Part shown: in pieces, positions 1 through 64,000 of the stretch
Layout of the letters: the number at the start of each line of letters is the position of its first letter
Numbering within the stretch: position 1 is the first letter of the stretch
Assembly (NCBI GenBank): GCA_019912965.1
Contig: JAIOHM010000105.1
Location: 1-64,000 of the forward strand
Source: Anaerolineae bacterium
Lineage (GTDB): Bacteria; Chloroflexota; Anaerolineae; Aggregatilineales; Phototrophicaceae
Length of the DNA: 64,000 nucleotides
Direction of reading: 5' to 3'
Notes under the pieces: generated by a model
What the model was told of the DNA's origin: nothing
Seen by the model: the letters and a program-made list of their open reading frames with translations, nothing else
Database searches by the model: none
Position numbers and translations under genes: made by a program

Positions 1-440
1 TTGGTGATTAATGATGTGTCTATAGTTGTCCGACAAACCCATTCCGACAACGACACCGACGACATCACCCCTCAAACCTTGTCATTTGCGACAAAACCAG
101 TGCTCCGCAATCGCAATCGCCGCAAATCTCGCAAACGCTGCTCCCCTTTCCAAACTGGTTCACTGGACGACACTTTTAATGCAAAGCCATTTTTCGAGCC
201 GGAATCAGCAGGGTATGGACTCCCCTCCTCGCGTGCGGGGATGGGCTGGGGGTGAGGTGCATTTTTCTGGAAACTGACAACTGTGAACCGATAACTAACT
301 ACTCAAAGATTCACAAAATGCACAAAAAACCTGTGACGAATTTGCAGAATTTGCAGAATCTTTCGCACGTTGCGAATCAACTAATAGCCTGATGGCGGCG
401 AAACTCATTTCCGCCATCGCCGCCGCCGCCGCCAATAAAA
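1..440. repeat. Intergenic repeat island I (no gene seen)
   Basis: No convincing coding sequence lies in the first 541 bases on either strand; the open frames here are composed of repeat DNA. The stretch holds GAC-rich DNA near 31-80, many short words such as CGCAAAT and GCAGAATTTG, and a dyad at about 393-411 (GATGGCGG and CCGCCATC) followed by GCC trinucleotide runs. The same kinds of words recur in the islands at 19230-19620 and 44440-44735. A heptamer-like stretch at 269-299 (AACTGACAACTGTGAACC) resembles the one inside the gene at 57683. Confidence 0.6.
219..260. repeat. REP-like palindromic element, copy 1
   Basis: Diverged copy of a dispersed element whose consensus reads CCCCTCTCC, a short loop, GGAGAGGGG, then CTGGGGGTGAGG. 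Here the right-hand part GGGCTGGGGGTGAGG is clear and the left arm is eroded. Other copies are at 441-476, 20615-20670, 29326-29359 and 56825-56870. Confidence 0.6.
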
Positions 441-476
441 ACCCCTCTCCAATTTGGAGAGGGGCTGGGGTGAGGT
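441..476. repeat. REP-like palindromic element, copy 2
   Basis: Clean copy: CCCCTCTCCAA and TTGGAGAGGGG form a nearly perfect dyad, followed by CTGGGGTGAGG. It lies downstream of the Rieske gene, so its RNA form could act as a 3' hairpin, but no T-run follows it on the minus strand. Confidence 0.75.
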
Positions 477-485
477 TCTAACAAT

Positions 486-517
486 CCCTCTGTGTCCTCT
501 GTGTTCTCTGTGGTTAA
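486..517. repeat. CTCTGTGT tandem repeat at a gene 3' end
   Basis: Short tandem unit, read on the plus strand as CTCTGTGTCCTCTGTG and ending in CTCTGTGGTTAA. It sits just beyond the stop codon of the Rieske gene. Related copies are at 2311-2347 and 29973-30006, also at 3' ends of minus-strand genes. Confidence 0.6.
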
Positions 518-541
518 ATCTCTTCTCTTCTCTTTTCTTCT

Positions 542-2284
542 TTATTCCTCTTCTTCAAACAGATGCTCACCGCGTGCCAACCGCTGCGCGATTTGATACG
601 TCTGTCCCTGTGCCCGTGAGGTGGGCGAATGCGCTGCCAGATACCGCGCCGCTGCCACCAACACATGCGTCCCTTCCGGCGTCCCGCGCAAAAGCTGATA
701 CTGCTGATACGCCGCCTCGACACACTGAATCGTATGGAAATCCCGGTCTTCCCGCAGCAGTAACCGCCCCAAAGTCGCCAGCAAAGCATCCGGATCGCCC
801 CCGCTGTACAGATATTTTCCAGCCAATCCGCCCGCTTCATTCACCTGCTGCTGACGGTTCAGCAAATCGCTCAAATCATCCAGTGCCGTTGTCGGTGTGC
901 TCCCGTTCGGCTGTGGCAGTTTCGCCGCCGGGATGTTCAGGAAGCGATCCAGATACACGCTCATCGCCGCATCAAACACACCGCGCAGCAAACCTTCTGA
1001 ATTCACCCGTCGTAACCCTTGATGCACTGCGTTAGCGAACGTGAAGGTATGCAGTGCCGTATCCCAATCGCCAAATTCGTTGCTGGTGTGGAAGCGCGCC
1101 ACCCGTAACGCCGCCGCGTAAGCCACTGCCCCGGCAATCTGCTCCGGCGTCGCTCCATCCCGCAGCGCATCCAGCAAAGCGTCAACTGTCGCCTGTGGAT
1201 TATCGCCCAACACCGTATTCACCAATCCATCCCGATCATTCCATACCGGACGGCGGTTGCGGGCATATTCCAAAACTTGCGGCAGGTTTTCAAATGTCGC
1301 TTCAAGGATTTCCACCAGATCAATCGGATTGCGCCATGCGTTGGATTCTTCCTGTCGGTCAGCATTCGCATATGCCATCACCAAACTGGTCAGCACTTGC
1401 TCGGCATAATCCCACCCGGCGATGTCCAACGCTTCCAACGCCTTATTGGTGAAGTCCAGCACATGCCCGATCTGGATATAACGATGATCGGTTGCCGCGC
1501 TGAACAACATATCCGCCATCTGCTGATGATTTGCTCCCGCTCGAATCGCCGAAATGATGCACCGTTCCGCCCCTTCCGCATCGCGCACCTCGATGAACTG
1601 CCGGAACCACTGCTTCAGCGTCGCCAAATCTGTAACCTGATTGGGCAGCGGTGTTACTACAAAGCGCGGTGGGGAATCGGCTGTATTGTTAGCAACCGAA
1701 GACAGTCCATGATACAACGCGCGCGGTCGTTCTTCCGGCTCTAAAGCAGGCAGCAGGTTCATCATACAGGCCAGAATCGTCAAGCCCTGCCCCCATCCGG
1801 CCTGCCGATACGTCGTCCCAAAATCCAACCCGATGCGGAACGGTTCTGCCGGGTCTTCCCCATATTGAAGCAACCCAATCACCGACTTGGCAATCACCAA
1901 TGATAGGTTGCGTTCCAATCCATCCTGTAAACGACGATGCAAATAGTCCCGAACATCGTGTTGAGCCGCTAGATCAACCCAGATTGCGCCCTCGCGGATA
2001 TCTACTGGGAATGCCTTTACATCATCTGCCCACAAATCAAATGTGCCCCCGCTGGCAAGATCAAACCGGGCGTGATGCCAATGACAGGTCAGAATACCAT
2101 CGCGCACCGTCCCCCGATCCAGCGGAAACCCCATATGCGGGCAGCGGTTATCCACCGCATAAACTTTCCCGCCGTAATCGAACAGCACCAGCGTATGCCC
2201 CTCAACCTGTACCGCCAGCGCCCCCTTGCCCTTCAAATCCTCTAACCGTGCCGCATAAACATAACTATCAATCTTCATAACCAT
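542..2284 (-). CDS. Rieske [2Fe-2S] protein with long helical C-terminal region
   Basis: A Rieske-type iron-sulfur domain occupies residues 1-105. The ligand pattern is intact: C48-P-H50 and C67-H-W-H70. About 470 mainly helical residues follow. They appear to contain two related segments, near 249-288 and 376-424, each starting GA and ending in a stretch with D, H and F-x-NA/NK. A Rieske domain of this soluble ferredoxin kind passes electrons to a partner enzyme. I do not recognise the helical part, so the substrate is unknown. Start: ATG preceded by GGGAGG; a second ATG lies two codons on. The VOC gene lies 59 bases upstream on the same strand, so the two may be co-transcribed. The C-terminus is a short acidic tail (EEEE). 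Confidence 0.85.
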   Translation of the reverse strand: MVMKIDSYVYAARLEDLKGKGALAVQVEGHTLVLFDYGGKVYAVDNRCPHMGFPLDRGTVRDGILTCHWHHARFDLASGGTFDLWADDVKAFPVDIREGAIWVDLAAQHDVRDYLHRRLQDGLERNLSLVIAKSVIGLLQYGEDPAEPFRIGLDFGTTYRQAGWGQGLTILACMMNLLPALEPEERPRALYHGLSSVANNTADSPPRFVVTPLPNQVTDLATLKQWFRQFIEVRDAEGAERCIISAIRAGANHQQMADMLFSAATDHRYIQIGHVLDFTNKALEALDIAGWDYAEQVLTSLVMAYANADRQEESNAWRNPIDLVEILEATFENLPQVLEYARNRRPVWNDRDGLVNTVLGDNPQATVDALLDALRDGATPEQIAGAVAYAAALRVARFHTSNEFGDWDTALHTFTFANAVHQGLRRVNSEGLLRGVFDAAMSVYLDRFLNIPAAKLPQPNGSTPTTALDDLSDLLNRQQQVNEAGGLAGKYLYSGGDPDALLATLGRLLLREDRDFHTIQCVEAAYQQYQLLRGTPEGTHVLVAAARYLAAHSPTSRAQGQTYQIAQRLARGEHLFEEEE

Positions 2285-2310
2285 CTTTCTTTCCCTCCCT
2301 CATTTTTGGC

Positions 2311-2347
2311 TTCTGTCTCTGTGCTCTCAGTGTTCTCTGTGGTTCAT
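2311..2347. repeat. CTCTGTGT-type tandem repeat overlapping a stop codon
   Basis: Second copy of the unit seen at 486-517, read as CTGTCTCTGTGCTCTCAG and ending in TTCTCTGTGGTTCA. Its end supplies the stop codon of the VOC gene at 2344 and it fills most of the space before the Rieske gene. Confidence 0.55.
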
Positions 2348-2775
2348 AATCTTGCTTGCACCAGATCGTAATCGTAAGTCGTCACCTCGAATGGATGCCC
2401 CCATGGATCATTGAAGTAGATCGAATACGACAAACCATGATCGGATACATCGACTGGCTTCACCTGTTGCCCACGCGCATCATAAACCGGATGGGCATCC
2501 AATCGGCTTAGGAATTCGAGGAAACCTTCACCACTCACCCGGAACGCCACCCGCCTATACCCAATCGTCCCGCGCTGTCCCGGCGGTTCACCCTTGAACA
2601 GTGCCAGCATCGTTCCGCCCCCGTTGCTGGAGATCATCAACGGCCCGCCGTTCGCCCAATGCTCATAATCCTTCAGGATTTCCAAACCAAAAATATCCTG
2701 ATACCACCGTGCAGCCTCATACTGGTCAGGCACAAACAACTCAACATGATCAATTTGCTGAACGTGGAAAGCCAT
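2344..2775 (-). CDS. VOC superfamily protein (glyoxalase/dioxygenase type)
   Basis: This 143-residue protein has the vicinal-oxygen-chelate pattern. It opens QIDHVELFVPD-x-YEAARWYQDIFGLE, typical of the first beta-alpha-beta-beta-beta module, and ends with YFNDPWGHPFEVTTYDYD, the usual second metal-site region with its glutamate. H10 in the first module and that glutamate are likely metal ligands. Members include glyoxalase I, ring-cleaving dioxygenases and antibiotic-binding proteins, and the sequence alone does not say which. It lies 59 bases ahead of the Rieske gene on the same strand, so a joint role in an oxidative reaction is possible, but that is inference. Confidence 0.85.
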   Translation of the reverse strand: MAFHVQQIDHVELFVPDQYEAARWYQDIFGLEILKDYEHWANGGPLMISSNGGGTMLALFKGEPPGQRGTIGYRRVAFRVSGEGFLEFLSRLDAHPVYDARGQQVKPVDVSDHGLSYSIYFNDPWGHPFEVTTYDYDLVQARL

Positions 2776-3001
2776 ACCTGTCCCCCTGAATAATCTTCAC
2801 CCACTCATCATGACAGAGCGCCGCACATAAAACATCAGGCGTCCGGTCAATCGAATCAGTCCTTGTGACCAGAAACGCCCTCTGTACAGAAGTCCAGTCC
2901 GTCCAAAGTCGCATCAGAAGTTACGCGTAAAAGCGGATATACAGGATTTGAGGATGTCGTATGCTCCATATCAATTATGGATACACTCTGAGGAACACAT
3001 C

Positions 3002-3187
3002 ATGACTTCGGCACATCGTTTGATCGCCATTATCATTATCTGGGCTGCGTCAGCTTGGGCGCTGTTTTTTGCGTTAGGACAAAGCCTGTTTATGCCGCCC
3101 ACATCGGTTGTTGCAGCCGTCGCGTTTATCGCGGTATCGGCCTTTGGTGCAACCTTCTTTGTGGCTCGCGCGCTGCCACCTAAGTAA
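3002..3187 (+). CDS. Small two-helix membrane protein
   Basis: The predicted product is 61 residues (MTSAHRLIAIIIIWAASAWA at the start) with two hydrophobic helices separated by a short PPTS turn. An in-frame ATG 54 bases further upstream exists, but the ATG at 3002 is preceded by TGAGGAACACATC, a fair ribosome binding site, and begins where the helix begins. The 3' end overlaps the stop of the convergent response-regulator gene by a few bases. I do not recognise the family; function unknown. Confidence 0.55.
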   Translation: MTSAHRLIAIIIIWAASAWALFFALGQSLFMPPTSVVAAVAFIAVSAFGATFFVARALPPK

Positions 3188-3827
3188 GTTTCACCAAACC
3201 GCGCTGCACCGCAATCGTCACTGCTTCGGTACGGTTGCCCGCGCCCAACTTGCTCAGGATTGAGCTGACGTAAAACTTCACCGTGCGTTCGGTGATGTGT
3301 AACTCAGCCGCGATTTCCTTGTTTTGCAAGCCCTGTGCCAACAGTTTGAGGACATGTTGTTCGCGGGGTGTGAGTGCGTCCGGGTCATTATGGCTGTTTT
3401 CGCCTGTCACCTGTCGCAGCAACTTGGATGCCACAACAGGCTGAAGCAGTGACCCGCCCGCGTAAACCACCCGCACCGCGTTAAAGATTTCTTCGCGCGG
3501 CGCACCTTTCAGCAAATAGCCCTGCGCTCCAGCCTGCACCGCACCAACAATGCGTTCATCAGTATCAAAAGCCGTGAATACAATCGTGCGAACGGGCGCA
3601 TGTTTTTCGCGGAGTTGTTGCAGGGTTTCTACCCCATCCATCTCCGGCATTTCTAGATCGAGCAGCAGCAAATCCGGCTGATGAGCTTCGATTTGTTGCA
3701 GGGCTTCTTTACCATTGCTGGCTTTGCCCACAACATCAAAATCCGGCTGTGTGCTGAGGATAGCAATCAATCCATCGCGGACAATCGGGTGGTCATCCGC
3801 CACAATAATGCGGATTGGGGTATTCAT
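3180..3827 (-). CDS. NarL/LuxR-family response regulator
   Basis: A 215-residue two-domain regulator. The receiver domain (about 1-120) has the acidic pair in IIVADDHP and the phosphoacceptor D57 in LLLLDLEMPEMDG. The C-terminal LuxR-type helix-turn-helix (about 150-212) starts LTPREQHVLKLLAQGLQNKE and includes ITERTVKFYVSSIL. Start chosen at the ATG that overlaps the kinase stop codon as ATGA; the longer frame upstream lies inside the kinase gene. The overlap implies translational coupling to the kinase at 3824, its expected partner. No target genes can be read from the window. Confidence 0.93.
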   Translation of the reverse strand: MNTPIRIIVADDHPIVRDGLIAILSTQPDFDVVGKASNGKEALQQIEAHQPDLLLLDLEMPEMDGVETLQQLREKHAPVRTIVFTAFDTDERIVGAVQAGAQGYLLKGAPREEIFNAVRVVYAGGSLLQPVVASKLLRQVTGENSHNDPDALTPREQHVLKLLAQGLQNKEIAAELHITERTVKFYVSSILSKLGAGNRTEAVTIAVQRGLVKLT

Positions 3828-4993
3828 ATAGTCGTCTCCAATGGAATAAAAATTTCCAACTGGGTGCCTTCGCCCGGTGCGCTGCACACTTCCAAACTGC
3901 CGGAAAGCAGATTGGCGCGCTCGTTCATGCCAATAAGTCCAAAGTGTTCACCTTGCACCAACGAAGGATCAAAGCCGCGTCCATCATCCTCAATCCGCAG
4001 CCGAATTTGGTCAGGCATCACTGTAAGCTGGACGAGTACATCATGAGCGTAAGCGTGGCGACCAATGTTGGTGAGTGCCTCTTGCAACATACGATACAAA
4101 CCTGTCTGAATTCGTAGGGGCAGCGGACGCGGACTGCCGACCATCTCAAAGTGCGCCTGAATCTTACGCCGTGCCGCCCATTCTTCCACCAATACTTTGA
4201 GCGCCTCATCCAGTGGGCGGCCTTCCAGCGGTGCGGCGCGTAAATCCATCACCGAACGGCGGGCCTCGTCTAGATTCGCACGGGTTAATCCCAGCGTTTG
4301 AGCGATGAGCTGCCGTACACGATCAGGCGGTGAACCGTTTTCCAATAAAGCGTCAGCCGTTTCTAGCTGCAAGATGATAGCGGTCAAACCCTGCGCTAGA
4401 GTATCGTGAATCTCCCGTGCTAAACGGTTGCGTTCCTCAATTGCACCCAACTCGGCGCTGCGATTAAACAAACGGGCGCGCTCAATAGCTATGCCCAGCA
4501 AGTCCCCAACCAGATACAACAGTTGTAGATCATCGGCGCTCAAATCGTCCCAATCGCTGCTGGCAACGTTCAGAACCCCCAACGGTTTCCCATGAGCATC
4601 GATTGGAATGCTGGCATGCTGGCGCAGACCCGCTGTTCCCACAACTAGATTTTCTAGTCGGCTGCATGTGATATTGCAGGGGTCATTCAATTCATCATGC
4701 TCAAAATCCCATAAACAATCACAGTTACCCCCCATCCGGCGCGGATGGTCAGCTAAAGCAGGTGGTAAATCCTGCGCCGCCGCGACATAGGCTTTACCCG
4801 CATCGTTGTACAGGAATATCCAGCTCGTTTTTAGGTTGAACAACTCGGCCACATGTTTAAGCGCAGTGTTCAGTGCGCGCGTCAAATCCACTTCCTGATT
4901 CACCGCTTGGGCGATGGTATTCAGGATGGAAAGTTCACGGTTGCGCCGCCCCAGCTTTTCCGCGTCCGTTTCGGTTTTCACGCGCGTGGACAT
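3824..4993 (-). CDS. GAF-domain sensor histidine kinase, NarL/DegS type
   Basis: A soluble kinase of 389 residues without membrane helices. A GAF domain spans about 20-180. The dimerisation/phosphoacceptor domain carries EIHDTLAQGLTAI with H196, typical of HisKA_3. The ATPase domain has an N-box (QEALTNIGRHA) and a G-box (DDGRGFD). The GAF domain contains four cysteines in a C-x-C ... C-x(3)-C arrangement (C91, C93, C106, C110), which could bind a metal or sense redox state. Start at the ATG preceded by GAAGGTCGAGAC; a longer frame exists but lacks a better site. Its stop overlaps the response-regulator start. The hydrolase gene at 5109 is divergently transcribed from it. Confidence 0.9.
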   Translation of the reverse strand: MSTRVKTETDAEKLGRRNRELSILNTIAQAVNQEVDLTRALNTALKHVAELFNLKTSWIFLYNDAGKAYVAAAQDLPPALADHPRRMGGNCDCLWDFEHDELNDPCNITCSRLENLVVGTAGLRQHASIPIDAHGKPLGVLNVASSDWDDLSADDLQLLYLVGDLLGIAIERARLFNRSAELGAIEERNRLAREIHDTLAQGLTAIILQLETADALLENGSPPDRVRQLIAQTLGLTRANLDEARRSVMDLRAAPLEGRPLDEALKVLVEEWAARRKIQAHFEMVGSPRPLPLRIQTGLYRMLQEALTNIGRHAYAHDVLVQLTVMPDQIRLRIEDDGRGFDPSLVQGEHFGLIGMNERANLLSGSLEVCSAPGEGTQLEIFIPLETTI

Positions 4994-5108
4994 GTCTCGA
5001 CCTTCAATTAAATCATCTGGGTTGATTATAACCCAAGCGTGCTTGCAGAGAGAACTGGTCACTGGTACACTGTACTTTAGCTTGGAACAAATATTCTGGC
5101 GAGGTGCT

Positions 5109-5924
5109 ATGACAACTACACAGACAGGATTTGTCGAAATTAATGGGGCGAATTTTTATTATGAAGTCGCCGGGGAAGGCCACCCATTTGTGATGCTCCA
5201 CGCCGGAATAGCCGACAGCCGCATGTGGGATAACCAGTTCGCTTTCTTCGCACAGCATTATAAAGTTATTCGTTTTGACCAGCGTGGTTATGGGAAAACC
5301 GAACCCGCAGCCGGGGAATTCCGACGTTATGAAGATTCACATGCCCTGCTGAAACATTTGGGGATCGAACGGGCCTACCTGATGGGCTGCTCGATGGGCG
5401 GTGGAGTCTGCATGAACTTTGCATTGGAACACCCGGAAATGGCTGCTGCCTTGATTATGGTCTGTTCCGGCCCACCCAGTTTTAAGTTTGAAACGCCCCC
5501 ACCCAGACAATGGGACGAAGCGGTTGCGGCATTTGATAACAACCAACTCGAAAAAGTATCTGAGCTTGAAGTGCAAATTTGGGTTGATGGCAAAAGCCGC
5601 ACACCGGAACAGGTTGACCCGGCTGTTCGCCAAAAAGTCTTTGATATGAACCTGATTGCGCTTCAGTACGAAAAGCGTGAATTGGGCAAAGAACTTCCTC
5701 TACAACTACCCACAGCCGAACGGTTAGCTGAACTCAAACTGCCAACACTGGTGATTGTGGGTGATCTGGACACCGATTACATTCAGGCTGCTGCCGATCA
5801 TATGGTTGCCCATATTGCCGGAGCGCGTAAGGTGATAATTTCGCCCGCTGCCCATCTGCCTAATATGGAACACCCAATCGCATTTAACCAACACCTGTCC
5901 GACTTTCTGAAAGGATTAGATTAA
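5109..5924 (+). CDS. Alpha/beta-fold hydrolase
   Basis: A 271-residue cytoplasmic hydrolase with a complete serine hydrolase triad by pattern. The nucleophile elbow is GCSMGG (S95), the acid lies in VIVGDLDTDY and the histidine in SPAAHLPNMEHP. An oxyanion region HAGIADSRMWDNQ and the RFDQRGYGKTE loop are also typical. The family covers esterases, lactonases and C-C bond hydrolases; the substrate cannot be assigned. Start at the ATG preceded by GCGAGGTGCT; upstream in-frame codons run back into the kinase gene. It is divergent from the two-component pair and could be regulated by it (inference). Confidence 0.88.
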   Translation: MTTTQTGFVEINGANFYYEVAGEGHPFVMLHAGIADSRMWDNQFAFFAQHYKVIRFDQRGYGKTEPAAGEFRRYEDSHALLKHLGIERAYLMGCSMGGGVCMNFALEHPEMAAALIMVCSGPPSFKFETPPPRQWDEAVAAFDNNQLEKVSELEVQIWVDGKSRTPEQVDPAVRQKVFDMNLIALQYEKRELGKELPLQLPTAERLAELKLPTLVIVGDLDTDYIQAAADHMVAHIAGARKVIISPAAHLPNMEHPIAFNQHLSDFLKGLD

Positions 5925-5987
5925 TTGGCCGAAGGCTCTCGTGGGCATATAATGGAGAAAATCTGGATTCACAACTGAGAGCCGATC

Positions 5988-7055
5988 ATGCAACCAACCC
6001 CCAACACCCCGGCCAGCAGCGGTGGTAATGTCTATGAAATGCAGTGGGACTGTAAGTTCTGTGGCACGAAAAAGCTGCTTGGCAAAACCCATCGTTTTTG
6101 TCCCAATTGTGGCGGGCAGCAAGACCCATCGTGGCGCTACTTTCCATCTGATTCCGAGAAAGTGGCAGTTAAAGATCATGTTTATGTGGGAGCGGACAAA
6201 ATCTGCTCTGCCTGCCAAAGTGTGAGCGCCGCTTCAGCCGAATTCTGCGGGAATTGTGGTGCGCCGCTGGATAGGGCCAAGCAAGCCGCTCAGGGTGCGG
6301 AACGCGATAAAGCCGAAGGCGAAGCATTTGAAACTGAGGATGTGCAGGAACGCAGGAAACAAAAGGATGCAGGTGTACAGACTGCTCCAGCACCCAAGCC
6401 ACAGGCCGCGACCAATAATCGTGGGTGTCTGGTCATTGGTCTTATTCTCATTGCTTTGGTTGCGGGCGCAGTTTTCCTGTTTACCCGTACCAGCAGTGCT
6501 TCAGCCTATGTAACCAATTTCCGCTGGGAGCGTCAAATTGCGGTTGAGTCCCTTCAGGCTTTACCTGCCAGCGGAAGTTGTGACAGTGTACCTGTTGATG
6601 CTTACGGCAACACCCGAAGATACGAACAGGTTGGGTCGGAGCGTGTACCGGATGGCGAAACCTGTCGCAATGTACAGGTTGATCAGGGTGATGGAACTTT
6701 CCGCGAGGAACGCCGCTGCGAAACAAAATACCGCAGCGAGCCAGTTTATGGCTATGTCTGTTATTACACCATCAATCGCTGGGCTTCTTCGCGTGTCTCG
6801 GAAGCCGAGGGCGACCGAACCAGCGAACTCGCTTGGCCGAACCCTAATCTGCGTACTGGAACCTGTCTGGGTTGCGAACGCGAGTCTGGACGAACAGAAG
6901 CCTATTATCTGGTACTCAAAGGTGATGACCGCGAATTTGAATGTCCTGTGCCCTTCGACCAGTGGCAGAATACCCGTCTGGAACAGGGTTTCACAGTAGA
7001 AATCGGCACAGTCTTACAGAATGTGCGGTGTGAGACGCTAAAACCTGTAAGCTGA
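5988..7055 (+). CDS. Double zinc-ribbon membrane protein
   Basis: A 355-residue protein. The N-terminal 95 residues hold two zinc ribbons: C22-x2-C25 with C38-x2-C41, and C73-x2-C76 with C87-x2-C90. A charged linker follows, then one transmembrane helix (about 146-166). The C-terminal region of about 190 residues should lie outside the membrane and contains further cysteines (CDS, CRN, CETK, CYY, CLGCE). I recognise the zinc ribbons but not the C-terminal region. A role as a scaffold or regulator is possible; no enzymatic motif is visible. It is convergent with the GH13 gene and shares a terminator with it. Confidence 0.8.
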   Translation: MQPTPNTPASSGGNVYEMQWDCKFCGTKKLLGKTHRFCPNCGGQQDPSWRYFPSDSEKVAVKDHVYVGADKICSACQSVSAASAEFCGNCGAPLDRAKQAAQGAERDKAEGEAFETEDVQERRKQKDAGVQTAPAPKPQAATNNRGCLVIGLILIALVAGAVFLFTRTSSASAYVTNFRWERQIAVESLQALPASGSCDSVPVDAYGNTRRYEQVGSERVPDGETCRNVQVDQGDGTFREERRCETKYRSEPVYGYVCYYTINRWASSRVSEAEGDRTSELAWPNPNLRTGTCLGCERESGRTEAYYLVLKGDDREFECPVPFDQWQNTRLEQGFTVEIGTVLQNVRCETLKPVS

Positions 7056-7063
7056 GATGAAAT

Positions 7064-7097
7064 GGGGCAGGCACTAATTCACCTGCCCCTGATTTTA
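7064..7097. terminator. Intrinsic terminator between convergent genes
   Basis: The stem GGGGCAGG and CCTGCCCC encloses a 10-base loop and is followed by TGATTTTATC on the plus strand. The minus strand has only a weak T-tract. It lies between the ends of the zinc-ribbon gene and the GH13 gene. Confidence 0.75.
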
Positions 7098-8963
7098 TCC
7101 CTCTAATATCAGAGCAGTGCCGCATTCCAGATTTTGGAGATGCAGCGCACCCATTTGGGTATCGTAAGCAATCCCACTGAGTTTATCGGTCAGGTGTATA
7201 TCATCGGCAATCCCGGCATGGCGCACAGGAATGACAACCTCAGCCAGTGTTTCCGGCCCGCGATAGCCAACCACCAGTAAACGCTGTTCAGGCGACTGGC
7301 GCAGATAAACCAGCAGTCCACCAGATGCATACACCATCTGGAAACCGCCGCGTCGTAGGGCAGGTGATTCTTTCCGCAAAGCGATAAGCCGCTGATAGTG
7401 AGCGCGTAAATCCGTGTCCCAGCTAGTTGTATCCCAGCGCATACAACGTCGGTTATCTGGGTCAGTGCCACCTTCCATACCGATTTCATCGCCATAATAC
7501 ACACAAGGTACACCGGGGAAGGTCATCAACAGCGTTACGCCTAAACGAAGTAGCGCCTTATCATTATTCAGGATGGTCAGGATGCGCGGCGTATCATGAC
7601 TACCCAACTGGTTAAACTGCTGGCGGGTTATCACCCACGGAATAGCTGCCCTGAATTTTGTCCACTGTTCAGCGAGGGCTTCGGCAGATAACGGGGCACG
7701 ATCAATCCATGGCATCTCTTGAATAAATTGTTCGGGCAGTTCGCGCCCCGGTAGCCACTCCCAAAGAGGTATGGTAAACCCCTGATAATTCATGATGGCA
7801 TCCAATTCATTGCCCTGTAAATGTAGGGTGCCATCATAAAAATTTTCGCCAAATAGATAAACCTGCGGATTATCGGCCTTAACTGCTTTACGCATCCCGC
7901 GCCAAACTTTATGGGCTAACTGCACGCTGCCCTGTCGCGCGGTCATATTGGCAACATCCAAACGCCAGCCGTTAATTCGGTAGGGTTCATGCAGCCAGCG
8001 GCGCATCACCGAATCCGGCGCACGGTACATGGCATCTCGAAGACCTTCACTGCGATAATTCAGCTTCACCAGCGATTTATGACCGAGCCAGGTCTCATAA
8101 TCATTGGGATGATGATGGAAGGTGAAGTAGTCGGCAGTTGGCGCATTTAGGTCACTTTGCGCGGCGGTAAACCAGATGTTGCGTGATCCACAGTGGTTAG
8201 GGGTGACATCCAGAATCAGGCGCATTCCGCGCTTATCCAGTTCACGGCGCAGTTCAGCTAATGCTTCATTTCCACCTAACGAAGGGTCTACTTCGTGGTA
8301 GTCGGCAATATCGTAACGATGATTGCTGTAGGCTTTAAAAATCGGGTTTAGGAATATGGCATTTATGCCTAGATCAGTCAGATACTCCAGCTTGTGGATG
8401 ATTCCCTGTAAGTCCCCACCGTAAAAATCCAGACTTCCGCCTTCGTGCCACGATAATGGAGGTGCACCCCATTCGCGCTGCTGTGTCTGGAAACCACCGC
8501 GTTCCCATGCACCGGGCGGAACATCATTTGATGGATCACCATTGTGGAAACGATCAGGGAAAATCTGATAAAAGACCGCATCTTCCACCCAGTTCGGGGC
8601 GGTGAAATCCGCTATCAGTTTGAAATCGTAAAAATCTGGACTGTCAGCGTGGCTGCTGCCTAATGCATTTAACCAATATCCTCCCTCGCTCGACATAATT
8701 TTGAAGCGGTAAGACGTGACCGGCATGGTGATGCGTACTTCGCCCGCCCACCATGCAGAAACCCCATCCTCACCTTCACGGCGCATGGCTTCCATATGGC
8801 CTTCGCCATCCGGGGCAGTTCGCAAAAATATCGCGTGGATGGATACATGCTGCGGAACGCGCAGTTTAATCGTTACCGTTTCGCCCATCACCGGGGTTGG
8901 ATTGGATACATACATTACCGAGCCATCGTGATGCAGTCCGGCTGTCCAATGAAGGGATGTCAT
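7095..8963 (-). CDS. GH13 alpha-glycosidase (neopullulanase/cyclomaltodextrinase type)
   Basis: A 622-residue enzyme. An N-terminal beta-sandwich (about 1-115) of the kind seen in GH13 dextrin hydrolases precedes the TIM barrel. All four conserved regions are present: LILDVTPNHCG, INGWRLDVANM (nucleophile D336), YLFGENFYDG (acid/base E373) and NQLGSHDTPRI (D457). The C-terminal beta domain follows. It has no signal peptide, so it should act in the cytoplasm on imported maltodextrins or cyclodextrins. Start at the ATG preceded by CAGGAGTGCTGGA. The malQ gene lies immediately upstream on the same strand, but a strong hairpin separates them, so each may have its own promoter. Confidence 0.92.
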   Translation of the reverse strand: MTSLHWTAGLHHDGSVMYVSNPTPVMGETVTIKLRVPQHVSIHAIFLRTAPDGEGHMEAMRREGEDGVSAWWAGEVRITMPVTSYRFKIMSSEGGYWLNALGSSHADSPDFYDFKLIADFTAPNWVEDAVFYQIFPDRFHNGDPSNDVPPGAWERGGFQTQQREWGAPPLSWHEGGSLDFYGGDLQGIIHKLEYLTDLGINAIFLNPIFKAYSNHRYDIADYHEVDPSLGGNEALAELRRELDKRGMRLILDVTPNHCGSRNIWFTAAQSDLNAPTADYFTFHHHPNDYETWLGHKSLVKLNYRSEGLRDAMYRAPDSVMRRWLHEPYRINGWRLDVANMTARQGSVQLAHKVWRGMRKAVKADNPQVYLFGENFYDGTLHLQGNELDAIMNYQGFTIPLWEWLPGRELPEQFIQEMPWIDRAPLSAEALAEQWTKFRAAIPWVITRQQFNQLGSHDTPRILTILNNDKALLRLGVTLLMTFPGVPCVYYGDEIGMEGGTDPDNRRCMRWDTTSWDTDLRAHYQRLIALRKESPALRRGGFQMVYASGGLLVYLRQSPEQRLLVVGYRGPETLAEVVIPVRHAGIADDIHLTDKLSGIAYDTQMGALHLQNLECGTALILEG

Positions 8964-8983
8964 TCCAGCACTCCTGAATACAT

Positions 8984-9009
8984 ACAAAAGGGGCGAACGT
9001 TCGCCCCTT
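8984..9009 (-). terminator. Intrinsic terminator after malQ
   Basis: AAGGGGCGAA and TTCGCCCCTT form a perfect 10-base-pair stem with a two-base centre (8988-9009). On the minus strand it is followed by TTTTGTATG. It ends the malQ transcript just before the GH13 start codon at 8963. Confidence 0.8.
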
Positions 9010-9034
9010 GAATTTTATGTCATCTTTTTCTGTG

Positions 9035-10567
9035 TTATGAACCGTTCTGCTGCGGCCAGCGGGCATACAATCGGGTGAGGTAAGCCAGCCGTTCATGGGC
9101 ATGATGGTTCAGCCAGTCAGCAGTAAAACGCCATCCCCAATTGCCAGATTCTTTTCCCGGCGTATTCATACGCGTATCTTCCCCAAAGCCCAACACATCT
9201 TGCATCGGGACGACAAAAGTATGCGCCACCGACATCATTCCCAAACGGATTAAATCCCAGTTGATTTCGGTTACGCTGTGTCCCAAATACTCCGGCAGAA
9301 AGCGTCGGATATCGCCACTAGCTTCGTCGCCTAGCCACCAGCCAACAGTGGTGTTGTTATCGTGTGTGCCCGTATAAACTACACAGTTGGGTATGTAATT
9401 GTGTGGCAGGAAGGAGTTTTCTCCACCTGCTCCGCCAAACGCAAATTGCAGAATTTTCATACCCGGCAGTCCAAAACCATCACGGATTTCGACGACTCCT
9501 GGCGTTATCAGCCCCAAGTCTTCCGCGATGATTGGCAGATTGCCCATTTTATCCAGCACGACCCGGAAGAAATCCATACCCGGCCCCGGTATCCATTCAC
9601 CCTTAACCGCGGTGGGTTCGCTGGCGGGCACTTCCCAATAAGCCTCGAAGCCCCGGAAGTGGTCAATCCGCACGATGTCTACCAGACTGAGTACAGCCTG
9701 AATACGTTTAATCCACCAATCGTAATCGTCGCTTTTGAGTACATCCCAACGGTAGAGTGGGTTACCCCAACGCTGACCGGTAGGGCTGAAATAATCCGGC
9801 GGTACGCCTGCAATAACGGTTGGATTCCCTGCCGCGTCCAGATAGAAATATTGTGGATTTGCCCAGACATCAGCACTGTCGTGTGCCACAAAAATCGGAA
9901 TATCCCCTATCAGTCTGACGCCTTTACTGTTGGCATAGGATTTCAGTTCTATCCACTGTCTGGAGAACAACCACTGGCGGAATTTACGTTCAGTCACGGC
10001 GCTGGCGTGGATTTTACGGGCGGCTTCCAGCGCGGCAGGTTGGCGTAGAGCCTCGCCTTCCGGCCATTCTACCCAGGGCTTGCCCCCATTAAAATCTTTG
10101 AGCGCGCTGAACAAGGCGAAATCATCCAGCCAACTGGCCTGCTGTTTGCACCAGTTTTCAAAAGCCGCTCTTTGATCGGGACGGGCGTTGGCTTCAAAAT
10201 GGGCATAGGCTAAGGATAGTTTTTTGTCGTGATAGGGGATGACGTTGCCAAAATCGGTTTGATGTAAAGGGAAATCGGGTATATCGCTCAATTCGCCGGG
10301 TTTCAGCCATCCTTCACTGACCAGTTTATCCAAACTGATGAGCAGCGGATTGCCCGCAAAAGCCGAAAGCGATTGGTAAGGGGAATCGCCGTAGCTGGTC
10401 GGGCCTAGCGGTAACACCTGCCAAATGCTCTGGCCAGCGGATTCGAGCCAATCAACGAAACGGTAAGCCCATTCACCGAGATCACCGATGCCATAACGTC
10501 CGGGTAAAGAAGTGGGATGCAGCAGTACGCCACTGGAACGCGGGAAAATTTTTTTGTTGACGGTCAT
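9035..10567 (-). CDS. malQ: 4-alpha-glucanotransferase (amylomaltase)
   Basis: A 510-residue GH77 enzyme that transfers maltosyl and longer segments between alpha-1,4-glucans in the cytoplasm. The catalytic residues are in place: D302 in VRIDHFRGF, E349 in IIAEDLGLITPGV and D403 in YTGTHDNNTTVGW. The start region SSGVLLHPTSLPGRYGIGDLG is diagnostic, and the length matches the short bacterial amylomaltases. Start at ATG with GGAACAAAATA upstream. With the GH13 enzyme downstream it forms a maltodextrin-processing pair. A strong terminator follows at 8984-9009. Confidence 0.97.
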   Translation of the reverse strand: MTVNKKIFPRSSGVLLHPTSLPGRYGIGDLGEWAYRFVDWLESAGQSIWQVLPLGPTSYGDSPYQSLSAFAGNPLLISLDKLVSEGWLKPGELSDIPDFPLHQTDFGNVIPYHDKKLSLAYAHFEANARPDQRAAFENWCKQQASWLDDFALFSALKDFNGGKPWVEWPEGEALRQPAALEAARKIHASAVTERKFRQWLFSRQWIELKSYANSKGVRLIGDIPIFVAHDSADVWANPQYFYLDAAGNPTVIAGVPPDYFSPTGQRWGNPLYRWDVLKSDDYDWWIKRIQAVLSLVDIVRIDHFRGFEAYWEVPASEPTAVKGEWIPGPGMDFFRVVLDKMGNLPIIAEDLGLITPGVVEIRDGFGLPGMKILQFAFGGAGGENSFLPHNYIPNCVVYTGTHDNNTTVGWWLGDEASGDIRRFLPEYLGHSVTEINWDLIRLGMMSVAHTFVVPMQDVLGFGEDTRMNTPGKESGNWGWRFTADWLNHHAHERLAYLTRLYARWPQQNGS

Positions 10568-10644
10568 TATTTTGTTCCGATACGATTACATCGCTCTAAT
10601 AATGAATATATTGTAACTGATGAGTCTTGCTTTGAAATGTCTGA

Positions 10645-11346
10645 TTATTGGCTCAAAAGATAGCGGGTTTTCAGCAGTGTTTCTTCGGCTGCTGCGTCAA
10701 CCTTTTCCACCATATAGCCTTTGGCAGTCGGGCGTGAACTGACGACTGTTTTTAGCTTCCCATCAATGAAATGTCCGGCTGCACCATCGTCAAACGCATA
10801 GGTTGCGGTGACTTGCCCACTGCGGGTGGCCTGATGCAATGAAGGACGACGCTCGGCTTCTCCGTCATAATGTGGGGTGCAGCCTCCAGCCAGATAGCCG
10901 AGGCAGGGCAGCACGGTCAGCGCCCCCGGAATTGAATCCGTCATACCATACTCGAACCAGCAAATCGCCCCAGCACTGATGCCTGCCAGCACTGTTCCGT
11001 TATTTCCCGCTTCCAGCAAAATGTGGTCAAGCGACCACTCGCGCCACAAGGCCAACATCGACTTGGTGTTCCCCCCGCCCACATAGATGATATGCTGCTC
11101 CATCAAAAATCCAGCGAGATCATTGGTGTGCGGCTGAAACAGGGATAGATGAGATGGACAGCAGTCCAACTCGGTGAAGGCTTTGTAAAAGTTGATGATG
11201 TAATCGCGGGCTTCTCCGCTGGCCTGTGATAAAAAGCAGACTTTCGGGCGATCAACACCTGTCTGTTCAATGACATACTGGTCAAGGGCGAGGTTATCTG
11301 GCTCCATCGAGAAGCCGCCCCCACCCATAGCGATGATCTGCTGCAT
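10645..11346 (-). CDS. Peptidase S51 family protein (dipeptidase E-like)
   Basis: A 233-residue cytoplasmic protein with the S51 pattern: YVGGGNTKSML, then the nucleophile elbow LAGISAGAICWF with S124, then GCTPHYDGE, which may supply the histidine and acid. The family includes aspartyl dipeptidase (PepE) and cyanophycinase. The length fits PepE-like proteins rather than the longer cyanophycinases. Start at the ATG preceded by GGGGGTAATCT. It is the last gene of the hisS operon, 10 bases after the DUF3291-like gene. Confidence 0.88.
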   Translation of the reverse strand: MQQIIAMGGGGFSMEPDNLALDQYVIEQTGVDRPKVCFLSQASGEARDYIINFYKAFTELDCCPSHLSLFQPHTNDLAGFLMEQHIIYVGGGNTKSMLALWREWSLDHILLEAGNNGTVLAGISAGAICWFEYGMTDSIPGALTVLPCLGYLAGGCTPHYDGEAERRPSLHQATRSGQVTATYAFDDGAAGHFIDGKLKTVVSSRPTAKGYMVEKVDAAAEETLLKTRYLLSQ

Positions 11347-11356
11347 AGATTACCCC

Positions 11357-11818
11357 CTAAGCATGTGCCAACATCTGCTCAACGGTAAAACGCTGTTTAA
11401 AGGTGAAGGCCAACGGCGTTGGGCCATGTTGTTCCAGTATTGCCAGTTTTTCCTGCGCTTCGGCAACGGTTGGAATATGGCCTTGCGGTATCCACCATAA
11501 GGCTAAAATGGGCGTGCCTAATTTGGAAAACCACTCGGTACGGCGCCGGAAAAACTCAACATGGGCGCTGTAGTAGGCATACTGGTGCAGCGCCTCGATG
11601 GTTTCCCAAACGGACATATTGACGATGATACGTTCGTCCTCGTAAGGGCGCAGGGAAGTCGCATCATTACCATCGCCTTTTAGCCGCCAGACGAAACCGG
11701 TTGTTGTTTCGGCAAGGGCGTTGATCTGGTCAAGGTTGTTTACAAAGTCAGCCATTACATCGCTGTCGATGGGCGCGACCATCCGGGCGATGTTGATCTG
11801 GGCGATATGGTAATTCAT
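11357..11818 (-). CDS. DUF3291-type protein
   Basis: A 153-residue soluble protein with the features of the DUF3291 group: an opening HIAQINIARM, a central TTGFVWRL, and a later NMSVWETIEALHQYAYYSAH followed by an FFRRRTEWF segment. These proteins have a ferredoxin-like fold related to antibiotic-biosynthesis monooxygenases, but no activity is established for them. Start at the ATG preceded by AGGAGATCGCCC, 10 bases after the hisS stop. It lies between hisS and the S51 peptidase, so it is co-transcribed. Confidence 0.82.
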   Translation of the reverse strand: MNYHIAQINIARMVAPIDSDVMADFVNNLDQINALAETTTGFVWRLKGDGNDATSLRPYEDERIIVNMSVWETIEALHQYAYYSAHVEFFRRRTEWFSKLGTPILALWWIPQGHIPTVAEAQEKLAILEQHGPTPLAFTFKQRFTVEQMLAHA

Positions 11819-11828
11819 GGGCGATCTC

Positions 11829-13163
11829 CTATGAACCTAACAATTCGCGGATTTTTCCGGCTGCATCAGCCTGCTTGACGACGACTTCCGTTCCGTCTGT
11901 TAATCGTTTGAGCTTCACGACACCATCTACAATTTCCTCCGGCCCCAATACGGCGACCAGCGGAATGCCTTTTTTGTTGGCGTAGTCGAATTGTTTACCG
12001 AGGTTTTTCTCCTGCATGTAGAGTTCCGTCCGCACACCGCCTGAACGGAGTACAGCCGTTAATCGGGTGGACTGCGAACGGGTTTCAGGACTAAAGGCTG
12101 TCACCAACACTTCGACCACTGTTCCGACAATATCCGGCGGATAGAGGTTCAAGATTTCCATCACGTCGATAATGCGTTCAATGCCGAAAGCCATCCCGAC
12201 AGTGGGCAGGCTGTCCTTACGGAACAAGCCGATTAGATCGTCGTAGCGTCCGCCACCGTTGACACTACCCAAATTCGGTTCACTGATGATGGTTTCAAAG
12301 ATCGGCCCGGTGTAGTATCCCAGCCCGCGTACCATCGTGAAGTCAAATTCGTAGTTTCTAGTAGGGACATCCGCATCGTTCAGATAGGCAGCCAGTTCGC
12401 GCAGTTCACGTATACCTTCAGCCGCAGCCGGAATACTGCCCATGATGTCTTCCAGAAAGTCAAGATTTTCCAGTCCGGGCTGGCGCGCAGTGATGAGTTC
12501 GATCATGCGGGCAACCACATCGGCTGCGATACCGCGTTCAACCAGTTCCTTCTGCACACCTTCCGCACCAATTTTGTCGAACTTATCAACACTGCGGTAT
12601 AGGTCTCCAAGCTGGACATCTGGCACACCAGAATACTGCCCCATCCCCGTGAGCAGTTTGCGATTGTTGATCTTGACATTGAACTGTGGGAAACCGAGAC
12701 GGCGCATTACAGCGACAATCAAGCTGATGATTTCGGCATCGGCTTGCATTCCGGCGATGCCCACAATATCGGCGTCACACTGATAAAACTCGCGGTAGCG
12801 CCCGCGCTGGGGCCGTTCCGCGCGCCAAACAGGGGATAATTGGTAACGCTTAAAGGGCATGGTGAGCTGGTTTTCGTGCTGCCCGACGACGCGCGCTAAA
12901 GGCACCGTCAGGTCATAGCGCAGGGCAACTTCTTCTTTACCGCCGGGGTGTTGGGCATGGTAGATCAGCTTTTCGGCATCTTCACCATACTTACCCATCA
13001 GGGTTTCTTTGAGTTCCAGCACCGGGGTTTGTAGCGGCTCAAAGCCATACAGGTGAAACACCTCGCGCACGACGCCGAATACATAATCCCGTTTGAGCAT
13101 GTCAGCAGGTAGAAAATCGCGCATCCCTTTCGGCAGGCGGGGAACAATTTTTACGGGCGGCAT
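11829..13163 (-). CDS. hisS: Histidyl-tRNA synthetase
   Basis: A 444-residue class II synthetase that charges tRNA-His. It opens PRLPKGMRDFLPADMLKR, the usual N-terminus. Motif 1 lies around PVLELKETLMGKYGEDAEKL, motif 2 is WRAERPQRGRYREFYQCD and motif 3 is GMAFGIERI. The histidine-specific GLGYYTGPIFE stretch and a C-terminal anticodon-binding domain are present. Start at the ATG preceded by GAAGGGATATTCGT. A 14-codon upstream extension is in frame but would begin inside the leader hairpin. It heads an operon with the DUF3291-like and S51 peptidase genes. An intrinsic terminator at 13187-13215 stands about 25 bases before the start codon and suggests attenuation. Confidence 0.97.
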   Translation of the reverse strand: MPPVKIVPRLPKGMRDFLPADMLKRDYVFGVVREVFHLYGFEPLQTPVLELKETLMGKYGEDAEKLIYHAQHPGGKEEVALRYDLTVPLARVVGQHENQLTMPFKRYQLSPVWRAERPQRGRYREFYQCDADIVGIAGMQADAEIISLIVAVMRRLGFPQFNVKINNRKLLTGMGQYSGVPDVQLGDLYRSVDKFDKIGAEGVQKELVERGIAADVVARMIELITARQPGLENLDFLEDIMGSIPAAAEGIRELRELAAYLNDADVPTRNYEFDFTMVRGLGYYTGPIFETIISEPNLGSVNGGGRYDDLIGLFRKDSLPTVGMAFGIERIIDVMEILNLYPPDIVGTVVEVLVTAFSPETRSQSTRLTAVLRSGGVRTELYMQEKNLGKQFDYANKKGIPLVAVLGPEEIVDGVVKLKRLTDGTEVVVKQADAAGKIRELLGS

Positions 13164-13186
13164 ACGAATATCCCTTCGCACACAAA

Positions 13187-13215
13187 TAAAAAAGCGCAGA
13201 CCCAACGCCTGCGCT
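13187..13215 (-). promoter_or_regulatory. Putative transcription attenuator in the hisS leader
   Basis: On the minus strand AGCGCAG, a 9-base loop and CTGCGCT form a 7-base-pair stem followed directly by TTTTTT. It lies between the expected promoter and the hisS ribosome binding site. No gene lies upstream on this strand whose end it could serve; the next gene upstream starts at 13419 on the opposite strand. The loop word CGTTGG is complementary to CCAACG 20 bases upstream (13235-13240), a possible alternative pairing. I do not find a T-box consensus. Confidence 0.55.
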
Positions 13216-13418
13216 ATCCAAGTCGAAACTCAGCCGTTGGTCAACAACCGCTTAGAAGATGATTGGGGTGGTGGCTGAAAAAGATTTCCATAGAAATCTA
13301 GTATAGATGACCCACGTCCTATTTGCAACCGAGTGGAATCCCTCAAAGAATAAGAATAGGCCTGTAAGGGCTTGAGAAATTAATGCTGCAATGTCGAAAC
13401 AGATTTTGTGAGGAATGC

Positions 13419-14201
13419 ATGGCGAATTTGTCCGAGGTACAGTCTGCCCTTAAGCAGGGGGATAGACAAAAAGCGGCTCAAATTTTAAAGACACTGCTAA
13501 AAGAACGTCCCAGCGCCGATGCTTGGGTAATGGCCGCCCGAATGACCAACAACCCGGATACTGCTCGGCAGCATCTTCAACGAGCGCTGGCGCTCGAACC
13601 CAAACACGTCAAAGCCCGCGATATGCTGCGTGATTTGGGCGGACAGCAGAAAAGTGTTTCCGGCAACCTGATGGAAGAAGTTGTCATCGGGCTGGAAGAT
13701 TTCGGTAAAGATACGCGAATCCTGAGCAAGTTTGCGCCCAAACAGCGTATGATGATCGCCATCGGTTTATTCGGCATGATTTTTCTGGCGATGATCGTGC
13801 TGGTGGTGAATCTGCTCCGACCAGTCGAAACGCCACCACCCCCAGTAATGGGAACCCCTGTTCCCTCATTCACCGTCGCTGGCGATGCACTGATTAGTCA
13901 TCTGACTGCCAGCGGCTTGAGCCTCGAAAGCATTCAAAAAGTTGAGCCTGAAGCAAACCTGCCGATCAGCGAACAAATCGCACTCACGGTGCTAGATGCA
14001 GCAGGTTCCCGTAATGCAACGATCTACCTCTATGCAGATTTGGATGGTCTTTTTAATGACCGTGAACGACTCGCAGATCTTACCAAGAATGGCAGTAACG
14101 TCATCATTTATCAAACTGCCGCTCTGGTTTATCCGGCTGACTTGGAAAGCAGCGCAGCAACCGCTTTGGAGACGGCTTTCAACTCAGCCCCCGTTAGTTA
14201 A
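13419..14201 (+). CDS. TPR-like membrane-anchored protein
   Basis: A 261-residue protein. The first 75 residues form a helical repeat region of TPR type (ALKQGDRQKAAQILKTLL and DTARQHLQRALALEPKH). A single transmembrane helix at about 108-130 (MIAIGLFGMIFLAMIVLVV) follows, then a PPPPV linker and an extracytoplasmic domain of about 110 residues that I do not recognise. Start at the ATG preceded by GTGAGGAATGC; the longer frame has no good site. A Flp-pilin-like gene starts 28 bases downstream, so the two form an operon. A role in assembling or anchoring that pilin is possible, but is inference only. Confidence 0.75.
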   Translation: MANLSEVQSALKQGDRQKAAQILKTLLKERPSADAWVMAARMTNNPDTARQHLQRALALEPKHVKARDMLRDLGGQQKSVSGNLMEEVVIGLEDFGKDTRILSKFAPKQRMMIAIGLFGMIFLAMIVLVVNLLRPVETPPPPVMGTPVPSFTVAGDALISHLTASGLSLESIQKVEPEANLPISEQIALTVLDAAGSRNATIYLYADLDGLFNDRERLADLTKNGSNVIIYQTAALVYPADLESSAATALETAFNSAPVS

Positions 14202-14229
14202 CATCCAATTATAAAGGGGAGTTTTTATC

Positions 14230-14658
14230 ATGCAGGAAGATATTCAGCAAGGGCAGGTGAAACGACGGCTTGAGCAAGGTCAAGGATTGATGGAGTATGC
14301 ACTGCTGCTCTCATTAGTCGCGCTGGTTTGTCTGGCGATTCTGACTGTGTTGGGACGCAGCGTTGGCGAAGTTTTCACCAAGATTAATTGCAGCCTCAAC
14401 AGTTCAGTTGTTGGGTGCGAATGCATCAACGAGCAGCTTACGGTGACGGGAACTTGCGTTGGCGTGACTCTGGTTGGAAATGTGTCATCAAGCTGCGATG
14501 GCGCAATGATTGATATTGAAGGGTACGGAAATGTACCCGCAAGCGGGAACGTCAACTGGTCGGGCGCACCGATTTGTACGGGGGGCGCAACTTCAATGAC
14601 GATCTGGTCTCTGCACCCGGACGGCGGCTACAAACAATACTCGGCTTCGCCAAGTTAA
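14230..14658 (+). CDS. Flp-type pilin-like protein with Cys-rich extension
   Basis: A 142-residue protein whose N-terminus matches class III (Flp) pilins: EQGQGLMEYALLLSLVAL, with a prepilin-type cleavage site before LMEY, then one hydrophobic helix. Typical Flp pilins end soon after this helix. Here an extra region of about 85 residues follows with six or more cysteines, likely disulfide-bonded outside the cell. Start at the ATG preceded by AAAGGGGAGTTTTTATC. No tad or cpa assembly genes are in the window. It could be a minor pseudopilin. Confidence 0.75.
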   Translation: MQEDIQQGQVKRRLEQGQGLMEYALLLSLVALVCLAILTVLGRSVGEVFTKINCSLNSSVVGCECINEQLTVTGTCVGVTLVGNVSSSCDGAMIDIEGYGNVPASGNVNWSGAPICTGGATSMTIWSLHPDGGYKQYSASPS

Positions 14659-14691
14659 GGGCAAAGCTCCGTATTCAAAACTCAATAATCA

Positions 14692-14732
14692 AAATACAGA
14701 CAGGGGATTGATGTCCCTGTCTGTTGTGTTTT
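14692..14732. terminator. Bidirectional intrinsic terminator
   Basis: CAGACAGGG and CCCTGTCTG form a 9-base-pair stem. The plus side is followed by TTGTGTTTT and the minus side by TATTTTGATT. It serves the convergent pilin-like and DinB genes. Confidence 0.8.
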
Positions 14733-14734
14733 GC

Positions 14735-15367
14735 CTAGTTTCCAGTGCTGACAGGTTCGACTCGCGGGGCTTCCTGCGTGACAGCGGCTGAACGTGCCTG
14801 CCGCGCGGCTTCGCGCAGTTGGTCATGATGACCGACTTCGTGCTTGAGGCCATATAGGAAGCCTGCAACCGCATTCATGTTCCCCTGCTTTTCGATGAAA
14901 CGCTCTGAAAGTCCACGAAAGACATCCAGATAAGGGTCGTCCGGCCATGCATCCAGATAGGCTAGGCGAATACGGCGGCTTTCCTCTAAACGCTGGATAA
15001 CCTGTGCCTGTGTTTTTACAGTGTGCCAGTTGGTTTCGTAGCGCAGACGTGGCTCGGCGGGATAAGGAAGGCCGCGCGCGAGGATGGAGCTATAGCCAGC
15101 CCATTCTTCGCTGCTGGCAGTGGCATGTACGACGATATGCGCGGTACTCCAGCCGATGTGCTCTTCGCCAGCGACGGCGTAGGGATCGTTGGCTTCCGGG
15201 TCGTGGGGCAGGAAGGTAATCTGTTCGTCGTTCAAGTCTTTTACGATGTTCAGCATGGTATCAATCGAAGCATTGGTAGCAGCCTTCAGGTCGGCAAGGC
15301 TGAACTGCTTCGAGAATTCCAGTAATTTAATTTCACCGTTATTGACGGCGGAAAAGTCGATCAGCAT
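14735..15367 (-). CDS. DinB-like four-helix protein
   Basis: A 210-residue protein of the DinB/YfiT-like four-helix bundle type. The likely metal-binding histidines are in WSTAHIVVHA (helix 2) and in KHEVGHHDQL (helix 4). Members are metal-dependent enzymes, several of them thiol transferases or hydrolases; the substrate here is unknown. Start at the ATG preceded by ATGAGGAGTCTGTTTTTC. Two further in-frame ATGs lie upstream but fall in leader sequence without conserved residues. It is transcribed alone, convergent with the pilin pair. Confidence 0.8.
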   Translation of the reverse strand: MLIDFSAVNNGEIKLLEFSKQFSLADLKAATNASIDTMLNIVKDLNDEQITFLPHDPEANDPYAVAGEEHIGWSTAHIVVHATASSEEWAGYSSILARGLPYPAEPRLRYETNWHTVKTQAQVIQRLEESRRIRLAYLDAWPDDPYLDVFRGLSERFIEKQGNMNAVAGFLYGLKHEVGHHDQLREAARQARSAAVTQEAPRVEPVSTGN

Positions 15368-15563
15368 GAAAAACAGACTCCTCATTGTGGGTTTTTGAAG
15401 ATAACAATATCTAACAGACCACATCAGCCCGCATAGGCTTACGCCTTCAGCCTTGAAACTCATCAAAAATTTACGCAAGGCCGTGCAGTTGGCCTTTTAC
15501 AAGGCGGATGGTAAACTACGGCTCTAACTAAATTGACGTTTGATTTCTTACAAGGACAGCATC

Positions 15564-17585
15564 ATGCTCACTGGCGTCGAAAAAATGTTGTTTACCCTGC
15601 TGGCGCTGCTGGCGGTTGGGGCGACCTATGCGAGCCTCCGCGAGATGTACCTGATTATCAACCGGGGCGACGGAAAACTGTATTTGGATAACCTGCCCCG
15701 GCGGGCGTGGCGGGCGCTGGTTGTTTATCTGGGGCAGCCGACGACGCTCAAAACCCGGCGGGTTTCCAGCCTGTTCCATCTGGGGATTGTATGGGGATTC
15801 ACGTATTTTTTCCTCGTGAATCTGCTGGACGGTTTGCGTGGGTTCTTCCCGGAATTTGAGGGGACACTCAAAAGCCTCGGCATTATTTATGATGTGTACC
15901 GCCTCGGCGCGGATGTGTTGAGCGTGGCGGTGCTGGTAGGCGTGGCGTATTTCCTGCTGCGGCGGTTCGTGCTGCCAAACAAAGCGGAACTTGAATACCA
16001 CGATAATGTACTGCTGCATCCGAAGGTAAAAAACGGGGGCGTGAAGGTCGATTCGGTGATTGTGGGCGGATTTATCCTGCTGCACATCGGCGCGCGCTTC
16101 CTCGGTGAATCAGTGTATGTAGCCGCTAATGGAACAGATTTGTTTTCGCCGTTTGCTACGCTGGTTTCGCCTGTATGGGGTGGGGCTACGGAAGACGGAT
16201 TGAAGGTGCTGGAGCATATCTTCTGGTGGGTGGCACTGGGCGGGATTCTGCTGTTTACGCCGTATTTTGCCCAGAGTAAACATGCCCATCTGTTTATGGC
16301 TCCGATCAACTTTTTGACCAAGCCGAAACGGACTTCGTTGGGCGAGATGACGGCGCTTGATCTGGAAAACGCAGATATTGAGCAGTTCGGTGTGAACACC
16401 CTGACGCAACTGCCCAAGACGAATATTCTGGATGGGTTCGCCTGCATTATGTGTAATCGATGCCAGGACGTATGCCCGGCGTACACCACAGGCAAGGAGC
16501 TTTCGCCTTCGGCACTGGAAGTCAACAAGCGGTATTTGATGCGCGATAACATGAGTGGATTGGCCGCAGGCGAGGATGGCCCATCGCTGATTGGGATGGC
16601 GATCAGCGCGTCGGCGGTGTGGGCGTGTACCTCGTGTGGGGCGTGCGTGGATATTTGCCCGGTGGGAAATGAGCCAATGCTGGACATTCTCAATATCCGG
16701 CGGGACGCGGTACTGATGCAGTCGGAATTTCCGGCGGAACTTCAGGGTGCATTTAAGGGTATGGAACGGGCGGGTAATCCCTGGCAAGCCCCGCGTGAAG
16801 ATCGCTTTAAATGGGCGAAGGGGCTGGAATTCCCCGTGCCGACGGTTGATGAGAACCCGGATTTCGACATTCTGTACTGGACGGGCTGCGCGGTGAATTA
16901 TGATCCACGCGCACAACTGACGGCGCGGGCGCTGGTGAAGGTGCTGAACACAGCGGGCGTAAACTTCGCGGTACTCGGTGAGCAAGAGAACTGCACAGGC
17001 GATGTGGCACGTCGGGCGGGTAAAGAAGACCTGTATTACGAACTGGCGACGGGCAACGTCGAACTGCTGAATGAGGTTAAGCCGAAGCGGATTGTGGTCA
17101 CATGCCCGCACTGCTTCCATAACATCGGGAAAGAATATCATCAGTTTGGTGGGCATTACGAAGTGGTTCACCATACGGAATTGATCGAAGAATTGATTGG
17201 CGCGGGGAAAGTCCCGACGAATGCGCATCCGAAGAAGCTGGCTAACGTGACGTTCCATGATCCGTGCTATCTGGGACGACATAATGATGTGGTGGATGCA
17301 CCACGCACGGTGCTGAACACGGTGGTGGACGGTTTGATCGAGATGCCGCGCACGAAGAAAAATTCGTTCTGCTGTGGCGCGGGCGGGGCACAGTTCTGGA
17401 AAGAAGAAGAACACGGCACGAAAGCGGTTAACGTCGAACGATATGAAGAGGCCAAAGCGACGGGAGCTGAAGTCCTGGCAGTGGGATGCCCATTTTGCGC
17501 GCAGATGTTTGAGAGCGCGAAAGCCTTGGGGACGGATGGGCCAGTCATCAAGGATGTAGTGGAACTGATCGCGGAACGGTTGTAG
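15564..17585 (+). CDS. Membrane Fe-S oxidoreductase (heterodisulfide-reductase-like)
   Basis: A 674-residue fusion. The N-terminal 250 residues contain about five membrane helices, like the cytochrome b-type subunits of nitrate reductase gamma/HdrE. Two ferredoxin-type 4Fe-4S sites follow: C294-x2-C297-x2-C300-x3-C304 and C355-x2-C358-x2-C361-x3-C365. The C-terminal half carries two CCG domains (YWTGCAVNYDPRAQ with VVTCPHCFHN, and FHDPCYLGRHN with NSFCCGAGGAQFW and VGCPFCAQMF). Such proteins move electrons between membrane quinones and soluble disulfide, lactate or acyl-CoA oxidising systems. The donor cannot be read here. Start at the ATG preceded by CAAGGACAGCATC. Confidence 0.9.
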   Translation: MLTGVEKMLFTLLALLAVGATYASLREMYLIINRGDGKLYLDNLPRRAWRALVVYLGQPTTLKTRRVSSLFHLGIVWGFTYFFLVNLLDGLRGFFPEFEGTLKSLGIIYDVYRLGADVLSVAVLVGVAYFLLRRFVLPNKAELEYHDNVLLHPKVKNGGVKVDSVIVGGFILLHIGARFLGESVYVAANGTDLFSPFATLVSPVWGGATEDGLKVLEHIFWWVALGGILLFTPYFAQSKHAHLFMAPINFLTKPKRTSLGEMTALDLENADIEQFGVNTLTQLPKTNILDGFACIMCNRCQDVCPAYTTGKELSPSALEVNKRYLMRDNMSGLAAGEDGPSLIGMAISASAVWACTSCGACVDICPVGNEPMLDILNIRRDAVLMQSEFPAELQGAFKGMERAGNPWQAPREDRFKWAKGLEFPVPTVDENPDFDILYWTGCAVNYDPRAQLTARALVKVLNTAGVNFAVLGEQENCTGDVARRAGKEDLYYELATGNVELLNEVKPKRIVVTCPHCFHNIGKEYHQFGGHYEVVHHTELIEELIGAGKVPTNAHPKKLANVTFHDPCYLGRHNDVVDAPRTVLNTVVDGLIEMPRTKKNSFCCGAGGAQFWKEEEHGTKAVNVERYEEAKATGAEVLAVGCPFCAQMFESAKALGTDGPVIKDVVELIAERL

Positions 17586-17610
17586 TACATAGAAGTGAAG
17601 TGACCGATCC

Positions 17611-17874
17611 ATGTATATAGCTTGTCCAAAATGTGATTGGCGACCGCAGGCACATGATCGCTGGTACTGTACCTGCGGGCATAAGTGGAATACGTTTGAG
17701 ACACATGGGGTTTGCCCAGCGTGTGGGAAAGCTTGGAAAGTTACGGATTGTCTGGCATGTCACAAGTGGTCAGATCATGAAGACTGGTATCACGAGGATG
17801 ATGATTTGACGGTGGAAGCATATTTGAAGCAGTGGCAGCGTGAGCCAGTGGCAGGTTTGCGGCGAAAAGTATAG
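17611..17874 (+). CDS. Small multi-cysteine zinc-ribbon protein
   Basis: An 87-residue protein with four CxC or CxxC pairs: C5/C8, C20/C22, C35/C38 and C47/C50. The first three match a rubredoxin/zinc-ribbon pattern (CPKC, CTCG, CPACG). Its second half is rich in W, H, D and E (HKWSDHEDWYHEDD). It starts 25 bases after the Fe-S oxidoreductase stop and probably shares its transcript. It may bind one or two zinc ions; function unknown. Confidence 0.75.
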   Translation: MYIACPKCDWRPQAHDRWYCTCGHKWNTFETHGVCPACGKAWKVTDCLACHKWSDHEDWYHEDDDLTVEAYLKQWQREPVAGLRRKV

Positions 17875-17882
17875 GCGATTGA

Positions 17883-17910
17883 GGGGGCACAGCATTGTTA
17901 TGCCCCCTAC
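17883..17910. repeat. Palindromic GGGGGCA repeat
   Basis: GGGGGCACAGCATTG and TTATGCCCCC form a dyad with an adjoining CTAC, read from the other strand as GTAGGGGGCATAAC. It resembles the elements at 20566-20599 and 29638-29661. It lies between two convergent genes and could double as a terminator hairpin. Confidence 0.5.
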
Positions 17911-17924
17911 GAAAAAGGCTAAAC

Positions 17925-19178
17925 TTACTTACTCGATTGGGAACACTCGGCTGCCAAGTCTTCTACATCCGGGTTTTCCTCGTCCAATTCCAGAATAGTG
18001 TCAATATCATTCTGGGCTGATTCGCAGTCATCGAGGCCAATATAGGCTTTGGCACGCTGGGTCAGCACATAGACATCATCCGGGATGATGTCCAGCGCCG
18101 CGTCAAAGTCCTCTACGGCACTGTCATATTCTTCCAATGCCAGATAGACCTCACCCCGCACCATCAGCCCGAAGAAACTTTCGGGAAAAATCTCCAGCGC
18201 CGCATTTAAATCATCGAGCGCCGCATCGTATTCACCTTGCTGGAAATAGACATCGCCACGCGACCGAAGGGCATAGTCTCTTTCCGGGTCAATCTCAAGG
18301 GCTGCATTGAGATCATCAAGGGCGAGTTCATATTCGCCCATTGAGCGATAGAGTTCTCCACGACGCTCCAGCGCAAACGATCTTTCGGGATCGAGTTCCA
18401 ATGCGGCGTTGAGATCATCAAAGGCTTTTTCATCTTCACCCAAGTTGAGGTAAATATCGCCGCGCGTCTCCAGCCCATAGGCACTTTCTGGATCGAGTTC
18501 CAGCGCAGCGTTCACATTGAGCAAGGCTTCGTCATATTCTTCCAATTGACGATAGACTTCCGCCCGTCCACGCAGCGCAAAAGCATATTCAGGACTGAGT
18601 TCCAGCGCCGCATCGAAGTCACTCAGGGCTTGTTCGAGGTCTCCTGTAGACAGATAGACATCGCCGCGCGTCGCCAGCGCAAATGCGCTTTCCGGTTCGA
18701 GTTCCAGCGCCGCGTTGAGGTCATCCAGCGCGAGTTCAGCTTCATCCAGGAGACGGTAGAGATCGCCACGCACACGGAGGGCGAAGGGATACTCCGGTTC
18801 CATATTAATGGCGGTATTCAGGTCGTCAAGGGCTTTATCAAACTCATCCAATGCGACGTAAACATCGCCGCGAGAAGCGAGGGCAAAAGCTGTTTCTTCC
18901 AATTCAAGCGAGGCATTCAAATCGTCCAGCGCGAGTTCGTATTCGCCGATGTCACGATAAATTTCGCCGCGCGTGGAAAGCACATAGGCGTTATCGGTAT
19001 CGAGCGCGAGGGCTTCTTCCAACATTTCGAGCGCGCCGTCCAGATCACCATCCAGATACACATCATAAGCGTCGTCAGCCATTGTCTGAGCATCGTCCTG
19101 TGCGAGTGCAGGTGAGGCAACCAGAGCCAGCAGTAAAGCAGTCAGCACAAAAAGCCATGCTAATTTTTTGTTTGCCAT
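17925..19178 (-). CDS. Secreted TPR protein with 11 repeats
   Basis: A 417-residue protein with a signal peptide (LFVLTALLLALVASPALAQ) and then about 11 tetratricopeptide units of 34 residues. Most units read A-x-x-x-R-G-x-x-Y-x-x-x-x-E-Y-x-x-A-L-D-D-L-N-A-A-L. The repeats are similar enough at DNA level to indicate recent amplification. It is very acidic. TPR superhelices bind peptides or protein partners, here outside the cytoplasm. The C-terminus has a Cys pair that could form a disulfide. It is transcribed alone; function unknown. Confidence 0.9.
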   Translation of the reverse strand: MANKKLAWLFVLTALLLALVASPALAQDDAQTMADDAYDVYLDGDLDGALEMLEEALALDTDNAYVLSTRGEIYRDIGEYELALDDLNASLELEETAFALASRGDVYVALDEFDKALDDLNTAINMEPEYPFALRVRGDLYRLLDEAELALDDLNAALELEPESAFALATRGDVYLSTGDLEQALSDFDAALELSPEYAFALRGRAEVYRQLEEYDEALLNVNAALELDPESAYGLETRGDIYLNLGEDEKAFDDLNAALELDPERSFALERRGELYRSMGEYELALDDLNAALEIDPERDYALRSRGDVYFQQGEYDAALDDLNAALEIFPESFFGLMVRGEVYLALEEYDSAVEDFDAALDIIPDDVYVLTQRAKAYIGLDDCESAQNDIDTILELDEENPDVEDLAAECSQSSK

Positions 19179-19229
19179 TTGGAACTCCGTGTAAATATGG
19201 GTCTGTAAATCATTATAATGAATAAGCTG

Positions 19230-19620
19230 CGACAGATTTCCTTAACTCTAAATTTATATTATTTATGAAACCCGGATCGCAGAATAGCTATCTGGTGGCG
19301 GCGGCGAAACTTTTTTCGCCGCCAATAGGGTTATTGGTTATTGGTAAAAGACATTGCGGAGTTTGCGGCGATTGCGGAATGGGTTTGCGCGCAAATGATT
19401 CGCAAATTTCGCAAGATTCTTCAAATTCGTCAGATTCGCACGGGTGTTTTGTGAATCTTGCGAATCTTTGGGCGGGATTGTCGTCGTCGTCTTTGTCGGG
19501 ATGGGATCGGGCGACACCTATAGATTGATAAGATGCGAAAAATGCGGCAAATGCGGCAAATGCAACACAGAATTTTGTGCATATTTCGCACATTGATCGG
19601 CGAAATGGGGGTAACAGGTT
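19230..19620. repeat. Intergenic repeat island II
   Basis: No gene is seen from 19179 to 19862. The island includes a perfect hairpin near 19306-19329 (GGCGGCGAAA and TTTCGCCGCC, 4-base loop), TTATTGGTTATTGGTAA at 19331-19347, repeated GCAAAT and GCGGCAAAT words, and a 27-base segment at 19474-19500 that recurs inverted in island III with one extra GAC unit. From 19620 to 19862 I see nothing distinctive. Confidence 0.65.
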
Positions 19621-19862
19621 ACGCAGCAGGACAATCCATACTCATCGTAGAACAAATATTCAATATGTCAAGTTGTGGACGATTCAGAAGCCGTTAGGGA
19701 TTGGTTAGGGATTGTGATTCGCATTGATATGCCCCAGAAGTTCAATAGTTTCCATGCGATTATCCTGCGCTTATTCAACGACTGCCCGAATTGCAGCACA
19801 AAGGTTATGGCCTACGGGGTATCATAGAGAAAACATCGCCTGACCAACGCCGAAATCCTACT

Positions 19863-20492
19863 ATGATTCGCATCTATTTGAGACTCGCTATTCCCCTCCT
19901 CGCAATCTTCATCGCCCTGAACATCGCCGCCCGCGCATTCGGCAGCACACAAGCGCCCAATCCTGTTTTGCGCGGCTTCACCGAAGGCTGCGAAGGCAAA
20001 CCTCAGCCCTGTTGGTATGGCATTGTGCCGGGAGTGACAAGCCTAGCAGAGGCTGACAGAATCATTCGACAACAGAACTTCATAAAGCGTCAAAATACTA
20101 TTGTTGTTATTTACGACACATTTTCCAATTCACCAATATCTTCTCTTACAATCGGTATATCCGCATCTCAACCAGATAAAGTGCAGGGCTTAGCATTAGA
20201 TTTAACAGAAAACATTCGTTTGGGTGATCTTCTAATTCAATTCGATGAACCTGATTGGATCGATATTCATGACAATTTCAGACTAACAGACCTAATCTAT
20301 GCATCTGAAAATGGAACTATAAGTTTAAGAACTGGCATCCAATCCAGATTTTACCCTTTTCAGCAAAACTTTGAGGCAATCGGTTTACTTCCAGTGAAAC
20401 CTATTTACGAAAATTATTCATATAATTGGTATGGTTTCATGCCAAGTTGGCGATACTGTCAACGAAGACCCCTTGCAGCCTTCTGCAATTAA
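19863..20492 (+). CDS. CWxGI-family membrane-anchored protein, copy A
   Basis: A 209-residue protein, unrecognised by name, one of four paralogues in the window (others at 44743, 45345 and 48091). An N-terminal hydrophobic helix (LAIPLLAIFIALNIAARAFG) acts as signal anchor. Next comes CEGKPQPCWYGIVPGVTSLAEA, a second segment IRLGDLLIQFDEPDW, and the C-terminal motif WYGFMPSWRYC ending in a further cysteine. The two G-x-T/L-x-E/D ... L-x-x-P segments recall BamE/SmpA-like folds, but I cannot confirm that. Start at the ATG before IRIYLRL; no strong ribosome binding site. It lies beside repeat island II. Confidence 0.75.
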   Translation: MIRIYLRLAIPLLAIFIALNIAARAFGSTQAPNPVLRGFTEGCEGKPQPCWYGIVPGVTSLAEADRIIRQQNFIKRQNTIVVIYDTFSNSPISSLTIGISASQPDKVQGLALDLTENIRLGDLLIQFDEPDWIDIHDNFRLTDLIYASENGTISLRTGIQSRFYPFQQNFEAIGLLPVKPIYENYSYNWYGFMPSWRYCQRRPLAAFCN

Positions 20493-20499
20493 TCAACAA

Positions 20500-20536
20500 A
20501 AAGGCGCAGACCTTTGCAGTTCGCGCCTTTCACTTT
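20500..20536 (+). terminator. Probable terminator after the copy A gene
   Basis: AAAGGCGC at 20500-20507 pairs with GCGCCTTT at 20523-20530, enclosing 15 bases, and is followed by CACTTTAG. The T-tract is short, so this is a weaker call. Confidence 0.5.
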
Positions 20537-20565
20537 AGTGGCAACTGGTGACTCGTGAACGATGT

Positions 20566-20670
20566 GGGCAGACATGCGCTGCGCTTAGTCTGCCCCTACG
20601 AAAATCGTCGTGCTGACACCTCATCCCCCAGCCCCTCTCCGTAGTAACAGAGAGGGGAGCATGAGGTGTC
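20566..20670. repeat. Two REP-like palindromes in tandem
   Basis: The first (20566-20599) has arms GGGCAGAC and GTCTGCCC followed by CTAC. The second (20615-20670) is copy 3 of the CCCCTCTCC element and has long outer arms, GACACCTCAT and ATGAGGTGTC. Both lie between convergent genes. Confidence 0.65.
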
Positions 20671-20703
20671 AGAAATAGGATAACTGGTGATTACGACCAG
20701 CGA

Positions 20704-22107
20704 CTACAGATTGATGAAATGTCCCTCAAGGCCGTGCGCGGCTTCCTTCAGGGCTTCGCTGAGGGTTGGATGCGCGTGCACATTGCGGGCGATTTCGTTA
20801 GGCGTCAGTTCGGCAAAACGTGCCAGTGTCAGTTCCGGCAGCAACTCGGTGACTTCCGGGCCGATCATGTGTGCGCCCAATATTTCGCCATATTTCTTGT
20901 CGCTAATCAGCTTGACGAAGCCGCTGGAATCGCCTAAGCCGTGCGCCTTCGCGTTGGCCTGAAACGGAAACTTGGCGACGTTGACATCATAGCCTTTTTC
21001 GCGCGCCTGCTTTTCGGTATAGCCAAAGCTGGCAATCTGCGGCTGGCAGTAGGTGGCGCGCGGCATCATGTCGAATTCCAGTTCGATGGTTTCCACGCCC
21101 GCGATATTTTCCGCTGCAATTATGCCCATTGCCTCGGCAACGTGCGCCAGCATCAGTTTGGCGGTTACATCGCCAATCGCGTAAATATGCGGGACGTTGG
21201 TTTGCAGCTTGTTGTTGATGGCAATCGCGCCGCGTTCGGTCAGCTTGACGCCCGTTTTTTCCAATCCATAACCCTGTGTGCGCGGCTTGAACCCGATGGC
21301 CTGCAAAACCTTGTCGGCTTCCAATGTGACGGGTTTGCCATCCGGCGGTGTGACGGTGACACGGACGTTCTTGCCCGTATCCTCGATCTTATCGACGCGG
21401 GTTTTTGCCATCACCTTGATGCCCGCGCGGGTGTACTGCTTGTACAGTTCGGCGGAAACCTCTTCATCTTCATTCGGCATAATCCGGTCGAGGAATTCGA
21501 CAATGGTCACATCCACGCCGTAGTTATGCATCACATAGGCGAATTCGACGCCAATCGCGCCGCCGCCCGCGATGATGATGCTCTTGGGCAATGTGTCCTG
21601 CATAATCTGTTCTTCATAGGTGACGACTCGTTCGCTCACCTGCGTACCGGGAATGAGCGCCGTTGTCGCGCCTGCGGCGATAATGCAGTGCTTAAACTTG
21701 AGCGTTTCATTGCCGCCGTCATTCAGTTTTACATCCATCGTGTGGGCATCGGTGAAGGTCGCCCAACCCTGAACCTCGTCAATCTTGTTGTTCCGCATCA
21801 GGTAGTGAACGCCTTTGACGCGCCCATCAGCCACGCGGCGGCTGCGTTTGAAGGCCTCGCCGTAATCAAACTCGACCTTGCCTTCAACCTTGATGCCAAA
21901 TGTCTTGGCTTCGTGCTTGAAAATATGCGCCAATTCCGCATTCCGCAGCAGCGCCTTTGATGGGATGCAGCCCACATTCAGACACACCCCGCCCCAATAC
22001 TGCTTTTCCACCACTGCTGTTTTAAAACCCAACTGTGCCGCGCGGATGGCCGCTACATAACCCCCCGGCCCCGCGCCCAGCACAATCACATCATATTCTT
22101 TTGCCAT
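20704..22107 (-). CDS. lpdA: Dihydrolipoamide dehydrogenase (E3)
   Basis: A 467-residue FAD-dependent disulfide oxidoreductase that reoxidises the dihydrolipoyl groups of E2 with NAD+. The FAD site is [21 protein letters not shown]. The redox disulfide is in [15 protein letters not shown]. The NAD site is [15 protein letters not shown], a second FAD segment is YAIGDV, and the C-terminus holds the catalytic HAHPTLSE. Start at the ATG preceded by AAGGAGCTGCTTC; nine upstream codons are in frame but lie before the ribosome site. It is encoded apart from the E1/E2 genes at 28594-32032, which have no E3 of their own nearby, so it is their likely partner. Confidence 0.96.
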
Positions 22108-22231
22108 GAAGCAGCTCCTTATAGCCGTCAGCATTCAGCTTTCGGCGTAGAATCGAAACTCAATTGCGAAAACACAGAAGATAATAAATAGACGCGCCTG
22201 TAGATGCAATTGCTTACAAGAACCAATCGCC

Positions 22232-22549
22232 TTACCCTTTCGCTTCCGAGCCAATCACTTTCATGACTTCCCGAAAGTCACCGCGCCGCCACGCAGCAAT
22301 AGCGGCTGCTTCGGCCTGCGTCAAATCCGTCCCGATGGGGGAAGCCGGATTATCCGTTAGTCCGAGGAGATAATCGGTACTGACGCCGAAAAAAGTAGCC
22401 ATCCGCGCCAAAACATCACCGGTTGCATCGTTTTTGCCGATTTCGTAGCGGACGATTTGCGACTCCGCAATATCGACTTTTTCTGCAAATTCGCGGCGGC
22501 TAAAACCGTAGGCTTCCCTTAATTCACGCAATCGCTTACCGTCGATCAT
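22232..22549 (-). CDS. XRE-family transcriptional regulator
   Basis: A 105-residue protein with a Cro/CI-type helix-turn-helix at about 3-60 (LRELREAYGFSRREFAEKVD then ESQIVRYEIGKND) and a short C-terminal tail. Start taken at the ATG; GTG and TTG codons six and nine bases upstream are also in frame. It is divergent from the small membrane gene at 22686. The space between holds inverted repeats that overlap a likely promoter, so it may repress that gene and itself. Confidence 0.85.
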   Translation of the reverse strand: MIDGKRLRELREAYGFSRREFAEKVDIAESQIVRYEIGKNDATGDVLARMATFFGVSTDYLLGLTDNPASPIGTDLTQAEAAAIAAWRRGDFREVMKVIGSEAKG

Positions 22550-22579
22550 AGACACCAACCAGCAATATTAAACAGATGC

Positions 22580-22646
22580 TTGACAAACTTTGCTACATAT
22601 GACAAAATGAGATTGTCACAAGTAAGCAAATTTCACTGTTTGCTAC
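22580..22646 (+). promoter_or_regulatory. Promoter with XRE-type operator repeats
   Basis: A plus-strand promoter candidate has TTGACA at 22580-22585, a 17-base spacer, an extended -10 TGA and CAAAAT at 22603-22608. TGACAA (22600-22605) and TTGTCA (22613-22618) form an inverted repeat over the -10. TTTGCTAC at 22589-22596 recurs at 22639-22646, with the near-inverse GTAAGCAAA at 22622-22630. The layout fits control by the divergent XRE protein (inference). Confidence 0.5.
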
Positions 22647-22685
22647 ACAACAAACTCAAAACTCAATTTTACCATGAGGTGAGCG

Positions 22686-22880
22686 ATGAAAACGGTTTTC
22701 AGATCGCTGTTGTTCGGTGCGCTTATTGGATTGGTGCTGGGCATCATCCTTTCGGAGCAGCGTCAAAAGCGGGAAGCAAAAGCCCGCGAAGATGCTTTCG
22801 TTAATGACCCCGAAATTAAAGCCCATATCGCTGAGATGAAAGCCCACGATGTCATGGAACATTTGATTAATCAGCTTTGA
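22686..22880 (+). CDS. Small single-pass membrane protein
   Basis: A 64-residue protein with an N-terminal hydrophobic helix (SLLFGALIGLVLGIILS) followed by a charged helix rich in K, R and E. The start has a clear ribosome binding site (ATGAGGTGAGCG). It is the first gene after the divergent XRE operator and lies 13 bases from the next gene. Function unknown. Confidence 0.65.
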   Translation: MKTVFRSLLFGALIGLVLGIILSEQRQKREAKAREDAFVNDPEIKAHIAEMKAHDVMEHLINQL

Positions 22881-22893
22881 GTTGAGTGCAAAA

Positions 22894-23118
22894 ATGAGCA
22901 ATTGGTATTTAGACACCACTTTACAAGGGCTGCGAAATTTTTTACGCATGGAACGGGACAGCAGCAAGCGTGCTTATCTTGAAACGCTTATTGATAAACT
23001 AAGAAAAGGCATCCGTCATGCTGAGGAAAAGGAACGGGACGCCAAAATGATCGGCGTCCGTAATCCATCCTTCGATGGCGATATGGTGGGTTATCCTGAA
23101 GACGATTTTGATGATTAG
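22894..23118 (+). CDS. Small charged protein, unknown
   Basis: A 74-residue soluble, helix-rich protein (SNWYLDTTLQGLRNFLRMER at the start) with an acidic end (YPEDDFDD). Start taken at the ATG; a TTG four codons upstream is also possible. It follows the small membrane gene by 13 bases, so the two form an operon. It ends three bases from the convergent FecR-like gene. Not recognised. Confidence 0.6.
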   Translation: MSNWYLDTTLQGLRNFLRMERDSSKRAYLETLIDKLRKGIRHAEEKERDAKMIGVRNPSFDGDMVGYPEDDFDD

Positions 23119-23121
23119 CCT

Positions 23122-24414
23122 TTAATCGCCATCAGAATCGCTGTCGTCGCTTCCACCGCTGTCATTGCTGCCACCATTGGAATCGTCGTTATCGTCGCTA
23201 TGTTCGGCATCATCGCCGCTTCCTCCATCGTCGTTATCATCGTCAGATGGGGATGCCTGATCGTCACCTGAATCGTCGGGTGGCGGCTGTTCATCATCTT
23301 CCGGTTCGTCGCAGAAAGGTCGATCTTCGCCCAACGGCAGCGCAGGATCGCCGGGACGTGGCGCGAACACACAATCGCGATCATCAAAAATCGACGGATC
23401 GAATTCCTCACAATCCGGCAGTGGGCCAAAACCACACAACGGTTCATCCAGATCACGCCGCGTCTGAATCAATTCCCACAGGATTTGTACATCGGCTTCC
23501 GACAGCGGCGGTGCAACTTCAATATCGCGCTCCAACAGGTTAAACGGCAGTACATCAATCAGACCACGCCGCCCCTCATATGACAGCGGCAAACCGGGTC
23601 TGCCTGCGGGCTTGATGAAGACCAATTCCTCAATATCGGGCGGGGCAATCTGAATTTCGTTGCCGGGGGCAGGTGCGGCAGCGGCGGGTGCTTCGGCAGA
23701 AACTTCGGCCTCTTCCTCCTCGCCAAACTCCATTGGAATGCTCACCCATGTACCGGGGATAATCACTTGGGTTTCTTCTTCAGCCGAGACATAAGCCGAA
23801 CCTTCCAGCGTGCTGATGGTCATGCCATCGTCACCGCCGACCTGAAAAAATACGGTTGAACCCATGCTGACATCCACGCCGTTGACGTTAAAGCTCACAT
23901 GCCCCACGCCTTCCGGAGTTTGCACCAACATGCCGCTTTCCGGCGCTTCGGTGCAGTTCGAATCACCTACACCTGTTTTCAGGTAAAACGCCTGCATCGG
24001 CTTTAAATCCGACGAGCCATCGGTGGGGACAGCATTCGCCAGTTCGACATCGCCAAACAGCAGAAACGTTACGTTCTGACCGGGGAGGGTATCCGGAAGA
24101 TTGGCTTGCAGCTTCATCACCGCCACGCCCCATTTGCCAGCCGCTTCGTCCATTGGGCTGAGCCGCATGGTTTGGATGGTTGAGACATCCACAATATCGC
24201 CTGTTTGCTGGAACTGGAAATCGCTCACACCTGCTTGGGGTTGGGCGGTTAAATCAACATTGCCGTAACAGGCCTGATTGCGTCCCAAATCCTTGCAAAA
24301 TTCGTCCGCCGAATCCAGCGCGGTTTGCACAATCGCTGGACAATCCGACTGTGCCAACACTAACATCGGAGCAAGACACAGAAGTAAACTATAAACCAAC
24401 CATTTCAGACGCAT
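23122..24414 (-). CDS. Secreted FecR-like protein with polyacidic tail
   Basis: A 430-residue protein with a signal peptide (WLVYSLLLCLAPMLVLAQ). The middle (about 170-240) resembles a FecR-type beta domain (GVGHVSFNVNGVDVSMGSTV, then DDGMTISTLEGSAYVS and PGTWVSIPM). The last 60 or so residues are almost entirely D, S, G and N with a few P and E. Such a tail could bind divalent cations. Start at the ATG preceded by GAGGATTTT, nine bases after the PII-like gene, so it is the last gene of the lipoprotein-antiporter-PII operon. It is not beside a sigma factor or TonB receptor, so classical FecR signalling is unlikely. Confidence 0.75.
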   Translation of the reverse strand: MRLKWLVYSLLLCLAPMLVLAQSDCPAIVQTALDSADEFCKDLGRNQACYGNVDLTAQPQAGVSDFQFQQTGDIVDVSTIQTMRLSPMDEAAGKWGVAVMKLQANLPDTLPGQNVTFLLFGDVELANAVPTDGSSDLKPMQAFYLKTGVGDSNCTEAPESGMLVQTPEGVGHVSFNVNGVDVSMGSTVFFQVGGDDGMTISTLEGSAYVSAEEETQVIIPGTWVSIPMEFGEEEEAEVSAEAPAAAAPAPGNEIQIAPPDIEELVFIKPAGRPGLPLSYEGRRGLIDVLPFNLLERDIEVAPPLSEADVQILWELIQTRRDLDEPLCGFGPLPDCEEFDPSIFDDRDCVFAPRPGDPALPLGEDRPFCDEPEDDEQPPPDDSGDDQASPSDDDNDDGGSGDDAEHSDDNDDSNGGSNDSGGSDDSDSDGD

Positions 24415-24423
24415 AAAATCCTC

Positions 24424-24786
24424 TTATGATTTGCTGTGATCGCGGATGCCAATCACCCGTTCCAGATCAACCACCAATAAGATACCGTTGTTGGGTTCAC
24501 GCAAATTCCCCAGAATAGCCTCCGTCTGCTGGATGACTGCATCCACCACCGCATCATTTTCGACAGCCGAAAGCATGATGATGCTGGTTTCGTTGTTCTG
24601 GCGCATAATGTCCAGCAGCGACATCATCCCCGGTAAAATTTCAGCACCTTTGGCGGCCTTTTGCAACCGCCGTATTCCATGCGCTTCCAGGACGGTCACG
24701 CCGGGGACACCCGCCGCTAACCATGCCTCGCCAATCCGGGATGACTCGTCAATCCGGGCGGTGATGAAAATAATCAATTTTGCCAT
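24424..24786 (-). CDS. PII-like regulatory protein
   Basis: A 120-residue protein with a PII-like start (KLIIFITARIDESSRI then GEAWLAAGVPGVTVLEAHG). The second half carries a strand TSIIMLSAVENDAVVDAVI and an end GILLVVDLERVIGI. PII-like proteins are trimers that bind nucleotides and control transporters. Its start lies one base after the antiporter stop (TAA-C-ATG), so it is very probably translated together with the antiporter and may regulate it. A longer in-frame start lies inside the antiporter gene. The canonical T-loop sequence is not obvious, so the ligand is unknown. Confidence 0.75.
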   Translation of the reverse strand: MAKLIIFITARIDESSRIGEAWLAAGVPGVTVLEAHGIRRLQKAAKGAEILPGMMSLLDIMRQNNETSIIMLSAVENDAVVDAVIQQTEAILGNLREPNNGILLVVDLERVIGIRDHSKS

Positions 24787-24787
24787 G

Positions 24788-26026
24788 TTATGCGCTCTCC
24801 GCATTGCTTGTGGGTTGGAAGTAACGCCGTACCAGCGGCGGCGTCAAAACGGTCGTCAGCAAAATGACCAGAAACAGCGTGATAAATAAGGGCTTACCGG
24901 CTGGCAGCAAGCCGCTGCTTAAACCCAGTGTGGCGATAATCAAACCCACTTCGCCGCGTGAAATCATGCATATTCCTAATTGCAACGATTCGCGTCGGTC
25001 AAATTTGCCTAAGCGCGCACCCCATCCACAACCGAGGACTTTGGAAATGATGGCAGCCGCCAGCAGTGCCCCGGCAAAGGGTACAGCGTCCAACGGGAAA
25101 CTGCGTAAGTCGATTTGCAGTCCGACGCTGACAAAGAAAATCGGCACCAGAAAAGCATAAGCAATATATCCCACAGCTTCATCAATCTGATGTTTGGCTG
25201 TGCCTTTTACACGGCTTAGACCCACACCAGCGATGAACGCTCCAGTGATAGCCGCAACGCCGCCGAGCAGTTGGGCTGACCATCCAAATAGCAGTGCCAT
25301 AACGAGGGCAACCGCCGGGATGCCATAAGAATGACGTGGGCCGGGTTGGGTGTATAACCAATTGATGAGGCGGGGGAGTATGAACCAGGCTATCAAAAAT
25401 GCAAAAACAATGTAGACGGTCATACGCGCGATAATGCCCAGCAGCGCCCCGGCATCGACGATACCCACAGGCCGCGTGATGGCAATCGTCAAGGAAACCA
25501 GCAAGATTGCCAGTACATCATCTACCAGCGCGGTTGCCAGCAGCGCATTGCCGACTTTGGTGCGTAAAACACCAATTTCCAGCAGCACTTGAGCCGAAAT
25601 GCTCACCGATGTTGCAGCCATCGTCACCCCCGCGAACAGCGCCGGCTGCCATGCATAGCCAAAAATCATCACCAATGGCAGTATCATCATCACGGGCAGC
25701 AGTGCGCCAATGCTCCCAGCAAGTCCGGCCACCAAACCAACCTTCGCCAGCTCATCCAGATGGACATCCAACCCGATTTTAAACATCAACAGCAGCACAC
25801 CCATTTCCGCCAATTCGACGATGGTTTCTTGAAGGTGTACGATGTCTGTGCCAAGTGTGGCAGAGTTCAAAATATCCAGCACCGTTGGGCCAAGGATGAT
25901 TCCAATCAGCAGTTCGCCCAGCACACGCGGCTGGTCAAAACGCCGCGCCACTTCCCCGGCCACACGCGATGCTAAAATGATGATGCCCAGCACCAGAAAA
26001 AGCGTTACGACCGGGGTGTTATCCAT
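24788..26026 (-). CDS. CPA2-family cation:proton antiporter
   Basis: A 412-residue membrane protein with about 12-13 helices, of the Na+/H+ exchanger (Kef/NapA-like) type. Family signatures include RRFDQPRVLGELLIGIILGP near the start, the helix segment LATALVDDVLAILLVSL carrying the conserved DD pair, and ISRGEVGLIIATLG near the end. It lacks the C-terminal RCK (TrkA-N) domain of KefB/C, so regulation may come from the PII-like protein encoded directly downstream. Start at ATG preceded by GTGAGGTTTG; a TTG one codon upstream is possible. It starts 9 bases after the lipoprotein stop. Confidence 0.9.
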   Translation of the reverse strand: MDNTPVVTLFLVLGIIILASRVAGEVARRFDQPRVLGELLIGIILGPTVLDILNSATLGTDIVHLQETIVELAEMGVLLLMFKIGLDVHLDELAKVGLVAGLAGSIGALLPVMMILPLVMIFGYAWQPALFAGVTMAATSVSISAQVLLEIGVLRTKVGNALLATALVDDVLAILLVSLTIAITRPVGIVDAGALLGIIARMTVYIVFAFLIAWFILPRLINWLYTQPGPRHSYGIPAVALVMALLFGWSAQLLGGVAAITGAFIAGVGLSRVKGTAKHQIDEAVGYIAYAFLVPIFFVSVGLQIDLRSFPLDAVPFAGALLAAAIISKVLGCGWGARLGKFDRRESLQLGICMISRGEVGLIIATLGLSSGLLPAGKPLFITLFLVILLTTVLTPPLVRRYFQPTSNAESA

Positions 26027-26035
26027 CAAACCTCA

Positions 26036-26815
26036 CTATTGGGGGACGCGCAGGGTTACTTCCATCGCGGTGTCCGTGACCACGATTGACTCTAAATCCT
26101 GTTCTTCACCAACGCGCTGTTTCAAAATGGCATCCAGCGACTCGACCATCATGAAGAAAAAATCGCCTGTCACCACTTCCACATAGGCTTCTGGCGGTTC
26201 GGGGGCGTTGACCGTGATTTCACCGAGGCTGATGGTTGCAAAATCCCCGGTCAGAATGATCGAGACGAACACGCGCCCGGTGATGAAGGCTTCGCCGCCG
26301 GATGCCGTTAGCTCAACGTTGATTCCACCCGGCACAAAATCCACAATGGCCCGGTCAATCGTCGGATAATTTGGCAAGCGCAAACTGACTTCTTCCTGAA
26401 ACTGTCCCTGCGTAATGGTCACATCAGCCAACTGCGCGGGCGTCCCACCTAAAGGCCCGGTTGATCCCGGCGGGGCGGGCGTGAAGGTCGAAAAAATCGG
26501 CGCTTCGATCACGGCGGCGGTCGCGCTGGCGTTGGCTGCTATAGTCGGCTCAATGGTCGCAATCGCCGTCCGGGTCGGACGTGGTGTAAAGCTCGGCGGC
26601 GGCGTATTGGTCGCGGTTGGTGTCAGGCTCGGAATTGATGTTTCGGTTGGGATAGGCGTATCCTCTGGTGTTTCCGTCAAGGTTGGTTCGGCGCTGGCTT
26701 CGGCGCTCGGTTCCAAACTGGGCAGCACTGCCAGCGTGGGCAGTTCGCCTTGCGGTGCAGCGGGTTGGCAGGCTGCGAGGATAATCAGCAGTACAAATGG
26801 GATAAACAGTCGCAT
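26036..26815 (-). CDS. Lipoprotein with TP-rich linker
   Basis: A 259-residue lipoprotein: signal peptide MRLFIPFVLLIILAAC with the lipobox LAAC at C16. Residues 17-100 are rich in T, P, E and S (for example TPEDTPIPTETSIPSLTP), a flexible surface linker. The remaining 150 residues form an unrecognised beta-rich domain (VTITQGQFQEEVSLRLPNYP onward) that may bind or sense at the membrane face. Start at the ATG preceded by AAAGGATCGTTTG. First gene of the operon with the antiporter, PII-like and FecR-like genes. Confidence 0.8.
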   Translation of the reverse strand: MRLFIPFVLLIILAACQPAAPQGELPTLAVLPSLEPSAEASAEPTLTETPEDTPIPTETSIPSLTPTATNTPPPSFTPRPTRTAIATIEPTIAANASATAAVIEAPIFSTFTPAPPGSTGPLGGTPAQLADVTITQGQFQEEVSLRLPNYPTIDRAIVDFVPGGINVELTASGGEAFITGRVFVSIILTGDFATISLGEITVNAPEPPEAYVEVVTGDFFFMMVESLDAILKQRVGEEQDLESIVVTDTAMEVTLRVPQ

Positions 26816-26897
26816 CAAACGATCCTTTGGGATTGAATAAAACCACACCCCTTAGACCGTTCTTAGCGTAGCACAGGTTACGGCCTGCTGGAAGCGG

Positions 26898-28439
26898 CTA
26901 ATCATTTTGCCAGCGGCGGATGGCGTTATCACTCGTCAGAGTATAGAAAACTCCCTCGGAAGCAGGCACAATCCACCAAAATCCAGCCCCTACAGACGGA
27001 AGGGTTTGCAACCGTTTTCCAAATGAAGGGGAATCCAGCTTAAAATCAAATAAGTGAAGCTGATCTGCTTGATCTTCAATGGCTAACAACCCATCGGCTA
27101 TGTAACTGAGCATACCTGTAGGCACAATATTCAATTCGACAACCTGAACATCCTCCAATTCCAAACGCTGCTCGCCCTCCCGGATTGACCAGATACGCGC
27201 CGTTTGATCCTGTGAGACGGTGAGGAAGTGATTGTTATCCATCAAATCGGAATAAACGACTCTATCGGTGTGTCCGTCCAGCAGCAGTTGATCTTCGGGT
27301 TTTTCCGAAAGCAATCCCATCTCATCCACCCGAACCAGCACAATGCCATATGGAGACGCTTCTGCAAAGCGACCTTCAAAACGTTCGCTGGTGGGTGATG
27401 CGGCATAAAACGCTGATAAATATTCACCCAAATAGCCATGCACACAGCCTAAATAGTGTTTTAATGGCTCAATGTTAAACTGTTCTTCTAAATACGTTAC
27501 GTTAACACGGATTTGGCAGTGCATCTCGCCCACTGGAAAATCAATATGCAGCACATCATCCCAAACCGCTAAATCGTTAATGTCATCCAAGAATATTTGG
27601 GCAAGCTGTCGCGGCGGGTCAGCAGGGTGAGCAGTATCTACAAGGGAAATATTCCCAATTCCGTATTCGAGGTAGCGGGCTTGATAACGACCTGTTTGGG
27701 ACGTCATCAAAGCAGCGGGTGTCAAGTAGCCACGTGTTTCCTGATTCATGGCTTTTAAGATGGTAATCAGGGTGTTGGGATAGGTGGTGGGGTTCGCATA
27801 AATTTCAGCGCCTTGGATTGTGATGACTGCCGGGATAGTTGTATCAAACACAAGATAGTCACTCCCTGTATTCAGTTCTGCCGCCACAAAATGACTATCG
27901 ACTGTCCATGTTAACTCCCACGCTGATCTATCGCTGTGCGATACTGCATCTACCTGCCAGCGTGGATTTTCGGCGGATTCCACAAACAGCAAAATTTCAT
28001 CTGCTGGAGAATCCGTCACGAGCGCAGCTAAATAAGCGTTATCGGGCGAAAAAACTAATGATTCGAGTATGCCATCGGTTTCGATAAAAGACGTATGCAA
28101 GGTGGCGCGGGAAGCAATATCAATCAGGCTGATTTTATATCCGATGGAATCAGCAACTTGGGCAATAGCAATGATCTCGCTATTATCAGCAGCAGTGCGA
28201 ACAAGGGTTAACTCAAGCGTATATACAGCTTCACTGGAGGGAGATGTCAAATCATAAAAGCTGAGGCTTCTTGAATCGACTGTGAAAAATATGGTTTCAT
28301 CTGTATTGAAGCCACCATGAATAAAGCGCCCGCCGAATGTACCTGTAAGCCGATAGTTGAGCGTGTTCTGCGCCAATGCTGCGCCGGAAAATAAAATGCT
28401 GACGCTGAATACAAGTAGTAATCGTTGAATAGGTTTCAT
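26898..28439 (-). CDS. Secreted beta-propeller (WD40-like) protein
   Basis: A 513-residue protein with a signal peptide (LLLVFSVSILFSGAALAQ) followed by propeller-like repeats. Blade signatures include VFSPDNAYLAALVTDSPADE, TWTVDSHFVAAELN and FLTVSQDQTARIWSIREGEQ, the last a classic WD40 D-x-x-R-x-W end. It probably forms an extracytoplasmic binding scaffold. It is followed by the lipoprotein operon after 82 bases and might be co-transcribed. No catalytic motif seen. Confidence 0.8.
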   Translation of the reverse strand: MKPIQRLLLVFSVSILFSGAALAQNTLNYRLTGTFGGRFIHGGFNTDETIFFTVDSRSLSFYDLTSPSSEAVYTLELTLVRTAADNSEIIAIAQVADSIGYKISLIDIASRATLHTSFIETDGILESLVFSPDNAYLAALVTDSPADEILLFVESAENPRWQVDAVSHSDRSAWELTWTVDSHFVAAELNTGSDYLVFDTTIPAVITIQGAEIYANPTTYPNTLITILKAMNQETRGYLTPAALMTSQTGRYQARYLEYGIGNISLVDTAHPADPPRQLAQIFLDDINDLAVWDDVLHIDFPVGEMHCQIRVNVTYLEEQFNIEPLKHYLGCVHGYLGEYLSAFYAASPTSERFEGRFAEASPYGIVLVRVDEMGLLSEKPEDQLLLDGHTDRVVYSDLMDNNHFLTVSQDQTARIWSIREGEQRLELEDVQVVELNIVPTGMLSYIADGLLAIEDQADQLHLFDFKLDSPSFGKRLQTLPSVGAGFWWIVPASEGVFYTLTSDNAIRRWQND

Positions 28440-28544
28440 CAGGCTGCCCCGTTATGGTCACTGCTGTTTTCATGATAGCAGGAGATGGGGATTGCATTGT
28501 GGATTATAAGGCAACGATTGGGCAACGGCTGATAGACTGACAAA

Positions 28545-28571
28545 TCAAAAGGGCGCAGTCTCCCGCGCCCT
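28545..28571 (-). terminator. Terminator of the E1-E2 operon
   Basis: On the minus strand GGGCGC, an 8-base loop and GCGCCC are followed by TTTTGATTTG. It lies 23 bases after the E2 stop codon. Confidence 0.75.
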
Positions 28572-28593
28572 CGAAAAGCTCATGACAATTTGA

Positions 28594-29937
28594 TTATTTC
28601 CACGATTCCAGCGCGTCTTTGAAGGTTGTCATAAAAGCGTCGCCCACTGCGCCATCAGCTACGCGATGGTCAAAGGTGAGCGTGGCATAGATGCAGGGGC
28701 GGATGGCAATCGCGTCGTTGATGACTTTCACCCGTTTTTCCAGCGCACCTAAACCGAGGATGCCAACCTGCGGCTGATTGATGATCGGGGTCGCCAGCAG
28801 GCTGCCGCTGACGCCATGATTGGTGATGGTGAAGGTTCCGCCCGCTGTTTCACCGGGTTTCAACTGCTTCGCACGTGCGCGGGTCGCCACATCATTCACC
28901 GCCCGCGCCAAGCCGAGCAGATTAAAATCGTGAGCATTCTTGATGACCGGAACGATCAGCCCTTCATCGAGAGCAACGGCGATGCCCAGATGCACGGCAT
29001 TGTGCAGATAGATTCCGTCGTCCGTCCACTGCGCGTTCAGGTAGCGATTATTTTGTAAGGCCGTGACCGTTGCTGATGCGAAATAGGCGGTCAGGGTCAG
29101 GTTGACGCCCTGCTTGGCGAAGGAGTCTTTATGGGCTTGGCGGTGGGCAAGGACGTTACCCAAGTCGATTTCAAAGACAGTGGTCACATGCGGCGCGGTG
29201 TGCAGTTTGCTCCGCACCATATGTTCGGCAATTGACTTCCGCATGGCATTCAGCGGTACGAGTTCGCCCGTTGAACCCTGTGGAATCGGTTCTACCGGAT
29301 GCAACCGCGCCGCATGACTCCCCTCGCTTTGAGGGAGAGGGGGTGGGGGTGAGGGTTTTGTAACCGGACTAGATGTTGTAGGTTGTTCGCCATATTCCAC
29401 CGTCGGCTTGAACAGATCACCGCTGCCGGGACGTTCCCACGGGGGAAGTTCTTTTTCCGGTGCGGTAGCCATGTAGGCTTCGACATCTTTTTTGGTCACG
29501 CGACCATCGCGGCCTGTGCCCTGAATTTGTGCCAGATCAAGACCATGTTCGGCAGCCATCCGCGCCACAACCGGAGTCATATGTCCGGTATAGCCGCCCC
29601 CATTTGATATGGATGCCGCGTGTGCAGGCACTGGTGTGGACGCAACATGTTGCGTCCCTACAGATGAGGAAGGTTCGCTACTATCGCTCACCTGCTCACC
29701 GGGACTGCCGATCAACGCCAGCAGAACGCCGCGCTCAACAGTTTGTCCGGCTTGCACGTAAATTTTTAGGACTGTACCGCCCGCTGGGGACGGAATTTCG
29801 CTGTCTACTTTATCCGTGCTGACTTCCAGCAGCGGTTCATATTCCTGAACGCTGTCGCCCTCTTGCTTCAACCAGCGGCTGACCGTACCTTCGACCACAC
29901 TCTCGCCAAGCTGGGGCATAATCACTTTCGTCGGCAT
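28594..29937 (-). CDS. 2-oxoacid dehydrogenase E2 (dihydrolipoamide acyltransferase)
   Basis: A 447-residue E2. The lipoyl domain (1-78) has the lysine K43 in EVSTDKVDSEIPSP. The peripheral-subunit-binding domain lies near 120-160 (TPVVARMAAEHGLDLAQIQG then GRVTKKDVEAYM). The catalytic domain (about 225-447) ends with the HR-x3-DG active-site motif in FDHRVADGAVGDAF. The sequence resembles branched-chain E2s more than pyruvate E2s, but this is not decisive. The two linkers contain translated repeats: a palindrome at about residues 93-100 and a REP-like element at about 193-204 (SPPPPLPQSEGS). Third gene of the operon with E1alpha and E1beta. Confidence 0.95.
   Translation of the reverse strand: MPTKVIMPQLGESVVEGTVSRWLKQEGDSVQEYEPLLEVSTDKVDSEIPSPAGGTVLKIYVQAGQTVERGVLLALIGSPGEQVSDSSEPSSSVGTQHVASTPVPAHAASISNGGGYTGHMTPVVARMAAEHGLDLAQIQGTGRDGRVTKKDVEAYMATAPEKELPPWERPGSGDLFKPTVEYGEQPTTSSPVTKPSPPPPLPQSEGSHAARLHPVEPIPQGSTGELVPLNAMRKSIAEHMVRSKLHTAPHVTTVFEIDLGNVLAHRQAHKDSFAKQGVNLTLTAYFASATVTALQNNRYLNAQWTDDGIYLHNAVHLGIAVALDEGLIVPVIKNAHDFNLLGLARAVNDVATRARAKQLKPGETAGGTFTITNHGVSGSLLATPIINQPQVGILGLGALEKRVKVINDAIAIRPCIYATLTFDHRVADGAVGDAFMTTFKDALESWK
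29326..29359. repeat. REP-like element inside the E2 coding sequence, copy 4
   Basis: Plus strand reads CTCCCCTCGCTTTGAGGGAG followed by AGGGGGTGGGGGTGAGGG, matching the dispersed element of copies 1-3. It lies in frame within the E2 gene and encodes part of the linker between the subunit-binding and catalytic domains. Confidence 0.7.
29638..29661. repeat. Perfect palindrome inside the E2 coding sequence
   Basis: GGACGCAACATGTTGCGTCC is a perfect 20-base palindrome followed by CTAC, so the other strand reads GTAGGGACGCAAC. It matches the style of the GTAGGGG palindromes at 17883 and 20566. It encodes the segment VGTQHVAS in the linker after the lipoyl domain. Confidence 0.7.
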
Positions 29938-29972
29938 TCAAATTCCTCCAAAAGGACATCAAAGTTTACAAA

Positions 29973-30006
29973 GGCTCTGTGAAAACTCTGTGTCTCTGTG
30001 GTTATA
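29973..30006. repeat. CTCTGTGT-type repeat between E1beta and E2
   Basis: Third copy of the unit seen at 486 and 2311, ending CTCTGTGTCTCTGTGGTTA. It fills most of the 71 bases between the E1beta stop and the E2 start. Confidence 0.55.
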
Positions 30007-30008
30007 GC

Positions 30009-30995
30009 TTAGTATTTTACCAAGTCGCGGATGGCATCAGCGATTTTATCCGGGTTGGGCATAAATAACTCCTGCATGGTGTGGCTGTAGGGCATGGCGG
30101 GCACATCCGGCCCAGCCAACCGCTTCACTGGGCCATCCAGATGTTCAAAACCCTCGTCGGCGATGATGGCTGCCACTTCCGCGCCATAACCCATCGTGAA
30201 GTTATCTTCATGGACGATCAGCGCCTTACCCGTCTTTTTCACTGATTGCAGAATCGCGGTCTTATCAACAGGCAGCAGCGTTCGCAGGTCAACCACTTCG
30301 GCATCAATGCCTTCTTCGCGCGCCAGCTTTTCCGCCGCCAGTGTGGTGTAATGCGCCATCATGCCATACGCGTACACCGAAATATCGCGGCCTTCGCGGG
30401 CGATACGAGCCGGACCAATCGGCACAGTGTATTCCGTCTCTGGAACATCACCCTTAATCGCACGGTAGCCCTTCTTCGGCTCGAAGAACAGCACGGGATT
30501 TGGGTCACGCACGGCACTTTTGAGCAAACCTTTGGCATCATAGGGTGTCGAAGGGATAACCACTTTCAACCCCGGCACATGGGTGAAGAAGGCTTCCACG
30601 CTCTGGCTGTGATACAGCGCCCCACTGACGCCGCCACCATAGGGCGCGCGGATGGTCAGCGGCACATTCCACTGTCCGCCGGAACGATAATAAAACTTGG
30701 CGGCTTCGTTGACAATCTGGTTAAACGCGGGATGGATAAAATCCGCGAATTGAATCTCACAGATCGGGCGCAGATCAGCCAGCGCCGCGCCGATGCCAAT
30801 TGCCACAATCGACAGTTCCGCCAACGGCGAATCGACAATCCGGTCGCTGCCATATTTGGCGTGCAAACCCTGTGTCGCCCGGAACACACCGCCGCGCTGT
30901 CCCACATCCTCACCTGTTAGGAATACACGCGGGTCACGCGCCAGTTCTTCATCCATTGCCATGCGGATGGCGTCAATCAGGGTGATAACCGTCAT
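30009..30995 (-). CDS. 2-oxoacid dehydrogenase E1 beta subunit
   Basis: A 328-residue transketolase-like subunit (TLIDAIRMAMDEELARDPRV at the start). Thiamine-binding and interface features include FLTGEDVG, RIVDSPLAE, and IRAPYGGGVSGALYHSQSVE; the C-terminal transketolase domain ends KRLAGPDVPAMPYSHTMQE. It forms an alpha2-beta2 E1 with the upstream gene product. Its ATG overlaps the E1alpha stop by four bases, implying coupled translation. The closest family type appears to be branched-chain 2-oxoacid dehydrogenase, though pyruvate remains possible. Confidence 0.95.
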   Translation of the reverse strand: MTVITLIDAIRMAMDEELARDPRVFLTGEDVGQRGGVFRATQGLHAKYGSDRIVDSPLAELSIVAIGIGAALADLRPICEIQFADFIHPAFNQIVNEAAKFYYRSGGQWNVPLTIRAPYGGGVSGALYHSQSVEAFFTHVPGLKVVIPSTPYDAKGLLKSAVRDPNPVLFFEPKKGYRAIKGDVPETEYTVPIGPARIAREGRDISVYAYGMMAHYTTLAAEKLAREEGIDAEVVDLRTLLPVDKTAILQSVKKTGKALIVHEDNFTMGYGAEVAAIIADEGFEHLDGPVKRLAGPDVPAMPYSHTMQELFMPNPDKIADAIRDLVKY

Positions 30996-32032
30996 GAAAC
31001 CACCTCGGCATAGACATCGCTCATCAAATCGTCTGTTTCAGCGTCCGGCGCAGCTTCCGCCGCAGCCTGCGCCTGGTCAACCTCAGCGCGGGCGCGTTCT
31101 TCATATTCCGCCACTTTCACCGGATTCAAAATAGTTTCTTCGGTCAAATATTGTTGGAAGCGCAAAATCGGGTCTTTGCGTTTCCATTCTTCAACTTCCT
31201 CGCGCGTCCGGTAGCTGCGGTCATCATCATCCGATGAATGGGGCACGAGACGATAAGTTTTAGCTTCCACCAATGTCGGCCCGTCGCCATTGTAGGCACG
31301 TTCCGCAGCTTCTTTCAGCACGTTATAACTGGCGAGAATATCGTTACCATCGACGACTACGCCTTTGAGACCGTAAGCCGCCGCCCGGTCAGCCACATTG
31401 CTGACAGCCATCTGTTCATCCACCGGAACGGAAATCGCGTACAGATTATTTTCCACCAGACATATAAACGGGAGTTTATGTACACCCGCCCAATTCATCC
31501 CTTCGTGCCATTCCCCCTGACTGGTCGAACCTTCGCCTAAACAGGCCAGTGCCAGTCGTGGATGTTTCGGGTCGAGTGGATCAACCAGCCCCATCTGCTG
31601 TTTGTATTTGATGCCGAACGCCAGCCCTGCCGCCTGTGGCACTTGCGTCGCCACCGGGGACGACCCACTGACGATATTCAGCGGCTTGTAACCGAAGTGA
31701 CTTGGCATCTGGCGGGCTTTACTGCTTTTTTCGCCAGCCTTGCCATACAAGCTCATCATGAAATCGGTGGCGGTAATCCCAATCGCCATCACCAGCGCCA
31801 GATCACGATAGTAGGGATGCACAAAATCCACACCCCGGTTGATGGCAAAAGCCGTTCCAACCTGTATCCCCTCGTGTCCCATACCGCTGATATGAAAGGC
31901 GATTTTGCCCTGACGGTGCAGCACCCAGGCGCGTTCGTCCAACCGGCGGCTGAGCAGCATCGTCCAGAACATCTCTAACAGCGCGTCCTGACTCAAATAG
32001 TCTGAGGGCCGCGCATGTGTTTGAATAGCCAT
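30992..32032 (-). CDS. 2-oxoacid dehydrogenase E1 alpha subunit
   Basis: A 346-residue thiamine diphosphate enzyme subunit. The ThDP motif is the family GDG...N pattern, here GEGSTSQGEWHEGMNWAG with the ending VENNLYAIS. SGMGHEGIQVGTAFA, HPYYRDLALVMAIG and IVSGSSPVATQVPQAAG match branched-chain E1alpha proteins of the Thermus/Deinococcus kind. The phosphorylation-loop-like segment YRLVPHSSDDDDRSYR is present. The ribosome binding site TAGGAGAGCC gives a clear start. It heads the E1alpha-E1beta-E2 operon. Upstream lies an array of ACCCTA half-sites at 32093-32128. Confidence 0.95.
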   Translation of the reverse strand: MAIQTHARPSDYLSQDALLEMFWTMLLSRRLDERAWVLHRQGKIAFHISGMGHEGIQVGTAFAINRGVDFVHPYYRDLALVMAIGITATDFMMSLYGKAGEKSSKARQMPSHFGYKPLNIVSGSSPVATQVPQAAGLAFGIKYKQQMGLVDPLDPKHPRLALACLGEGSTSQGEWHEGMNWAGVHKLPFICLVENNLYAISVPVDEQMAVSNVADRAAAYGLKGVVVDGNDILASYNVLKEAAERAYNGDGPTLVEAKTYRLVPHSSDDDDRSYRTREEVEEWKRKDPILRFQQYLTEETILNPVKVAEYEERARAEVDQAQAAAEAAPDAETDDLMSDVYAEVVS

Positions 32033-32092
32033 TGGCTCTCCTAAAAAAATCGTATAGAAGGCATCATAAAAATGTGCTTTGAACCCATCTTT

Positions 32093-32136
32093 ACCCTATC
32101 GTAGGGTCAAAAACCCTACAAAACCCTTAAAGTATA
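32093..32136 (-). promoter_or_regulatory. Candidate promoter and operator for the E1-E2 operon
   Basis: A good -10 hexamer TATACT lies at 32136-32131 on the minus strand, although no convincing -35 is seen. Just downstream of it, ACCCTA words stand on the plus strand at 32093, 32113 and (as ACCCTT) 32123, and the inverse TAGGGT at 32102. GTAGGGT and ACCCTAC at 32101-32119 form a perfect 7-base-pair dyad. The direct copies are spaced 20 and 10 bases apart, i.e. on one helix face, as expected for an operator covering the start of transcription. Confidence 0.4.
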
Positions 32137-32207
32137 CGATGTTTTTGGATACCATGCCCTAACAAATATGGTGCTTTTGCACAATTTTTACAAATCTGGA
32201 AGGACTA

Positions 32208-32236
32208 AAAAAAGGCGCCCCGCTGGACGCCCTTCC
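32208..32236 (-). terminator. Terminator of the fused permease gene
   Basis: On the minus strand AAGGGCGTCC and GGGGCGCCTT pair (one bulge, one G-U) and are followed by a run of seven T. It lies about 30 bases after the permease stop codon. Confidence 0.8.
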
Positions 32237-32267
32237 CAATGAATACGAACTCAAACGAGGGATTATC

Positions 32268-34025
32268 TCACCCCCCAAACCCGATCACCGGATTCTCTTC
32301 CGCTGGTTTTGGCTTCGATTTTTCCATCGCCAGTTCAACCGTTGGCCCTGCCAGAATTGCCAACCGATCAACCACCAGAATTTGCAACAGGGCTAGAACG
32401 ATCCAAAACAGCACACCGAATGCCCCGATGAAGACCAGTGCGGCTGCCACAATCGTCGGAAAATCAGTCGAGAACTGACCGGTAACCATCATAAGCTGCG
32501 GCGCGAATGTCAGCAGTTCACGGTCATTGGTTGCAATCAACGGCCAGAATAAAGCTTGTGTGCTGGCGAAACTCAACACCGCACCTACCAGCAGGAATAC
32601 AGGCAGCGAAGGCAGCAGCACCGCGTTCAGGAAAGCATCCGAAGCGTTTTGCCCCGTCCGCCGCACCGACTGATAATGTTCATAAGCGCCGTCAAAAAAC
32701 ATCTTGAAAGCCAGCAGACTGAGCAGATTGACCAGAAAACCAACTCCCAACGCCAGTGATGTATTCACCGCTTCCGCCGCCGCCAGACTAAGAAACCACT
32801 GAACACCTAAAAGTTCTGGCGGGATGATCGCCATAATCAGGAAGATCAGAAACAGAATATCCGAACCCATCCGCCCCAGCGGTCGCACGAATCCCAGTGA
32901 TAAACCCAGTAAATAGGTCAACGGCAGTTGAACCACCCAAATTGCGATCCAGGGTGCGGACATGGTATTAGCGATGGCGCGCGGCACACTCAAGGTGCGA
33001 TCCAGTTCCGCGAAGCCGCCGTTAGATACGGCCAACCATACCCCCCACAGCACCAAACCCACGATGGGCAGGCCGAGGATAATAACCAGTGGCAAGCTCA
33101 AAATCCCATACAAGCCTGCGCCCTCAGCTCGTTCCGGTGGTGGCGTAAAGCTCAACCGCAGCCGGAAAACTGTCACCACCAGCCAGATCAACACCGCAAT
33201 CAAAATCAGAAATGGCAGCACGGTCACAATCTCTGCTGCTGCATATCCCAGCCGAAACATTTGAAAACTGTCGCGGTACAGCTTAAGGCCAAATGTCATC
33301 GTTGCATTCGCCGGCCCACCGCCCGTAACCAGCAGTGCCAGATCGAGCGTTTGAGGGAAACTCGCCGCCGCCAGCAAAATACCCAGCAGCCACACACCAA
33401 TCCCCGCCCGTCCGGTGGAATAACTCACCCGCCGACCGCGCATCACGGCAATAAAAGCCGCACCGCCCACGGCTAAGGCAATTCCCACCGTAATCAGCAT
33501 ATCCAACTGAATCAATGTTTGTGGCGCAGCCGTGCGCGAAGCCAGCGGCGGTTCAGCAAATTCCAGTGGCGAAGCCTGCCGCCCCCAGACAGGTGCAAGA
33601 AACGCCCGGTACAGCACCGCCAGCGCAATGGGCGAAGCCAGTACAGCAATCAGCGTCATCAATAAACGATTAACGCTGCGTCCGCCAAATCCCTGCCCAC
33701 CAACCAGTAATCCCACCACCAGCGGCACAATCGCTACCACCACCACCCGAACCACCACCATCGCAACCGTATAGGTAATGGCTTCCACCAGTGCTCGATC
33801 TTCCACAAGGCGCTCAAAATTCGCCATCCCAACGAATTCACCCGGTCGCCCCGGAAAATTCACATCGGTATAGCTGGCCGAAATAGTGTTGAACAGCGGC
33901 ACCAGTTGCACACTAATGTACAGCAGCAGTGCCGGAACCAGCAGCACCAGCCCACCGATCAACCGCCCCGCGTCCAAACCGCCGGACTGGTCATCCTTTG
34001 TCACAACCAAATTAGAGTCTTGCAT
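32268..34025 (-). CDS. Fused ABC sugar-type permease (MalF-MalG-like)
   Basis: A 585-residue membrane protein with about 12-14 helices that looks like two permeases joined. The first half starts like MalF (LLVPALLLYISVQLVPLFNT) and keeps the MalF-like LLVTGGGPANATMTFGLKLY then FRLGYAAAE. The second half ends like MalG (NAVLLPSLPVFLLVGAVLSF then LFWPLIATNDRELLTF). The EAA loop that contacts the ATPase is eroded: in the second half it reads FFDGAYEHYQSVRRTGQ and in the first half I cannot find it. No binding protein or ATPase gene is adjacent. Start at the ATG preceded by AAGGGGGATATAGCCG. It may be a diverged transporter or have lost ATPase coupling. Confidence 0.8.
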   Translation of the reverse strand: MQDSNLVVTKDDQSGGLDAGRLIGGLVLLVPALLLYISVQLVPLFNTISASYTDVNFPGRPGEFVGMANFERLVEDRALVEAITYTVAMVVVRVVVVAIVPLVVGLLVGGQGFGGRSVNRLLMTLIAVLASPIALAVLYRAFLAPVWGRQASPLEFAEPPLASRTAAPQTLIQLDMLITVGIALAVGGAAFIAVMRGRRVSYSTGRAGIGVWLLGILLAAASFPQTLDLALLVTGGGPANATMTFGLKLYRDSFQMFRLGYAAAEIVTVLPFLILIAVLIWLVVTVFRLRLSFTPPPERAEGAGLYGILSLPLVIILGLPIVGLVLWGVWLAVSNGGFAELDRTLSVPRAIANTMSAPWIAIWVVQLPLTYLLGLSLGFVRPLGRMGSDILFLIFLIMAIIPPELLGVQWFLSLAAAEAVNTSLALGVGFLVNLLSLLAFKMFFDGAYEHYQSVRRTGQNASDAFLNAVLLPSLPVFLLVGAVLSFASTQALFWPLIATNDRELLTFAPQLMMVTGQFSTDFPTIVAAALVFIGAFGVLFWIVLALLQILVVDRLAILAGPTVELAMEKSKPKPAEENPVIGFGG

Positions 34026-34133
34026 CGGCTATATCCCCCTTAAGGTGATTTCAGCACCTAATTGAGGATTATAGGCGGCTTATGGGATTGGGGAAATCAG
34101 CCTTGTGGCGGAACACTGTCCCCGACTAAAGCG

Positions 34134-36077
34134 TTATGGAACATCCACCACAAAACTATCAGTTGCACTCCACAGGCTAACCCGATTATCAGCTTTCGCC
34201 CGCACACGCCAGTAATAAACCCCATCCGCCAGATGTGTCGTCGGTGCAGAAGCGTCCGGAGCGGTTGCTGTATAGCTGTCGGGATCGCTAAAGGCACTGC
34301 TGCTGTCCACCTGAATTTCGTACTCACGCGCCCAGCTAACCCGCCCCCATGTCAATGTAGGGGTAGCGGTGGTGAAATAATTCCGAAGCATCGTATTTCC
34401 GTGAATGACAGGTGGTGTAATCTTGAACGGTTCATCCGTCGCCGCGAAATACAGCCATGCGGTTGGGGCGATACCATGCCACGGCGAAAGCCAGATAATG
34501 TAGCCCGAAAAAGTATCCGGCGAATTCGGAATGCCGCCATCCTCTGCCGCTTGGTCAAGCATATCCTGAAGGTAAATCGTACTGTTTTCGCCGCCCTGAT
34601 CAATATATTGCAGCGTTCCCTCGTTCCAAACGCTGAACGGCCCTGCCCCGTCAAATCCACAAAGGCTGCCATCGCTGGATGTCGTCACCAGCGTCCCGTG
34701 TGCATAGCTCAACGCCTTCCGCGCATCACCAGCCAGCCCATTCGCCCGCAAAAATGCCGCCCCCCATGTCTGTGCATCCAGAAAAATCCGGTGATGCACA
34801 GTTGATGACTTAAACCGTCCCATCCCGGAGTCCCACACCTGACCAAGCAGATAATCCCGCAAACGGTCAGCCTGAACCTGATAGCCTGTGGACTGAAACG
34901 CCCACCATGCGCTCAAATTCCATTCGGTTATCGGCTCTTGCAAAGTTCCATTTTGCACAATGCGTACACTGCCATCCGAACGCTGCTGCGCCGCAATCCA
35001 TGCCGCCCCTTGCGCTGCATCTGTATAAGCCAGTTGTGCCTTATCGCCGTCCGGTTCCAGCGCGTAATAACGCATCAGCCCAAGCACTATCCATGCAATC
35101 GGCCCGATATCCCGTTTTGCAGAAATCACCGGCGTATTCGTCCCATAATCATAATTGTGATACCACGACCCATCCGCATTTTGTAACTGGCGCAGCCGCT
35201 CAACCAGCAGCCGTGCTTTTGGGAGGTCAGTGTTGGCAAGCACAATTAACGCCACCCCCTGATCATAGGTATACGCAAAATTGAAAGATTCTTCCTGCCA
35301 CGATTTCAGCAAACCACCCGGCTGCTGACGTGCAGCAATCCAGCCTGCTGCCGCATTCCGAACCGCTGGACTGATGCTCACGGTTTCAAAGTTGGAGGGT
35401 ATACTGCGCGAAGCCAGATTCACCAATTGCAGTTGGTCAATCAGGAAATCCCCTTCCTCAATTCCGAGTTTTTGGAAATCACTTTCCGGGGTCGAACCTA
35501 CCACCGAAACGAAAATAGCCTTAACCTGGGCAAAATCCGGGAAAGGCTGTCCATCTTGCTTGAGATCCTTCAAATCCCATGTAGCATACGACCACCACGA
35601 ACCGCCCGTCGATTCGTTCCACGAACTGCCGAAATAAATTTCGTCGATCAGGTCAGGATCGTTGTCATCCGGCGCGACCAGCCCGATTTCGATAGTATTG
35701 CGGTTGCTCCCCCGATGCAGGAAACGCAGATGGTCGCCGGTTGTCAGATTCAGTGGTGGATTAAAATCCCGGCGAAATTGCACCCAGGGAATCGGCGTTT
35801 GTCCGGGGGTAATGACAGTAGGACGCGGGCCAAAATCATAATGCAGTTGCAGCGCCTGCCCACTGTATCCGGCAGCACTCGTCAGTGTGCCGCCCACCGC
35901 ATTATTACCGGAACGAATCTGCCAGTCGCCGACTGCTTCCATTGCGTCAATTGTTGTTCCGGTCAATGAGCCGCAGGGCGGGGTTGGGGGCAGCAGGATT
36001 ACAGCCGCGCGGCTATCAGCTTGCGTGATGGAGGAGGTTAAGAACAAAAATAGAGCAACAAGCAGGAATTTACCCAT
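34134..36077 (-). CDS. Secreted alpha/alpha-toroid protein, possible glycoside hydrolase
   Basis: A 647-residue protein with a signal peptide (FLLVALFLFLTSSITQA). Residues 40-230 look like a carbohydrate-binding beta-sandwich (AVGDWQIRSGNNAVGG to DFLIDQLQLVN). Residues 245-550 are helical repeats with QNADGSWYHNYDYG, AAWIAAQQRSDGSVR and LDAQTWGAAFL, as in (alpha/alpha)6-barrel enzymes. A fibronectin III-like domain ends the protein (LTWGRVSWAREYEIQVD to YYWRVRAK). The Q-x(2)-DGSW repeats also recall prenyltransferase-like toroids. Substrate unknown; polysaccharide is plausible. Confidence 0.75.
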   Translation of the reverse strand: MGKFLLVALFLFLTSSITQADSRAAVILLPPTPPCGSLTGTTIDAMEAVGDWQIRSGNNAVGGTLTSAAGYSGQALQLHYDFGPRPTVITPGQTPIPWVQFRRDFNPPLNLTTGDHLRFLHRGSNRNTIEIGLVAPDDNDPDLIDEIYFGSSWNESTGGSWWSYATWDLKDLKQDGQPFPDFAQVKAIFVSVVGSTPESDFQKLGIEEGDFLIDQLQLVNLASRSIPSNFETVSISPAVRNAAAGWIAARQQPGGLLKSWQEESFNFAYTYDQGVALIVLANTDLPKARLLVERLRQLQNADGSWYHNYDYGTNTPVISAKRDIGPIAWIVLGLMRYYALEPDGDKAQLAYTDAAQGAAWIAAQQRSDGSVRIVQNGTLQEPITEWNLSAWWAFQSTGYQVQADRLRDYLLGQVWDSGMGRFKSSTVHHRIFLDAQTWGAAFLRANGLAGDARKALSYAHGTLVTTSSDGSLCGFDGAGPFSVWNEGTLQYIDQGGENSTIYLQDMLDQAAEDGGIPNSPDTFSGYIIWLSPWHGIAPTAWLYFAATDEPFKITPPVIHGNTMLRNYFTTATPTLTWGRVSWAREYEIQVDSSSAFSDPDSYTATAPDASAPTTHLADGVYYWRVRAKADNRVSLWSATDSFVVDVP

Positions 36078-36291
36078 ATATAAACCTTTCGGGTATATTC
36101 CAGAATGTGTTTTTCTATTGTGACAATAAAATGGCTTTTTGTCGAATAGATAGAAATGCCTGCTAAACCCTCTCCAGCCGCTTTAGTCTGAGTAAGATAG
36201 GTCAGATGGCCTATTCGAGGACAGTTCCGCTGTCTCATGGACATTGACTTTGGTTTTTATACCATAGAGAGAATCATCAGGAGATTTATAC

Positions 36292-36843
36292 ATGGCAGCA
36301 GTTTTAGTCGAACAAGTAACCAGCCCCGTTCAGACTCCCCCAAATCACACGCGCTATGAAACCATCCATAAGCAGCGTAACCGTATTCTCGCGCAAGCGG
36401 TTATTCAAACATCACGATTCCTGGTAAAAAACTGTGCCAGCGAGTTAGAAACCACTGCACATTCGACTCCCAACCATCAAACCATTATTGAAACACTCGA
36501 AAGCTGTCTGGATGAAACCCATCTTCCCAAAACAGATCAGCAGCTTATTATCATGCTCGGCATAGGCATACTTTGTGAATCAGACCACACAGCGGATCAA
36601 AATTCGATAAGGCTTTACCAGAAAGATGGCCGGGACATTGACCCAGGTATGATTTTGCGGCTCGGTCGTTCATTGCATCGCGAACCTGACAAAAAACCCC
36701 TGCTCTGGCGTTTTATCCACCAGAGAGCAATTTCCGCTACCCAACACACTCCACTGATCGAAGCCTACATTGAGGCGCTGCTGGATGAAGTATCCATAAG
36801 TCATATCGACGAAGCCATGAACAAGACTTTCGTCAACGCATAA
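36292..36843 (+). CDS. Hypothetical protein, unrecognised
   Basis: A 183-residue soluble protein with a strong ribosome binding site (TCAGGAGATTTATAC). The sequence is mixed helical with several histidines and no signal peptide, membrane helix or motif I know. The central IIMLGIGILCESDHTADQNS and the later RLGRSLHREPDKKPLLWRFI might be core helices. It stands alone, with 213 bases before and 168 after it that show no other gene. Likely real because of the ribosome binding site and the uninterrupted frame. Confidence 0.6.
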   Translation: MAAVLVEQVTSPVQTPPNHTRYETIHKQRNRILAQAVIQTSRFLVKNCASELETTAHSTPNHQTIIETLESCLDETHLPKTDQQLIIMLGIGILCESDHTADQNSIRLYQKDGRDIDPGMILRLGRSLHREPDKKPLLWRFIHQRAISATQHTPLIEAYIEALLDEVSISHIDEAMNKTFVNA

Positions 36844-37011
36844 CTCCACAGCAGGTATTTCTATCGCTCATTACACCCATGCTTGCCTGAACAAACAAAC
36901 GCTTAACCGAATCACCCCAAATTCTTCACACAAACCAGTACTTTTCTACTAGTCCAGCTTACCCCACTTAGCCGTACAGTTAAAAAAGGATAAATACATC
37001 AGGGGGAGCTG

Positions 37012-40000
37012 ATGAAAGTTATATCGTTTCGCGTCCTATTCATGGCATTTGCGGTAATGCTCATTTGTCTGCCGGGGACGGCCTTTGCCGATGGTGAAAC
37101 GCCAACGGAAACACCGATTCCACCCACCGAAACACCCATTCCCCCGACGGAAACGCCTGTTCCCCCAACCGAAACACCCGTTCCGCCGACGGAAACACCC
37201 ATTCCACCTACCGAAACGCCTGTTCCGCCGACCGAGACACCTGTTCCCCCGACGGAAACGCCAATTCCACCCACCGAAACACCTCTTCCGCCAACGGCTA
37301 CGCCCATTGTGCTAATTGCCGACGCTAAATACACTATTGCACTCTTTAGCGGCCCCGGCAATATCTACTGCTATGCTAATATTGACACATTGCCTGTAGA
37401 CGAAGATGTTGTACTTTTAGGCCGTGCCCAAAGTGTCTGCACAGCCACAACAGTCGACTGGCATTATCTGGTGCGCCGTTCGAATGGAAGCGAAGGCTGG
37501 GCCAGAGGCAGTACCTTAAATCTGCCGCCCGGTGTCGAAACACTTCCCGTTTTAACGCCACCTGCAACCGTGACGCCGACTATTCCACCTACAGCATCAT
37601 CGACCAAGACACCGACCAAAACACCGACTATCACCAAAACGCCGACCGCCACTGTGACTCCGACGAACACATCAACTCCGTCATCAACCCCAACAGCATC
37701 CCCGACCCCCGCCAATGGGACGGGTACAGGTCTGATGGGTGAATATTTTGATAATGCTGATTTCACAGGTTTCACCTTAGCCCGTGTTGATCCAACCATC
37801 AGCTTCAACTGGAGTCAGGGATCACCCAGCCCTCTCATCGATAACAACACCTTCTCGGTGCGCTGGACGGGGCAAGTGCAACCGCTTTATACCGAAACCT
37901 ACACCTTCACTACCCAGAGTGATGATGGTGTGCGTCTGTGGGTCAACAACCAGTTGATTATTGACGATTGGCAGGTACAGGGCACAACCATCAACACCGG
38001 GACAATCACCCTCAATGCCAATCAGTTTTACGACATACGCATGGAATATTTCGAGGATGCGGGTTATGCCGATGCCCAGTTGAGTTGGGGCAGCCCCAGC
38101 CAGACTGGCGAAATCATACCGGCCAGCCAGCTTTATCCCGCCCAATCGACCGAACCGACTGTGACACCCAGCATCACCCCAACGGTTTACGTCTCGCCAA
38201 CCAGCACCCCCACCAATGGGAACGGCACAGGTTTACTGGGCGAATATTTCGATAATGCCACGCTAACCAAGTTGCGCGTTGTTCGCACCGATCCTGCTAT
38301 AAACTTCAACTGGGGGTACGGTTCGCCCAGCCCGTTGGTTGGCCCGGACACCTTCTCGGTACGCTGGACGGGTCAGATCCAGCCGCGCTATTCCGAAACC
38401 TACACATTCCTTGTGACGAGTGACGATGGTGTGCGCCTGTGGATCAATAATCAGTTGATCATTGATGACTGGCAGACTCAGGGCAACACCGTCAACATAG
38501 GCTCAATCACCCTTGATGCGAACACCTTGTACGCCATTCGCATCGAATTTTTCGAGCAGACCGGCAGTGCACGCATGGAGATGAGCTGGTCAAGCGCCAG
38601 TCAGCTTGCGGAGATTATCCCGGCCAGTCAGCTTTATCCGGCAGTGCCAACCCAACCAACCGTGACCTTTACACCGACGCCAACGCCTTCGCGGACGCCA
38701 ACCCCTGGCCCATCACCAACTCGGCCACCGACCCGTACACCGGCGCCGACCTACACGCCAAGCATAACAATGACTAAGACGCCGACCAAAACACCGACGC
38801 CGACCATGAGCGCGACGTACACGCCGCTGCCGCCAACCGCGACTTCAACATCGACGAATACGCCGACGCCCACCGAAACGGCTACCTATACGCCATCGCC
38901 GACGGAAACGCCAACCAACACACCAACCTTTACGTCATCTCCTACGGAAACACCAACCAACACACCGACAATTACGCCAACTGCCTCGCCGACTCCCCTC
39001 ACCGCAATCACCGCCTCGACAGGTGGCATGTTCAGCGGCCCCGGTAACATCTATTGCTATAACTATATTGGCGGTGTAGCTGAAGCTGAAACCGTTGTCC
39101 TGTTGGGACGTGCGGAAAATCAGTGCGGCCCGTATTATGTTGAGTGGTTCTATCTAGTGCGTCGTTCGACGGGTGAAGAAGGTTGGGTCATGGAGCATGT
39201 CCTAGACCTCCCAACGGGATACGAAACCCTGCCTGTATTGATGCCCCCAGCGACTCATACCCCCACAACAACGCCAACGGTAACGGCTACCTTTACGCCA
39301 TCGCCAACTGCTACGTTGACACCAACCAACACGCCCACATCAACGCCAACCGATACGGCTACCTATACACCAACACCGACGGAGACATCAACCTTCACAC
39401 CGTCGCCGACCGCTACCCTAACGCCGACGAATACGCCGACCAATACCTTTACACCAACCAACACACCCACCAATACAGCTACTTTTACGCCATCGCCGAC
39501 CAACACAGCTACCTATACACCATCGCCGACGGATACACCGACCAATACGCCAACGGCTACGCCGGAACCATTAACCGCCACCACCATCTACACGGCTGGC
39601 TTGTTTAACGGCCCCGGCAATATTTACTGCTATAACCATATCGGTGGTCTGAGCAAAAACGAAACCGTTATCCTGCTGGGACGTGCGGAAAATCAGTGCG
39701 GCCCGTATTATGTTGAGTGGTTCTATCTGGTGCGCCGTTCGAATGGGGAAGAAGGCTGGGTGATGGAACATATCTTAACCCTCCCGACTGGTATTGAAAC
39801 CCTGCCTGTATTGACGCCACCCGCGACCAATACACCGAATCCCGCCTTTACGGCCACCTCTACGCCGTCGCCAACCAGCACAGCCACCGCGACTTTTACG
39901 CCAACGATAACCTATACACCCTCGCCAACCTTCACGCCCTATCCCACTTCCACACCCGACACGCGCAGTGGAGCTTGCCGCGCGTTGGATGGCTGGGCTG

Positions 40001-40263
40001 AATACACGGACACCTTCGATCAAGGTTGGGCGTTGTCGTCCGGTTTCTATGCGGGTGAGGTTATCACCATAACCACCACCCTGGAATCCGGCACATCCTC
40101 CAGCTTTACAGTCACATCGCCGTATAATGTGGTAGTCCTTACCGGAACAGCCCCCGGAACCTTCAGCTATACCGTTGCCACCACCGGGATATATGACTGG
40201 TACTTCATGAATGATGGGCCGGGTGCTATGTTCGTCACCGTGGAATGCGCTTCCCCTGAATAA
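37012..40263 (+). CDS. Large secreted PA14/SH3-like protein with TP-rich linkers
   Basis: A 1083-residue exported protein. A signal peptide (1-26) is followed by a PPTETP-type hexapeptide array to about 97. Three copies of an SH3-like domain (about 103-183, 667-743, 857-937) share [10 protein letters not shown] and LLGRA ... W-x-YLVRRS-x-G-x-EGW. Two PA14-like domains (about 236-376 and 402-543) share [15 protein letters not shown] and DDGVRLW[10 protein letters not shown]. Long T/P-rich linkers separate them. A last domain (about 987-1083) has two cysteines. PA14 domains bind carbohydrate. The protein probably spans the envelope or acts as an adhesin. Start at the ATG preceded by GGGGGAGCTG. 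Confidence 0.9.
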
Positions 40264-40270
40264 ACACAAA

Positions 40271-40304
40271 TGGGGACGGCTAACCACCGTCCCCATGTTT
40301 TTAT
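40271..40304 (+). terminator. Terminator after the PA14/SH3 gene
   Basis: TGGGGACGG and CCGTCCCCA form a 9-base-pair stem with a 7-base loop and are followed by TGTTTTTAT on the plus strand. The minus side has only a short AT tract. Confidence 0.85.
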
Positions 40305-40346
40305 CAACTTGTTTTCCAGCATCGCCACCGAATCAGATGAAGTCTA

Positions 40347-41378
40347 TTATTCCGCAGCACTAATCTGCTGAAGCATTGCCATGAAGACAGGAATCGCTGC
40401 TTCCCCTGTCTCACGGTCACCCGCTGTCAGGCTGTAAAACATCCAGCTATCATCAGTCGGCGTCATGGAAACCACATACACGTAACCATTTACATCCATC
40501 CCGCTGACGCCAAAACCAACCGTGTCACCGATCAGAAATTCCCCTTCTATGCTGGTATCTTCCAGTATCCCTGTCACATTTTCAGCCGCCTCCCGTGCCG
40601 ATAAATCAGCCAATTCAGTGGTGCTGGCTGTGAGCACCTGAAACGCAGCCGCCCCGGTCGTTCCATCCGCGTTCCAAACCGCGATGTCAGCAGCATCAGC
40701 GAAGAAACCTACCCCGGTGAATGGATCAACCGTCAATTCCTCAACCGTCCAATCCAGCGGATAAGGCACACTCAGATCACCGACCACAACCGGTTCTTCA
40801 CCAAGTTCAATGGGATCATCAGCAAACTGTTTCATCGTCGCCGCAACTGCCACATACAATTCCATGAATGCATCCGTGATTTCGGCTTCGGGTGTGCCCA
40901 TACCCAATATCAGATAAGTCCCGTCCATCTCCCACACCGACCCGACGCCCCACCGTCCGCTGGCATTCACGCCCGTAAAACTGACCGCCCGCCGCGCCAT
41001 AATCGGTAAATCAAATTGGACATCAACCTCAACACTGCTGGTTGCAACGGCCACAACCTCGTCTAATGTCGGATCATCATTGGAAAGTGCATCGGTAAAA
41101 ACGCTTTTTGGCGCACTGCTAAAAGTAAGCGTGTAACCGGATGGCTGCGTAGCGGTGTCATCATCGATCATCGCCGCCAGATCATCTTCATTTTCCGCCA
41201 CCGAGACGCGCTGACCAATATCATGCACCCACCCGTTCGGATACGCAAAAGTGAAATCAAGCGTCGATACCACTACCGTTTGATCCAGTTCATACCCGGT
41301 TGTGCTGCTGTCCTGTGCCAGTGTAAAGCCGGAAATTGCCATTCCAATCAAGGCAATTACCAATAAACGTTTCTTCAT
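40347..41378 (-). CDS. Secreted protein with two PsbP-like halves
   Basis: A 343-residue protein with a signal peptide (LLVIALIGMAISGFTLAQ). Two halves appear related: the first has TLDFTFAYPNGWVHDI and the second DLSVPYPLDWTVEELT, each followed by beta-rich sequence and an FMELYVAVAATMKQF / IPVFMAMLQQIS helix. The Y-P-x-x-W pattern is typical of PsbP/MOG1-like domains found in secreted bacterial proteins. No cysteine and no catalytic motif. Convergent with the PA14/SH3 gene. Function unknown. Confidence 0.75.
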   Translation of the reverse strand: MKKRLLVIALIGMAISGFTLAQDSSTTGYELDQTVVVSTLDFTFAYPNGWVHDIGQRVSVAENEDDLAAMIDDDTATQPSGYTLTFSSAPKSVFTDALSNDDPTLDEVVAVATSSVEVDVQFDLPIMARRAVSFTGVNASGRWGVGSVWEMDGTYLILGMGTPEAEITDAFMELYVAVAATMKQFADDPIELGEEPVVVGDLSVPYPLDWTVEELTVDPFTGVGFFADAADIAVWNADGTTGAAAFQVLTASTTELADLSAREAAENVTGILEDTSIEGEFLIGDTVGFGVSGMDVNGYVYVVSMTPTDDSWMFYSLTAGDRETGEAAIPVFMAMLQQISAAE

Positions 41379-41495
41379 TACTAAACCTCAATATTAGATA
41401 ATCAGATGAAAAAGTTTTAGCCCATAAAGATTACATGTAAAATAACATTTCAATCAATCTGCAATGCTTTTGCCGCGCAAAATCCCCCAACTGAC

Positions 41496-41564
41496 CTGTA
41501 AAAATATCACCTTACAGATGGACGTACATTTAGTCTTGAGCCTGTATCATGAGTTTGTTGTACT
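41496..41564 (+). promoter_or_regulatory. Candidate promoter and operator for the membrane protein-M48 operon
   Basis: TTGAGC at 41536-41541, a 17-base spacer and TGTACT at 41559-41564 make a plausible promoter. The start would fall near 41571, just ahead of the GAGGAG ribosome site. Upstream, CTGTAA (41496-41501) and TTACAG (41512-41517) form an inverted repeat with a 10-base centre, a possible regulator site. Confidence 0.4.
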
Positions 41565-41588
41565 ACTCTCCCCATGAGGAGTTTGAAG

Positions 41589-42074
41589 ATGTTTGAGTCG
41601 ATCAATAAGCATCTCAGGTTGCGGGCGGTCTTGATTGCAGGAATAGCCGCCGGAACCGCTTTTTTGGTGTTCAATGTTCTGTTCATGCCGCTGGTTTTAC
41701 AAGTATCGCCTGTCGTTATTTTGCGCTACATGGGATCACTGATATTAGGCAGTCAGGTTGTAATCCAGACTGACGTTTCCCCCGTTGTGGTCGGCTTGGT
41801 GGTACATTACCTCATCTCGCTTCTGCTCACCCTGCTGATCGCCATTGTCGTTCACCGTTGGGGATTAGTGGTTGGCGTCATCGGCGGCGCTATTCTGGGT
41901 TTATCCCTGTACGCCATTAACCTCTACACCTTCACCCTGTTCTTTCAGTGGTTTTTCGCCATCAACAACTGGGTCTTGCTCCTCAGCCATGTGGTCTTCG
42001 GCGCTGTTGCGGGCGGTGTATACGAGGTGTTCGATGACTACGATTTACCCCTTAACCGGAGGACAAACACATGA
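41589..42074 (+). CDS. Four-helix membrane protein
   Basis: A 161-residue integral membrane protein with about four helices (for example AVLIAGIAAGTAFLVFNVLF and LISLLLTLLIAIVVHRWGLV). Start taken at the second ATG, which has GAGGAGTTTGAAG before it; the first ATG lies inside that ribosome site. Its stop overlaps the M48-like protease start by four bases, so the two are coupled. It may anchor or assist the protease. Not recognised by name. Confidence 0.72.
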   Translation: MFESINKHLRLRAVLIAGIAAGTAFLVFNVLFMPLVLQVSPVVILRYMGSLILGSQVVIQTDVSPVVVGLVVHYLISLLLTLLIAIVVHRWGLVVGVIGGAILGLSLYAINLYTFTLFFQWFFAINNWVLLLSHVVFGAVAGGVYEVFDDYDLPLNRRTNT

Positions 42075-42865
42075 TGAGACGACGCAGCAGTGGCTTGAGT
42101 GGGCGCTTGATCATTGGTCTGGTCATCGTCGTCATTTCCCTGATTTCATATTTCGGATCGAAAGAATTCAATCCAATTACGGGCGAAGATCAATACCTGA
42201 GCCTGACCCCTGAACAGGAAATCGCCTTAGGGCTGCAATCCGCGCCGCAGATGATTCAGGAATTTGGCGGCCTGTATCCTGATGAAGAAGTCCAGCAGCA
42301 GATAAAGGACATCGGCAATCAGTTGGTGAATAACAGTGTCGCACAGGATACCCCGTGGCAGTTTGACTTCCATGTTTTGGATGATCCCGATATGGTGAAT
42401 GCTTTCGCCCTTCCCGGTGGACAGATATTCATCACAACCGGATTGTTATCTGAACTGGATACGGAAGATTTGGTTGCGGGTGTGTTGGCGCATGAAATTG
42501 TACATGTGCTGGCACGGCACAGCGCCCAGCAAATCGCCAAAAGTGAGTTGACCAATGGTTTGGTTGGCGCGGTTGGGGTAGCTTCTGGCGACGCCAACGC
42601 TGCCCAAACTGCTGCTATGGTCGGACAGTTAATCAATATGCGCTACGGACGGCAGGACGAATTACAATCGGATGGATTGGGCGTTTGCCTGATGATAAGC
42701 GCCAATTATGATCCCGAAGCCATGATCGAAGTCATGCAAATATTGGCAGCAGCCGGCGGCGGGCAAGCCCAGCCAGAATTTTTCAGCACCCATCCGAACC
42801 CCGAAAACCGTATCGAGGAGATTGAGCAGGCCATCGCCAACGCGGCGCAGGAATGTCCCCAATAA
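42071..42865 (+). CDS. M48-family metalloprotease, membrane-anchored
   Basis: A 264-residue protein with an N-terminal membrane helix (LIIGLVIVVISLISYFG) and an M48-type zinc protease domain outside the membrane. The zinc site is HEIVH (H141, E142, H145) with a probable third ligand E197 in RQDELQSDGLG. NAFALPGGQIFITTGLL and the final STHPNPENRIEEIEQ are characteristic of the BepA/LoiP-like group, which degrade misfolded envelope proteins. The TPR tail of BepA is absent. Coupled to the upstream membrane protein gene by an ATGA overlap. Confidence 0.92.
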   Translation: MMRRRSSGLSGRLIIGLVIVVISLISYFGSKEFNPITGEDQYLSLTPEQEIALGLQSAPQMIQEFGGLYPDEEVQQQIKDIGNQLVNNSVAQDTPWQFDFHVLDDPDMVNAFALPGGQIFITTGLLSELDTEDLVAGVLAHEIVHVLARHSAQQIAKSELTNGLVGAVGVASGDANAAQTAAMVGQLINMRYGRQDELQSDGLGVCLMISANYDPEAMIEVMQILAAAGGGQAQPEFFSTHPNPENRIEEIEQAIANAAQECPQ

Positions 42866-43082
42866 TTCCCTCTCTATGCCCTTTTAAGGGGTGGCGCTTT
42901 TGAACGCTGCCCCCAATTTGTCGTAGTGGCTAAATGCCCCTGATTACCTTGTTCCTCCCCCTCGTTGCCCACCGCTTAATGCAGCCCTCCGCCGTTTGAA
43001 AACCCGAACTTGACCGAATATTTGTTCTGATTTACAATGGAACTGTCGGCAAATAATTTCGTTCTGAGTTGGGGATGTGAAC

Positions 43083-43448
43083 ATGGAAAAACGCGGTCAA
43101 CTAAAAGTGGCAGTCCCCATCTTGCTTACGCGGGACATCAACAAGGCCGCCGATTTCTACACTCAAAAACTTGGTTTCACCGTTTCCAGCATCTACCCCA
43201 ACTACCTCATCATCAAACGCGATGAAACAGCACTGCATTTTTCTTTAGCCCAAGACCTCGACCCTAAAACCAACAGTTGCATGACCTACGTCTACGTCAG
43301 CAATATCGACAGCCTCTATGCCGAATGCCAAGAGCAGAACATCATCCATCCCAACGGCGCGCTGCAAGCAAAAGACTATGGCATGAAAGACTTCGCCGTC
43401 ATCGACCCCGACGGCAACCTGCTCACCTTTGGCGAATCCACAGCCTGA
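43083..43448 (+). CDS. VOC superfamily protein (bleomycin-resistance-like)
   Basis: A 121-residue single-domain VOC protein. VPILLTRDINKAADFYTQKL and the end KDFAVIDPDGNLLTFGE match the two halves of the bleomycin resistance/glyoxalase fold. The first metal-ligand position (usually H or Q after the first strand) is not a histidine, so it may bind ligands without catalysis, as drug-binding members do. Start at ATG preceded by TTGGGGATGTGAAC; a GTG two codons upstream is possible. It stands alone. Confidence 0.85.
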   Translation: MEKRGQLKVAVPILLTRDINKAADFYTQKLGFTVSSIYPNYLIIKRDETALHFSLAQDLDPKTNSCMTYVYVSNIDSLYAECQEQNIIHPNGALQAKDYGMKDFAVIDPDGNLLTFGESTA

Positions 43449-43580
43449 TTGTCATTTATGTCAACTTGAACTGACAATTGACATTGACGACATTGACGAC
43501 ATTACCTCTCTTCCGCAATTTATGTAGAATTCAATGGGTAAAGTCGTGATGGATAGGGCAATACTCCGAAAAGAAGGATT

Positions 43581-44369
43581 ATGAGGTCACTCTACGTCAA
43601 TGAAACCGGAATGCCCGGAGCACCCAGCATTGTCTTTTTGCACGGTATTGGTGCAAGCGGTTGGATGTGGGAAAAGCAAATTGCCGCCCTTGCCGATTTC
43701 CACTGCCTGAACGTAGACCTGCCCGGTCATGGCAAGAGTAATCAGGTGCCATGGGTATCGCTGGCAGACACTGCTGATCACATCGCAGCGCTCATTCAAT
43801 CCCGCGCTACAAACGGATGGGCACATGTCGTCGGGCTGTCGCTCGGTGGGCATATCGCGCTGGTTCTGCTGGAACGCCATGCCAACGTGGTGGATCGCGC
43901 TGTCATCAGCGGCGTCACGGATGCACCTATGCCTAATCGGGCACTGTTAAAACCGCAGCTGTGGCTAATGTCCTTCTTGCTGAAAAGGCGTTGGTTTGTG
44001 AATATGCAGGCAAGATCACTGCCCCTTTCATCCGACATGCAATCGGCTTTCACCGAAAATCTGCTGGCGATGTCGCTGCAAGCCTACCGCCGCATCTGGG
44101 AAGAAGCGGTCGATTTTTATGTGCCGCCCACTCTCAAGCTCGTGAATAACCCCACGCTCATCACAGCAGGTGGTAGCGAAACGAACATTATTACGCGAAC
44201 CGTTGATACGATCCCAAAACTCATGCCCAACGCGCAAGGACGACTCGCACCCGGACGTGGTCACGGTTGGAACATTGAAGCGCCAGACCTTTTCACCGCG
44301 ATGGTACGCGCATGGATCACTGGCACACCGCTGCCAGCAGGGTTGCAAGCGGCGCACAGCGTGGCATAG
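43581..44369 (+). CDS. Alpha/beta-fold hydrolase
   Basis: A 262-residue cytoplasmic hydrolase. SIVFLHGIGASGWMWEKQI holds the oxyanion region, VVGLSLGGHIALV the nucleophile S87, and LAPGRGHGWNIEAPDLF the likely catalytic histidine. The acid residue is not obvious; the segment TLITAGGSETNIIT has a glutamate where aspartate is usual. Start at the ATG preceded by AAGAAGGATT. It may be an esterase or lactonase. It stands alone and is followed by a weak hairpin (TGCGG and CCGCA, 44385-44399) and repeat island III. Confidence 0.85.
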   Translation: MRSLYVNETGMPGAPSIVFLHGIGASGWMWEKQIAALADFHCLNVDLPGHGKSNQVPWVSLADTADHIAALIQSRATNGWAHVVGLSLGGHIALVLLERHANVVDRAVISGVTDAPMPNRALLKPQLWLMSFLLKRRWFVNMQARSLPLSSDMQSAFTENLLAMSLQAYRRIWEEAVDFYVPPTLKLVNNPTLITAGGSETNIITRTVDTIPKLMPNAQGRLAPGRGHGWNIEAPDLFTAMVRAWITGTPLPAGLQAAHSVA

Positions 44370-44439
44370 GAACTCCACATCATGTGCGGAAGGGCCGCAT
44401 TTCCCCTCACGGATAGCCGCTTGCGATAAAACCAACCCG

Positions 44440-44735
44440 GCAAATTATGTAATCATAATTGTCACCAACACCCTTCCCGACAAAGACGACGACGACGACA
44501 ATCCCAAAGTGGCGGCGAAACCCTTTTTCGCCACGTCGCCATCGCCGCCATCGCCGCCATTTCCCCTCAACCAATGGTCATGTGTGACAAAACATGCCGC
44601 CAATCGCCAACAACCTAAGAGTCGCAAGATTCAAAAAATCCGGTTTTGAAATTGCAGAATTTGAAGAAATTTGCGAATTTTCCCCGTATTTCTCTGAAAA
44701 CCAATAACCAGGAACCAACCACCAATAAACCGACT
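44440..44735. repeat. Intergenic repeat island III
   Basis: No gene is seen between 44370 and 44742. The island contains CCCGACAAA, five GAC units and AATCCC (44476-44505), the inverted counterpart of 19474-19500 in island II, where there are four units. Next come a GGCGAAA ... TTTCGCC hairpin, GCCATCGCC runs, GCAGAATTTGAAG words and a heptamer-like CCAATAACCAGGAACCAACC stretch. Confidence 0.65.
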
Positions 44736-44742
44736 ATCGACC

Positions 44743-45348
44743 TCAACAAGCATCCACCCCATGCTGAAGAAATTGATGATAGCAGTACCAGATCGGGGAT
44801 TGGAAACCCTGCCAGTCCACTATAAAGGAATCCAGAATGCGGGTGTTGGTTCGAAATTCAAATCCTTCCACGAAACTGTAGAGGGAAAAGGGCGGGGAAT
44901 CCAAAATGATGCGCGCGCCATCCGCATAAAATAAAGTTAATGAACTCGGATCCGCCAACACCGAATCCGGCAGACCGAATAAACTGGCTAAATCTCCAAA
45001 ACGGATGCCCGCGCAGTTCTGAAAACGCAGCCGTTGAACCGCCCCAGTTGAATCCGCATAATGGGCTTGCAGGTCACAGTTGATGACCGGTTTAAATACC
45101 CCATAACCGATGATTCCGTAGCTGCTCCGGTGCGAAGGGCTGTAACCCGTTTCGGTCAACAGGCGCTGAGCTTCTGCAACCGTTGTTCTGCCCAACACAA
45201 TGCCGTACCAGCAGGGATGCGGCTCATCCATACAGGGATCGCTCAGGCTGTGCAGGGCGGGGTTCAGGGGTTGTCGCAGGCCGATTTCACGGGCAGCGAT
45301 GCTCAAAATCGTAAGGCTGATGAAAAGCGCGGCTGTAATGAATTTCAT
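44743..45348 (-). CDS. CWxGI-family membrane-anchored protein, copy B
   Basis: A 201-residue paralogue of copies A, C and D. N-terminal hydrophobic helix (ITAALFISLTILSIAAREIG), then CMDEPHPCWYGIVLGRTTVA, a second segment IRFGDLASLFGLPDSV, and the C-terminal motif DWQGFQSPIWYC ending in a cysteine. Its C-terminal motif has WYC where the others have WRY. The start ATG overlaps the stop of copy C by four bases, so the two are translated together. An in-frame ATG three codons earlier lies inside copy C. Function unknown. Confidence 0.75.
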   Translation of the reverse strand: MKFITAALFISLTILSIAAREIGLRQPLNPALHSLSDPCMDEPHPCWYGIVLGRTTVAEAQRLLTETGYSPSHRSSYGIIGYGVFKPVINCDLQAHYADSTGAVQRLRFQNCAGIRFGDLASLFGLPDSVLADPSSLTLFYADGARIILDSPPFSLYSFVEGFEFRTNTRILDSFIVDWQGFQSPIWYCYHQFLQHGVDAC

Positions 45349-45977
45349 TCCGCACAACCTTCGTAGTCCGGCTCAAGCTGGCAGTAGCGCCACTGCGGGA
45401 GAAAGCCATGCCACGGTTTAGCGCGCCGGGTATACCCCTCGTCATCTAGCACTAAACGCATATGGTCAACGGCTGCATTCGGGACGCGCCACCAGCCCGG
45501 TTTTAAGCGAATCGTCAAATTGCCATAAATCCAGTCTTCGCCCAACGGCCCATAATCGACTCGACCCTCTGGCTGTCCCAACACAGTCATCAATTCGCCA
45601 ATTGTGATTTCCATGCACCACAGGATGATAGTCTTTACACCGATCACTTGATAGCCGAAGTAAACATCCGCGCAGCCGGGGACGTTTTCCAAACTGCGAT
45701 AGGGCATCAGACGGTCAGAGAGTTCCGTTCCGGCTAGTTCGCGGTGATAGCCGAGGGTTTCGAGGATTTTGCGGGCATCTTGAATCGCGGTGATGCCGGG
45801 GATAATCCCGTACCAGCAGGGGCTAATTTGCTGTTCACAATCTGTAGTGAAACCTGTGAGGGCTGGAGATGGCGTTTGTATGCCGCCGAACGCCCGTGCG
45901 ACCAAGCCACTCAGCAGGAAGAAGCCGATCAACAACGGGGCAGCATGAAACAGGGTGCGCGTTATCATGCTGCCCAT
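45345..45977 (-). CDS. CWxGI-family membrane-anchored protein, copy C
   Basis: A 210-residue paralogue. Hydrophobic N-terminal helix (HAAPLLIGFFLLSGLVARAFG), then CEQQISPCWYGIIPGITAIQ, a second segment ITIGELMTVLGQPEGRVDYG, and WHGFLPQWRYC followed by a terminal cysteine. Two start codons three codons apart are possible; the first has GAGG four bases upstream. It is the first gene of the C-B pair. The cysteines near the N- and C-terminal motifs could form a disulfide outside the cell. Confidence 0.75.
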   Translation of the reverse strand: MGSMITRTLFHAAPLLIGFFLLSGLVARAFGGIQTPSPALTGFTTDCEQQISPCWYGIIPGITAIQDARKILETLGYHRELAGTELSDRLMPYRSLENVPGCADVYFGYQVIGVKTIILWCMEITIGELMTVLGQPEGRVDYGPLGEDWIYGNLTIRLKPGWWRVPNAAVDHMRLVLDDEGYTRRAKPWHGFLPQWRYCQLEPDYEGCAE

Positions 45978-46028
45978 TGTGCCTCAAGGCGTGGAAAATG
46001 AGCAAAAACTACGTCGTGCAGCGGTTCA

Positions 46029-47177
46029 TCAACTGCTGTGGGACAACACCCAATCCGCTGTATCTGCCATCGGCTGGGGGTCAATCGGGCGGAAGCTGTC
46101 GTCAATTATGGTTTCGGCTGCGCCGAGAGAGTGCCCTAAACCGGGGTATAAATTGAGCGTGACATCCGCATTTCCAGCCTCGGTTAAGGCGTCATAGAGA
46201 ACCTGTGCGCCTCGCGCCGTGGTATTCGCATCATTTTCGCCCTGCAAAATCAGCACCGGGAATACCAGTTTATCAGCCTGTGCAGTTGGGATAGGGATAC
46301 CCGTTTCTGCATACATCGAGAAAAATCCCTCAGGTGCAAAGGCAGCATCCAAAAGCGAATCAACCGCAGGCAGAAATTCGTCATCCAAGGAAATGACTTC
46401 ATCGCCATTAGTGTCAATCTCAGGATTTACGATGAACTGCCCAAGCTGTGCCTGTGCCTGATCGACGAAATAAAACAGATTGCCCTTGGCGACCAGCCCA
46501 CCGTCACCGAATAATGCCTGCTGGATGACTGGAATATTTACCAGCCCATCAGCAGCAAAGGTTCGCAGGTAAGGTACGGTTACATCCGTGATCTGGGCAT
46601 TGAAGGTTTCGCGGAAAGACAGCCCAACAGCACCCTGCAAAATCAGCCCTGCCACATCGTCTACACGATCAACGGCAAGCTGTGACCCCACTACACTGCC
46701 TTCACTCCAACCATAGATGAAGAGATGTTCAGTATCCACCAGCGGGTTTTCCAGAGCCGAATCCAGCACCTTACCGGCATCTGCAACCAACTGTGGCAGG
46801 GTGATGGTGGCATAGTTTTCGGCGTCCACCTGATTAAACCCGCTAACGTAGTGTTTGTTATAGCGTATAACCGCGATACCCCGTGTTGGCAGATATTCGG
46901 CGATGTCTTTAAAAATGGACGAGACAATCGTTCCATCGAAGCCCATCACACTGAAGTCCATATCGGCAGGTGTCGAACCATGAATCAATATGACGGTTGG
47001 GAATGGTTGGTCACCTTCGGCTGGATAAGTGATCTGCGCATTGGTCACAAAATCGCCAAAATCGACGGCGAAATCCTGCGCGCGAAACGCAAGTGGCAAC
47101 TCTGGTGTGGCTTCCTGTGCGGCAGCCGGATAGAAAATAAGCAGCATGAAAATGAGGGTAAGCAGTTTGCGTACCAT
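46029..47177 (-). CDS. Secreted alpha/beta hydrolase (dienelactone hydrolase/S9-like)
   Basis: A 382-residue protein with a signal peptide (LLTLIFMLLIFYPAAAQ). The fold is shown by TVILIHGSTPADMDF, the nucleophile elbow FIYGWSEGSVVGS (S158), an acid near VLILQGENDANTT and a histidine in YPGLGHSLG. A lid-like helical insertion lies between about 170 and 290. Likely an extracytoplasmic esterase or peptidase-like hydrolase. It is followed by the copy C gene after about 50 bases on the same strand. Confidence 0.88.
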   Translation of the reverse strand: MVRKLLTLIFMLLIFYPAAAQEATPELPLAFRAQDFAVDFGDFVTNAQITYPAEGDQPFPTVILIHGSTPADMDFSVMGFDGTIVSSIFKDIAEYLPTRGIAVIRYNKHYVSGFNQVDAENYATITLPQLVADAGKVLDSALENPLVDTEHLFIYGWSEGSVVGSQLAVDRVDDVAGLILQGAVGLSFRETFNAQITDVTVPYLRTFAADGLVNIPVIQQALFGDGGLVAKGNLFYFVDQAQAQLGQFIVNPEIDTNGDEVISLDDEFLPAVDSLLDAAFAPEGFFSMYAETGIPIPTAQADKLVFPVLILQGENDANTTARGAQVLYDALTEAGNADVTLNLYPGLGHSLGAAETIIDDSFRPIDPQPMADTADWVLSHSS

Positions 47178-47215
47178 ATTGATTACTCCTGTTTGGTTAA
47201 ACTGATATTGAAAGA

Positions 47216-47428
47216 TTATGTCCGCTGTAAGTCTTCGTCGGTGGGTCGGAAAATTTCCTCAATCGACAGGACGAACAACCGTGACAGTTTAAAAGCCAAC
47301 GGCAGGCTGGGGTCATATTTCCCGGTTTCGATGGCGTTGATGGTCTGGCGGGAAACACCCAAGCGATCGGCTAAATCCGCCTGCGACCAATCCCGTTCGG
47401 CGCGCAGCACTTTGAGCCGGTTATTCAT
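47216..47428 (-). CDS. Small XRE-family regulator
   Basis: A 70-residue protein that is almost only a helix-turn-helix: NRLKVLRAERDWSQADLADR and VSRQTINAIETGKYDPSLPL. These compact regulators are common next to a multi-spanning membrane protein gene, as here. Its ATG overlaps the stop of the upstream membrane gene by four bases. A longer frame upstream is only the overlapping reading of that gene. Confidence 0.88.
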   Translation of the reverse strand: MNNRLKVLRAERDWSQADLADRLGVSRQTINAIETGKYDPSLPLAFKLSRLFVLSIEEIFRPTDEDLQRT

Positions 47429-47805
47429 CGATAGCGCCGTTCTGCTATCGCCAGCCCGATCCCCCAGAAAGCGATTATCATGGGCAGCACCCATGTCAGA
47501 CTGAGCTGCGGAACACCTTCGTTTTCCAGCAGGCCGAGGGTAAAGGTGATGATTCCGGTACAGCCTAGGCTGAAGGCAAAGGCTTCGAAATGAATACGGC
47601 GTTGCATCTCGTCGATCTGGCGCACAAAGGTCATGAACGCCCACATGCCGAATATGGTTGGAATGAGGGGCAGGATGGCAACTAAAGCACGCAAGGGGCT
47701 TTCACCTATATTGCGGAGCAGCCAACCACTCCCCAGCACAACCGCCGTATAAGCAATCATCGAAATGATAAAGCGGCGTCTGTAAATCCTGTTCGGGTTG
47801 TTCAT
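47425..47805 (-). CDS. Four-helix membrane protein of an XRE cassette
   Basis: A 126-residue membrane protein with four predicted helices (SMIAYTAVVLGSGWLLRNIG, LVAILPLIPTIFGMWAFMTF and two more). The cytoplasmic loop RQIDEMQRRIHFEA between helices 2 and 3 is typical of the small membrane proteins encoded with compact XRE regulators. Start chosen at the ATG preceded by CTAGGTTTATC; the longer frame reads into the next gene upstream. Function of the family is not established. Confidence 0.8.
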   Translation of the reverse strand: MNNPNRIYRRRFIISMIAYTAVVLGSGWLLRNIGESPLRALVAILPLIPTIFGMWAFMTFVRQIDEMQRRIHFEAFAFSLGCTGIITFTLGLLENEGVPQLSLTWVLPMIIAFWGIGLAIAERRYR

Positions 47806-47812
47806 GATAAAC

Positions 47813-47989
47813 CTAGCGGGAACGCTTGGCCGAGTCCAGCGCGAAGCCGATGACGCAGCCGATTGCAATACCGAGCGGCATCCACAAACTGTTATCTGTG
47901 CTGCTGCTCAAAGCAGCACCAATGCCTGCTCCAAGTGAGAGACATAATCCAACGATATTTCCAGCTTTATAATTGGGTTTGGATTGCAT
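47813..47989 (-). CDS. Small glycine-rich membrane protein
   Basis: A 58-residue protein with two hydrophobic helices (NIVGLCLSLGAGIGAALS and WMPLGIAIGCVIGFALD) and regular glycine spacing. Start at the ATG preceded by GAGGTTGTGTG. First gene of a three-gene cassette with the four-helix membrane protein (8 bases downstream) and the XRE regulator. Unknown function. Confidence 0.65.
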   Translation of the reverse strand: MQSKPNYKAGNIVGLCLSLGAGIGAALSSSTDNSLWMPLGIAIGCVIGFALDSAKRSR

Positions 47990-48090
47990 CACACAACCTC
48001 CACGACACTCATTGGTCAATGAAATGTAGTGTATGTGATGTTTGTCTTTATGTCAAGCGTATTTTACAAATTGACGTGCAAACTTGATAT

Positions 48091-48759
48091 TTAAAAGCAG
48101 ACAACTCGTTCGGGATAGAGCCGGTCGTAACGCCATAAGGGGAGAAATCCACGCCACGGCAAGAGTGTTGAATTAGCCTGATTTTCCATCTGATTCAAGA
48201 TCATCTCGGTGGCGAGTGCTCCAGTGCCTGTTGGGGGCTGGGTGACGCTGATGAACAGGAGTTCGCTGTGCGGTGAAAGCTGGCTGCTGCACATTTCCGA
48301 GCGCATCACAATGACCACTTGATTATTTTCATAAGTGAGCAGGGAAATCATGGGAATCATGGATTCCGGTTCGCCCAGCATATCAATGATGTGGCCGAGC
48401 GATGTGCCTTTACAGACTTGTAATGTAAGCTCGGTGACTTTGGCATTGATCGAACGCGGCGCGCCCATACCCACCTGACAAATACTGTTCGGTTGGCTGG
48501 TGACGTAATTCATCACGTTTGGTATTGCCGTACCTTCCCCTTGCAGCGGTTCATAACCGAGTTCTGTTAGACGGCTAATAGCGTCGCCTAAGCGGGTTTC
48601 TCCGGGGCGGATACCGTTCCAGCAGGGCAAACGGCAGTTTTCAACCTGTACGAAACCACTGGGTGGACTACCCCATGCTTTCCCAATGGCAATCGAAACC
48701 AGCATCAGGGTTATCAGGGGAACCGTTATCAGACCGGGTAGGAGTAAAACGCGCTTCAT
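48091..48759 (-). CDS. CWxGI-family membrane-anchored protein, copy D
   Basis: A 222-residue paralogue, the most diverged of the four. Hydrophobic N-terminal helix (LITVPLITLMLVSIAIG), then CRLPCWNGIRPGETRLGDAI, a second segment TSLGHIIDMLGEPESMI, then WRGFLPLWRY near the C-terminus and a single late cysteine. The Cys after WRY in the other copies is an aspartate here. Its ATG overlaps the stop of the RNA methyltransferase gene by four bases, an operon with no obvious functional logic. Confidence 0.72.
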   Translation of the reverse strand: MKRVLLLPGLITVPLITLMLVSIAIGKAWGSPPSGFVQVENCRLPCWNGIRPGETRLGDAISRLTELGYEPLQGEGTAIPNVMNYVTSQPNSICQVGMGAPRSINAKVTELTLQVCKGTSLGHIIDMLGEPESMIPMISLLTYENNQVVIVMRSEMCSSQLSPHSELLFISVTQPPTGTGALATEMILNQMENQANSTLLPWRGFLPLWRYDRLYPERVVCF

Positions 48760-49511
48760 GAGTGCCGCCTCGCCTCAAATAGAATGACTCCGGCTGCCAC
48801 TGCTGCGTTCAACGATTCGGTGTCGGCTGCCATCGGGATGGTGATGCGTGCCTGCGCTAACTGTCGGGCTTGGTCGCCCGCGCCATGTGCCTCGCTGCCA
48901 ATAATCAGCGCCCAACGCCCTGACCAATCTGCTTGGTTATAGGGCTGACTGCCGCTGCTGTCAGCGATGTAGATGTGCATATTATAACTGGTTTCCGTTA
49001 TCTGCTCCCACGACATCGCCACAACCGGAACACGAAAATGCGCGCCCATGCCACCGCGTAAAACCTTCGGGTTGTAGGGGTCGGCACAGGTGGGTGAAAG
49101 CAGGACTGCATCAACGCCTGCTGCGCCAGCGGTTCGCAGAATTGTGCCGAGATTGCCGGGGTCGCGGATGGAGTCGAGGATCAGCAATCGGTTTGGCTGT
49201 TTGGTCAGTATAGGGTGGGGCATGGGAAATACACCGAGTATGCCTTGTGGCTGCTGAGTATCACTCATGTGACGCATGACTTCATCGGATACTTCTAGTG
49301 GTTGGATGCTCCGTGTCCGCAGCCAACCGAGCAGATCAGCATCTACATCGGGGCTGGTGAAAATGAAGTCGGGTTGATGCCCTGCTTGCACCGCATCACG
49401 AACCAGACGCACCCCTTCAAGCGCGATTTTGCCTTCTTTACGCCGGGATTTCGAGGTGGTTTGTAGGGCTTTTGCCAGTTTGACTTTTTCGTTGTGGATG
49501 CTGGTAATCAT
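48756..49511 (-). CDS. TrmH/SpoU-family RNA 2'-O-methyltransferase
   Basis: A 251-residue SPOUT methyltransferase. An N-terminal substrate-binding domain opens NEKVKLAKALQTTSKSRRKE and includes IALEGVRLVRDAV. The three SPOUT motifs are LDSIRDPGNLGTILRTAGAAG, IIGSEAHGAG and IPMAADTESLNAAVAAGVIL, which form the knotted S-adenosylmethionine site. Family members methylate ribose in rRNA or tRNA; the target here is unknown. Coupled by ATGA to the copy D gene downstream. Confidence 0.93.
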   Translation of the reverse strand: MITSIHNEKVKLAKALQTTSKSRRKEGKIALEGVRLVRDAVQAGHQPDFIFTSPDVDADLLGWLRTRSIQPLEVSDEVMRHMSDTQQPQGILGVFPMPHPILTKQPNRLLILDSIRDPGNLGTILRTAGAAGVDAVLLSPTCADPYNPKVLRGGMGAHFRVPVVAMSWEQITETSYNMHIYIADSSGSQPYNQADWSGRWALIIGSEAHGAGDQARQLAQARITIPMAADTESLNAAVAAGVILFEARRHS

Positions 49512-49627
49512 GGAGTCGCTAGTCTTTAGTCGCTAATCTTTAGTCAGAGATTATAGCAGTGTGTCAGTTTGGGGATAGCCAATTATGGTGCTAACATCGG
49601 GCATAGAATTGAGAATTGAGACAGGCT

Positions 49628-50353
49628 ATGTGGGACAAACAGCAACTATGTGCAGTGAAAAAGGCATCAGGGCGGGCACGCTGGCTGCGGGAGATGATCG
49701 GTATTGATGAGCAAAACTTGAAAGCGATGCCTGTTGATGGTGATTGGCACGATCTGGCAAAAAACGGCTCATATGAAGATTTTTATTGGGCAATCCGGCA
49801 AACGCGTAAGTGGCGGAAAACACTGCCAGAGGGCGACGGGACAGGATCGAAAAATGTGCTGTTAGTGGCTTTGGAGGCTGCATGTACCGATTTTCAAGTC
49901 AGCGCCGATCTTGTGCCAGAATCCGAATGGGAAATCCGCCCGGTTTGTGGGGTGTGGACGCTCAAAGAGGTTGTTGGGCATCTGGCGGATTGGGATAATC
50001 TGTTTATGACATGGCTGAAAATTGGTTTAGGGGAGGATGTGCCAAGTTTCGCTTTTGATGCAGATGGGGATGTCCAAAATGCGCGGATGGCCGAGGCGCG
50101 GAAAGACAAGACATGGCTAGAGAATTGGACAGACTGCCAAAATACGCGGCAGGCACTCATTGACCGATTGCAGGCAAAAGATGAGTCGGACATCAATCGG
50201 CGTTATTCTGGCAAGCGCCGGACATTTCCAACAGTGTATCATTGTGCGTGGTCGGCATTGGAACACTACCTCGACCATGCAGCCATTTTGCGTCGTGAAT
50301 TGGGCGTTCCGATACCCAAATTCTTACTCACCTTTAAAGGGCCATACACCTAA
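49628..50353 (+). CDS. DinB-like (maleylpyruvate isomerase-type) protein
   Basis: A 241-residue protein. The second half has the DinB/MDMPI-like pattern: RPVCGVWTLKEVVGHLADWD carries the first histidine and WSALEHYLDHAAILRRELG the later ones, the usual metal triad of these four-helix bundles. The first 80 residues are extra and could be a partial second bundle. Two starts are possible, the TTG at 49616 and the ATG at 49628; the ATG is used here. Substrate unknown. Confidence 0.75.
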   Translation: MWDKQQLCAVKKASGRARWLREMIGIDEQNLKAMPVDGDWHDLAKNGSYEDFYWAIRQTRKWRKTLPEGDGTGSKNVLLVALEAACTDFQVSADLVPESEWEIRPVCGVWTLKEVVGHLADWDNLFMTWLKIGLGEDVPSFAFDADGDVQNARMAEARKDKTWLENWTDCQNTRQALIDRLQAKDESDINRRYSGKRRTFPTVYHCAWSALEHYLDHAAILRRELGVPIPKFLLTFKGPYT

Positions 50354-50412
50354 AACGGTTTATCATCAGCAAAATTTTACTCAACACGCGCTACTCAAAT
50401 ATGGAGCAAATC

Positions 50413-50901
50413 ATGACAACCGCAAAAAAATGGCACGTGGCGGATTGGTCGCCGTTGGGCTGGCTGGAAACGGGCATCAAACTGGCCGGATTGGTCGCCG
50501 CGATTGTCGCGCTGATTCAGGCACTTTCAGGCGGGACTTCAGCTTCGCCAGAGGGGGCGCGTTTGGTGCAGGTGATTATACAGGTGATCTTATCGCTGCT
50601 GTTGATTGGCGCGATTTTTGACCGCTACATGGAGCGCGAGATTATCGCCATGATTTTTGTGGTCATCAACAATATCGGGCATTGGGGCATGGCCTATGCG
50701 CTGCTGACTCAGCCGGGGCCGGGGATTTTATTAGTAATTTTTGCGGGATTATTTCTGGTGGGTGATCTGGTCAAAATTCGTTGGATTGTCGCCAATCAGA
50801 TTTCGATGCGTGGATATCCGCCGCGTGTGCTAGTGGGGCTGACAAGCATCTTTGTGATTGGGTATGCAGTGATTCTGTTGCTGGCATTGACAGGCGCATA
50901 A
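50413..50901 (+). CDS. Four-helix membrane protein
   Basis: A 162-residue integral membrane protein with four helices (LAGLVAAIVALIQALSG, LVQVIIQVILSLLLIGAIFD, IIAMIFVVINNIGHWGMAYA, LVGLTSIFVIGYAVILLLA). Start at the ATG preceded by GGAGCAAATC; the first ATG lies in the ribosome site. No family recognised. Convergent with rplT, sharing a terminator hairpin. Confidence 0.75.
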   Translation: MTTAKKWHVADWSPLGWLETGIKLAGLVAAIVALIQALSGGTSASPEGARLVQVIIQVILSLLLIGAIFDRYMEREIIAMIFVVINNIGHWGMAYALLTQPGPGILLVIFAGLFLVGDLVKIRWIVANQISMRGYPPRVLVGLTSIFVIGYAVILLLALTGA

Positions 50902-50903
50902 AT

Positions 50904-50928
50904 GGAAAAGGGGCATTTTAAGCCCCTT
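50904..50928 (-). terminator. Terminator of the infC-rpmI-rplT operon
   Basis: AAGGGGC (50908-50914) and GCCCCTT (50922-50928) form the stem, and on the minus strand TTTTCCATTT follows. On the plus strand the following tract is T-poor, so it mainly serves rplT. Confidence 0.75.
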
Positions 50929-50952
50929 CTTCGATTTCTATGGATTGAACCG

Positions 50953-51687
50953 TTATTCTTCCGGTTCGCGCCCGCCAACCAGATGGTCGGTATAGGCTTT
51001 GAAGCCTTCCAAGTCGCCATCCACAAGGAACTGCGCCTGCTTCGGCCAACTATTGGTCTGACCAGCAACGATGTTCACGCCGCCTTCTTCCTTGACGATG
51101 CGGAAGAGATCATCCGGCGAAGCGGCTGCAATCTGTGCATAGGTGGTAACGCCTGCTTTGTGGAGGGCTTCGGCGCTTTTCGGGCCGAGTCCTTCAATCT
51201 TGGTCAGATTATCACCTTCGGCCTTAGCCGCTTTGCTCGCCTTCGGCTTGGGTTCAGCCTTGGCTGGTGCGGGGGCTTCGGCGCGGACGGCAGCAGCACG
51301 TACCGGGGCGGCAACAGGTTCACTACCCGTCGGGGCTGGATGCTGCATACTGATGGCAACCAACTTGGTAAATGTCGCCGGATCACGCACAGCCACATCG
51401 GCCAGCATTTTGCGGTCAATGATGACATTGGCCTGCTTCAGGCCATAAACCAGCTTGCTATAGCTGAGGCCATTCAAGCGGGCAGCCGCGTTGACACGGA
51501 TAATCCACAGACGGCGCATATCCCGCTTCCGTGCGCGACGGTCGCGGTAAGCGTACCACAGGCTCTTAATCAGGGCTTCGTTGGAACGCCGGTGCAGACT
51601 GCCGCGCGTCCCCCACTGACCTTTGACTTTCTTAATTAGCTTTTTATGCCACCGGCGGCGTACAAAACCGGTTTTCGTTCTCGACAT
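50953..51687 (-). CDS. rplT: Ribosomal protein L20 with helix-hairpin-helix extension
   Basis: Residues 1-117 are a normal L20 (GFVRRRWHKKLIKKVKGQW then RDMRRLWIIRVNAAARLNG), which binds 23S rRNA early in 50S assembly. The protein then continues for about 125 residues. An Ala/Pro/Lys linker (118-157) leads to a helix-hairpin-helix module (DNLTKIEGLGPKSAEALHKA, GVTTYAQIAAASPDDL) and a tail with KEEGGVNIVAG. Standard L20 stops near 117-120 residues. No frameshift is needed; the frame is continuous. Last gene of the infC operon, 73 bases after rpmI. Confidence 0.95.
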   Translation of the reverse strand: MSRTKTGFVRRRWHKKLIKKVKGQWGTRGSLHRRSNEALIKSLWYAYRDRRARKRDMRRLWIIRVNAAARLNGLSYSKLVYGLKQANVIIDRKMLADVAVRDPATFTKLVAISMQHPAPTGSEPVAAPVRAAAVRAEAPAPAKAEPKPKASKAAKAEGDNLTKIEGLGPKSAEALHKAGVTTYAQIAAASPDDLFRIVKEEGGVNIVAGQTNSWPKQAQFLVDGDLEGFKAYTDHLVGGREPEE

Positions 51688-51712
51688 GATGCGAACTCCT
51701 GGACAATAAATA

Positions 51713-51729
51713 CCCGGAGAGACTCCGGG
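51713..51729 (-). promoter_or_regulatory. Hairpin between rpmI and rplT
   Basis: On the minus strand CCCGGAG, a TCT loop and CTCCGGG form a perfect stem followed by TATTTATT. It lies in the 73-base gap inside the operon. It may be a partial terminator, a processing site, or part of L20 autoregulation; the sequence does not decide. Confidence 0.5.
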
Positions 51730-51760
51730 CAGATCAATGCGTCAATCCTGAAGCCAGCCC

Positions 51761-51997
51761 CTAGCTGCCGGGGTTCTGACGATACTTGGTGAGATAGGGG
51801 GCCAGCCGCTTGATCTTCTTGGCAATTGTCGAGTTGCCCACGCCGATCAGTTTATCAAGCTGGCGGTTGTGACGACCGGAACGGCGGCGACGGAAATGGC
51901 TCTTGCCACCCTTCGTCCGCACGACTTTACCAGTGCCAGTTACACGGAAGCGCTTGGATGTCGCTTTATGTGTCTTCAGTTTGTACTTTTTACCCAC
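51761..51997 (-). CDS. rpmI: Ribosomal protein L35
   Basis: A 78-residue basic protein of the large subunit: KYKLKTHKATSKRFRVTGTG then GRHNRQLDKLIGVGNST, the usual L35 signature, with a short C-terminal extension (APYLTKYRQNPGS). It lies between infC (15 bases upstream) and rplT in the conserved order infC-rpmI-rplT. Confidence 0.96.
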   Translation of the reverse strand: MGKKYKLKTHKATSKRFRVTGTGKVVRTKGGKSHFRRRRSGRHNRQLDKLIGVGNSTIAKKIKRLAPYLTKYRQNPGS

Positions 51998-52012
51998 GAT
52001 TTTGCTCCGAAG

Positions 52013-52537
52013 TTACTTTTTCTTGTCGGCTGCGGGTGCCAGCACCATTAACATCGTATTACCTTCCATCGTCGGCTGCTGCTCGACGAAGGCGACATCT
52101 TTCAACTCTGCCGCGATTTCCAACATGCGCTGCAAGGCAATATCTGGATAATCTCGTTCGCGTCCGCGGAAGCGTGCCCGCACACGCACTTTCATCCCCT
52201 GCCGAATCCAGTCACGAGCATTTTGAACCTTAAAACCCAGATGATGCTGGTCGGTTTTGGGGCGAAGCTGGATTTCTTTGATTTCGATGACCTTCTGCTG
52301 CTTTTTAGCTTCACGTTCCCGGCGGCGTTTCTCATATTGAAACTTGCCGAAGTCCATGATGCGGCAGACAGGTGGTTCAGCATTGGGCGAAACCTCAACC
52401 AGATCGAGGTTTTTTGCCTCGGCCATCTCCAACGCCGTCCGCAGCGAAACAACGCCGATATTTTCGTTGTTATCGTTAATGAGCCGGACTTCGCGGGCGC
52501 GTATCTGATCGTTGACGCGATAATTTGCAGCGCTTAT
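52013..52537 (-). CDS. infC: Translation initiation factor IF-3, probable AUA start
   Basis: IF-3 prevents subunit joining and checks start codons. Both domains are present: the N-terminal YRVNDQIRAREVRLINDNNE with FGKFQYEKRRREREAKKQQK at its end, and the C-terminal KEIQLRPKTDQHHLGFKVQN with GRERDYPDIALQRML. No ATG or GTG lies near the expected start. ATA at 52537 gives ISAANYRVND, the usual length, with GAAGGG nine bases upstream. The alternative TTG at 52609 would add 24 residues, but it is the -35 box of the promoter at 52581-52609 and so would not be in the mRNA. Non-AUG starts are known for infC and allow feedback control by IF-3. Confidence 0.9.
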   Translation of the reverse strand: MSAANYRVNDQIRAREVRLINDNNENIGVVSLRTALEMAEAKNLDLVEVSPNAEPPVCRIMDFGKFQYEKRRREREAKKQQKVIEIKEIQLRPKTDQHHLGFKVQNARDWIRQGMKVRVRARFRGRERDYPDIALQRMLEIAAELKDVAFVEQQPTMEGNTMLMVLAPAADKKK

Positions 52538-52580
52538 GGCCTTACACCCTTCTATATTGAGATCATGCTTAGAGTGGAAA

Positions 52581-52609
52581 AGTCTAGCATACCCATTAAG
52601 GGAAGTCAA
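52581..52609 (-). promoter_or_regulatory. Promoter of the infC operon
   Basis: Minus strand: TTGACT (52609-52604), a 17-base spacer, an extended -10 TGC and TAGACT (52586-52581). Transcription should start near 52574, giving a leader of about 37 bases with a GAAGGG ribosome site before the proposed ATA start. Confidence 0.65.
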
Positions 52610-52660
52610 TATGCGTATCTTGCCTCAGATACGCGATGTGGAAAGAGCTGTTATGGCGGT

Positions 52661-53023
52661 TTACAGGGGTTCTGCGTTTTTAGTGCTGCGGACGATGCCC
52701 AAAGAACCGTGCTGGTTGGCAAAGGCGCGCACATCTTCCAGTGCCTGATCGTAAAGTTCGATCAATTCATCGTCTTCGCCTTTGTGACGGCGCAATGTCT
52801 GGATAGCACAGGCGGCGCAGCCTTTCATGGCACGGTAGCTATCGGTTTCGCAGGCCATACAGCCGTTGAGCCGAATCATCATGAGCATGAAGGCTAAAGT
52901 TTCTTCATGGGTTTCCGGCAGCGCCATAACACGCTCTACTAATCCGCGCCATTGTGTACCACGTAGTTTTCGCAGGGCGGGAATGACATGATGTGGGAAG
53001 AGCAGTTCGTTATTGGTATACAT
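52661..53023 (-). CDS. Small double-CxxC protein
   Basis: A 120-residue helix-rich protein with two CxxC pairs, C55-M-A-C58 and C69-A-A-C72, separated by ten residues (ETDSYRAMKG). This could hold zinc or an iron-sulfur cluster. The rest is charged helix (RRHKGEDDELIELYDQALED). Start at the ATG preceded by CCAGGAAAATAT; 17 upstream codons are in frame without a ribosome site. Transcribed from the same strand as infC but about 50 bases upstream of its promoter, probably independently. Not recognised. Confidence 0.65.
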   Translation of the reverse strand: MYTNNELLFPHHVIPALRKLRGTQWRGLVERVMALPETHEETLAFMLMMIRLNGCMACETDSYRAMKGCAACAIQTLRRHKGEDDELIELYDQALEDVRAFANQHGSLGIVRSTKNAEPL

Positions 53024-53180
53024 ATATTTTCCTGGCTGCCGGATGCTGTGACACAACCTGTCGCACATAAGCATACGGTTGAATGCTATGGTAGCACAAG
53101 TAGGACTCCCGTACCATACAACAAAACGTTTGCGCGGTGGGACTAAATCCTTTAAGCTAGGCGGGCAATCGAGCAGCTAT

Positions 53181-53202
53181 GGCGAGGGTCTCAGACCCTG
53201 CC
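53181..53202. repeat. Short palindrome before a lipoprotein gene
   Basis: GGCGAGGGTC and AGACCCTGCC form a dyad around GGGTCTCAGACCC. It resembles other palindromic repeats of the window. It lies 30 bases ahead of the lipoprotein start. Confidence 0.4.
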
Positions 53203-53231
53203 AGCGGATGCGGATTTAGGAAACACTGAGC

Positions 53232-54398
53232 ATGTCACGTTTATTTTTACTGTGCTTGTTTTTACTGGCTGGATGCAGTGGCGGGGCGGTGGTTTTTGCA
53301 CCGACCCAGCCTCCGCCAGATTTATCTCCGCTGCGTTATAGCCATCCCGGTGGGGCATTCACTGTGGTGCTGCCCCGTAACTGGTCAGTATATGAGCAGC
53401 ATACGACGGTGCTGGCTTCGGCGGCTTTTGCTGAACCGGGAACGGATGAACCTATGCTGCGGTTGGGCGTTATCAATCTGGGACGCCCGGTAGATTCATC
53501 CTTTCTGGCGGAACTTCTGGATCGTTATCAGACAGTGATCCGTTCAGACGCCGGACGGTATACCGAGGTTGATCGTCAGGCGATGGGTGACGGCAGTTGG
53601 CGGCTTTCCGGGCTGCGTCAGACCTTGGGTGGTTTTACTGAGCAGGTGAATACCTTCATCCAGAGAGCCGGAAATTTTATCGGGGTGGCGGAAGTGATTA
53701 TCCCAAATGATCCGTTACGACTGGTGAATTTACAGCAGATTGTCAACAGTTTTACCATTAATACCGATTCGGTACTGCAAGCCACTGAGCCGGAAACGTT
53801 GGCGCAGTTGGGCGCGGGCGGTTTAGAGGTAATTCATCTTTCAACCTGGACGACCCCGGCGGGTGTGTTTTTCATCACAGGTGAGGTGGCTAATCTGGGC
53901 AATACACTGGTGACGGATGTTCCGTTACGCGCAGTTTTGCGAACGCCAGAGGGTTTGCCTGTCGCAGAGGCGGTGGATGTGGCGATGGGATACGGTATTC
54001 CGCCGGGCGGATTCGCGCCTTTCAGTTTGCGATTTGGGCAGGGACAACCCGCACTTACAGCGACATTTGAACTGGAACTGGGCGGGGTGGACTGGACACC
54101 AGAGATTGAGCGCACGATTTATGGAGCAGAACGCCTTACATGGACAGATGCATCGCAAGTTGAAGGTGACGGATCACTGGTGGTTACGGGCGGCGCGACC
54201 AACATTGGGGCGGAAGTAGCACGCGATCTACGGGCAGTTGTGACAGTTTTTGACACAACCGGGAACGTAATTGCAGCCGGGTTTAACGATTTCGCACCTG
54301 TGCTTAATCCCAACGAGTCCGCACCTTTCCGGTTGGCTATCCCGGAAATGGGGGGGCAACCCGCTAATTACATCCTTACCGTACAGGGTTTACCATGA
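53232..54398 (+). CDS. Lipoprotein with two beta-rich domains
   Basis: A 388-residue lipoprotein: signal peptide MSRLFLLCLFLLAGC with the lipobox LAGC. The first half (about 35-180) has a PsbP-like opening (YSHPGGAFTVVLPRNWSVYE). The second half holds two FxLYD-like beta-sandwich repeats (FFITGEVANLGNTLVTDVPL and LVVTGGATNIGAEVARDLRA), domains commonly found in secreted bacterial proteins. No catalytic motif. Its stop overlaps the start of the HAD gene by four bases. Confidence 0.8.
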   Translation: MSRLFLLCLFLLAGCSGGAVVFAPTQPPPDLSPLRYSHPGGAFTVVLPRNWSVYEQHTTVLASAAFAEPGTDEPMLRLGVINLGRPVDSSFLAELLDRYQTVIRSDAGRYTEVDRQAMGDGSWRLSGLRQTLGGFTEQVNTFIQRAGNFIGVAEVIIPNDPLRLVNLQQIVNSFTINTDSVLQATEPETLAQLGAGGLEVIHLSTWTTPAGVFFITGEVANLGNTLVTDVPLRAVLRTPEGLPVAEAVDVAMGYGIPPGGFAPFSLRFGQGQPALTATFELELGGVDWTPEIERTIYGAERLTWTDASQVEGDGSLVVTGGATNIGAEVARDLRAVVTVFDTTGNVIAAGFNDFAPVLNPNESAPFRLAIPEMGGQPANYILTVQGLP

Positions 54399-55114
54399 GC
54401 ATCACCCATATCCTGTTTGATCTGCATGGGACACTGGTGGAGAGTGATCATCGGCTGCCTGCGTGTTATGCGACTGAATTAGGCAAGTATATGGCAGGGC
54501 GGTTCGGCGGTCTGGTGGAACAGTGGAGCGAGGCGAACCGCCGCGTTGTGGCAGATTGGGACAGCTATTATGCCGATTTGGATTTTACAGGTGATCGCGG
54601 TTTGGATGATATGTGGGAAGGGATGATTCGGACAACGCGGGCGCTGTTTCGCCTGACGGGAACAGCTGAACCGGATTTAGCGACGATAACCACCCTTTCC
54701 CGCGAACTGCCTTACCATGCAACCCGATACTGTGATGCTTTCCATGTGGATGCCCGTCCAACACTGGAACGACTGCGGGCGGCAGGGTACAGCATTGGGG
54801 TTGCTTCGCACACGACGGTTGCCCAAGCAAAAGGCACATTAGAAGGTGGGCGATTGGAGCATTTATTTGATGGGCCGCTGGTTTGCTCTGATGTAGCGGG
54901 CTGTTTTGGGAAAAGCGCAAAATTTTATCGTTCGTCTGGTCTTCTACCGGAAAGCTGTTTGGTCGTCGATGACCAAGCGGAAGGTATCAACGGGGCGAAG
55001 GCCGCCGGGATGCGGGCAGTGCAGATTTTGCGGAAGGCGGTGCGTGTTCATCCCCAGGCCGACCATGTTTTGCACGGCGACCTGGGGGGATTGTTGAACT
55101 ATTTGGGGTTATAA
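54395..55114 (+). CDS. HAD-superfamily protein with altered catalytic motif
   Basis: A 239-residue HAD-fold protein with a helical cap. Motif I reads HILFDLHGTLVES: the nucleophile D9 is present but the second aspartate, two residues on, is histidine. The later motifs look intact: VASHTT for the serine/threonine position, FGKSAKFY for the lysine, and CLVVDDQAEGINGAKAAGMR for the acidic pair. Phosphatases of this group use the second aspartate as acid/base, so the activity may be altered, as in haloacid dehalogenases that also lack it. Coupled to the lipoprotein gene upstream. Confidence 0.85.
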   Translation: MSITHILFDLHGTLVESDHRLPACYATELGKYMAGRFGGLVEQWSEANRRVVADWDSYYADLDFTGDRGLDDMWEGMIRTTRALFRLTGTAEPDLATITTLSRELPYHATRYCDAFHVDARPTLERLRAAGYSIGVASHTTVAQAKGTLEGGRLEHLFDGPLVCSDVAGCFGKSAKFYRSSGLLPESCLVVDDQAEGINGAKAAGMRAVQILRKAVRVHPQADHVLHGDLGGLLNYLGL

Positions 55115-55115
55115 C

Positions 55116-55706
55116 CTACTGCGATGGCGCACCGACAGCCGTTAATAATGCGAACAACTGCGAAAGTTCTGGTGGAATCAGACCATCGTCGGCTTTGATG
55201 GTTTTGCTGGAACCAGCGCGGTCAACAGTGAGTTCATAGTGATAGACTTCGGCACTGCGTCCCGGCGCTTCAAACACACCTTCGATGCCGAAGAAGTTAA
55301 TTAAATCAATCTGGTCATCAAGCAGTTTAACCTGATCAGCAGTGATGGCGGTGACTACTCCATCGCGCGTGACCGTTCCGTTTTGCAAAATTTCAACCGT
55401 TATAGGAACACCAGCTACCCCGCCTGTACGGGTGAATAGAATGATGTCAAAGAGCAGCGCGGCTTCCGGGTCTTCGGTAGCGATATTCACCAATGTGCCG
55501 GGAATGGGCAGCGGTGCTTCCCCGGTGGCGAATTCACGCTGCGCGGGTGTTACCGTGATGGCAGGCGCAAGGTTCGGGTCAGTGGTGCTGTCTGCTGGCG
55601 GATTTGATGTGTCCACCTGTGGGGCAGCAGTCGGTTGATCGCCCGCACCACCACAGGCGGCCAGAACGATCAAACAGATGAGGCATAAAAGCGCATTACG
55701 TCGCAT
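55116..55706 (-). CDS. Lipoprotein, unrecognised
   Basis: A 196-residue lipoprotein: signal peptide with lipobox VLAACGG. A flexible stretch rich in T, P and D follows (TAAPQVDTSNPPADSTTDPN), then a beta-rich domain of about 130 residues (TLVNIATEDPEAALLFDIIL onward) that I do not recognise. Start at the ATG preceded by GGGAGAAATTTTCA; the long frame upstream is basic and lacks a site. It is convergent with the HAD gene, one base apart. Confidence 0.75.
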   Translation of the reverse strand: MRRNALLCLICLIVLAACGGAGDQPTAAPQVDTSNPPADSTTDPNLAPAITVTPAQREFATGEAPLPIPGTLVNIATEDPEAALLFDIILFTRTGGVAGVPITVEILQNGTVTRDGVVTAITADQVKLLDDQIDLINFFGIEGVFEAPGRSAEVYHYELTVDRAGSSKTIKADDGLIPPELSQLFALLTAVGAPSQ

Positions 55707-55867
55707 TGAAAATTTCTCCCGTGAACGCAATCTCTTTGTAAGTGTGGATGACCTTTTGCTCTGAGGCAAGTGTACTTTGGGCATCTTTCCTTAATGGTAA
55801 ACCCATTTGAACCTGTGAAGCGCTCTGATTTTATTATAATGGTGTTCGCGTTTGTCAGGAGGGCATA

Positions 55868-56172
55868 TTGATTTCCTATTCGACCGTGGAAATTGCCCGC
55901 TGGGCGCTGGCGATGCTTAAACGATGGGTGGCTGAACGGTTTACATGGTGATTGCGAGTATTCAACCACTGGATATGGTGCGGTACAAGCGGGCTATTCG
56001 GTATTACACAGACGAATAGGCATAAGCAAAAATTTAAACTACAGGGGTTTTTATGGCAGCAATGACAGTAAGCTCTGCCGCCGCCATGTTCGCCATAAAA
56101 TCGCTATTCGCTGAGGGCGTTGGCGTCTTTGAACTGAGAGTTTGTATTTATACAGCGGGTTTTGGTGGATAG
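55868..56172 (+). other. Cluster of very short open frames in a 520-base gap
   Basis: Between 55707 and 56226 no normal gene is seen. A perfect TATAAT at 55835-55840 (weak -35) is followed by AGGAGGG and a TTG that opens a 27-codon frame (55868-55951). An ATG overlapping its stop opens a 24-codon frame (55945-56019). A third frame of 39 codons (56053-56172) follows CAGGGGTTTTT. They could be small peptides, a leader, or remains of a decayed gene. Confidence 0.3.
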
Positions 56173-56226
56173 GGAAGCGATCATCACCTGTGCCTCTGGC
56201 TACTATCTTCAATGTAGAACAAAAGT

Positions 56227-57633
56227 TCAGTTTGTCAAGTGCGTGGGCGATTGGGAAGTGGTTAGGGTTTGGTTTTGCTGGCGGCGCTGGAACAGATTGA
56301 TAAGGCTCATAAGGCCGATGCCTGCCAGCAGCGTGACGATTGGAATCAGGGGCAAATAGTAACGCTGCCACGGGAGGGGGTTGATGAGCAGGCTGGCAAT
56401 GGTGACTGCCAACCAGACCATCAAGCCAATCCGCCAACTTCGCCAGTTCCGCATGGTTGCGATAATCCCAATACCCGCAAACAGAGTAAGCAATCCGCCG
56501 AGCAACGTTCCGAATTGAAGACCGCTTAATGGGGAGTTCATGTAGCGGCGGATTTCTTCAGCAATGGTTGGGATGCCTACCCAGAATGCGACCTCAAACT
56601 GCTGTGGCGTGGTCATGAAAGGCTGGGTGATGATGGCTTCGATGCGCTGTAAGAGTGTGGTTGGGTTTCCGCCGGCGACGGCGACCTGAATATCCAGCAG
56701 CATTTGGCGTTGGACGACCAGATCACCCAAGCGGGCGATGGGGTCGTTCCAGAGGGCGGGCGACAGGGCAATGAACAGGGCAAGGGTGAGCAGGGCGGAA
56801 AGTGTGAGTTTAAGGATGAATATTGACCTCACCCCCCAATCCCTTCTCCAACTCGGAGAGGGGGAGGAAGATGCGGGGGCAGCAGGCCGCATTTCTACAG
56901 GGGTTTTGAAGATGTCGAGAATCAATGTGAATAAAATCCACCCGAATGCACCTGCAACAAAGACGGCGGCGCTGTGCTTGCTGGCGAGGGCGAGGCCGCT
57001 GGATAAACCGAGGAGAATGAACCCTAACCAACCGCGTCGTCCCCGGCTGATGTGTACTGCAATCAATATCGCCAGCAGGCCGAAAAACAGCAGTGAACCT
57101 TCCATCATGGCGCGGCGTCCATTGAGCAAAATCACCGGATTCAGGGTGTAGAGGGCGCTCACCAAATAAGCCAAAGGACGCCCACCGAACTGTTCACCCA
57201 AAGCGAACATCACAACTGCGCTGGCGGCGAGAAATAAGGTTGATGAGATGCGTCCGGCGGCTAAAAGGGCTTCCGAGGGGCGATGCCCGGTTTGCACATT
57301 GCTGTCGTAATCCAACCCCCAATCCCAACCGGGGCGGGGCGGGAGCATTCCGGTGTTCAGTCCGGCTAACTGCCAGCTCAGGCCGATGGCATAACGATTG
57401 ATTGAGCCGTTCAAAATCCGCAGCCAGGGGTCTTCGTCAATGTTATAGGGCGGGGTGACTATCAGACGGGCCGGGTCACGCTCGATAAAGGCGGTGGCGT
57501 AATCGTGGCTCATGTAAATCTGCATGGCTTCGTCGCCATGAAAAGCGGCCTGCATCATTCCGGCCAGTATGTAGATTGACAGGAGCATAAGCCAGAGTGC
57601 ATCAAGGGCGCGGGGAAAGCGTAGGCGGTTCAA
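56227..57633 (-). CDS. GT39-like membrane glycosyltransferase
   Basis: A 468-residue integral membrane protein with about 10-11 helices. The first loop has FHGDEAMQIY, the acidic pair expected of the PMT/ArnT-like group that moves sugars from polyprenyl carriers. A conserved LNPVILLNGRRAMMEGSLLF segment supports this. Residues about 255-270 (ASSSPSPSWRRDWGVRS) are encoded by a REP-like repeat inserted in frame in a loop. Divergent from the 824-residue membrane protein at 57683, with which it may share a role in envelope glycan assembly. Confidence 0.82.
   Translation of the reverse strand: MNRLRFPRALDALWLMLLSIYILAGMMQAAFHGDEAMQIYMSHDYATAFIERDPARLIVTPPYNIDEDPWLRILNGSINRYAIGLSWQLAGLNTGMLPPRPGWDWGLDYDSNVQTGHRPSEALLAAGRISSTLFLAASAVVMFALGEQFGGRPLAYLVSALYTLNPVILLNGRRAMMEGSLLFFGLLAILIAVHISRGRRGWLGFILLGLSSGLALASKHSAAVFVAGAFGWILFTLILDIFKTPVEMRPAAPASSSPSPSWRRDWGVRSIFILKLTLSALLTLALFIALSPALWNDPIARLGDLVVQRQMLLDIQVAVAGGNPTTLLQRIEAIITQPFMTTPQQFEVAFWVGIPTIAEEIRRYMNSPLSGLQFGTLLGGLLTLFAGIGIIATMRNWRSWRIGLMVWLAVTIASLLINPLPWQRYYLPLIPIVTLLAGIGLMSLINLFQRRQQNQTLTTSQSPTHLTN
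56825..56870. repeat. REP-like element inside the GT39-like gene, copy 5
   Basis: Plus strand reads GACCTCACCCCCCAATCCC, then TTCTCC, ACTC and GGAGAGGGGGAGG. This is the same dispersed element as at 219, 441, 20615 and 29326, here translated in frame. Confidence 0.7.
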
Positions 57634-57682
57634 TCTGGATAGTCACCTTGAAACCTGATTACAATAGGCTGCTGATTGTAGC

Positions 57683-60157
57683 ATGAAGGATTGGAATTCC
57701 TGCGTGACGATTTCCCTACGCGCTTTACGCCCGCACCTGATGGTTTATTTGTCGTATCTCGCTATCACGGTCTATCTGACATGGCCGCTGGTGACGGTGT
57801 TCAGCACGCATCTGGCGGGGCACACGTTCGCGGATTCGTATGAATATGCACGGCATATCTGGTGGTTCAAGTATGCACTGCAAACGGGCGCGCCATTATT
57901 CTTTCAGTCGATGCTGGCGTATCCCGATGGGTTGCCGTCGGTGTGGCTGTGGAGCATTCCGCTGCAATCGTTTCCGGCATGGCTGTTGGCATTCGTGATG
58001 CCGCTACCTGCCGCATTCAATCTATCGCTGCTGCTGACACTAGCGTTAAATGGCTGGGCGGCTTATGTTCTGGCGCTGCATCTGACCAAAAATCGTCCAG
58101 CGGCATGGCTGGCGGGTCTGGTGTTTATGGTGTATCCGACGTTTGCCGGGCAGATGGCAGCGGGACACAGCGGGTTATTGGCGTTGTGGGGTGTGCCGCT
58201 GTTTACGCTGGCATTATTCAAACTGCGGGTGGGGGCATCGCGGCGGTGGTTGGCGCTTGGAATACTCTTTTTCGTAAGCAGTTTGCTGGGCAGTACGCTG
58301 GTGCTGATTTATATGCTGTTCCCCATCCTTACCGTTTTTGGATTGATGCTGATCGTTAAACGCGAATGGGCGGCACTGCGGCGGGTGGCGCTGATGGTGC
58401 TGGGCGGTGGATTGCTGTCGCTGATTTTTATCCTTCCGGGTGCAGTGGAATCGGCTGGTTTGCCCCCGGAAGGCGGCGATATTTTATACAGCGCGGATTT
58501 GCTGGCGGTAGTTACACCTTCGTTTCAGAACAGCCTGTTTCGGGGTTTGGAATATCCGCGCCGGGTGCTGGGTGTTGATCCGTTTGAGAAAATGGCTTAT
58601 GTGGGAATAGCTGCCGGGGTTTTAGGGATGGTCGCAATATGGCGACAATCAGCCGCGCGGTGGTGGTTATTGTTGGGGATAGTGGCATGGGTGTTTTCGC
58701 TCGGCCCAATGTTGAAGATTTTTGATGTTCCCGTGCGGGTGGACTTCGGCGGTTATGATACAGCGATTACACTGCCGTGGCTCTGGGCGCAGTTTGTGCC
58801 ATTGCTGAACATCAGCCGCACTCCGGCACGGTTCAATTTTACACTGGCGCTGGCGGTGGCGATGCTGGCAGGATATGGGTTTTTAGTTCTCAGTTCTCGG
58901 TTATCAGTTCTCGGTTATCAGTTTCCAGTTAAAGGCGATCAATCGTCAGCAATCGGTGTTCGGGCGAAAGGAAGAAATCTCATTACTCGTTACTCCTTGC
59001 TTGTGATTATTGCTGTCTTTGTGCTGTATGAGTATCCATTTTTCTGGTATCCCGATGGGAGTTTGCCAAAGCTGCCGGTGATTTCCGGCGTTGTGCCTGC
59101 CCCTGTGGAGGCGCTGGCGGAACGGGATGATATTCGGGCGGTGCTGGATATTCCCTGGCAGCATCCGCTGACAGATAAGGCGGCGATGTATTTGCAAACC
59201 GGGCATCATCAGCCATTGATTGCAGGACATGTGGTGCGGGAAACCCCGGTTGATCCGGCTAAATTATGGATTTTGCAGAGTACCCTCGATCCAGCGCTGC
59301 TGAATGCGGCAGGGGCAGATGTGGTGATTCTGCATAAGGAATTCGATGATTCGGATGGGGCGACGGAAACCTTCATGCGAGGGCAGTTGGGCGAGGCGGT
59401 ATATGAGGACGAGACGATTGCGATGTTCCAATCGCCAGAGACGACCGATGAACCTGTGTTCACAACGATTGTTACTTCGTTGACTGAAGTCACGGATCGG
59501 GCAGACTCGTATCTGTATGCGCCGGAAAGCGGTTGGGTGCGTTTCGCGGGCAAGCTGGATGGCGCGGGACGAGATGTGGTGCTGTATGTGAATGATGTGC
59601 GGATGCATGGTTGGCGGGTGGAATCGGGGATGGGTTTCGATGTGCCGCTGTATTTGCCAGCAGTGGGTTATTACACAATTTCGCTGGTCGTTGAACCCGC
59701 GTGTCCAACGAATTTTAATCCGACCCTGGAATGCCGCACGGTGGGGCTGGCTGATGTGGCATTCGGAGAATTTCAGCCCTCGGCTGGTGAAGCGGTGATA
59801 TTTGAGTATCAGATTACGCTGTTAGCAACGCAAACGCGGGTTGAAAATGATGCACTGCTGGCAGATTTATCATGGGAATTTGAGCGGGCGCTGACGGAAA
59901 ATGATGTGCGGTTTGTGCATGTGCAGGCAGCAGACGGACAGGTAGTGGCACAGGAAGATATTCCATTAGGGATACAACCAGAAGGTGGTTGGTCGGAAAC
60001 GGTTGCAATTGCGCTGCCGGGTGATCTGCCATCGGGTGAATACAAAGTGTATACGGGGTGGTATGCCTACCCAGATACCGTGCCATTTCCAATTTTGTCC
60101 GATGTTCTAGATGCAGCAGGAGGACGACTGCTGATTGGGACGTTCACGATTGAGTGA
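57683..60157 (+). CDS. Large membrane protein with C-terminal extracytoplasmic domain
   Basis: An 824-residue protein. The N-terminal 450 residues contain about 11-12 helices. The first loop (HTFADSYEYARHIWWFKYAL, then YPDGLPSVW) and the AGLVFMVYPTFAGQMAAGHS segment resemble membrane glycosyltransferases of the GT-C or YfhO-like kind. The C-terminal 370 residues lie outside and include two beta-rich regions. Residues about 401-416 are encoded by a heptamer-like repeat in the loop before the last helix. Start at the ATG; no strong ribosome site is visible. Probably works on lipid-linked sugars. Confidence 0.75.
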   Translation: MKDWNSCVTISLRALRPHLMVYLSYLAITVYLTWPLVTVFSTHLAGHTFADSYEYARHIWWFKYALQTGAPLFFQSMLAYPDGLPSVWLWSIPLQSFPAWLLAFVMPLPAAFNLSLLLTLALNGWAAYVLALHLTKNRPAAWLAGLVFMVYPTFAGQMAAGHSGLLALWGVPLFTLALFKLRVGASRRWLALGILFFVSSLLGSTLVLIYMLFPILTVFGLMLIVKREWAALRRVALMVLGGGLLSLIFILPGAVESAGLPPEGGDILYSADLLAVVTPSFQNSLFRGLEYPRRVLGVDPFEKMAYVGIAAGVLGMVAIWRQSAARWWLLLGIVAWVFSLGPMLKIFDVPVRVDFGGYDTAITLPWLWAQFVPLLNISRTPARFNFTLALAVAMLAGYGFLVLSSRLSVLGYQFPVKGDQSSAIGVRAKGRNLITRYSLLVIIAVFVLYEYPFFWYPDGSLPKLPVISGVVPAPVEALAERDDIRAVLDIPWQHPLTDKAAMYLQTGHHQPLIAGHVVRETPVDPAKLWILQSTLDPALLNAAGADVVILHKEFDDSDGATETFMRGQLGEAVYEDETIAMFQSPETTDEPVFTTIVTSLTEVTDRADSYLYAPESGWVRFAGKLDGAGRDVVLYVNDVRMHGWRVESGMGFDVPLYLPAVGYYTISLVVEPACPTNFNPTLECRTVGLADVAFGEFQPSAGEAVIFEYQITLLATQTRVENDALLADLSWEFERALTENDVRFVHVQAADGQVVAQEDIPLGIQPEGGWSETVAIALPGDLPSGEYKVYTGWYAYPDTVPFPILSDVLDAAGGRLLIGTFTIE
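58885..58930. repeat. Heptamer-like repeat inside the 824-residue gene
   Basis: Tandem units of the type AGTTCTC and GGTTATC, repeated five or six times. The reverse complement resembles the intergenic stretch at 269-299. It is translated in frame as SSRLSVLGYQF. Confidence 0.6.
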
Positions 60158-60175
60158 TGCTGTAAGTGGTTAAAT

Positions 60176-61777
60176 CTACGTTTTAATTTCCACCTGATGA
60201 GCATGGCGGATAAATTCCAGCTGCTGAAGCTCGGCCAGTACCGCAGGTGGTAAAGGGTGGTCAAGCGAGAGCACAGTCAGTGTATGCCCGCCCGGTTCGG
60301 ATCGTCCGGTTTGCCAACTGGCGATATTGACATTGTTGGTCGCCATGAGCGTACCGACGCGACCGATCACCCCCGGTTGGTCGAAACTGCCGAGCAGCAG
60401 CATATGGCCTTCCGGCACAAAGTTCATGCGGTACTGGTTGATCTGGACGATGTGGGGTTCTTTGCGGTCGAGCAGCGTTCCACCCATAACAATTTCTTCG
60501 CCGTCTTCCAGGGTTACCTGACACGACACCAGATTGGCATAATCTCCGGTTTTTAGTCCCTTCGCCTGTGTCACCTGAATACCCCGTTCGGCGGCGATAA
60601 TAGGCGCGTTGATGTAATTTACCTTGTCACCCAACATAGGTTGAAGTAAGCCTTTTAAGATGGCAACGGCCAGCGGCTTAAGGAGTCCGCTGACTTCCTC
60701 ACCTCGATATTCCATTGCTACACGGCGTACCGGATGCCGCGCCAGTGTGTACAGCATTTTGCCGATACATTCCGCCAGCCACATGTAGGGGCGGGTGGTT
60801 TCAAAATCGAGGCCGGGCATAAAGGGCATGTTGACAACATTGCGATAGTCTTTTCCCCGTAAAGCATCCAATACCTGATGCACAATCTGGAGTGATAAAT
60901 CCTGCGTGGCTTCGAAGGTATTATCGCCAATGTGGGGGGTATGAATTACATTATCCAGCCCGACCAGTGGGCTGTTATAGGGTGGTTCTTCGTTGTAGAC
61001 ATCGACCGCTACCCCCGACAGATGCCCATCTTTGAGGGCGGCGGCGACTGCGTTTTCGTCCAATACGCTGCCATGCGCGGTGTTGATGAGTCGTGCGCCG
61101 GGTTTCATCTGCGCCAGTGCTGCTGCGTTTATCAAGCCGCTGGTTTCGTGGGTGGCGGCTACATGGATGCTGACGAAATCGCTGCGTCCGAGCAGTTCTT
61201 TTAATCCAACCAGCAGAATACGTTCATCGCTGATCTGTTCTTCACTGAGGTAAGGATCGTAGGCCAGCACGGTCATCCCAAAGGCCAGACAACGCTGGGC
61301 CACAATGCGTCCGACACGACCTAATCCGATCAGGCCGAGCGTTTTGCCGTAAAGCTGTGTGCCGACTTGACGTTTGCGGTCGAGCAGCCACCAGCCTTCT
61401 TTCAGGCTGTCATGGGCGACGACCAGACGGCGGCTGAGGGCCAACATCAGGGCGATGGTGTGTTCTCCGGCGGCGATGGCATTGGTGCCGGGGGTGTTCA
61501 TGACGATGATGCCGCGCCCGGTAGCGGCTTCCATGTCGATGCCATTTAGCCCCGCGCCAACATGACCAACCACCTGTAACTGCGGCGCGCCATCCAGCAG
61601 CACACGGTCAACCGCTATGCCATCACGGGCGATCAACGCATGGGCAGACTGGAGTCCATCACGGACGGCTGTCAGCGTAGGGGTGACGGTATTCACCTGC
61701 ACATCGTCTGCCTGTCGCAGAATGCTCAGGCTGCTTTCGGCTAAATCAGTGGCAACCAAAATGTTGAATTTGGTCAA
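60176..61777 (-). CDS. serA: D-3-phosphoglycerate dehydrogenase (type with ASB and ACT domains)
   Basis: A 533-residue enzyme catalysing the first step of serine synthesis, 3-phosphoglycerate to phosphohydroxypyruvate with NAD+. The substrate domain has VVGHVGAGLNGIDMEAATGRG; the NAD domain has LGLIGLGRVGRIVAQR; TPHIGDNTFEAT contains the catalytic histidine. An allosteric substrate-binding domain (about 325-450) and a C-terminal ACT domain (GRVGTLMATNNVNIASWQTG) follow, so feedback inhibition by serine is expected. Start is TTG preceded by GAGGGAAAGCC. A terminator at 61814-61839 separates it from the phosphatidylcholine synthase gene upstream. Confidence 0.96.
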   Translation of the reverse strand: MTKFNILVATDLAESSLSILRQADDVQVNTVTPTLTAVRDGLQSAHALIARDGIAVDRVLLDGAPQLQVVGHVGAGLNGIDMEAATGRGIIVMNTPGTNAIAAGEHTIALMLALSRRLVVAHDSLKEGWWLLDRKRQVGTQLYGKTLGLIGLGRVGRIVAQRCLAFGMTVLAYDPYLSEEQISDERILLVGLKELLGRSDFVSIHVAATHETSGLINAAALAQMKPGARLINTAHGSVLDENAVAAALKDGHLSGVAVDVYNEEPPYNSPLVGLDNVIHTPHIGDNTFEATQDLSLQIVHQVLDALRGKDYRNVVNMPFMPGLDFETTRPYMWLAECIGKMLYTLARHPVRRVAMEYRGEEVSGLLKPLAVAILKGLLQPMLGDKVNYINAPIIAAERGIQVTQAKGLKTGDYANLVSCQVTLEDGEEIVMGGTLLDRKEPHIVQINQYRMNFVPEGHMLLLGSFDQPGVIGRVGTLMATNNVNIASWQTGRSEPGGHTLTVLSLDHPLPPAVLAELQQLEFIRHAHQVEIKT

Positions 61778-61813
61778 GGCTTTCCCTCAGTTTTGGGGCT
61801 TAACCCCTTATCT

Positions 61814-61839
61814 AAAAAGGGAGGGTTTTAGACCCTCCC
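61814..61839 (-). terminator. Terminator between the pcs-like gene and serA
   Basis: GGGAGGGT and ACCCTCCC form an 8-base-pair stem with a five-base loop; on the minus strand TTTTT follows. It ends the serB-like/HAD/pcs operon, but it also stands 40 bases ahead of serA, so partial read-through into serA is possible. A second small dyad, GGGG and CCCC at 61795-61807, lies nearer serA. Confidence 0.75.
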
Positions 61840-61852
61840 CTGCGAATATTCG

Positions 61853-62554
61853 TTATGCCCCGCGTACCATATGGCCTTGCCGCAGGCGAATGTCAATGTA
61901 GAAACTGCTCACCATGTAGAAAATCGGGTAAATCAGGCTGATGATGACGAGGCTAGGATTGGGTTGTTCCTGTGTCAGCAAATACAGAATCAGAAATCCC
62001 CAAGCTGTCCCGAAAATCCAGTTGGTTTTGCCGAGAATAGGGTTTCGGCTGGGGTAGAGATAACGGGTGGGGATAAAGGACAGAATGCCGGGGATGACGA
62101 TCATCAATATAGCGATGGTGGGTTCGGGCTTCAGCCAAAAGAGATAAAGCGCGATACCGTTCCAGTAGCTGGGGAAGCCGAGGAAAAAGGCATCGTCGGT
62201 CTTCATGTTGACCTGTCCGTAGGCGTACAGCGCGGCAATCACCGGAACAGCCAGCCAACCAATGTGAGGCAACAGATTTTGTGAACCCATAATGAACACG
62301 GGAACCCAAACGTAAGTCAGCACATCGATTACATTATCGACCATCGAGCCGTCAAAATTGGGTAAAACACGCCGTACATCGACTTTGCGTGCCAGAATGC
62401 CGTCGGTGGCGTCGATCAGCATGGCGATAAACAGCAGAAAGAATGCCTGCCGGATTTGCCCCTGCGCCGCCGCGAACAGCGCGAACATGCCCATCACGCC
62501 GCCAGACATGGTGTACAGGTGAACCAGCCAGGCCTTTACTTTTCGGGCTATCAT
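61853..62554 (-). CDS. Phosphatidylcholine synthase-like CDP-alcohol phosphotransferase
   Basis: A 233-residue membrane enzyme with about eight helices. The CDP-alcohol phosphotransferase motif is DG-x2-AR-x(n)-DG-x3-D-x3-D, here DGILARKVDVRR then FDGSMVDNVID. The flanking sequences (HLYTMSGGVMGMF, NMKTDDAFFLGFPSYWN, ILSFIPTRYLYPSR) match bacterial phosphatidylcholine synthases, which join CDP-diacylglycerol and choline. It could use a related alcohol instead. It follows two HAD phosphatase genes in an operon. Confidence 0.85.
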   Translation of the reverse strand: MIARKVKAWLVHLYTMSGGVMGMFALFAAAQGQIRQAFFLLFIAMLIDATDGILARKVDVRRVLPNFDGSMVDNVIDVLTYVWVPVFIMGSQNLLPHIGWLAVPVIAALYAYGQVNMKTDDAFFLGFPSYWNGIALYLFWLKPEPTIAILMIVIPGILSFIPTRYLYPSRNPILGKTNWIFGTAWGFLILYLLTQEQPNPSLVIISLIYPIFYMVSSFYIDIRLRQGHMVRGA

Positions 62555-62576
62555 GCCGATCCCTCACATCCAAGAT

Positions 62577-63230
62577 TTAGTTTTGTTTTAACTGCACCAG
62601 TGCTTCGTGGAGGCTTTCAAATACATTGTCGGTGATGCCCAAAAAGGCTTCCGGCCCCGAATGGGAAGGATCAGGCACAGCATAGCAGGTCATACCCGCC
62701 GCTACTGCTGCCCTTGCGCCATTAGGGCTGTCTTCCAATGCAAGACAATGTTCCGGCGAAATACCCAGCACATCAGCTGCTTTCAGGTAGACATCCGGGG
62801 CAGGTTTGCCACGTGCGACAGTTTGCGCCGAGCAGCGTACAGGCAGTAAGTCTGCCCATCCCTGACTTTTGACGACGGCTTCGATGATGAGCGATGGTGA
62901 ACTGGATGCAATCGCCGCCGGAAAACCACTGTTGGCGACATAGTGCAACATTTCTGCCGCACCCGGTTGCGGCCTGACGCGCGTCGGAATCAGTGCCAGC
63001 ATCCGTTCCAGCACATCATCATACAGGGCTTCGGCACTGGCCTGAATGCCATAGATTGCCCGCATTTTGTCCAGAAATTCGTCCATGCGGAGGCCGATAA
63101 GCTGCTGACGACCATCCGGGGTATGGGTTTTGCCATAGGAAGCCAGCACACTGTTTTCGGCTTCTTCCCACACGGGTTCGGAATCAACCAGCAGGCCGTC
63201 CATATCGAAGATGATGGCTTTAAACGTCAT
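62577..63230 (-). CDS. HAD phosphatase, beta-phosphoglucomutase-like subgroup
   Basis: A 217-residue HAD hydrolase with a complete set of motifs: IIFDMDGLLVDSEP (nucleophile D8, acid/base D10), AIASSSPS, GKPAPDVY and LALEDSPNGARAAVAAGM. The cap is the small helical type. Members dephosphorylate sugar phosphates and similar small substrates. Its ATG overlaps the stop of the serB-like gene by four bases. It is 22 bases ahead of the phosphatidylcholine synthase-like gene, whose pathway it might serve. Confidence 0.92.
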   Translation of the reverse strand: MTFKAIIFDMDGLLVDSEPVWEEAENSVLASYGKTHTPDGRQQLIGLRMDEFLDKMRAIYGIQASAEALYDDVLERMLALIPTRVRPQPGAAEMLHYVANSGFPAAIASSSPSLIIEAVVKSQGWADLLPVRCSAQTVARGKPAPDVYLKAADVLGISPEHCLALEDSPNGARAAVAAGMTCYAVPDPSHSGPEAFLGITDNVFESLHEALVQLKQN

Positions 63231-64000
63231 GGGATTTGCTCAAACGCTTTCTTGAATGCTGTACTCAATTCGTCTCCCTTGATGGTTGTCGCGGTGCTTT
63301 GGGCCAGCGCCAATCCCTTGTCAAATACTGTCTGGTGCGGTGTGCCTAAAACCCGCGCATAACCCGCCGGGCCTACTGCCAGCGGCAAAACAGGCGCAAG
63401 CGAATTCTGGTGAATGAACACATCCGCCCCATTCATGACTTTTTCGCGGGCGACTACACCGCCAAAACCGATGAACAAATCAACCACCGAACGGGCTGCC
63501 AGATCGCTGGCACCATCACCAATCATCAAACGTCGCCCGTGTTTATCCCCGGCTAAGGACTGGATGATAGCAGGTTTGCCGCTGGAAACGGTCAATGGGC
63601 CTTCATTGTAATCCAGATAAGTCTGACGCTGACGAGTCTCTGGTTGATAATATCGCCACCAATCGCCGGAAAGCTCATTATATTCCAATTCGACAGCGCG
63701 GATATTTTCCGGAGGGACGCCCAATCGCTTGCCGAAACCGCGCACTGGCTCGGCCAGACCGCCGCTGACAATGAATACCTGTTTGCCCAGGAATCGTAAA
63801 GCCGCGATGACCGCTTCGGCATCCGGCACAATGGTTTCCCAGTAACGTTGTTCAATCGCTTTGAGTTGGCCTCGCGTGGGGCGAATGGCTTGCAGGCGCT
63901 TGCCATAGACTTCGCTCAAGTCGAGGTCGCCGTTCATGGCTTTTTCGGTCAGCACACCGACTCGCCATTCCTTGCCCTTGAAGCGGGCAAGTTCATCAAT
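63227..64000 (-). CDS. SerB-like HAD phosphatase, 5' end outside window
   Basis: The frame stays open to the window edge (IDELARFKGKEWRVGVLTEK is read at the boundary), so the N-terminus with the nucleophile motif is missing. What is visible matches phosphoserine phosphatases: GDLDLSEVYGKRL (cap), VFIVSGGLAEPVRGFGKRLG (motif II), SSGKPAIIQSLAG (motif III lysine) and MIGDGASDLAARSVVDLFIG (motif IV). It would remove phosphate from phosphoserine, the last step of serine synthesis, consistent with serA nearby. An internal GTG at 63955 is unlikely to be the true start. Confidence 0.85.
   Translation of the reverse strand: MDELARFKGKEWRVGVLTEKAMNGDLDLSEVYGKRLQAIRPTRGQLKAIEQRYWETIVPDAEAVIAALRFLGKQVFIVSGGLAEPVRGFGKRLGVPPENIRAVELEYNELSGDWWRYYQPETRQRQTYLDYNEGPLTVSSGKPAIIQSLAGDKHGRRLMIGDGASDLAARSVVDLFIGFGGVVAREKVMNGADVFIHQNSLAPVLPLAVGPAGYARVLGTPHQTVFDKGLALAQSTATTIKGDELSTAFKKAFEQIP

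What the first reader, a model, noticed from the sequence alone, without database searches (positions are those of the whole stretch)
19863..48759. Unrecognised paralogous family of four CWxGI proteins
Four proteins at 19863-20492, 44743-45348, 45345-45977 and 48091-48759 share one plan: an N-terminal membrane helix, Cys then PCWxGI-x2-G-x-T, a second segment I/S-x-x-G-x-L/I-x3-L/F-x-x-P, then W-x-GF with WRYC or WYC near the C-terminus. Two are coupled by an ATGA overlap and a third is coupled to an rRNA/tRNA methylase gene. Two lie beside repeat islands. The spacing recalls BamE/SmpA-like proteins, but the cysteines and tryptophans are distinctive. This is the best candidate in the window for an undescribed family. 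Seen: motifs and paralogy. Inferred: export and disulfides.
Basis: partly seen in the sequence, partly recalled or inferred. Interest (0 to 1): 0.75.

Follow-up and report, generated by a model that had tools for sequence, protein, structure and literature searches.

The report
Orphan toxin-immunity-like protein family
The four genes belong to a large, unnamed family of exported, disulfide-bonded bacterial proteins whose distant relatives sit directly behind protein-cutting Rhs toxin genes, so they are probably spare shields (immunity proteins) against such toxins.

Summary
In detail: four paralogous genes with an export-type N-terminal helix, PCWxGI-x2-G-x-T, a second G...P segment and a W-x-GF tail. 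They match no Pfam or NCBIfam family and belong to a much larger Chloroflexota family. In the window's genus it forms tandem arrays of up to 11 genes (12 in a family relative), mostly beside an asparagine synthetase gene. AlphaFold models (pLDDT 84-86) show two helix-plus-sheet units. Even cysteine counts (94 of 95) and swapped cysteine columns support disulfides. The functional clue lies outside the window. In distant Anaerolineae, family lipoproteins sit directly behind Rhs genes ending in a zincin-like (HExGH) tip. A tip-only profile taken to new genomes found a family gene directly downstream in 15 of 24 resolvable loci: 15 of 16 with an Rhs core, 0 of 8 without. In the window's order similar tips are mostly followed by secreted WD40-like proteins, and the window's genome carries WD40+family fusions. 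Best reading: extracellular inhibitor/immunity proteins against secreted peptidase toxins, the window copies being toxin-less orphans. The toxin link is shown by gene position in relatives only and inferred for the window genes. BamE membership fails.

The parts
19863..20492 (+). Family member 1 (209 aa); beside a Pyr_redox_2 (dihydrolipoamide-dehydrogenase-like) gene in 7 loci, window included
19989..20024 (+). Member 1 C-x6-CWYGI motif (residues 43-54)
44743..45348 (-). Family member 2 (201 aa from ATG); modelled, pLDDT 85.7, pTM 0.77
45199..45234 (-). Member 2 C-x6-CWYGI motif (residues 39-50)
45345..45977 (-). Family member 3 (210 aa; or 207 aa from the ATG at 45968)
45345..45348 (-). ATGA stop/start overlap between members 3 and 2
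45804..45839 (-). Member 3 C-x6-CWYGI motif
48091..48759 (-). Family member 4 (222 aa); orthologue 58-61% identical in another species (L060); modelled, pLDDT 83.6, pTM 0.77
48610..48636 (-). Member 4 C-x3-CWNGI motif (residues 42-50)
48756..49511 (-). SpoU-family RNA methylase, overlapping member 4 by ATGA; neighbour kept in 6 loci, window included (read as conserved synteny)

Best explanation
The four proteins belong to an extracytoplasmic inhibitor/immunity family, here called CWGI. Each is exported by its N-terminal helix, held by disulfides, and predicted to fold as two helix-plus-sheet units. I propose that it binds and blocks a secreted zincin-type metallopeptidase toxin, in the way BLIP blocks its enzyme. 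Shown: the sequence family, export-type N-termini, the cysteine pattern, the predicted fold, and the position of relatives directly behind Rhs genes with HExGH tips in other Anaerolineae. Inferred: that those relatives neutralise the tips; that the window copies, which have no toxin beside them, are orphan immunity or diversified inhibitor genes; and that the tandem arrays are a repertoire kept against toxins of neighbours.
For: Family lipoproteins lie directly behind a zincin-tip gene in 10 loci of five distant genomes; 9 of 10 tips have HExxH, L091 has HKLGH. All 10 loci match an Rhs core model built from the window genome's two TIGR03696 hits. In locus L152, 3 of 3 Rhs ends with HExxH have a family gene behind them and 0 of 3 resolvable ends without it do. 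Reciprocal test: a profile of the 10 tips alone over 396 class genomes, then 25 new loci, 1 cut off: 15 of 24 have a family gene directly downstream, namely 15 of 16 with an Rhs core and 0 of 8 without. By coordinates, 19 of 54 new tips have one within 1.2 kb downstream, against 1 upstream and 0 on the other strand (lower bound). In the window's order G037, G550, G626 and G030 carry tip+family pairs. The window members are homologues of the toxin-adjacent ones: hhalign probability 98.3 and 98.2%, control 0.1%. Even cysteine number in 94 of 95; co-occurring and mutually exclusive cysteine columns. Two-unit models. WD40+family fusions in the window's genome, where secreted WD40-like proteins are the other gene found behind such tips.
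Against: No member in the window or the arrays has such a toxin directly upstream; the window's genome has no tip match, and of its two Rhs ends, one with an HEITH motif, neither is followed by a family gene. 35 of 54 new tips have no listed family gene downstream, and 48 of 77 class-level members have no listed tip upstream. Of 39 members in 40 further regions (2 of them already known pairs) 6 have an HExxH ORF upstream and 1 more an Rhs core; the rest stand alone. Four of the 15 downstream genes (L172, L181, L183, L184) lack the PCW motif. One lipoprotein subtype is a conserved syntenic gene near VKOR, and the domain is fused to DsbA-like domains. Neutralisation was not tested.
Confidence: 0.5

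Rival explanations
1. Envelope housekeeping proteins linked to oxidative folding: the domain is a substrate or partner of the VKOR-DsbA system, and toxin-adjacent copies are a side branch.
For: A lipoprotein subtype shares a gene block with an S1 gene in 21 loci; VKOR is in 19 of these 21. DsbA-like Thioredoxin_4 is fused to the domain in three genera (Pfam for two, BLAST for the third). Invariant cysteine pair in 99 members.
Against: The block also keeps moeA, PPC and M23 genes, so plain synteny can explain it; VKOR lies on the other strand and is missing at 2 of 21; window and array members are not near VKOR (the genome's one VKOR match is on another contig).
Confidence: 0.2
2. Former immunity proteins reused as general surface binding proteins: the arrays serve adhesion or nutrient binding and no longer meet toxins.
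For: Arrays lack adjacent toxins; dN/dS 0.10-0.28 in the 9 of 12 family pairs with finite dS, so no sign of overall positive selection; an LRR/fn3 protein sits inside one array.
Against: Partly lineage-specific array content and WD40+family fusions fit a conflict repertoire.
Confidence: 0.22
3. Accessory or chaperone for Rhs toxin export, not immunity.
For: Fixed place behind Rhs tips, and all 15 downstream family genes of the reciprocal test follow an Rhs core.
Against: Within one locus it follows only the zincin-tipped Rhs ends, 3 of 3 against 0 of 3; three tip+family pairs in the window's order show no Rhs core hit; lipoprotein anchoring suits protection of the cell surface.
Confidence: 0.08
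4. BamE/SmpA-type assembly lipoproteins.
For: Short motif likeness (G-x-T...; G-x-P), from recall.
Against: No Pfam hit in 99 members; the BamE model gives two sub-cutoff hits in the genome, neither at a family gene found here.
Confidence: 0.03

Closest known systems
Immunity proteins of polymorphic (Rhs/CDI) toxin systems
   Same: Relatives sit directly behind a toxin tip, frames often overlapping; immunity paralogues in strings and orphan copies are known (PMC3482391, passages and part 1 of section 38; PMC9484751, abstract start)
   Different: Exported or lipoprotein. PMC3482391 says all but few immunity proteins are cytoplasmic (with secreted/TM ones for L,D-peptidase toxins), names Imm65 as the only lipoprotein in its set, and shows none for Tox-MPTase1-5. 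No Pfam model matches
BLIP (beta-lactamase inhibitory protein)
   Same: [quoted passage not shown] our models have two alpha+beta units
   Different: No Pfam match; not among the 50 Foldseek rows shown for either model; the target would be a zincin; other cysteine pattern (recalled)
DUF4309, B. subtilis YjgB (PDB 4ygt)
   Same: Best PDB fold for model 2: Foldseek probability 0.99, E 5.6e-3, TM 0.36/0.48 over 141 columns
   Different: No Pfam DUF4309 match; 0 of 201 Chloroflexota genomes have that family at E<=0.01; function of YjgB not known to me
BamE/SmpA
   Same: Short motif likeness only
   Different: Not met by profile

Membership tests
Polymorphic-toxin immunity proteins | Gene directly downstream of a toxin tip | tested here: inconclusive
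   Met for many relatives; not met for the four window genes or the arrays, nor for most members of the extra regions
Polymorphic-toxin immunity proteins | Association follows the toxin type | tested here: met
   3 of 3 HExxH Rhs ends versus 0 of 3 others in one locus; reciprocal tip search 15 of 24. The negative side is a small sample, and the window genome's own HEITH Rhs end has no family gene behind it
Polymorphic-toxin immunity proteins | Binds and neutralises the cognate toxin | not testable with these tools
   Needs experiment or complex prediction
BamE (PF04355) | Profile match above cut-off | tested here: not met
   0 of 99 members; two sub-cutoff hits in the genome, neither a family gene found here
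PASTA | Pfam match | tested here: not met
   No Pfam match in 99 members at E<=0.01
BLIP (Pfam) | Pfam match | tested here: not met
BLIP-like fold | Two alpha+beta units forming one concave sheet | tested here: inconclusive
   Order of helices and strands fits; no PDB match at E<=0.001; halves do not align by profile; coordinates could not be compared directly
DUF4309 (PF14172) | Profile match | tested here: not met
   No Pfam match; 0 of 201 genomes

The most novel reading that the evidence does not exclude
Chloroflexota protect their cell surface from a previously unlisted set of secreted zincin-tip toxins with two interchangeable exported inhibitor types: a BLIP-like disulfide domain (CWGI) and secreted WD40-like propellers, sometimes fused. 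The window's family has turned CWGI into toxin-less tandem repertoires of up to 12 genes, an extracellular orphan-immunity library.
Probability: 0.4. Interest if true: 0.78.

Novelty: new variant of a known kind. Interest (0 to 1): 0.62.

Why it matters
It gives a functional handle on a large family without a Pfam or NCBIfam model in a mostly uncultured phylum. It names a candidate immunity protein for metallopeptidase-type Rhs toxins; the 2012 survey (PMC3482391, passages) shows none for its Tox-MPTase1-5. It also suggests that conflict outside the cell, with exported inhibitors and propellers, is common in these bacteria. The toxin/immunity pairs are compact and directly testable.

Tried and rejected
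BamE membership: rejected. Sequence-level internal duplication: hhalign of the two halves gave probability 0.3%, so the two units are seen only in the models. Functional link to the asparagine synthetase beside the arrays, to the Pyr_redox_2 gene (7 loci) and to the SpoU methylase (6 loci): read as conserved synteny. Phage origin: 0 relatives among 7 pattern matches in viral contigs. Known defence proteins: no PADLOC hit at E<=1 in 7 proteins. Overall positive selection: not seen, though dS was saturated in 3 of 12 family pairs. VKOR/DsbA role: kept as a rival. Solved relatives by sequence: none significant. Viral fold library: rank 1 E 3.1e-4 and rank 2 E 1.2e-3, both uncharacterised phage proteins, not followed. 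Rfam and tRNA scans of the window: nothing.

Full report
Observation. The four genes are present where stated and are paralogues. Two exceptions: member 4 ends WRYD, and no notable repeats adjoin the genes in the three stretches tested. Both ATGA overlaps are real.

Extent of the family. No Pfam or NCBIfam model matches the four at E<=5, nor 99 diverse members at E<=0.01, nor 23 toxin-adjacent members in Pfam. The window's genome (7.76 Mb, 237 contigs) has 10 members at E<=0.001 with the four-sequence profile: the four, five in tandem on contig 229 and a lipoprotein on contig 155. Among 41 genomes (own included) 33 have members: 17 of 17 in the genus, 7 of 8 others in the family, 9 of 16 others in the order. 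The 15 named loci are all Chloroflexota MAGs. With profile A3, 14 of 301 phylum genomes matched at E<=1e-4; with the mixed profile A6, 94 of 396 class genomes matched at E<=1e-5. Viral contigs gave no relative.

Arrays. In eight genomes, the window's included, strings of 3 to 12 members lie near an asparagine synthetase gene, directly beside it in seven and 2.3 kb away in G008 (Pfam run on two of the synthetases). One string has a 59-aa remnant, one is interrupted by an LRR/fn3 gene, and some reach contig ends. Of 56 gaps within these strings 45 are 20 nt or less, 13 of them 4-base overlaps. The longest, 12, is in G024 (same family); the longest in the genus is 11 (G015). A quick tree of 105 rows separates window-type (38, with two lipoproteins) from array-type (67) at SH-aLRT 99. 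The first genes of four arrays and a middle gene of a fifth form one clade (99); several later genes also pair across genomes, others do not. dN/dS was 0.10-0.28 in the 9 of 12 family pairs with finite dS, against 0.06 for two synthetase pairs.

Export and disulfides. Of 97 start-trimmed members in 19 loci, the 95 of at least 150 aa were counted: all have a hydrophobic N-terminal core, 92 have K/R in residues 2-9, 73 have a small-x-A site. The cysteine count after residue 26 is even in 94 of 95; shared descent inflates any p-value. In 38 window-type rows two cysteine columns co-occur (31 both, 4 neither, 3 and 0 single) and two others exclude each other (0 both, 5 and 24 single, 9 neither), as expected for alternative partners of one bond. 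In the toxin-adjacent set 23 of 29 rows (two genes counted twice) have even counts by a cruder cut. The genome encodes one VKOR match and four DsbA-like matches.

Fold. AlphaFold2 models of two members reach pLDDT 85.7 and 83.6, both pTM 0.77: an N-terminal helix, then two units of one helix and four strands. Neither has a PDB match at E<=0.001. Model 2 hits YjgB (DUF4309, 4ygt) with probability 0.99 and E 5.6e-3; model 1 does not show it among its 50 rows. The halves do not align by profile. BLIP is a tandem of alpha-beta domains (PMC8363833, abstract start), so the comparison is one of plan, not membership.

Toxin link. In locus L152 of a distant genome, ORFs beside three family lipoproteins looked like Rhs ends by recalled motifs; Pfam did not name them. 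A core model built from the window genome's two TIGR03696 hits confirms them. Of six resolvable Rhs ends there, the three with HExxH are each followed directly by a family gene and the three without are not. Among 186 distinct family ORFs (pieces cut at locus ends included) 10 have such an upstream gene, all in five class-level genomes. One of the ten tips, L087, is a short frame. The tips share HExGH and a later E/D-x-F-A-D-like motif and match no Pfam family (one sub-cutoff hit). A profile of these 10 tips matched 76 of 396 class genomes at E<=0.001. Of 30 loci held, 5 come from training genomes and all 5 have a family gene downstream. Of 25 new ones 1 is cut off; 15 of 24 have a family gene directly downstream and 9 do not. 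Four of the 15 (L172, L181, L183, L184) lack the PCW motif and are recognised by the rest of the profile. All 15 tips sit on an Rhs core, as does one of the nine others (L162, whose downstream lipoprotein may be divergent); so 15 of 16 with a core against 0 of 8 without. Of those eight, three have secreted WD40-like proteins, two another cysteine-bearing lipoprotein, and three may not be toxins (my reading). By coordinates, 19 of 54 new tips have a listed family gene within 1.2 kb downstream, against 1 upstream and 0 opposite; 29 of 77 class-level members have a listed tip upstream, 19 of 66 without training genomes (lists cut, so lower bounds). In 40 further regions, two of them already known pairs (L280, L283), 39 members had room upstream: 6 had an HExxH ORF and 1 more an Rhs core; without those two, 5 of 37 and 0. 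So many members stand alone. Toxin adjacency (34 of 135 rows) needs 24 changes on a tree with a weak backbone, so it is scattered.

Own order. Tip+family pairs occur in G037, G550, G626 and once in G030; only the G550 one shows an Rhs core hit. Tip+secreted WD40-like pairs occur in G018, G019, G030, G603, G662, G280 and genus-mates G006 and G015, none with an Rhs core hit in the frames held. Three weaker tip matches (L195, L205, L207) show neither partner. WD40 is my reading; in 10 of these 12 loci BLAST matches the WD40 part of the window genome's two WD40+family fusions, but WD40 repeats are generic. The window's genome has no tip match. Of its two Rhs ends one carries HEITH; neither is followed by a family gene.

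One family? hhalign gives 98.3% (E 2.4e-14) for A2 and 98.2% (E 4.1e-14) for the four alone against the 23 toxin-adjacent members; a control with the tips gives 0.1%.

Counter-evidence. A lipoprotein subtype shares a block with an S1 gene in 21 loci (16 of the 20 regions, plus five others), with VKOR in 19 of the 21; the domain is fused to DsbA-like domains in three genera. Most of the block is plain housekeeping synteny, but the fusions are not explained by an immunity role.

Literature. I read passages and part 1 of section 38 of PMC3482391. It shows no immunity protein for Tox-MPTase1-5, says all but few immunity proteins are cytoplasmic (some for L,D-peptidase toxins are secreted or TM), names Imm65 as the only lipoprotein, and says beta-propellers had not been found among them. 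Strings of immunity paralogues are known (PMC9484751, abstract start). Searches listed no paper whose title or abstract start describes this family; the other papers were not opened, and most subscription literature is not held.

Verdict. An undescribed exported family, most likely inhibitor/immunity proteins against secreted zincin toxins, with the window copies as orphan members. The toxin link is by gene position in relatives; neutralisation and the role of the window copies are inferred.

Noticed in passing
L186-L194, L196, L200, L202: Secreted WD40-like proteins lie directly behind zincin-tip genes in the window's order, where an immunity gene would be; PMC3482391 says propellers were not then known as immunity proteins.
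   Followed up: partly
L136, L137, L140: DsbA-like (Thioredoxin_4) proteins with the family domain fused at the C-terminus in three genera of the window's family.
   Followed up: partly
L066 and 20 syntenic loci: A lipoprotein subtype of the family sits in a block with moeA, VKOR (19 of 21), S1, PPC and M23 genes.
   Followed up: partly
L073:5960-9109: A 1049-aa LRR/fn3 protein lies inside a tandem array, on the same strand.
   Followed up: no
L292:1249-2514: In the window's own genome a toxin-less secreted WD40-like protein similar to those behind zincin tips lies near a WD40+family fusion.
   Followed up: partly
L147:1522-4834: A subtilase (S8) gene is followed on the same strand, frame to frame within about 15 bases, by a family lipoprotein, perhaps a peptidase/inhibitor pair.
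   Followed up: no
L170, L174: A different cysteine-bearing lipoprotein type follows zincin-like tips; possibly another immunity family.
   Followed up: no
genus g204 genomes: Ten genomes carry the family domain in open frames of 606-633 residues; the rest of these proteins was not examined.
   Followed up: no
L267 (581 aa frame), L273: Long frames holding two separate family matches each, perhaps double-domain proteins.
   Followed up: no
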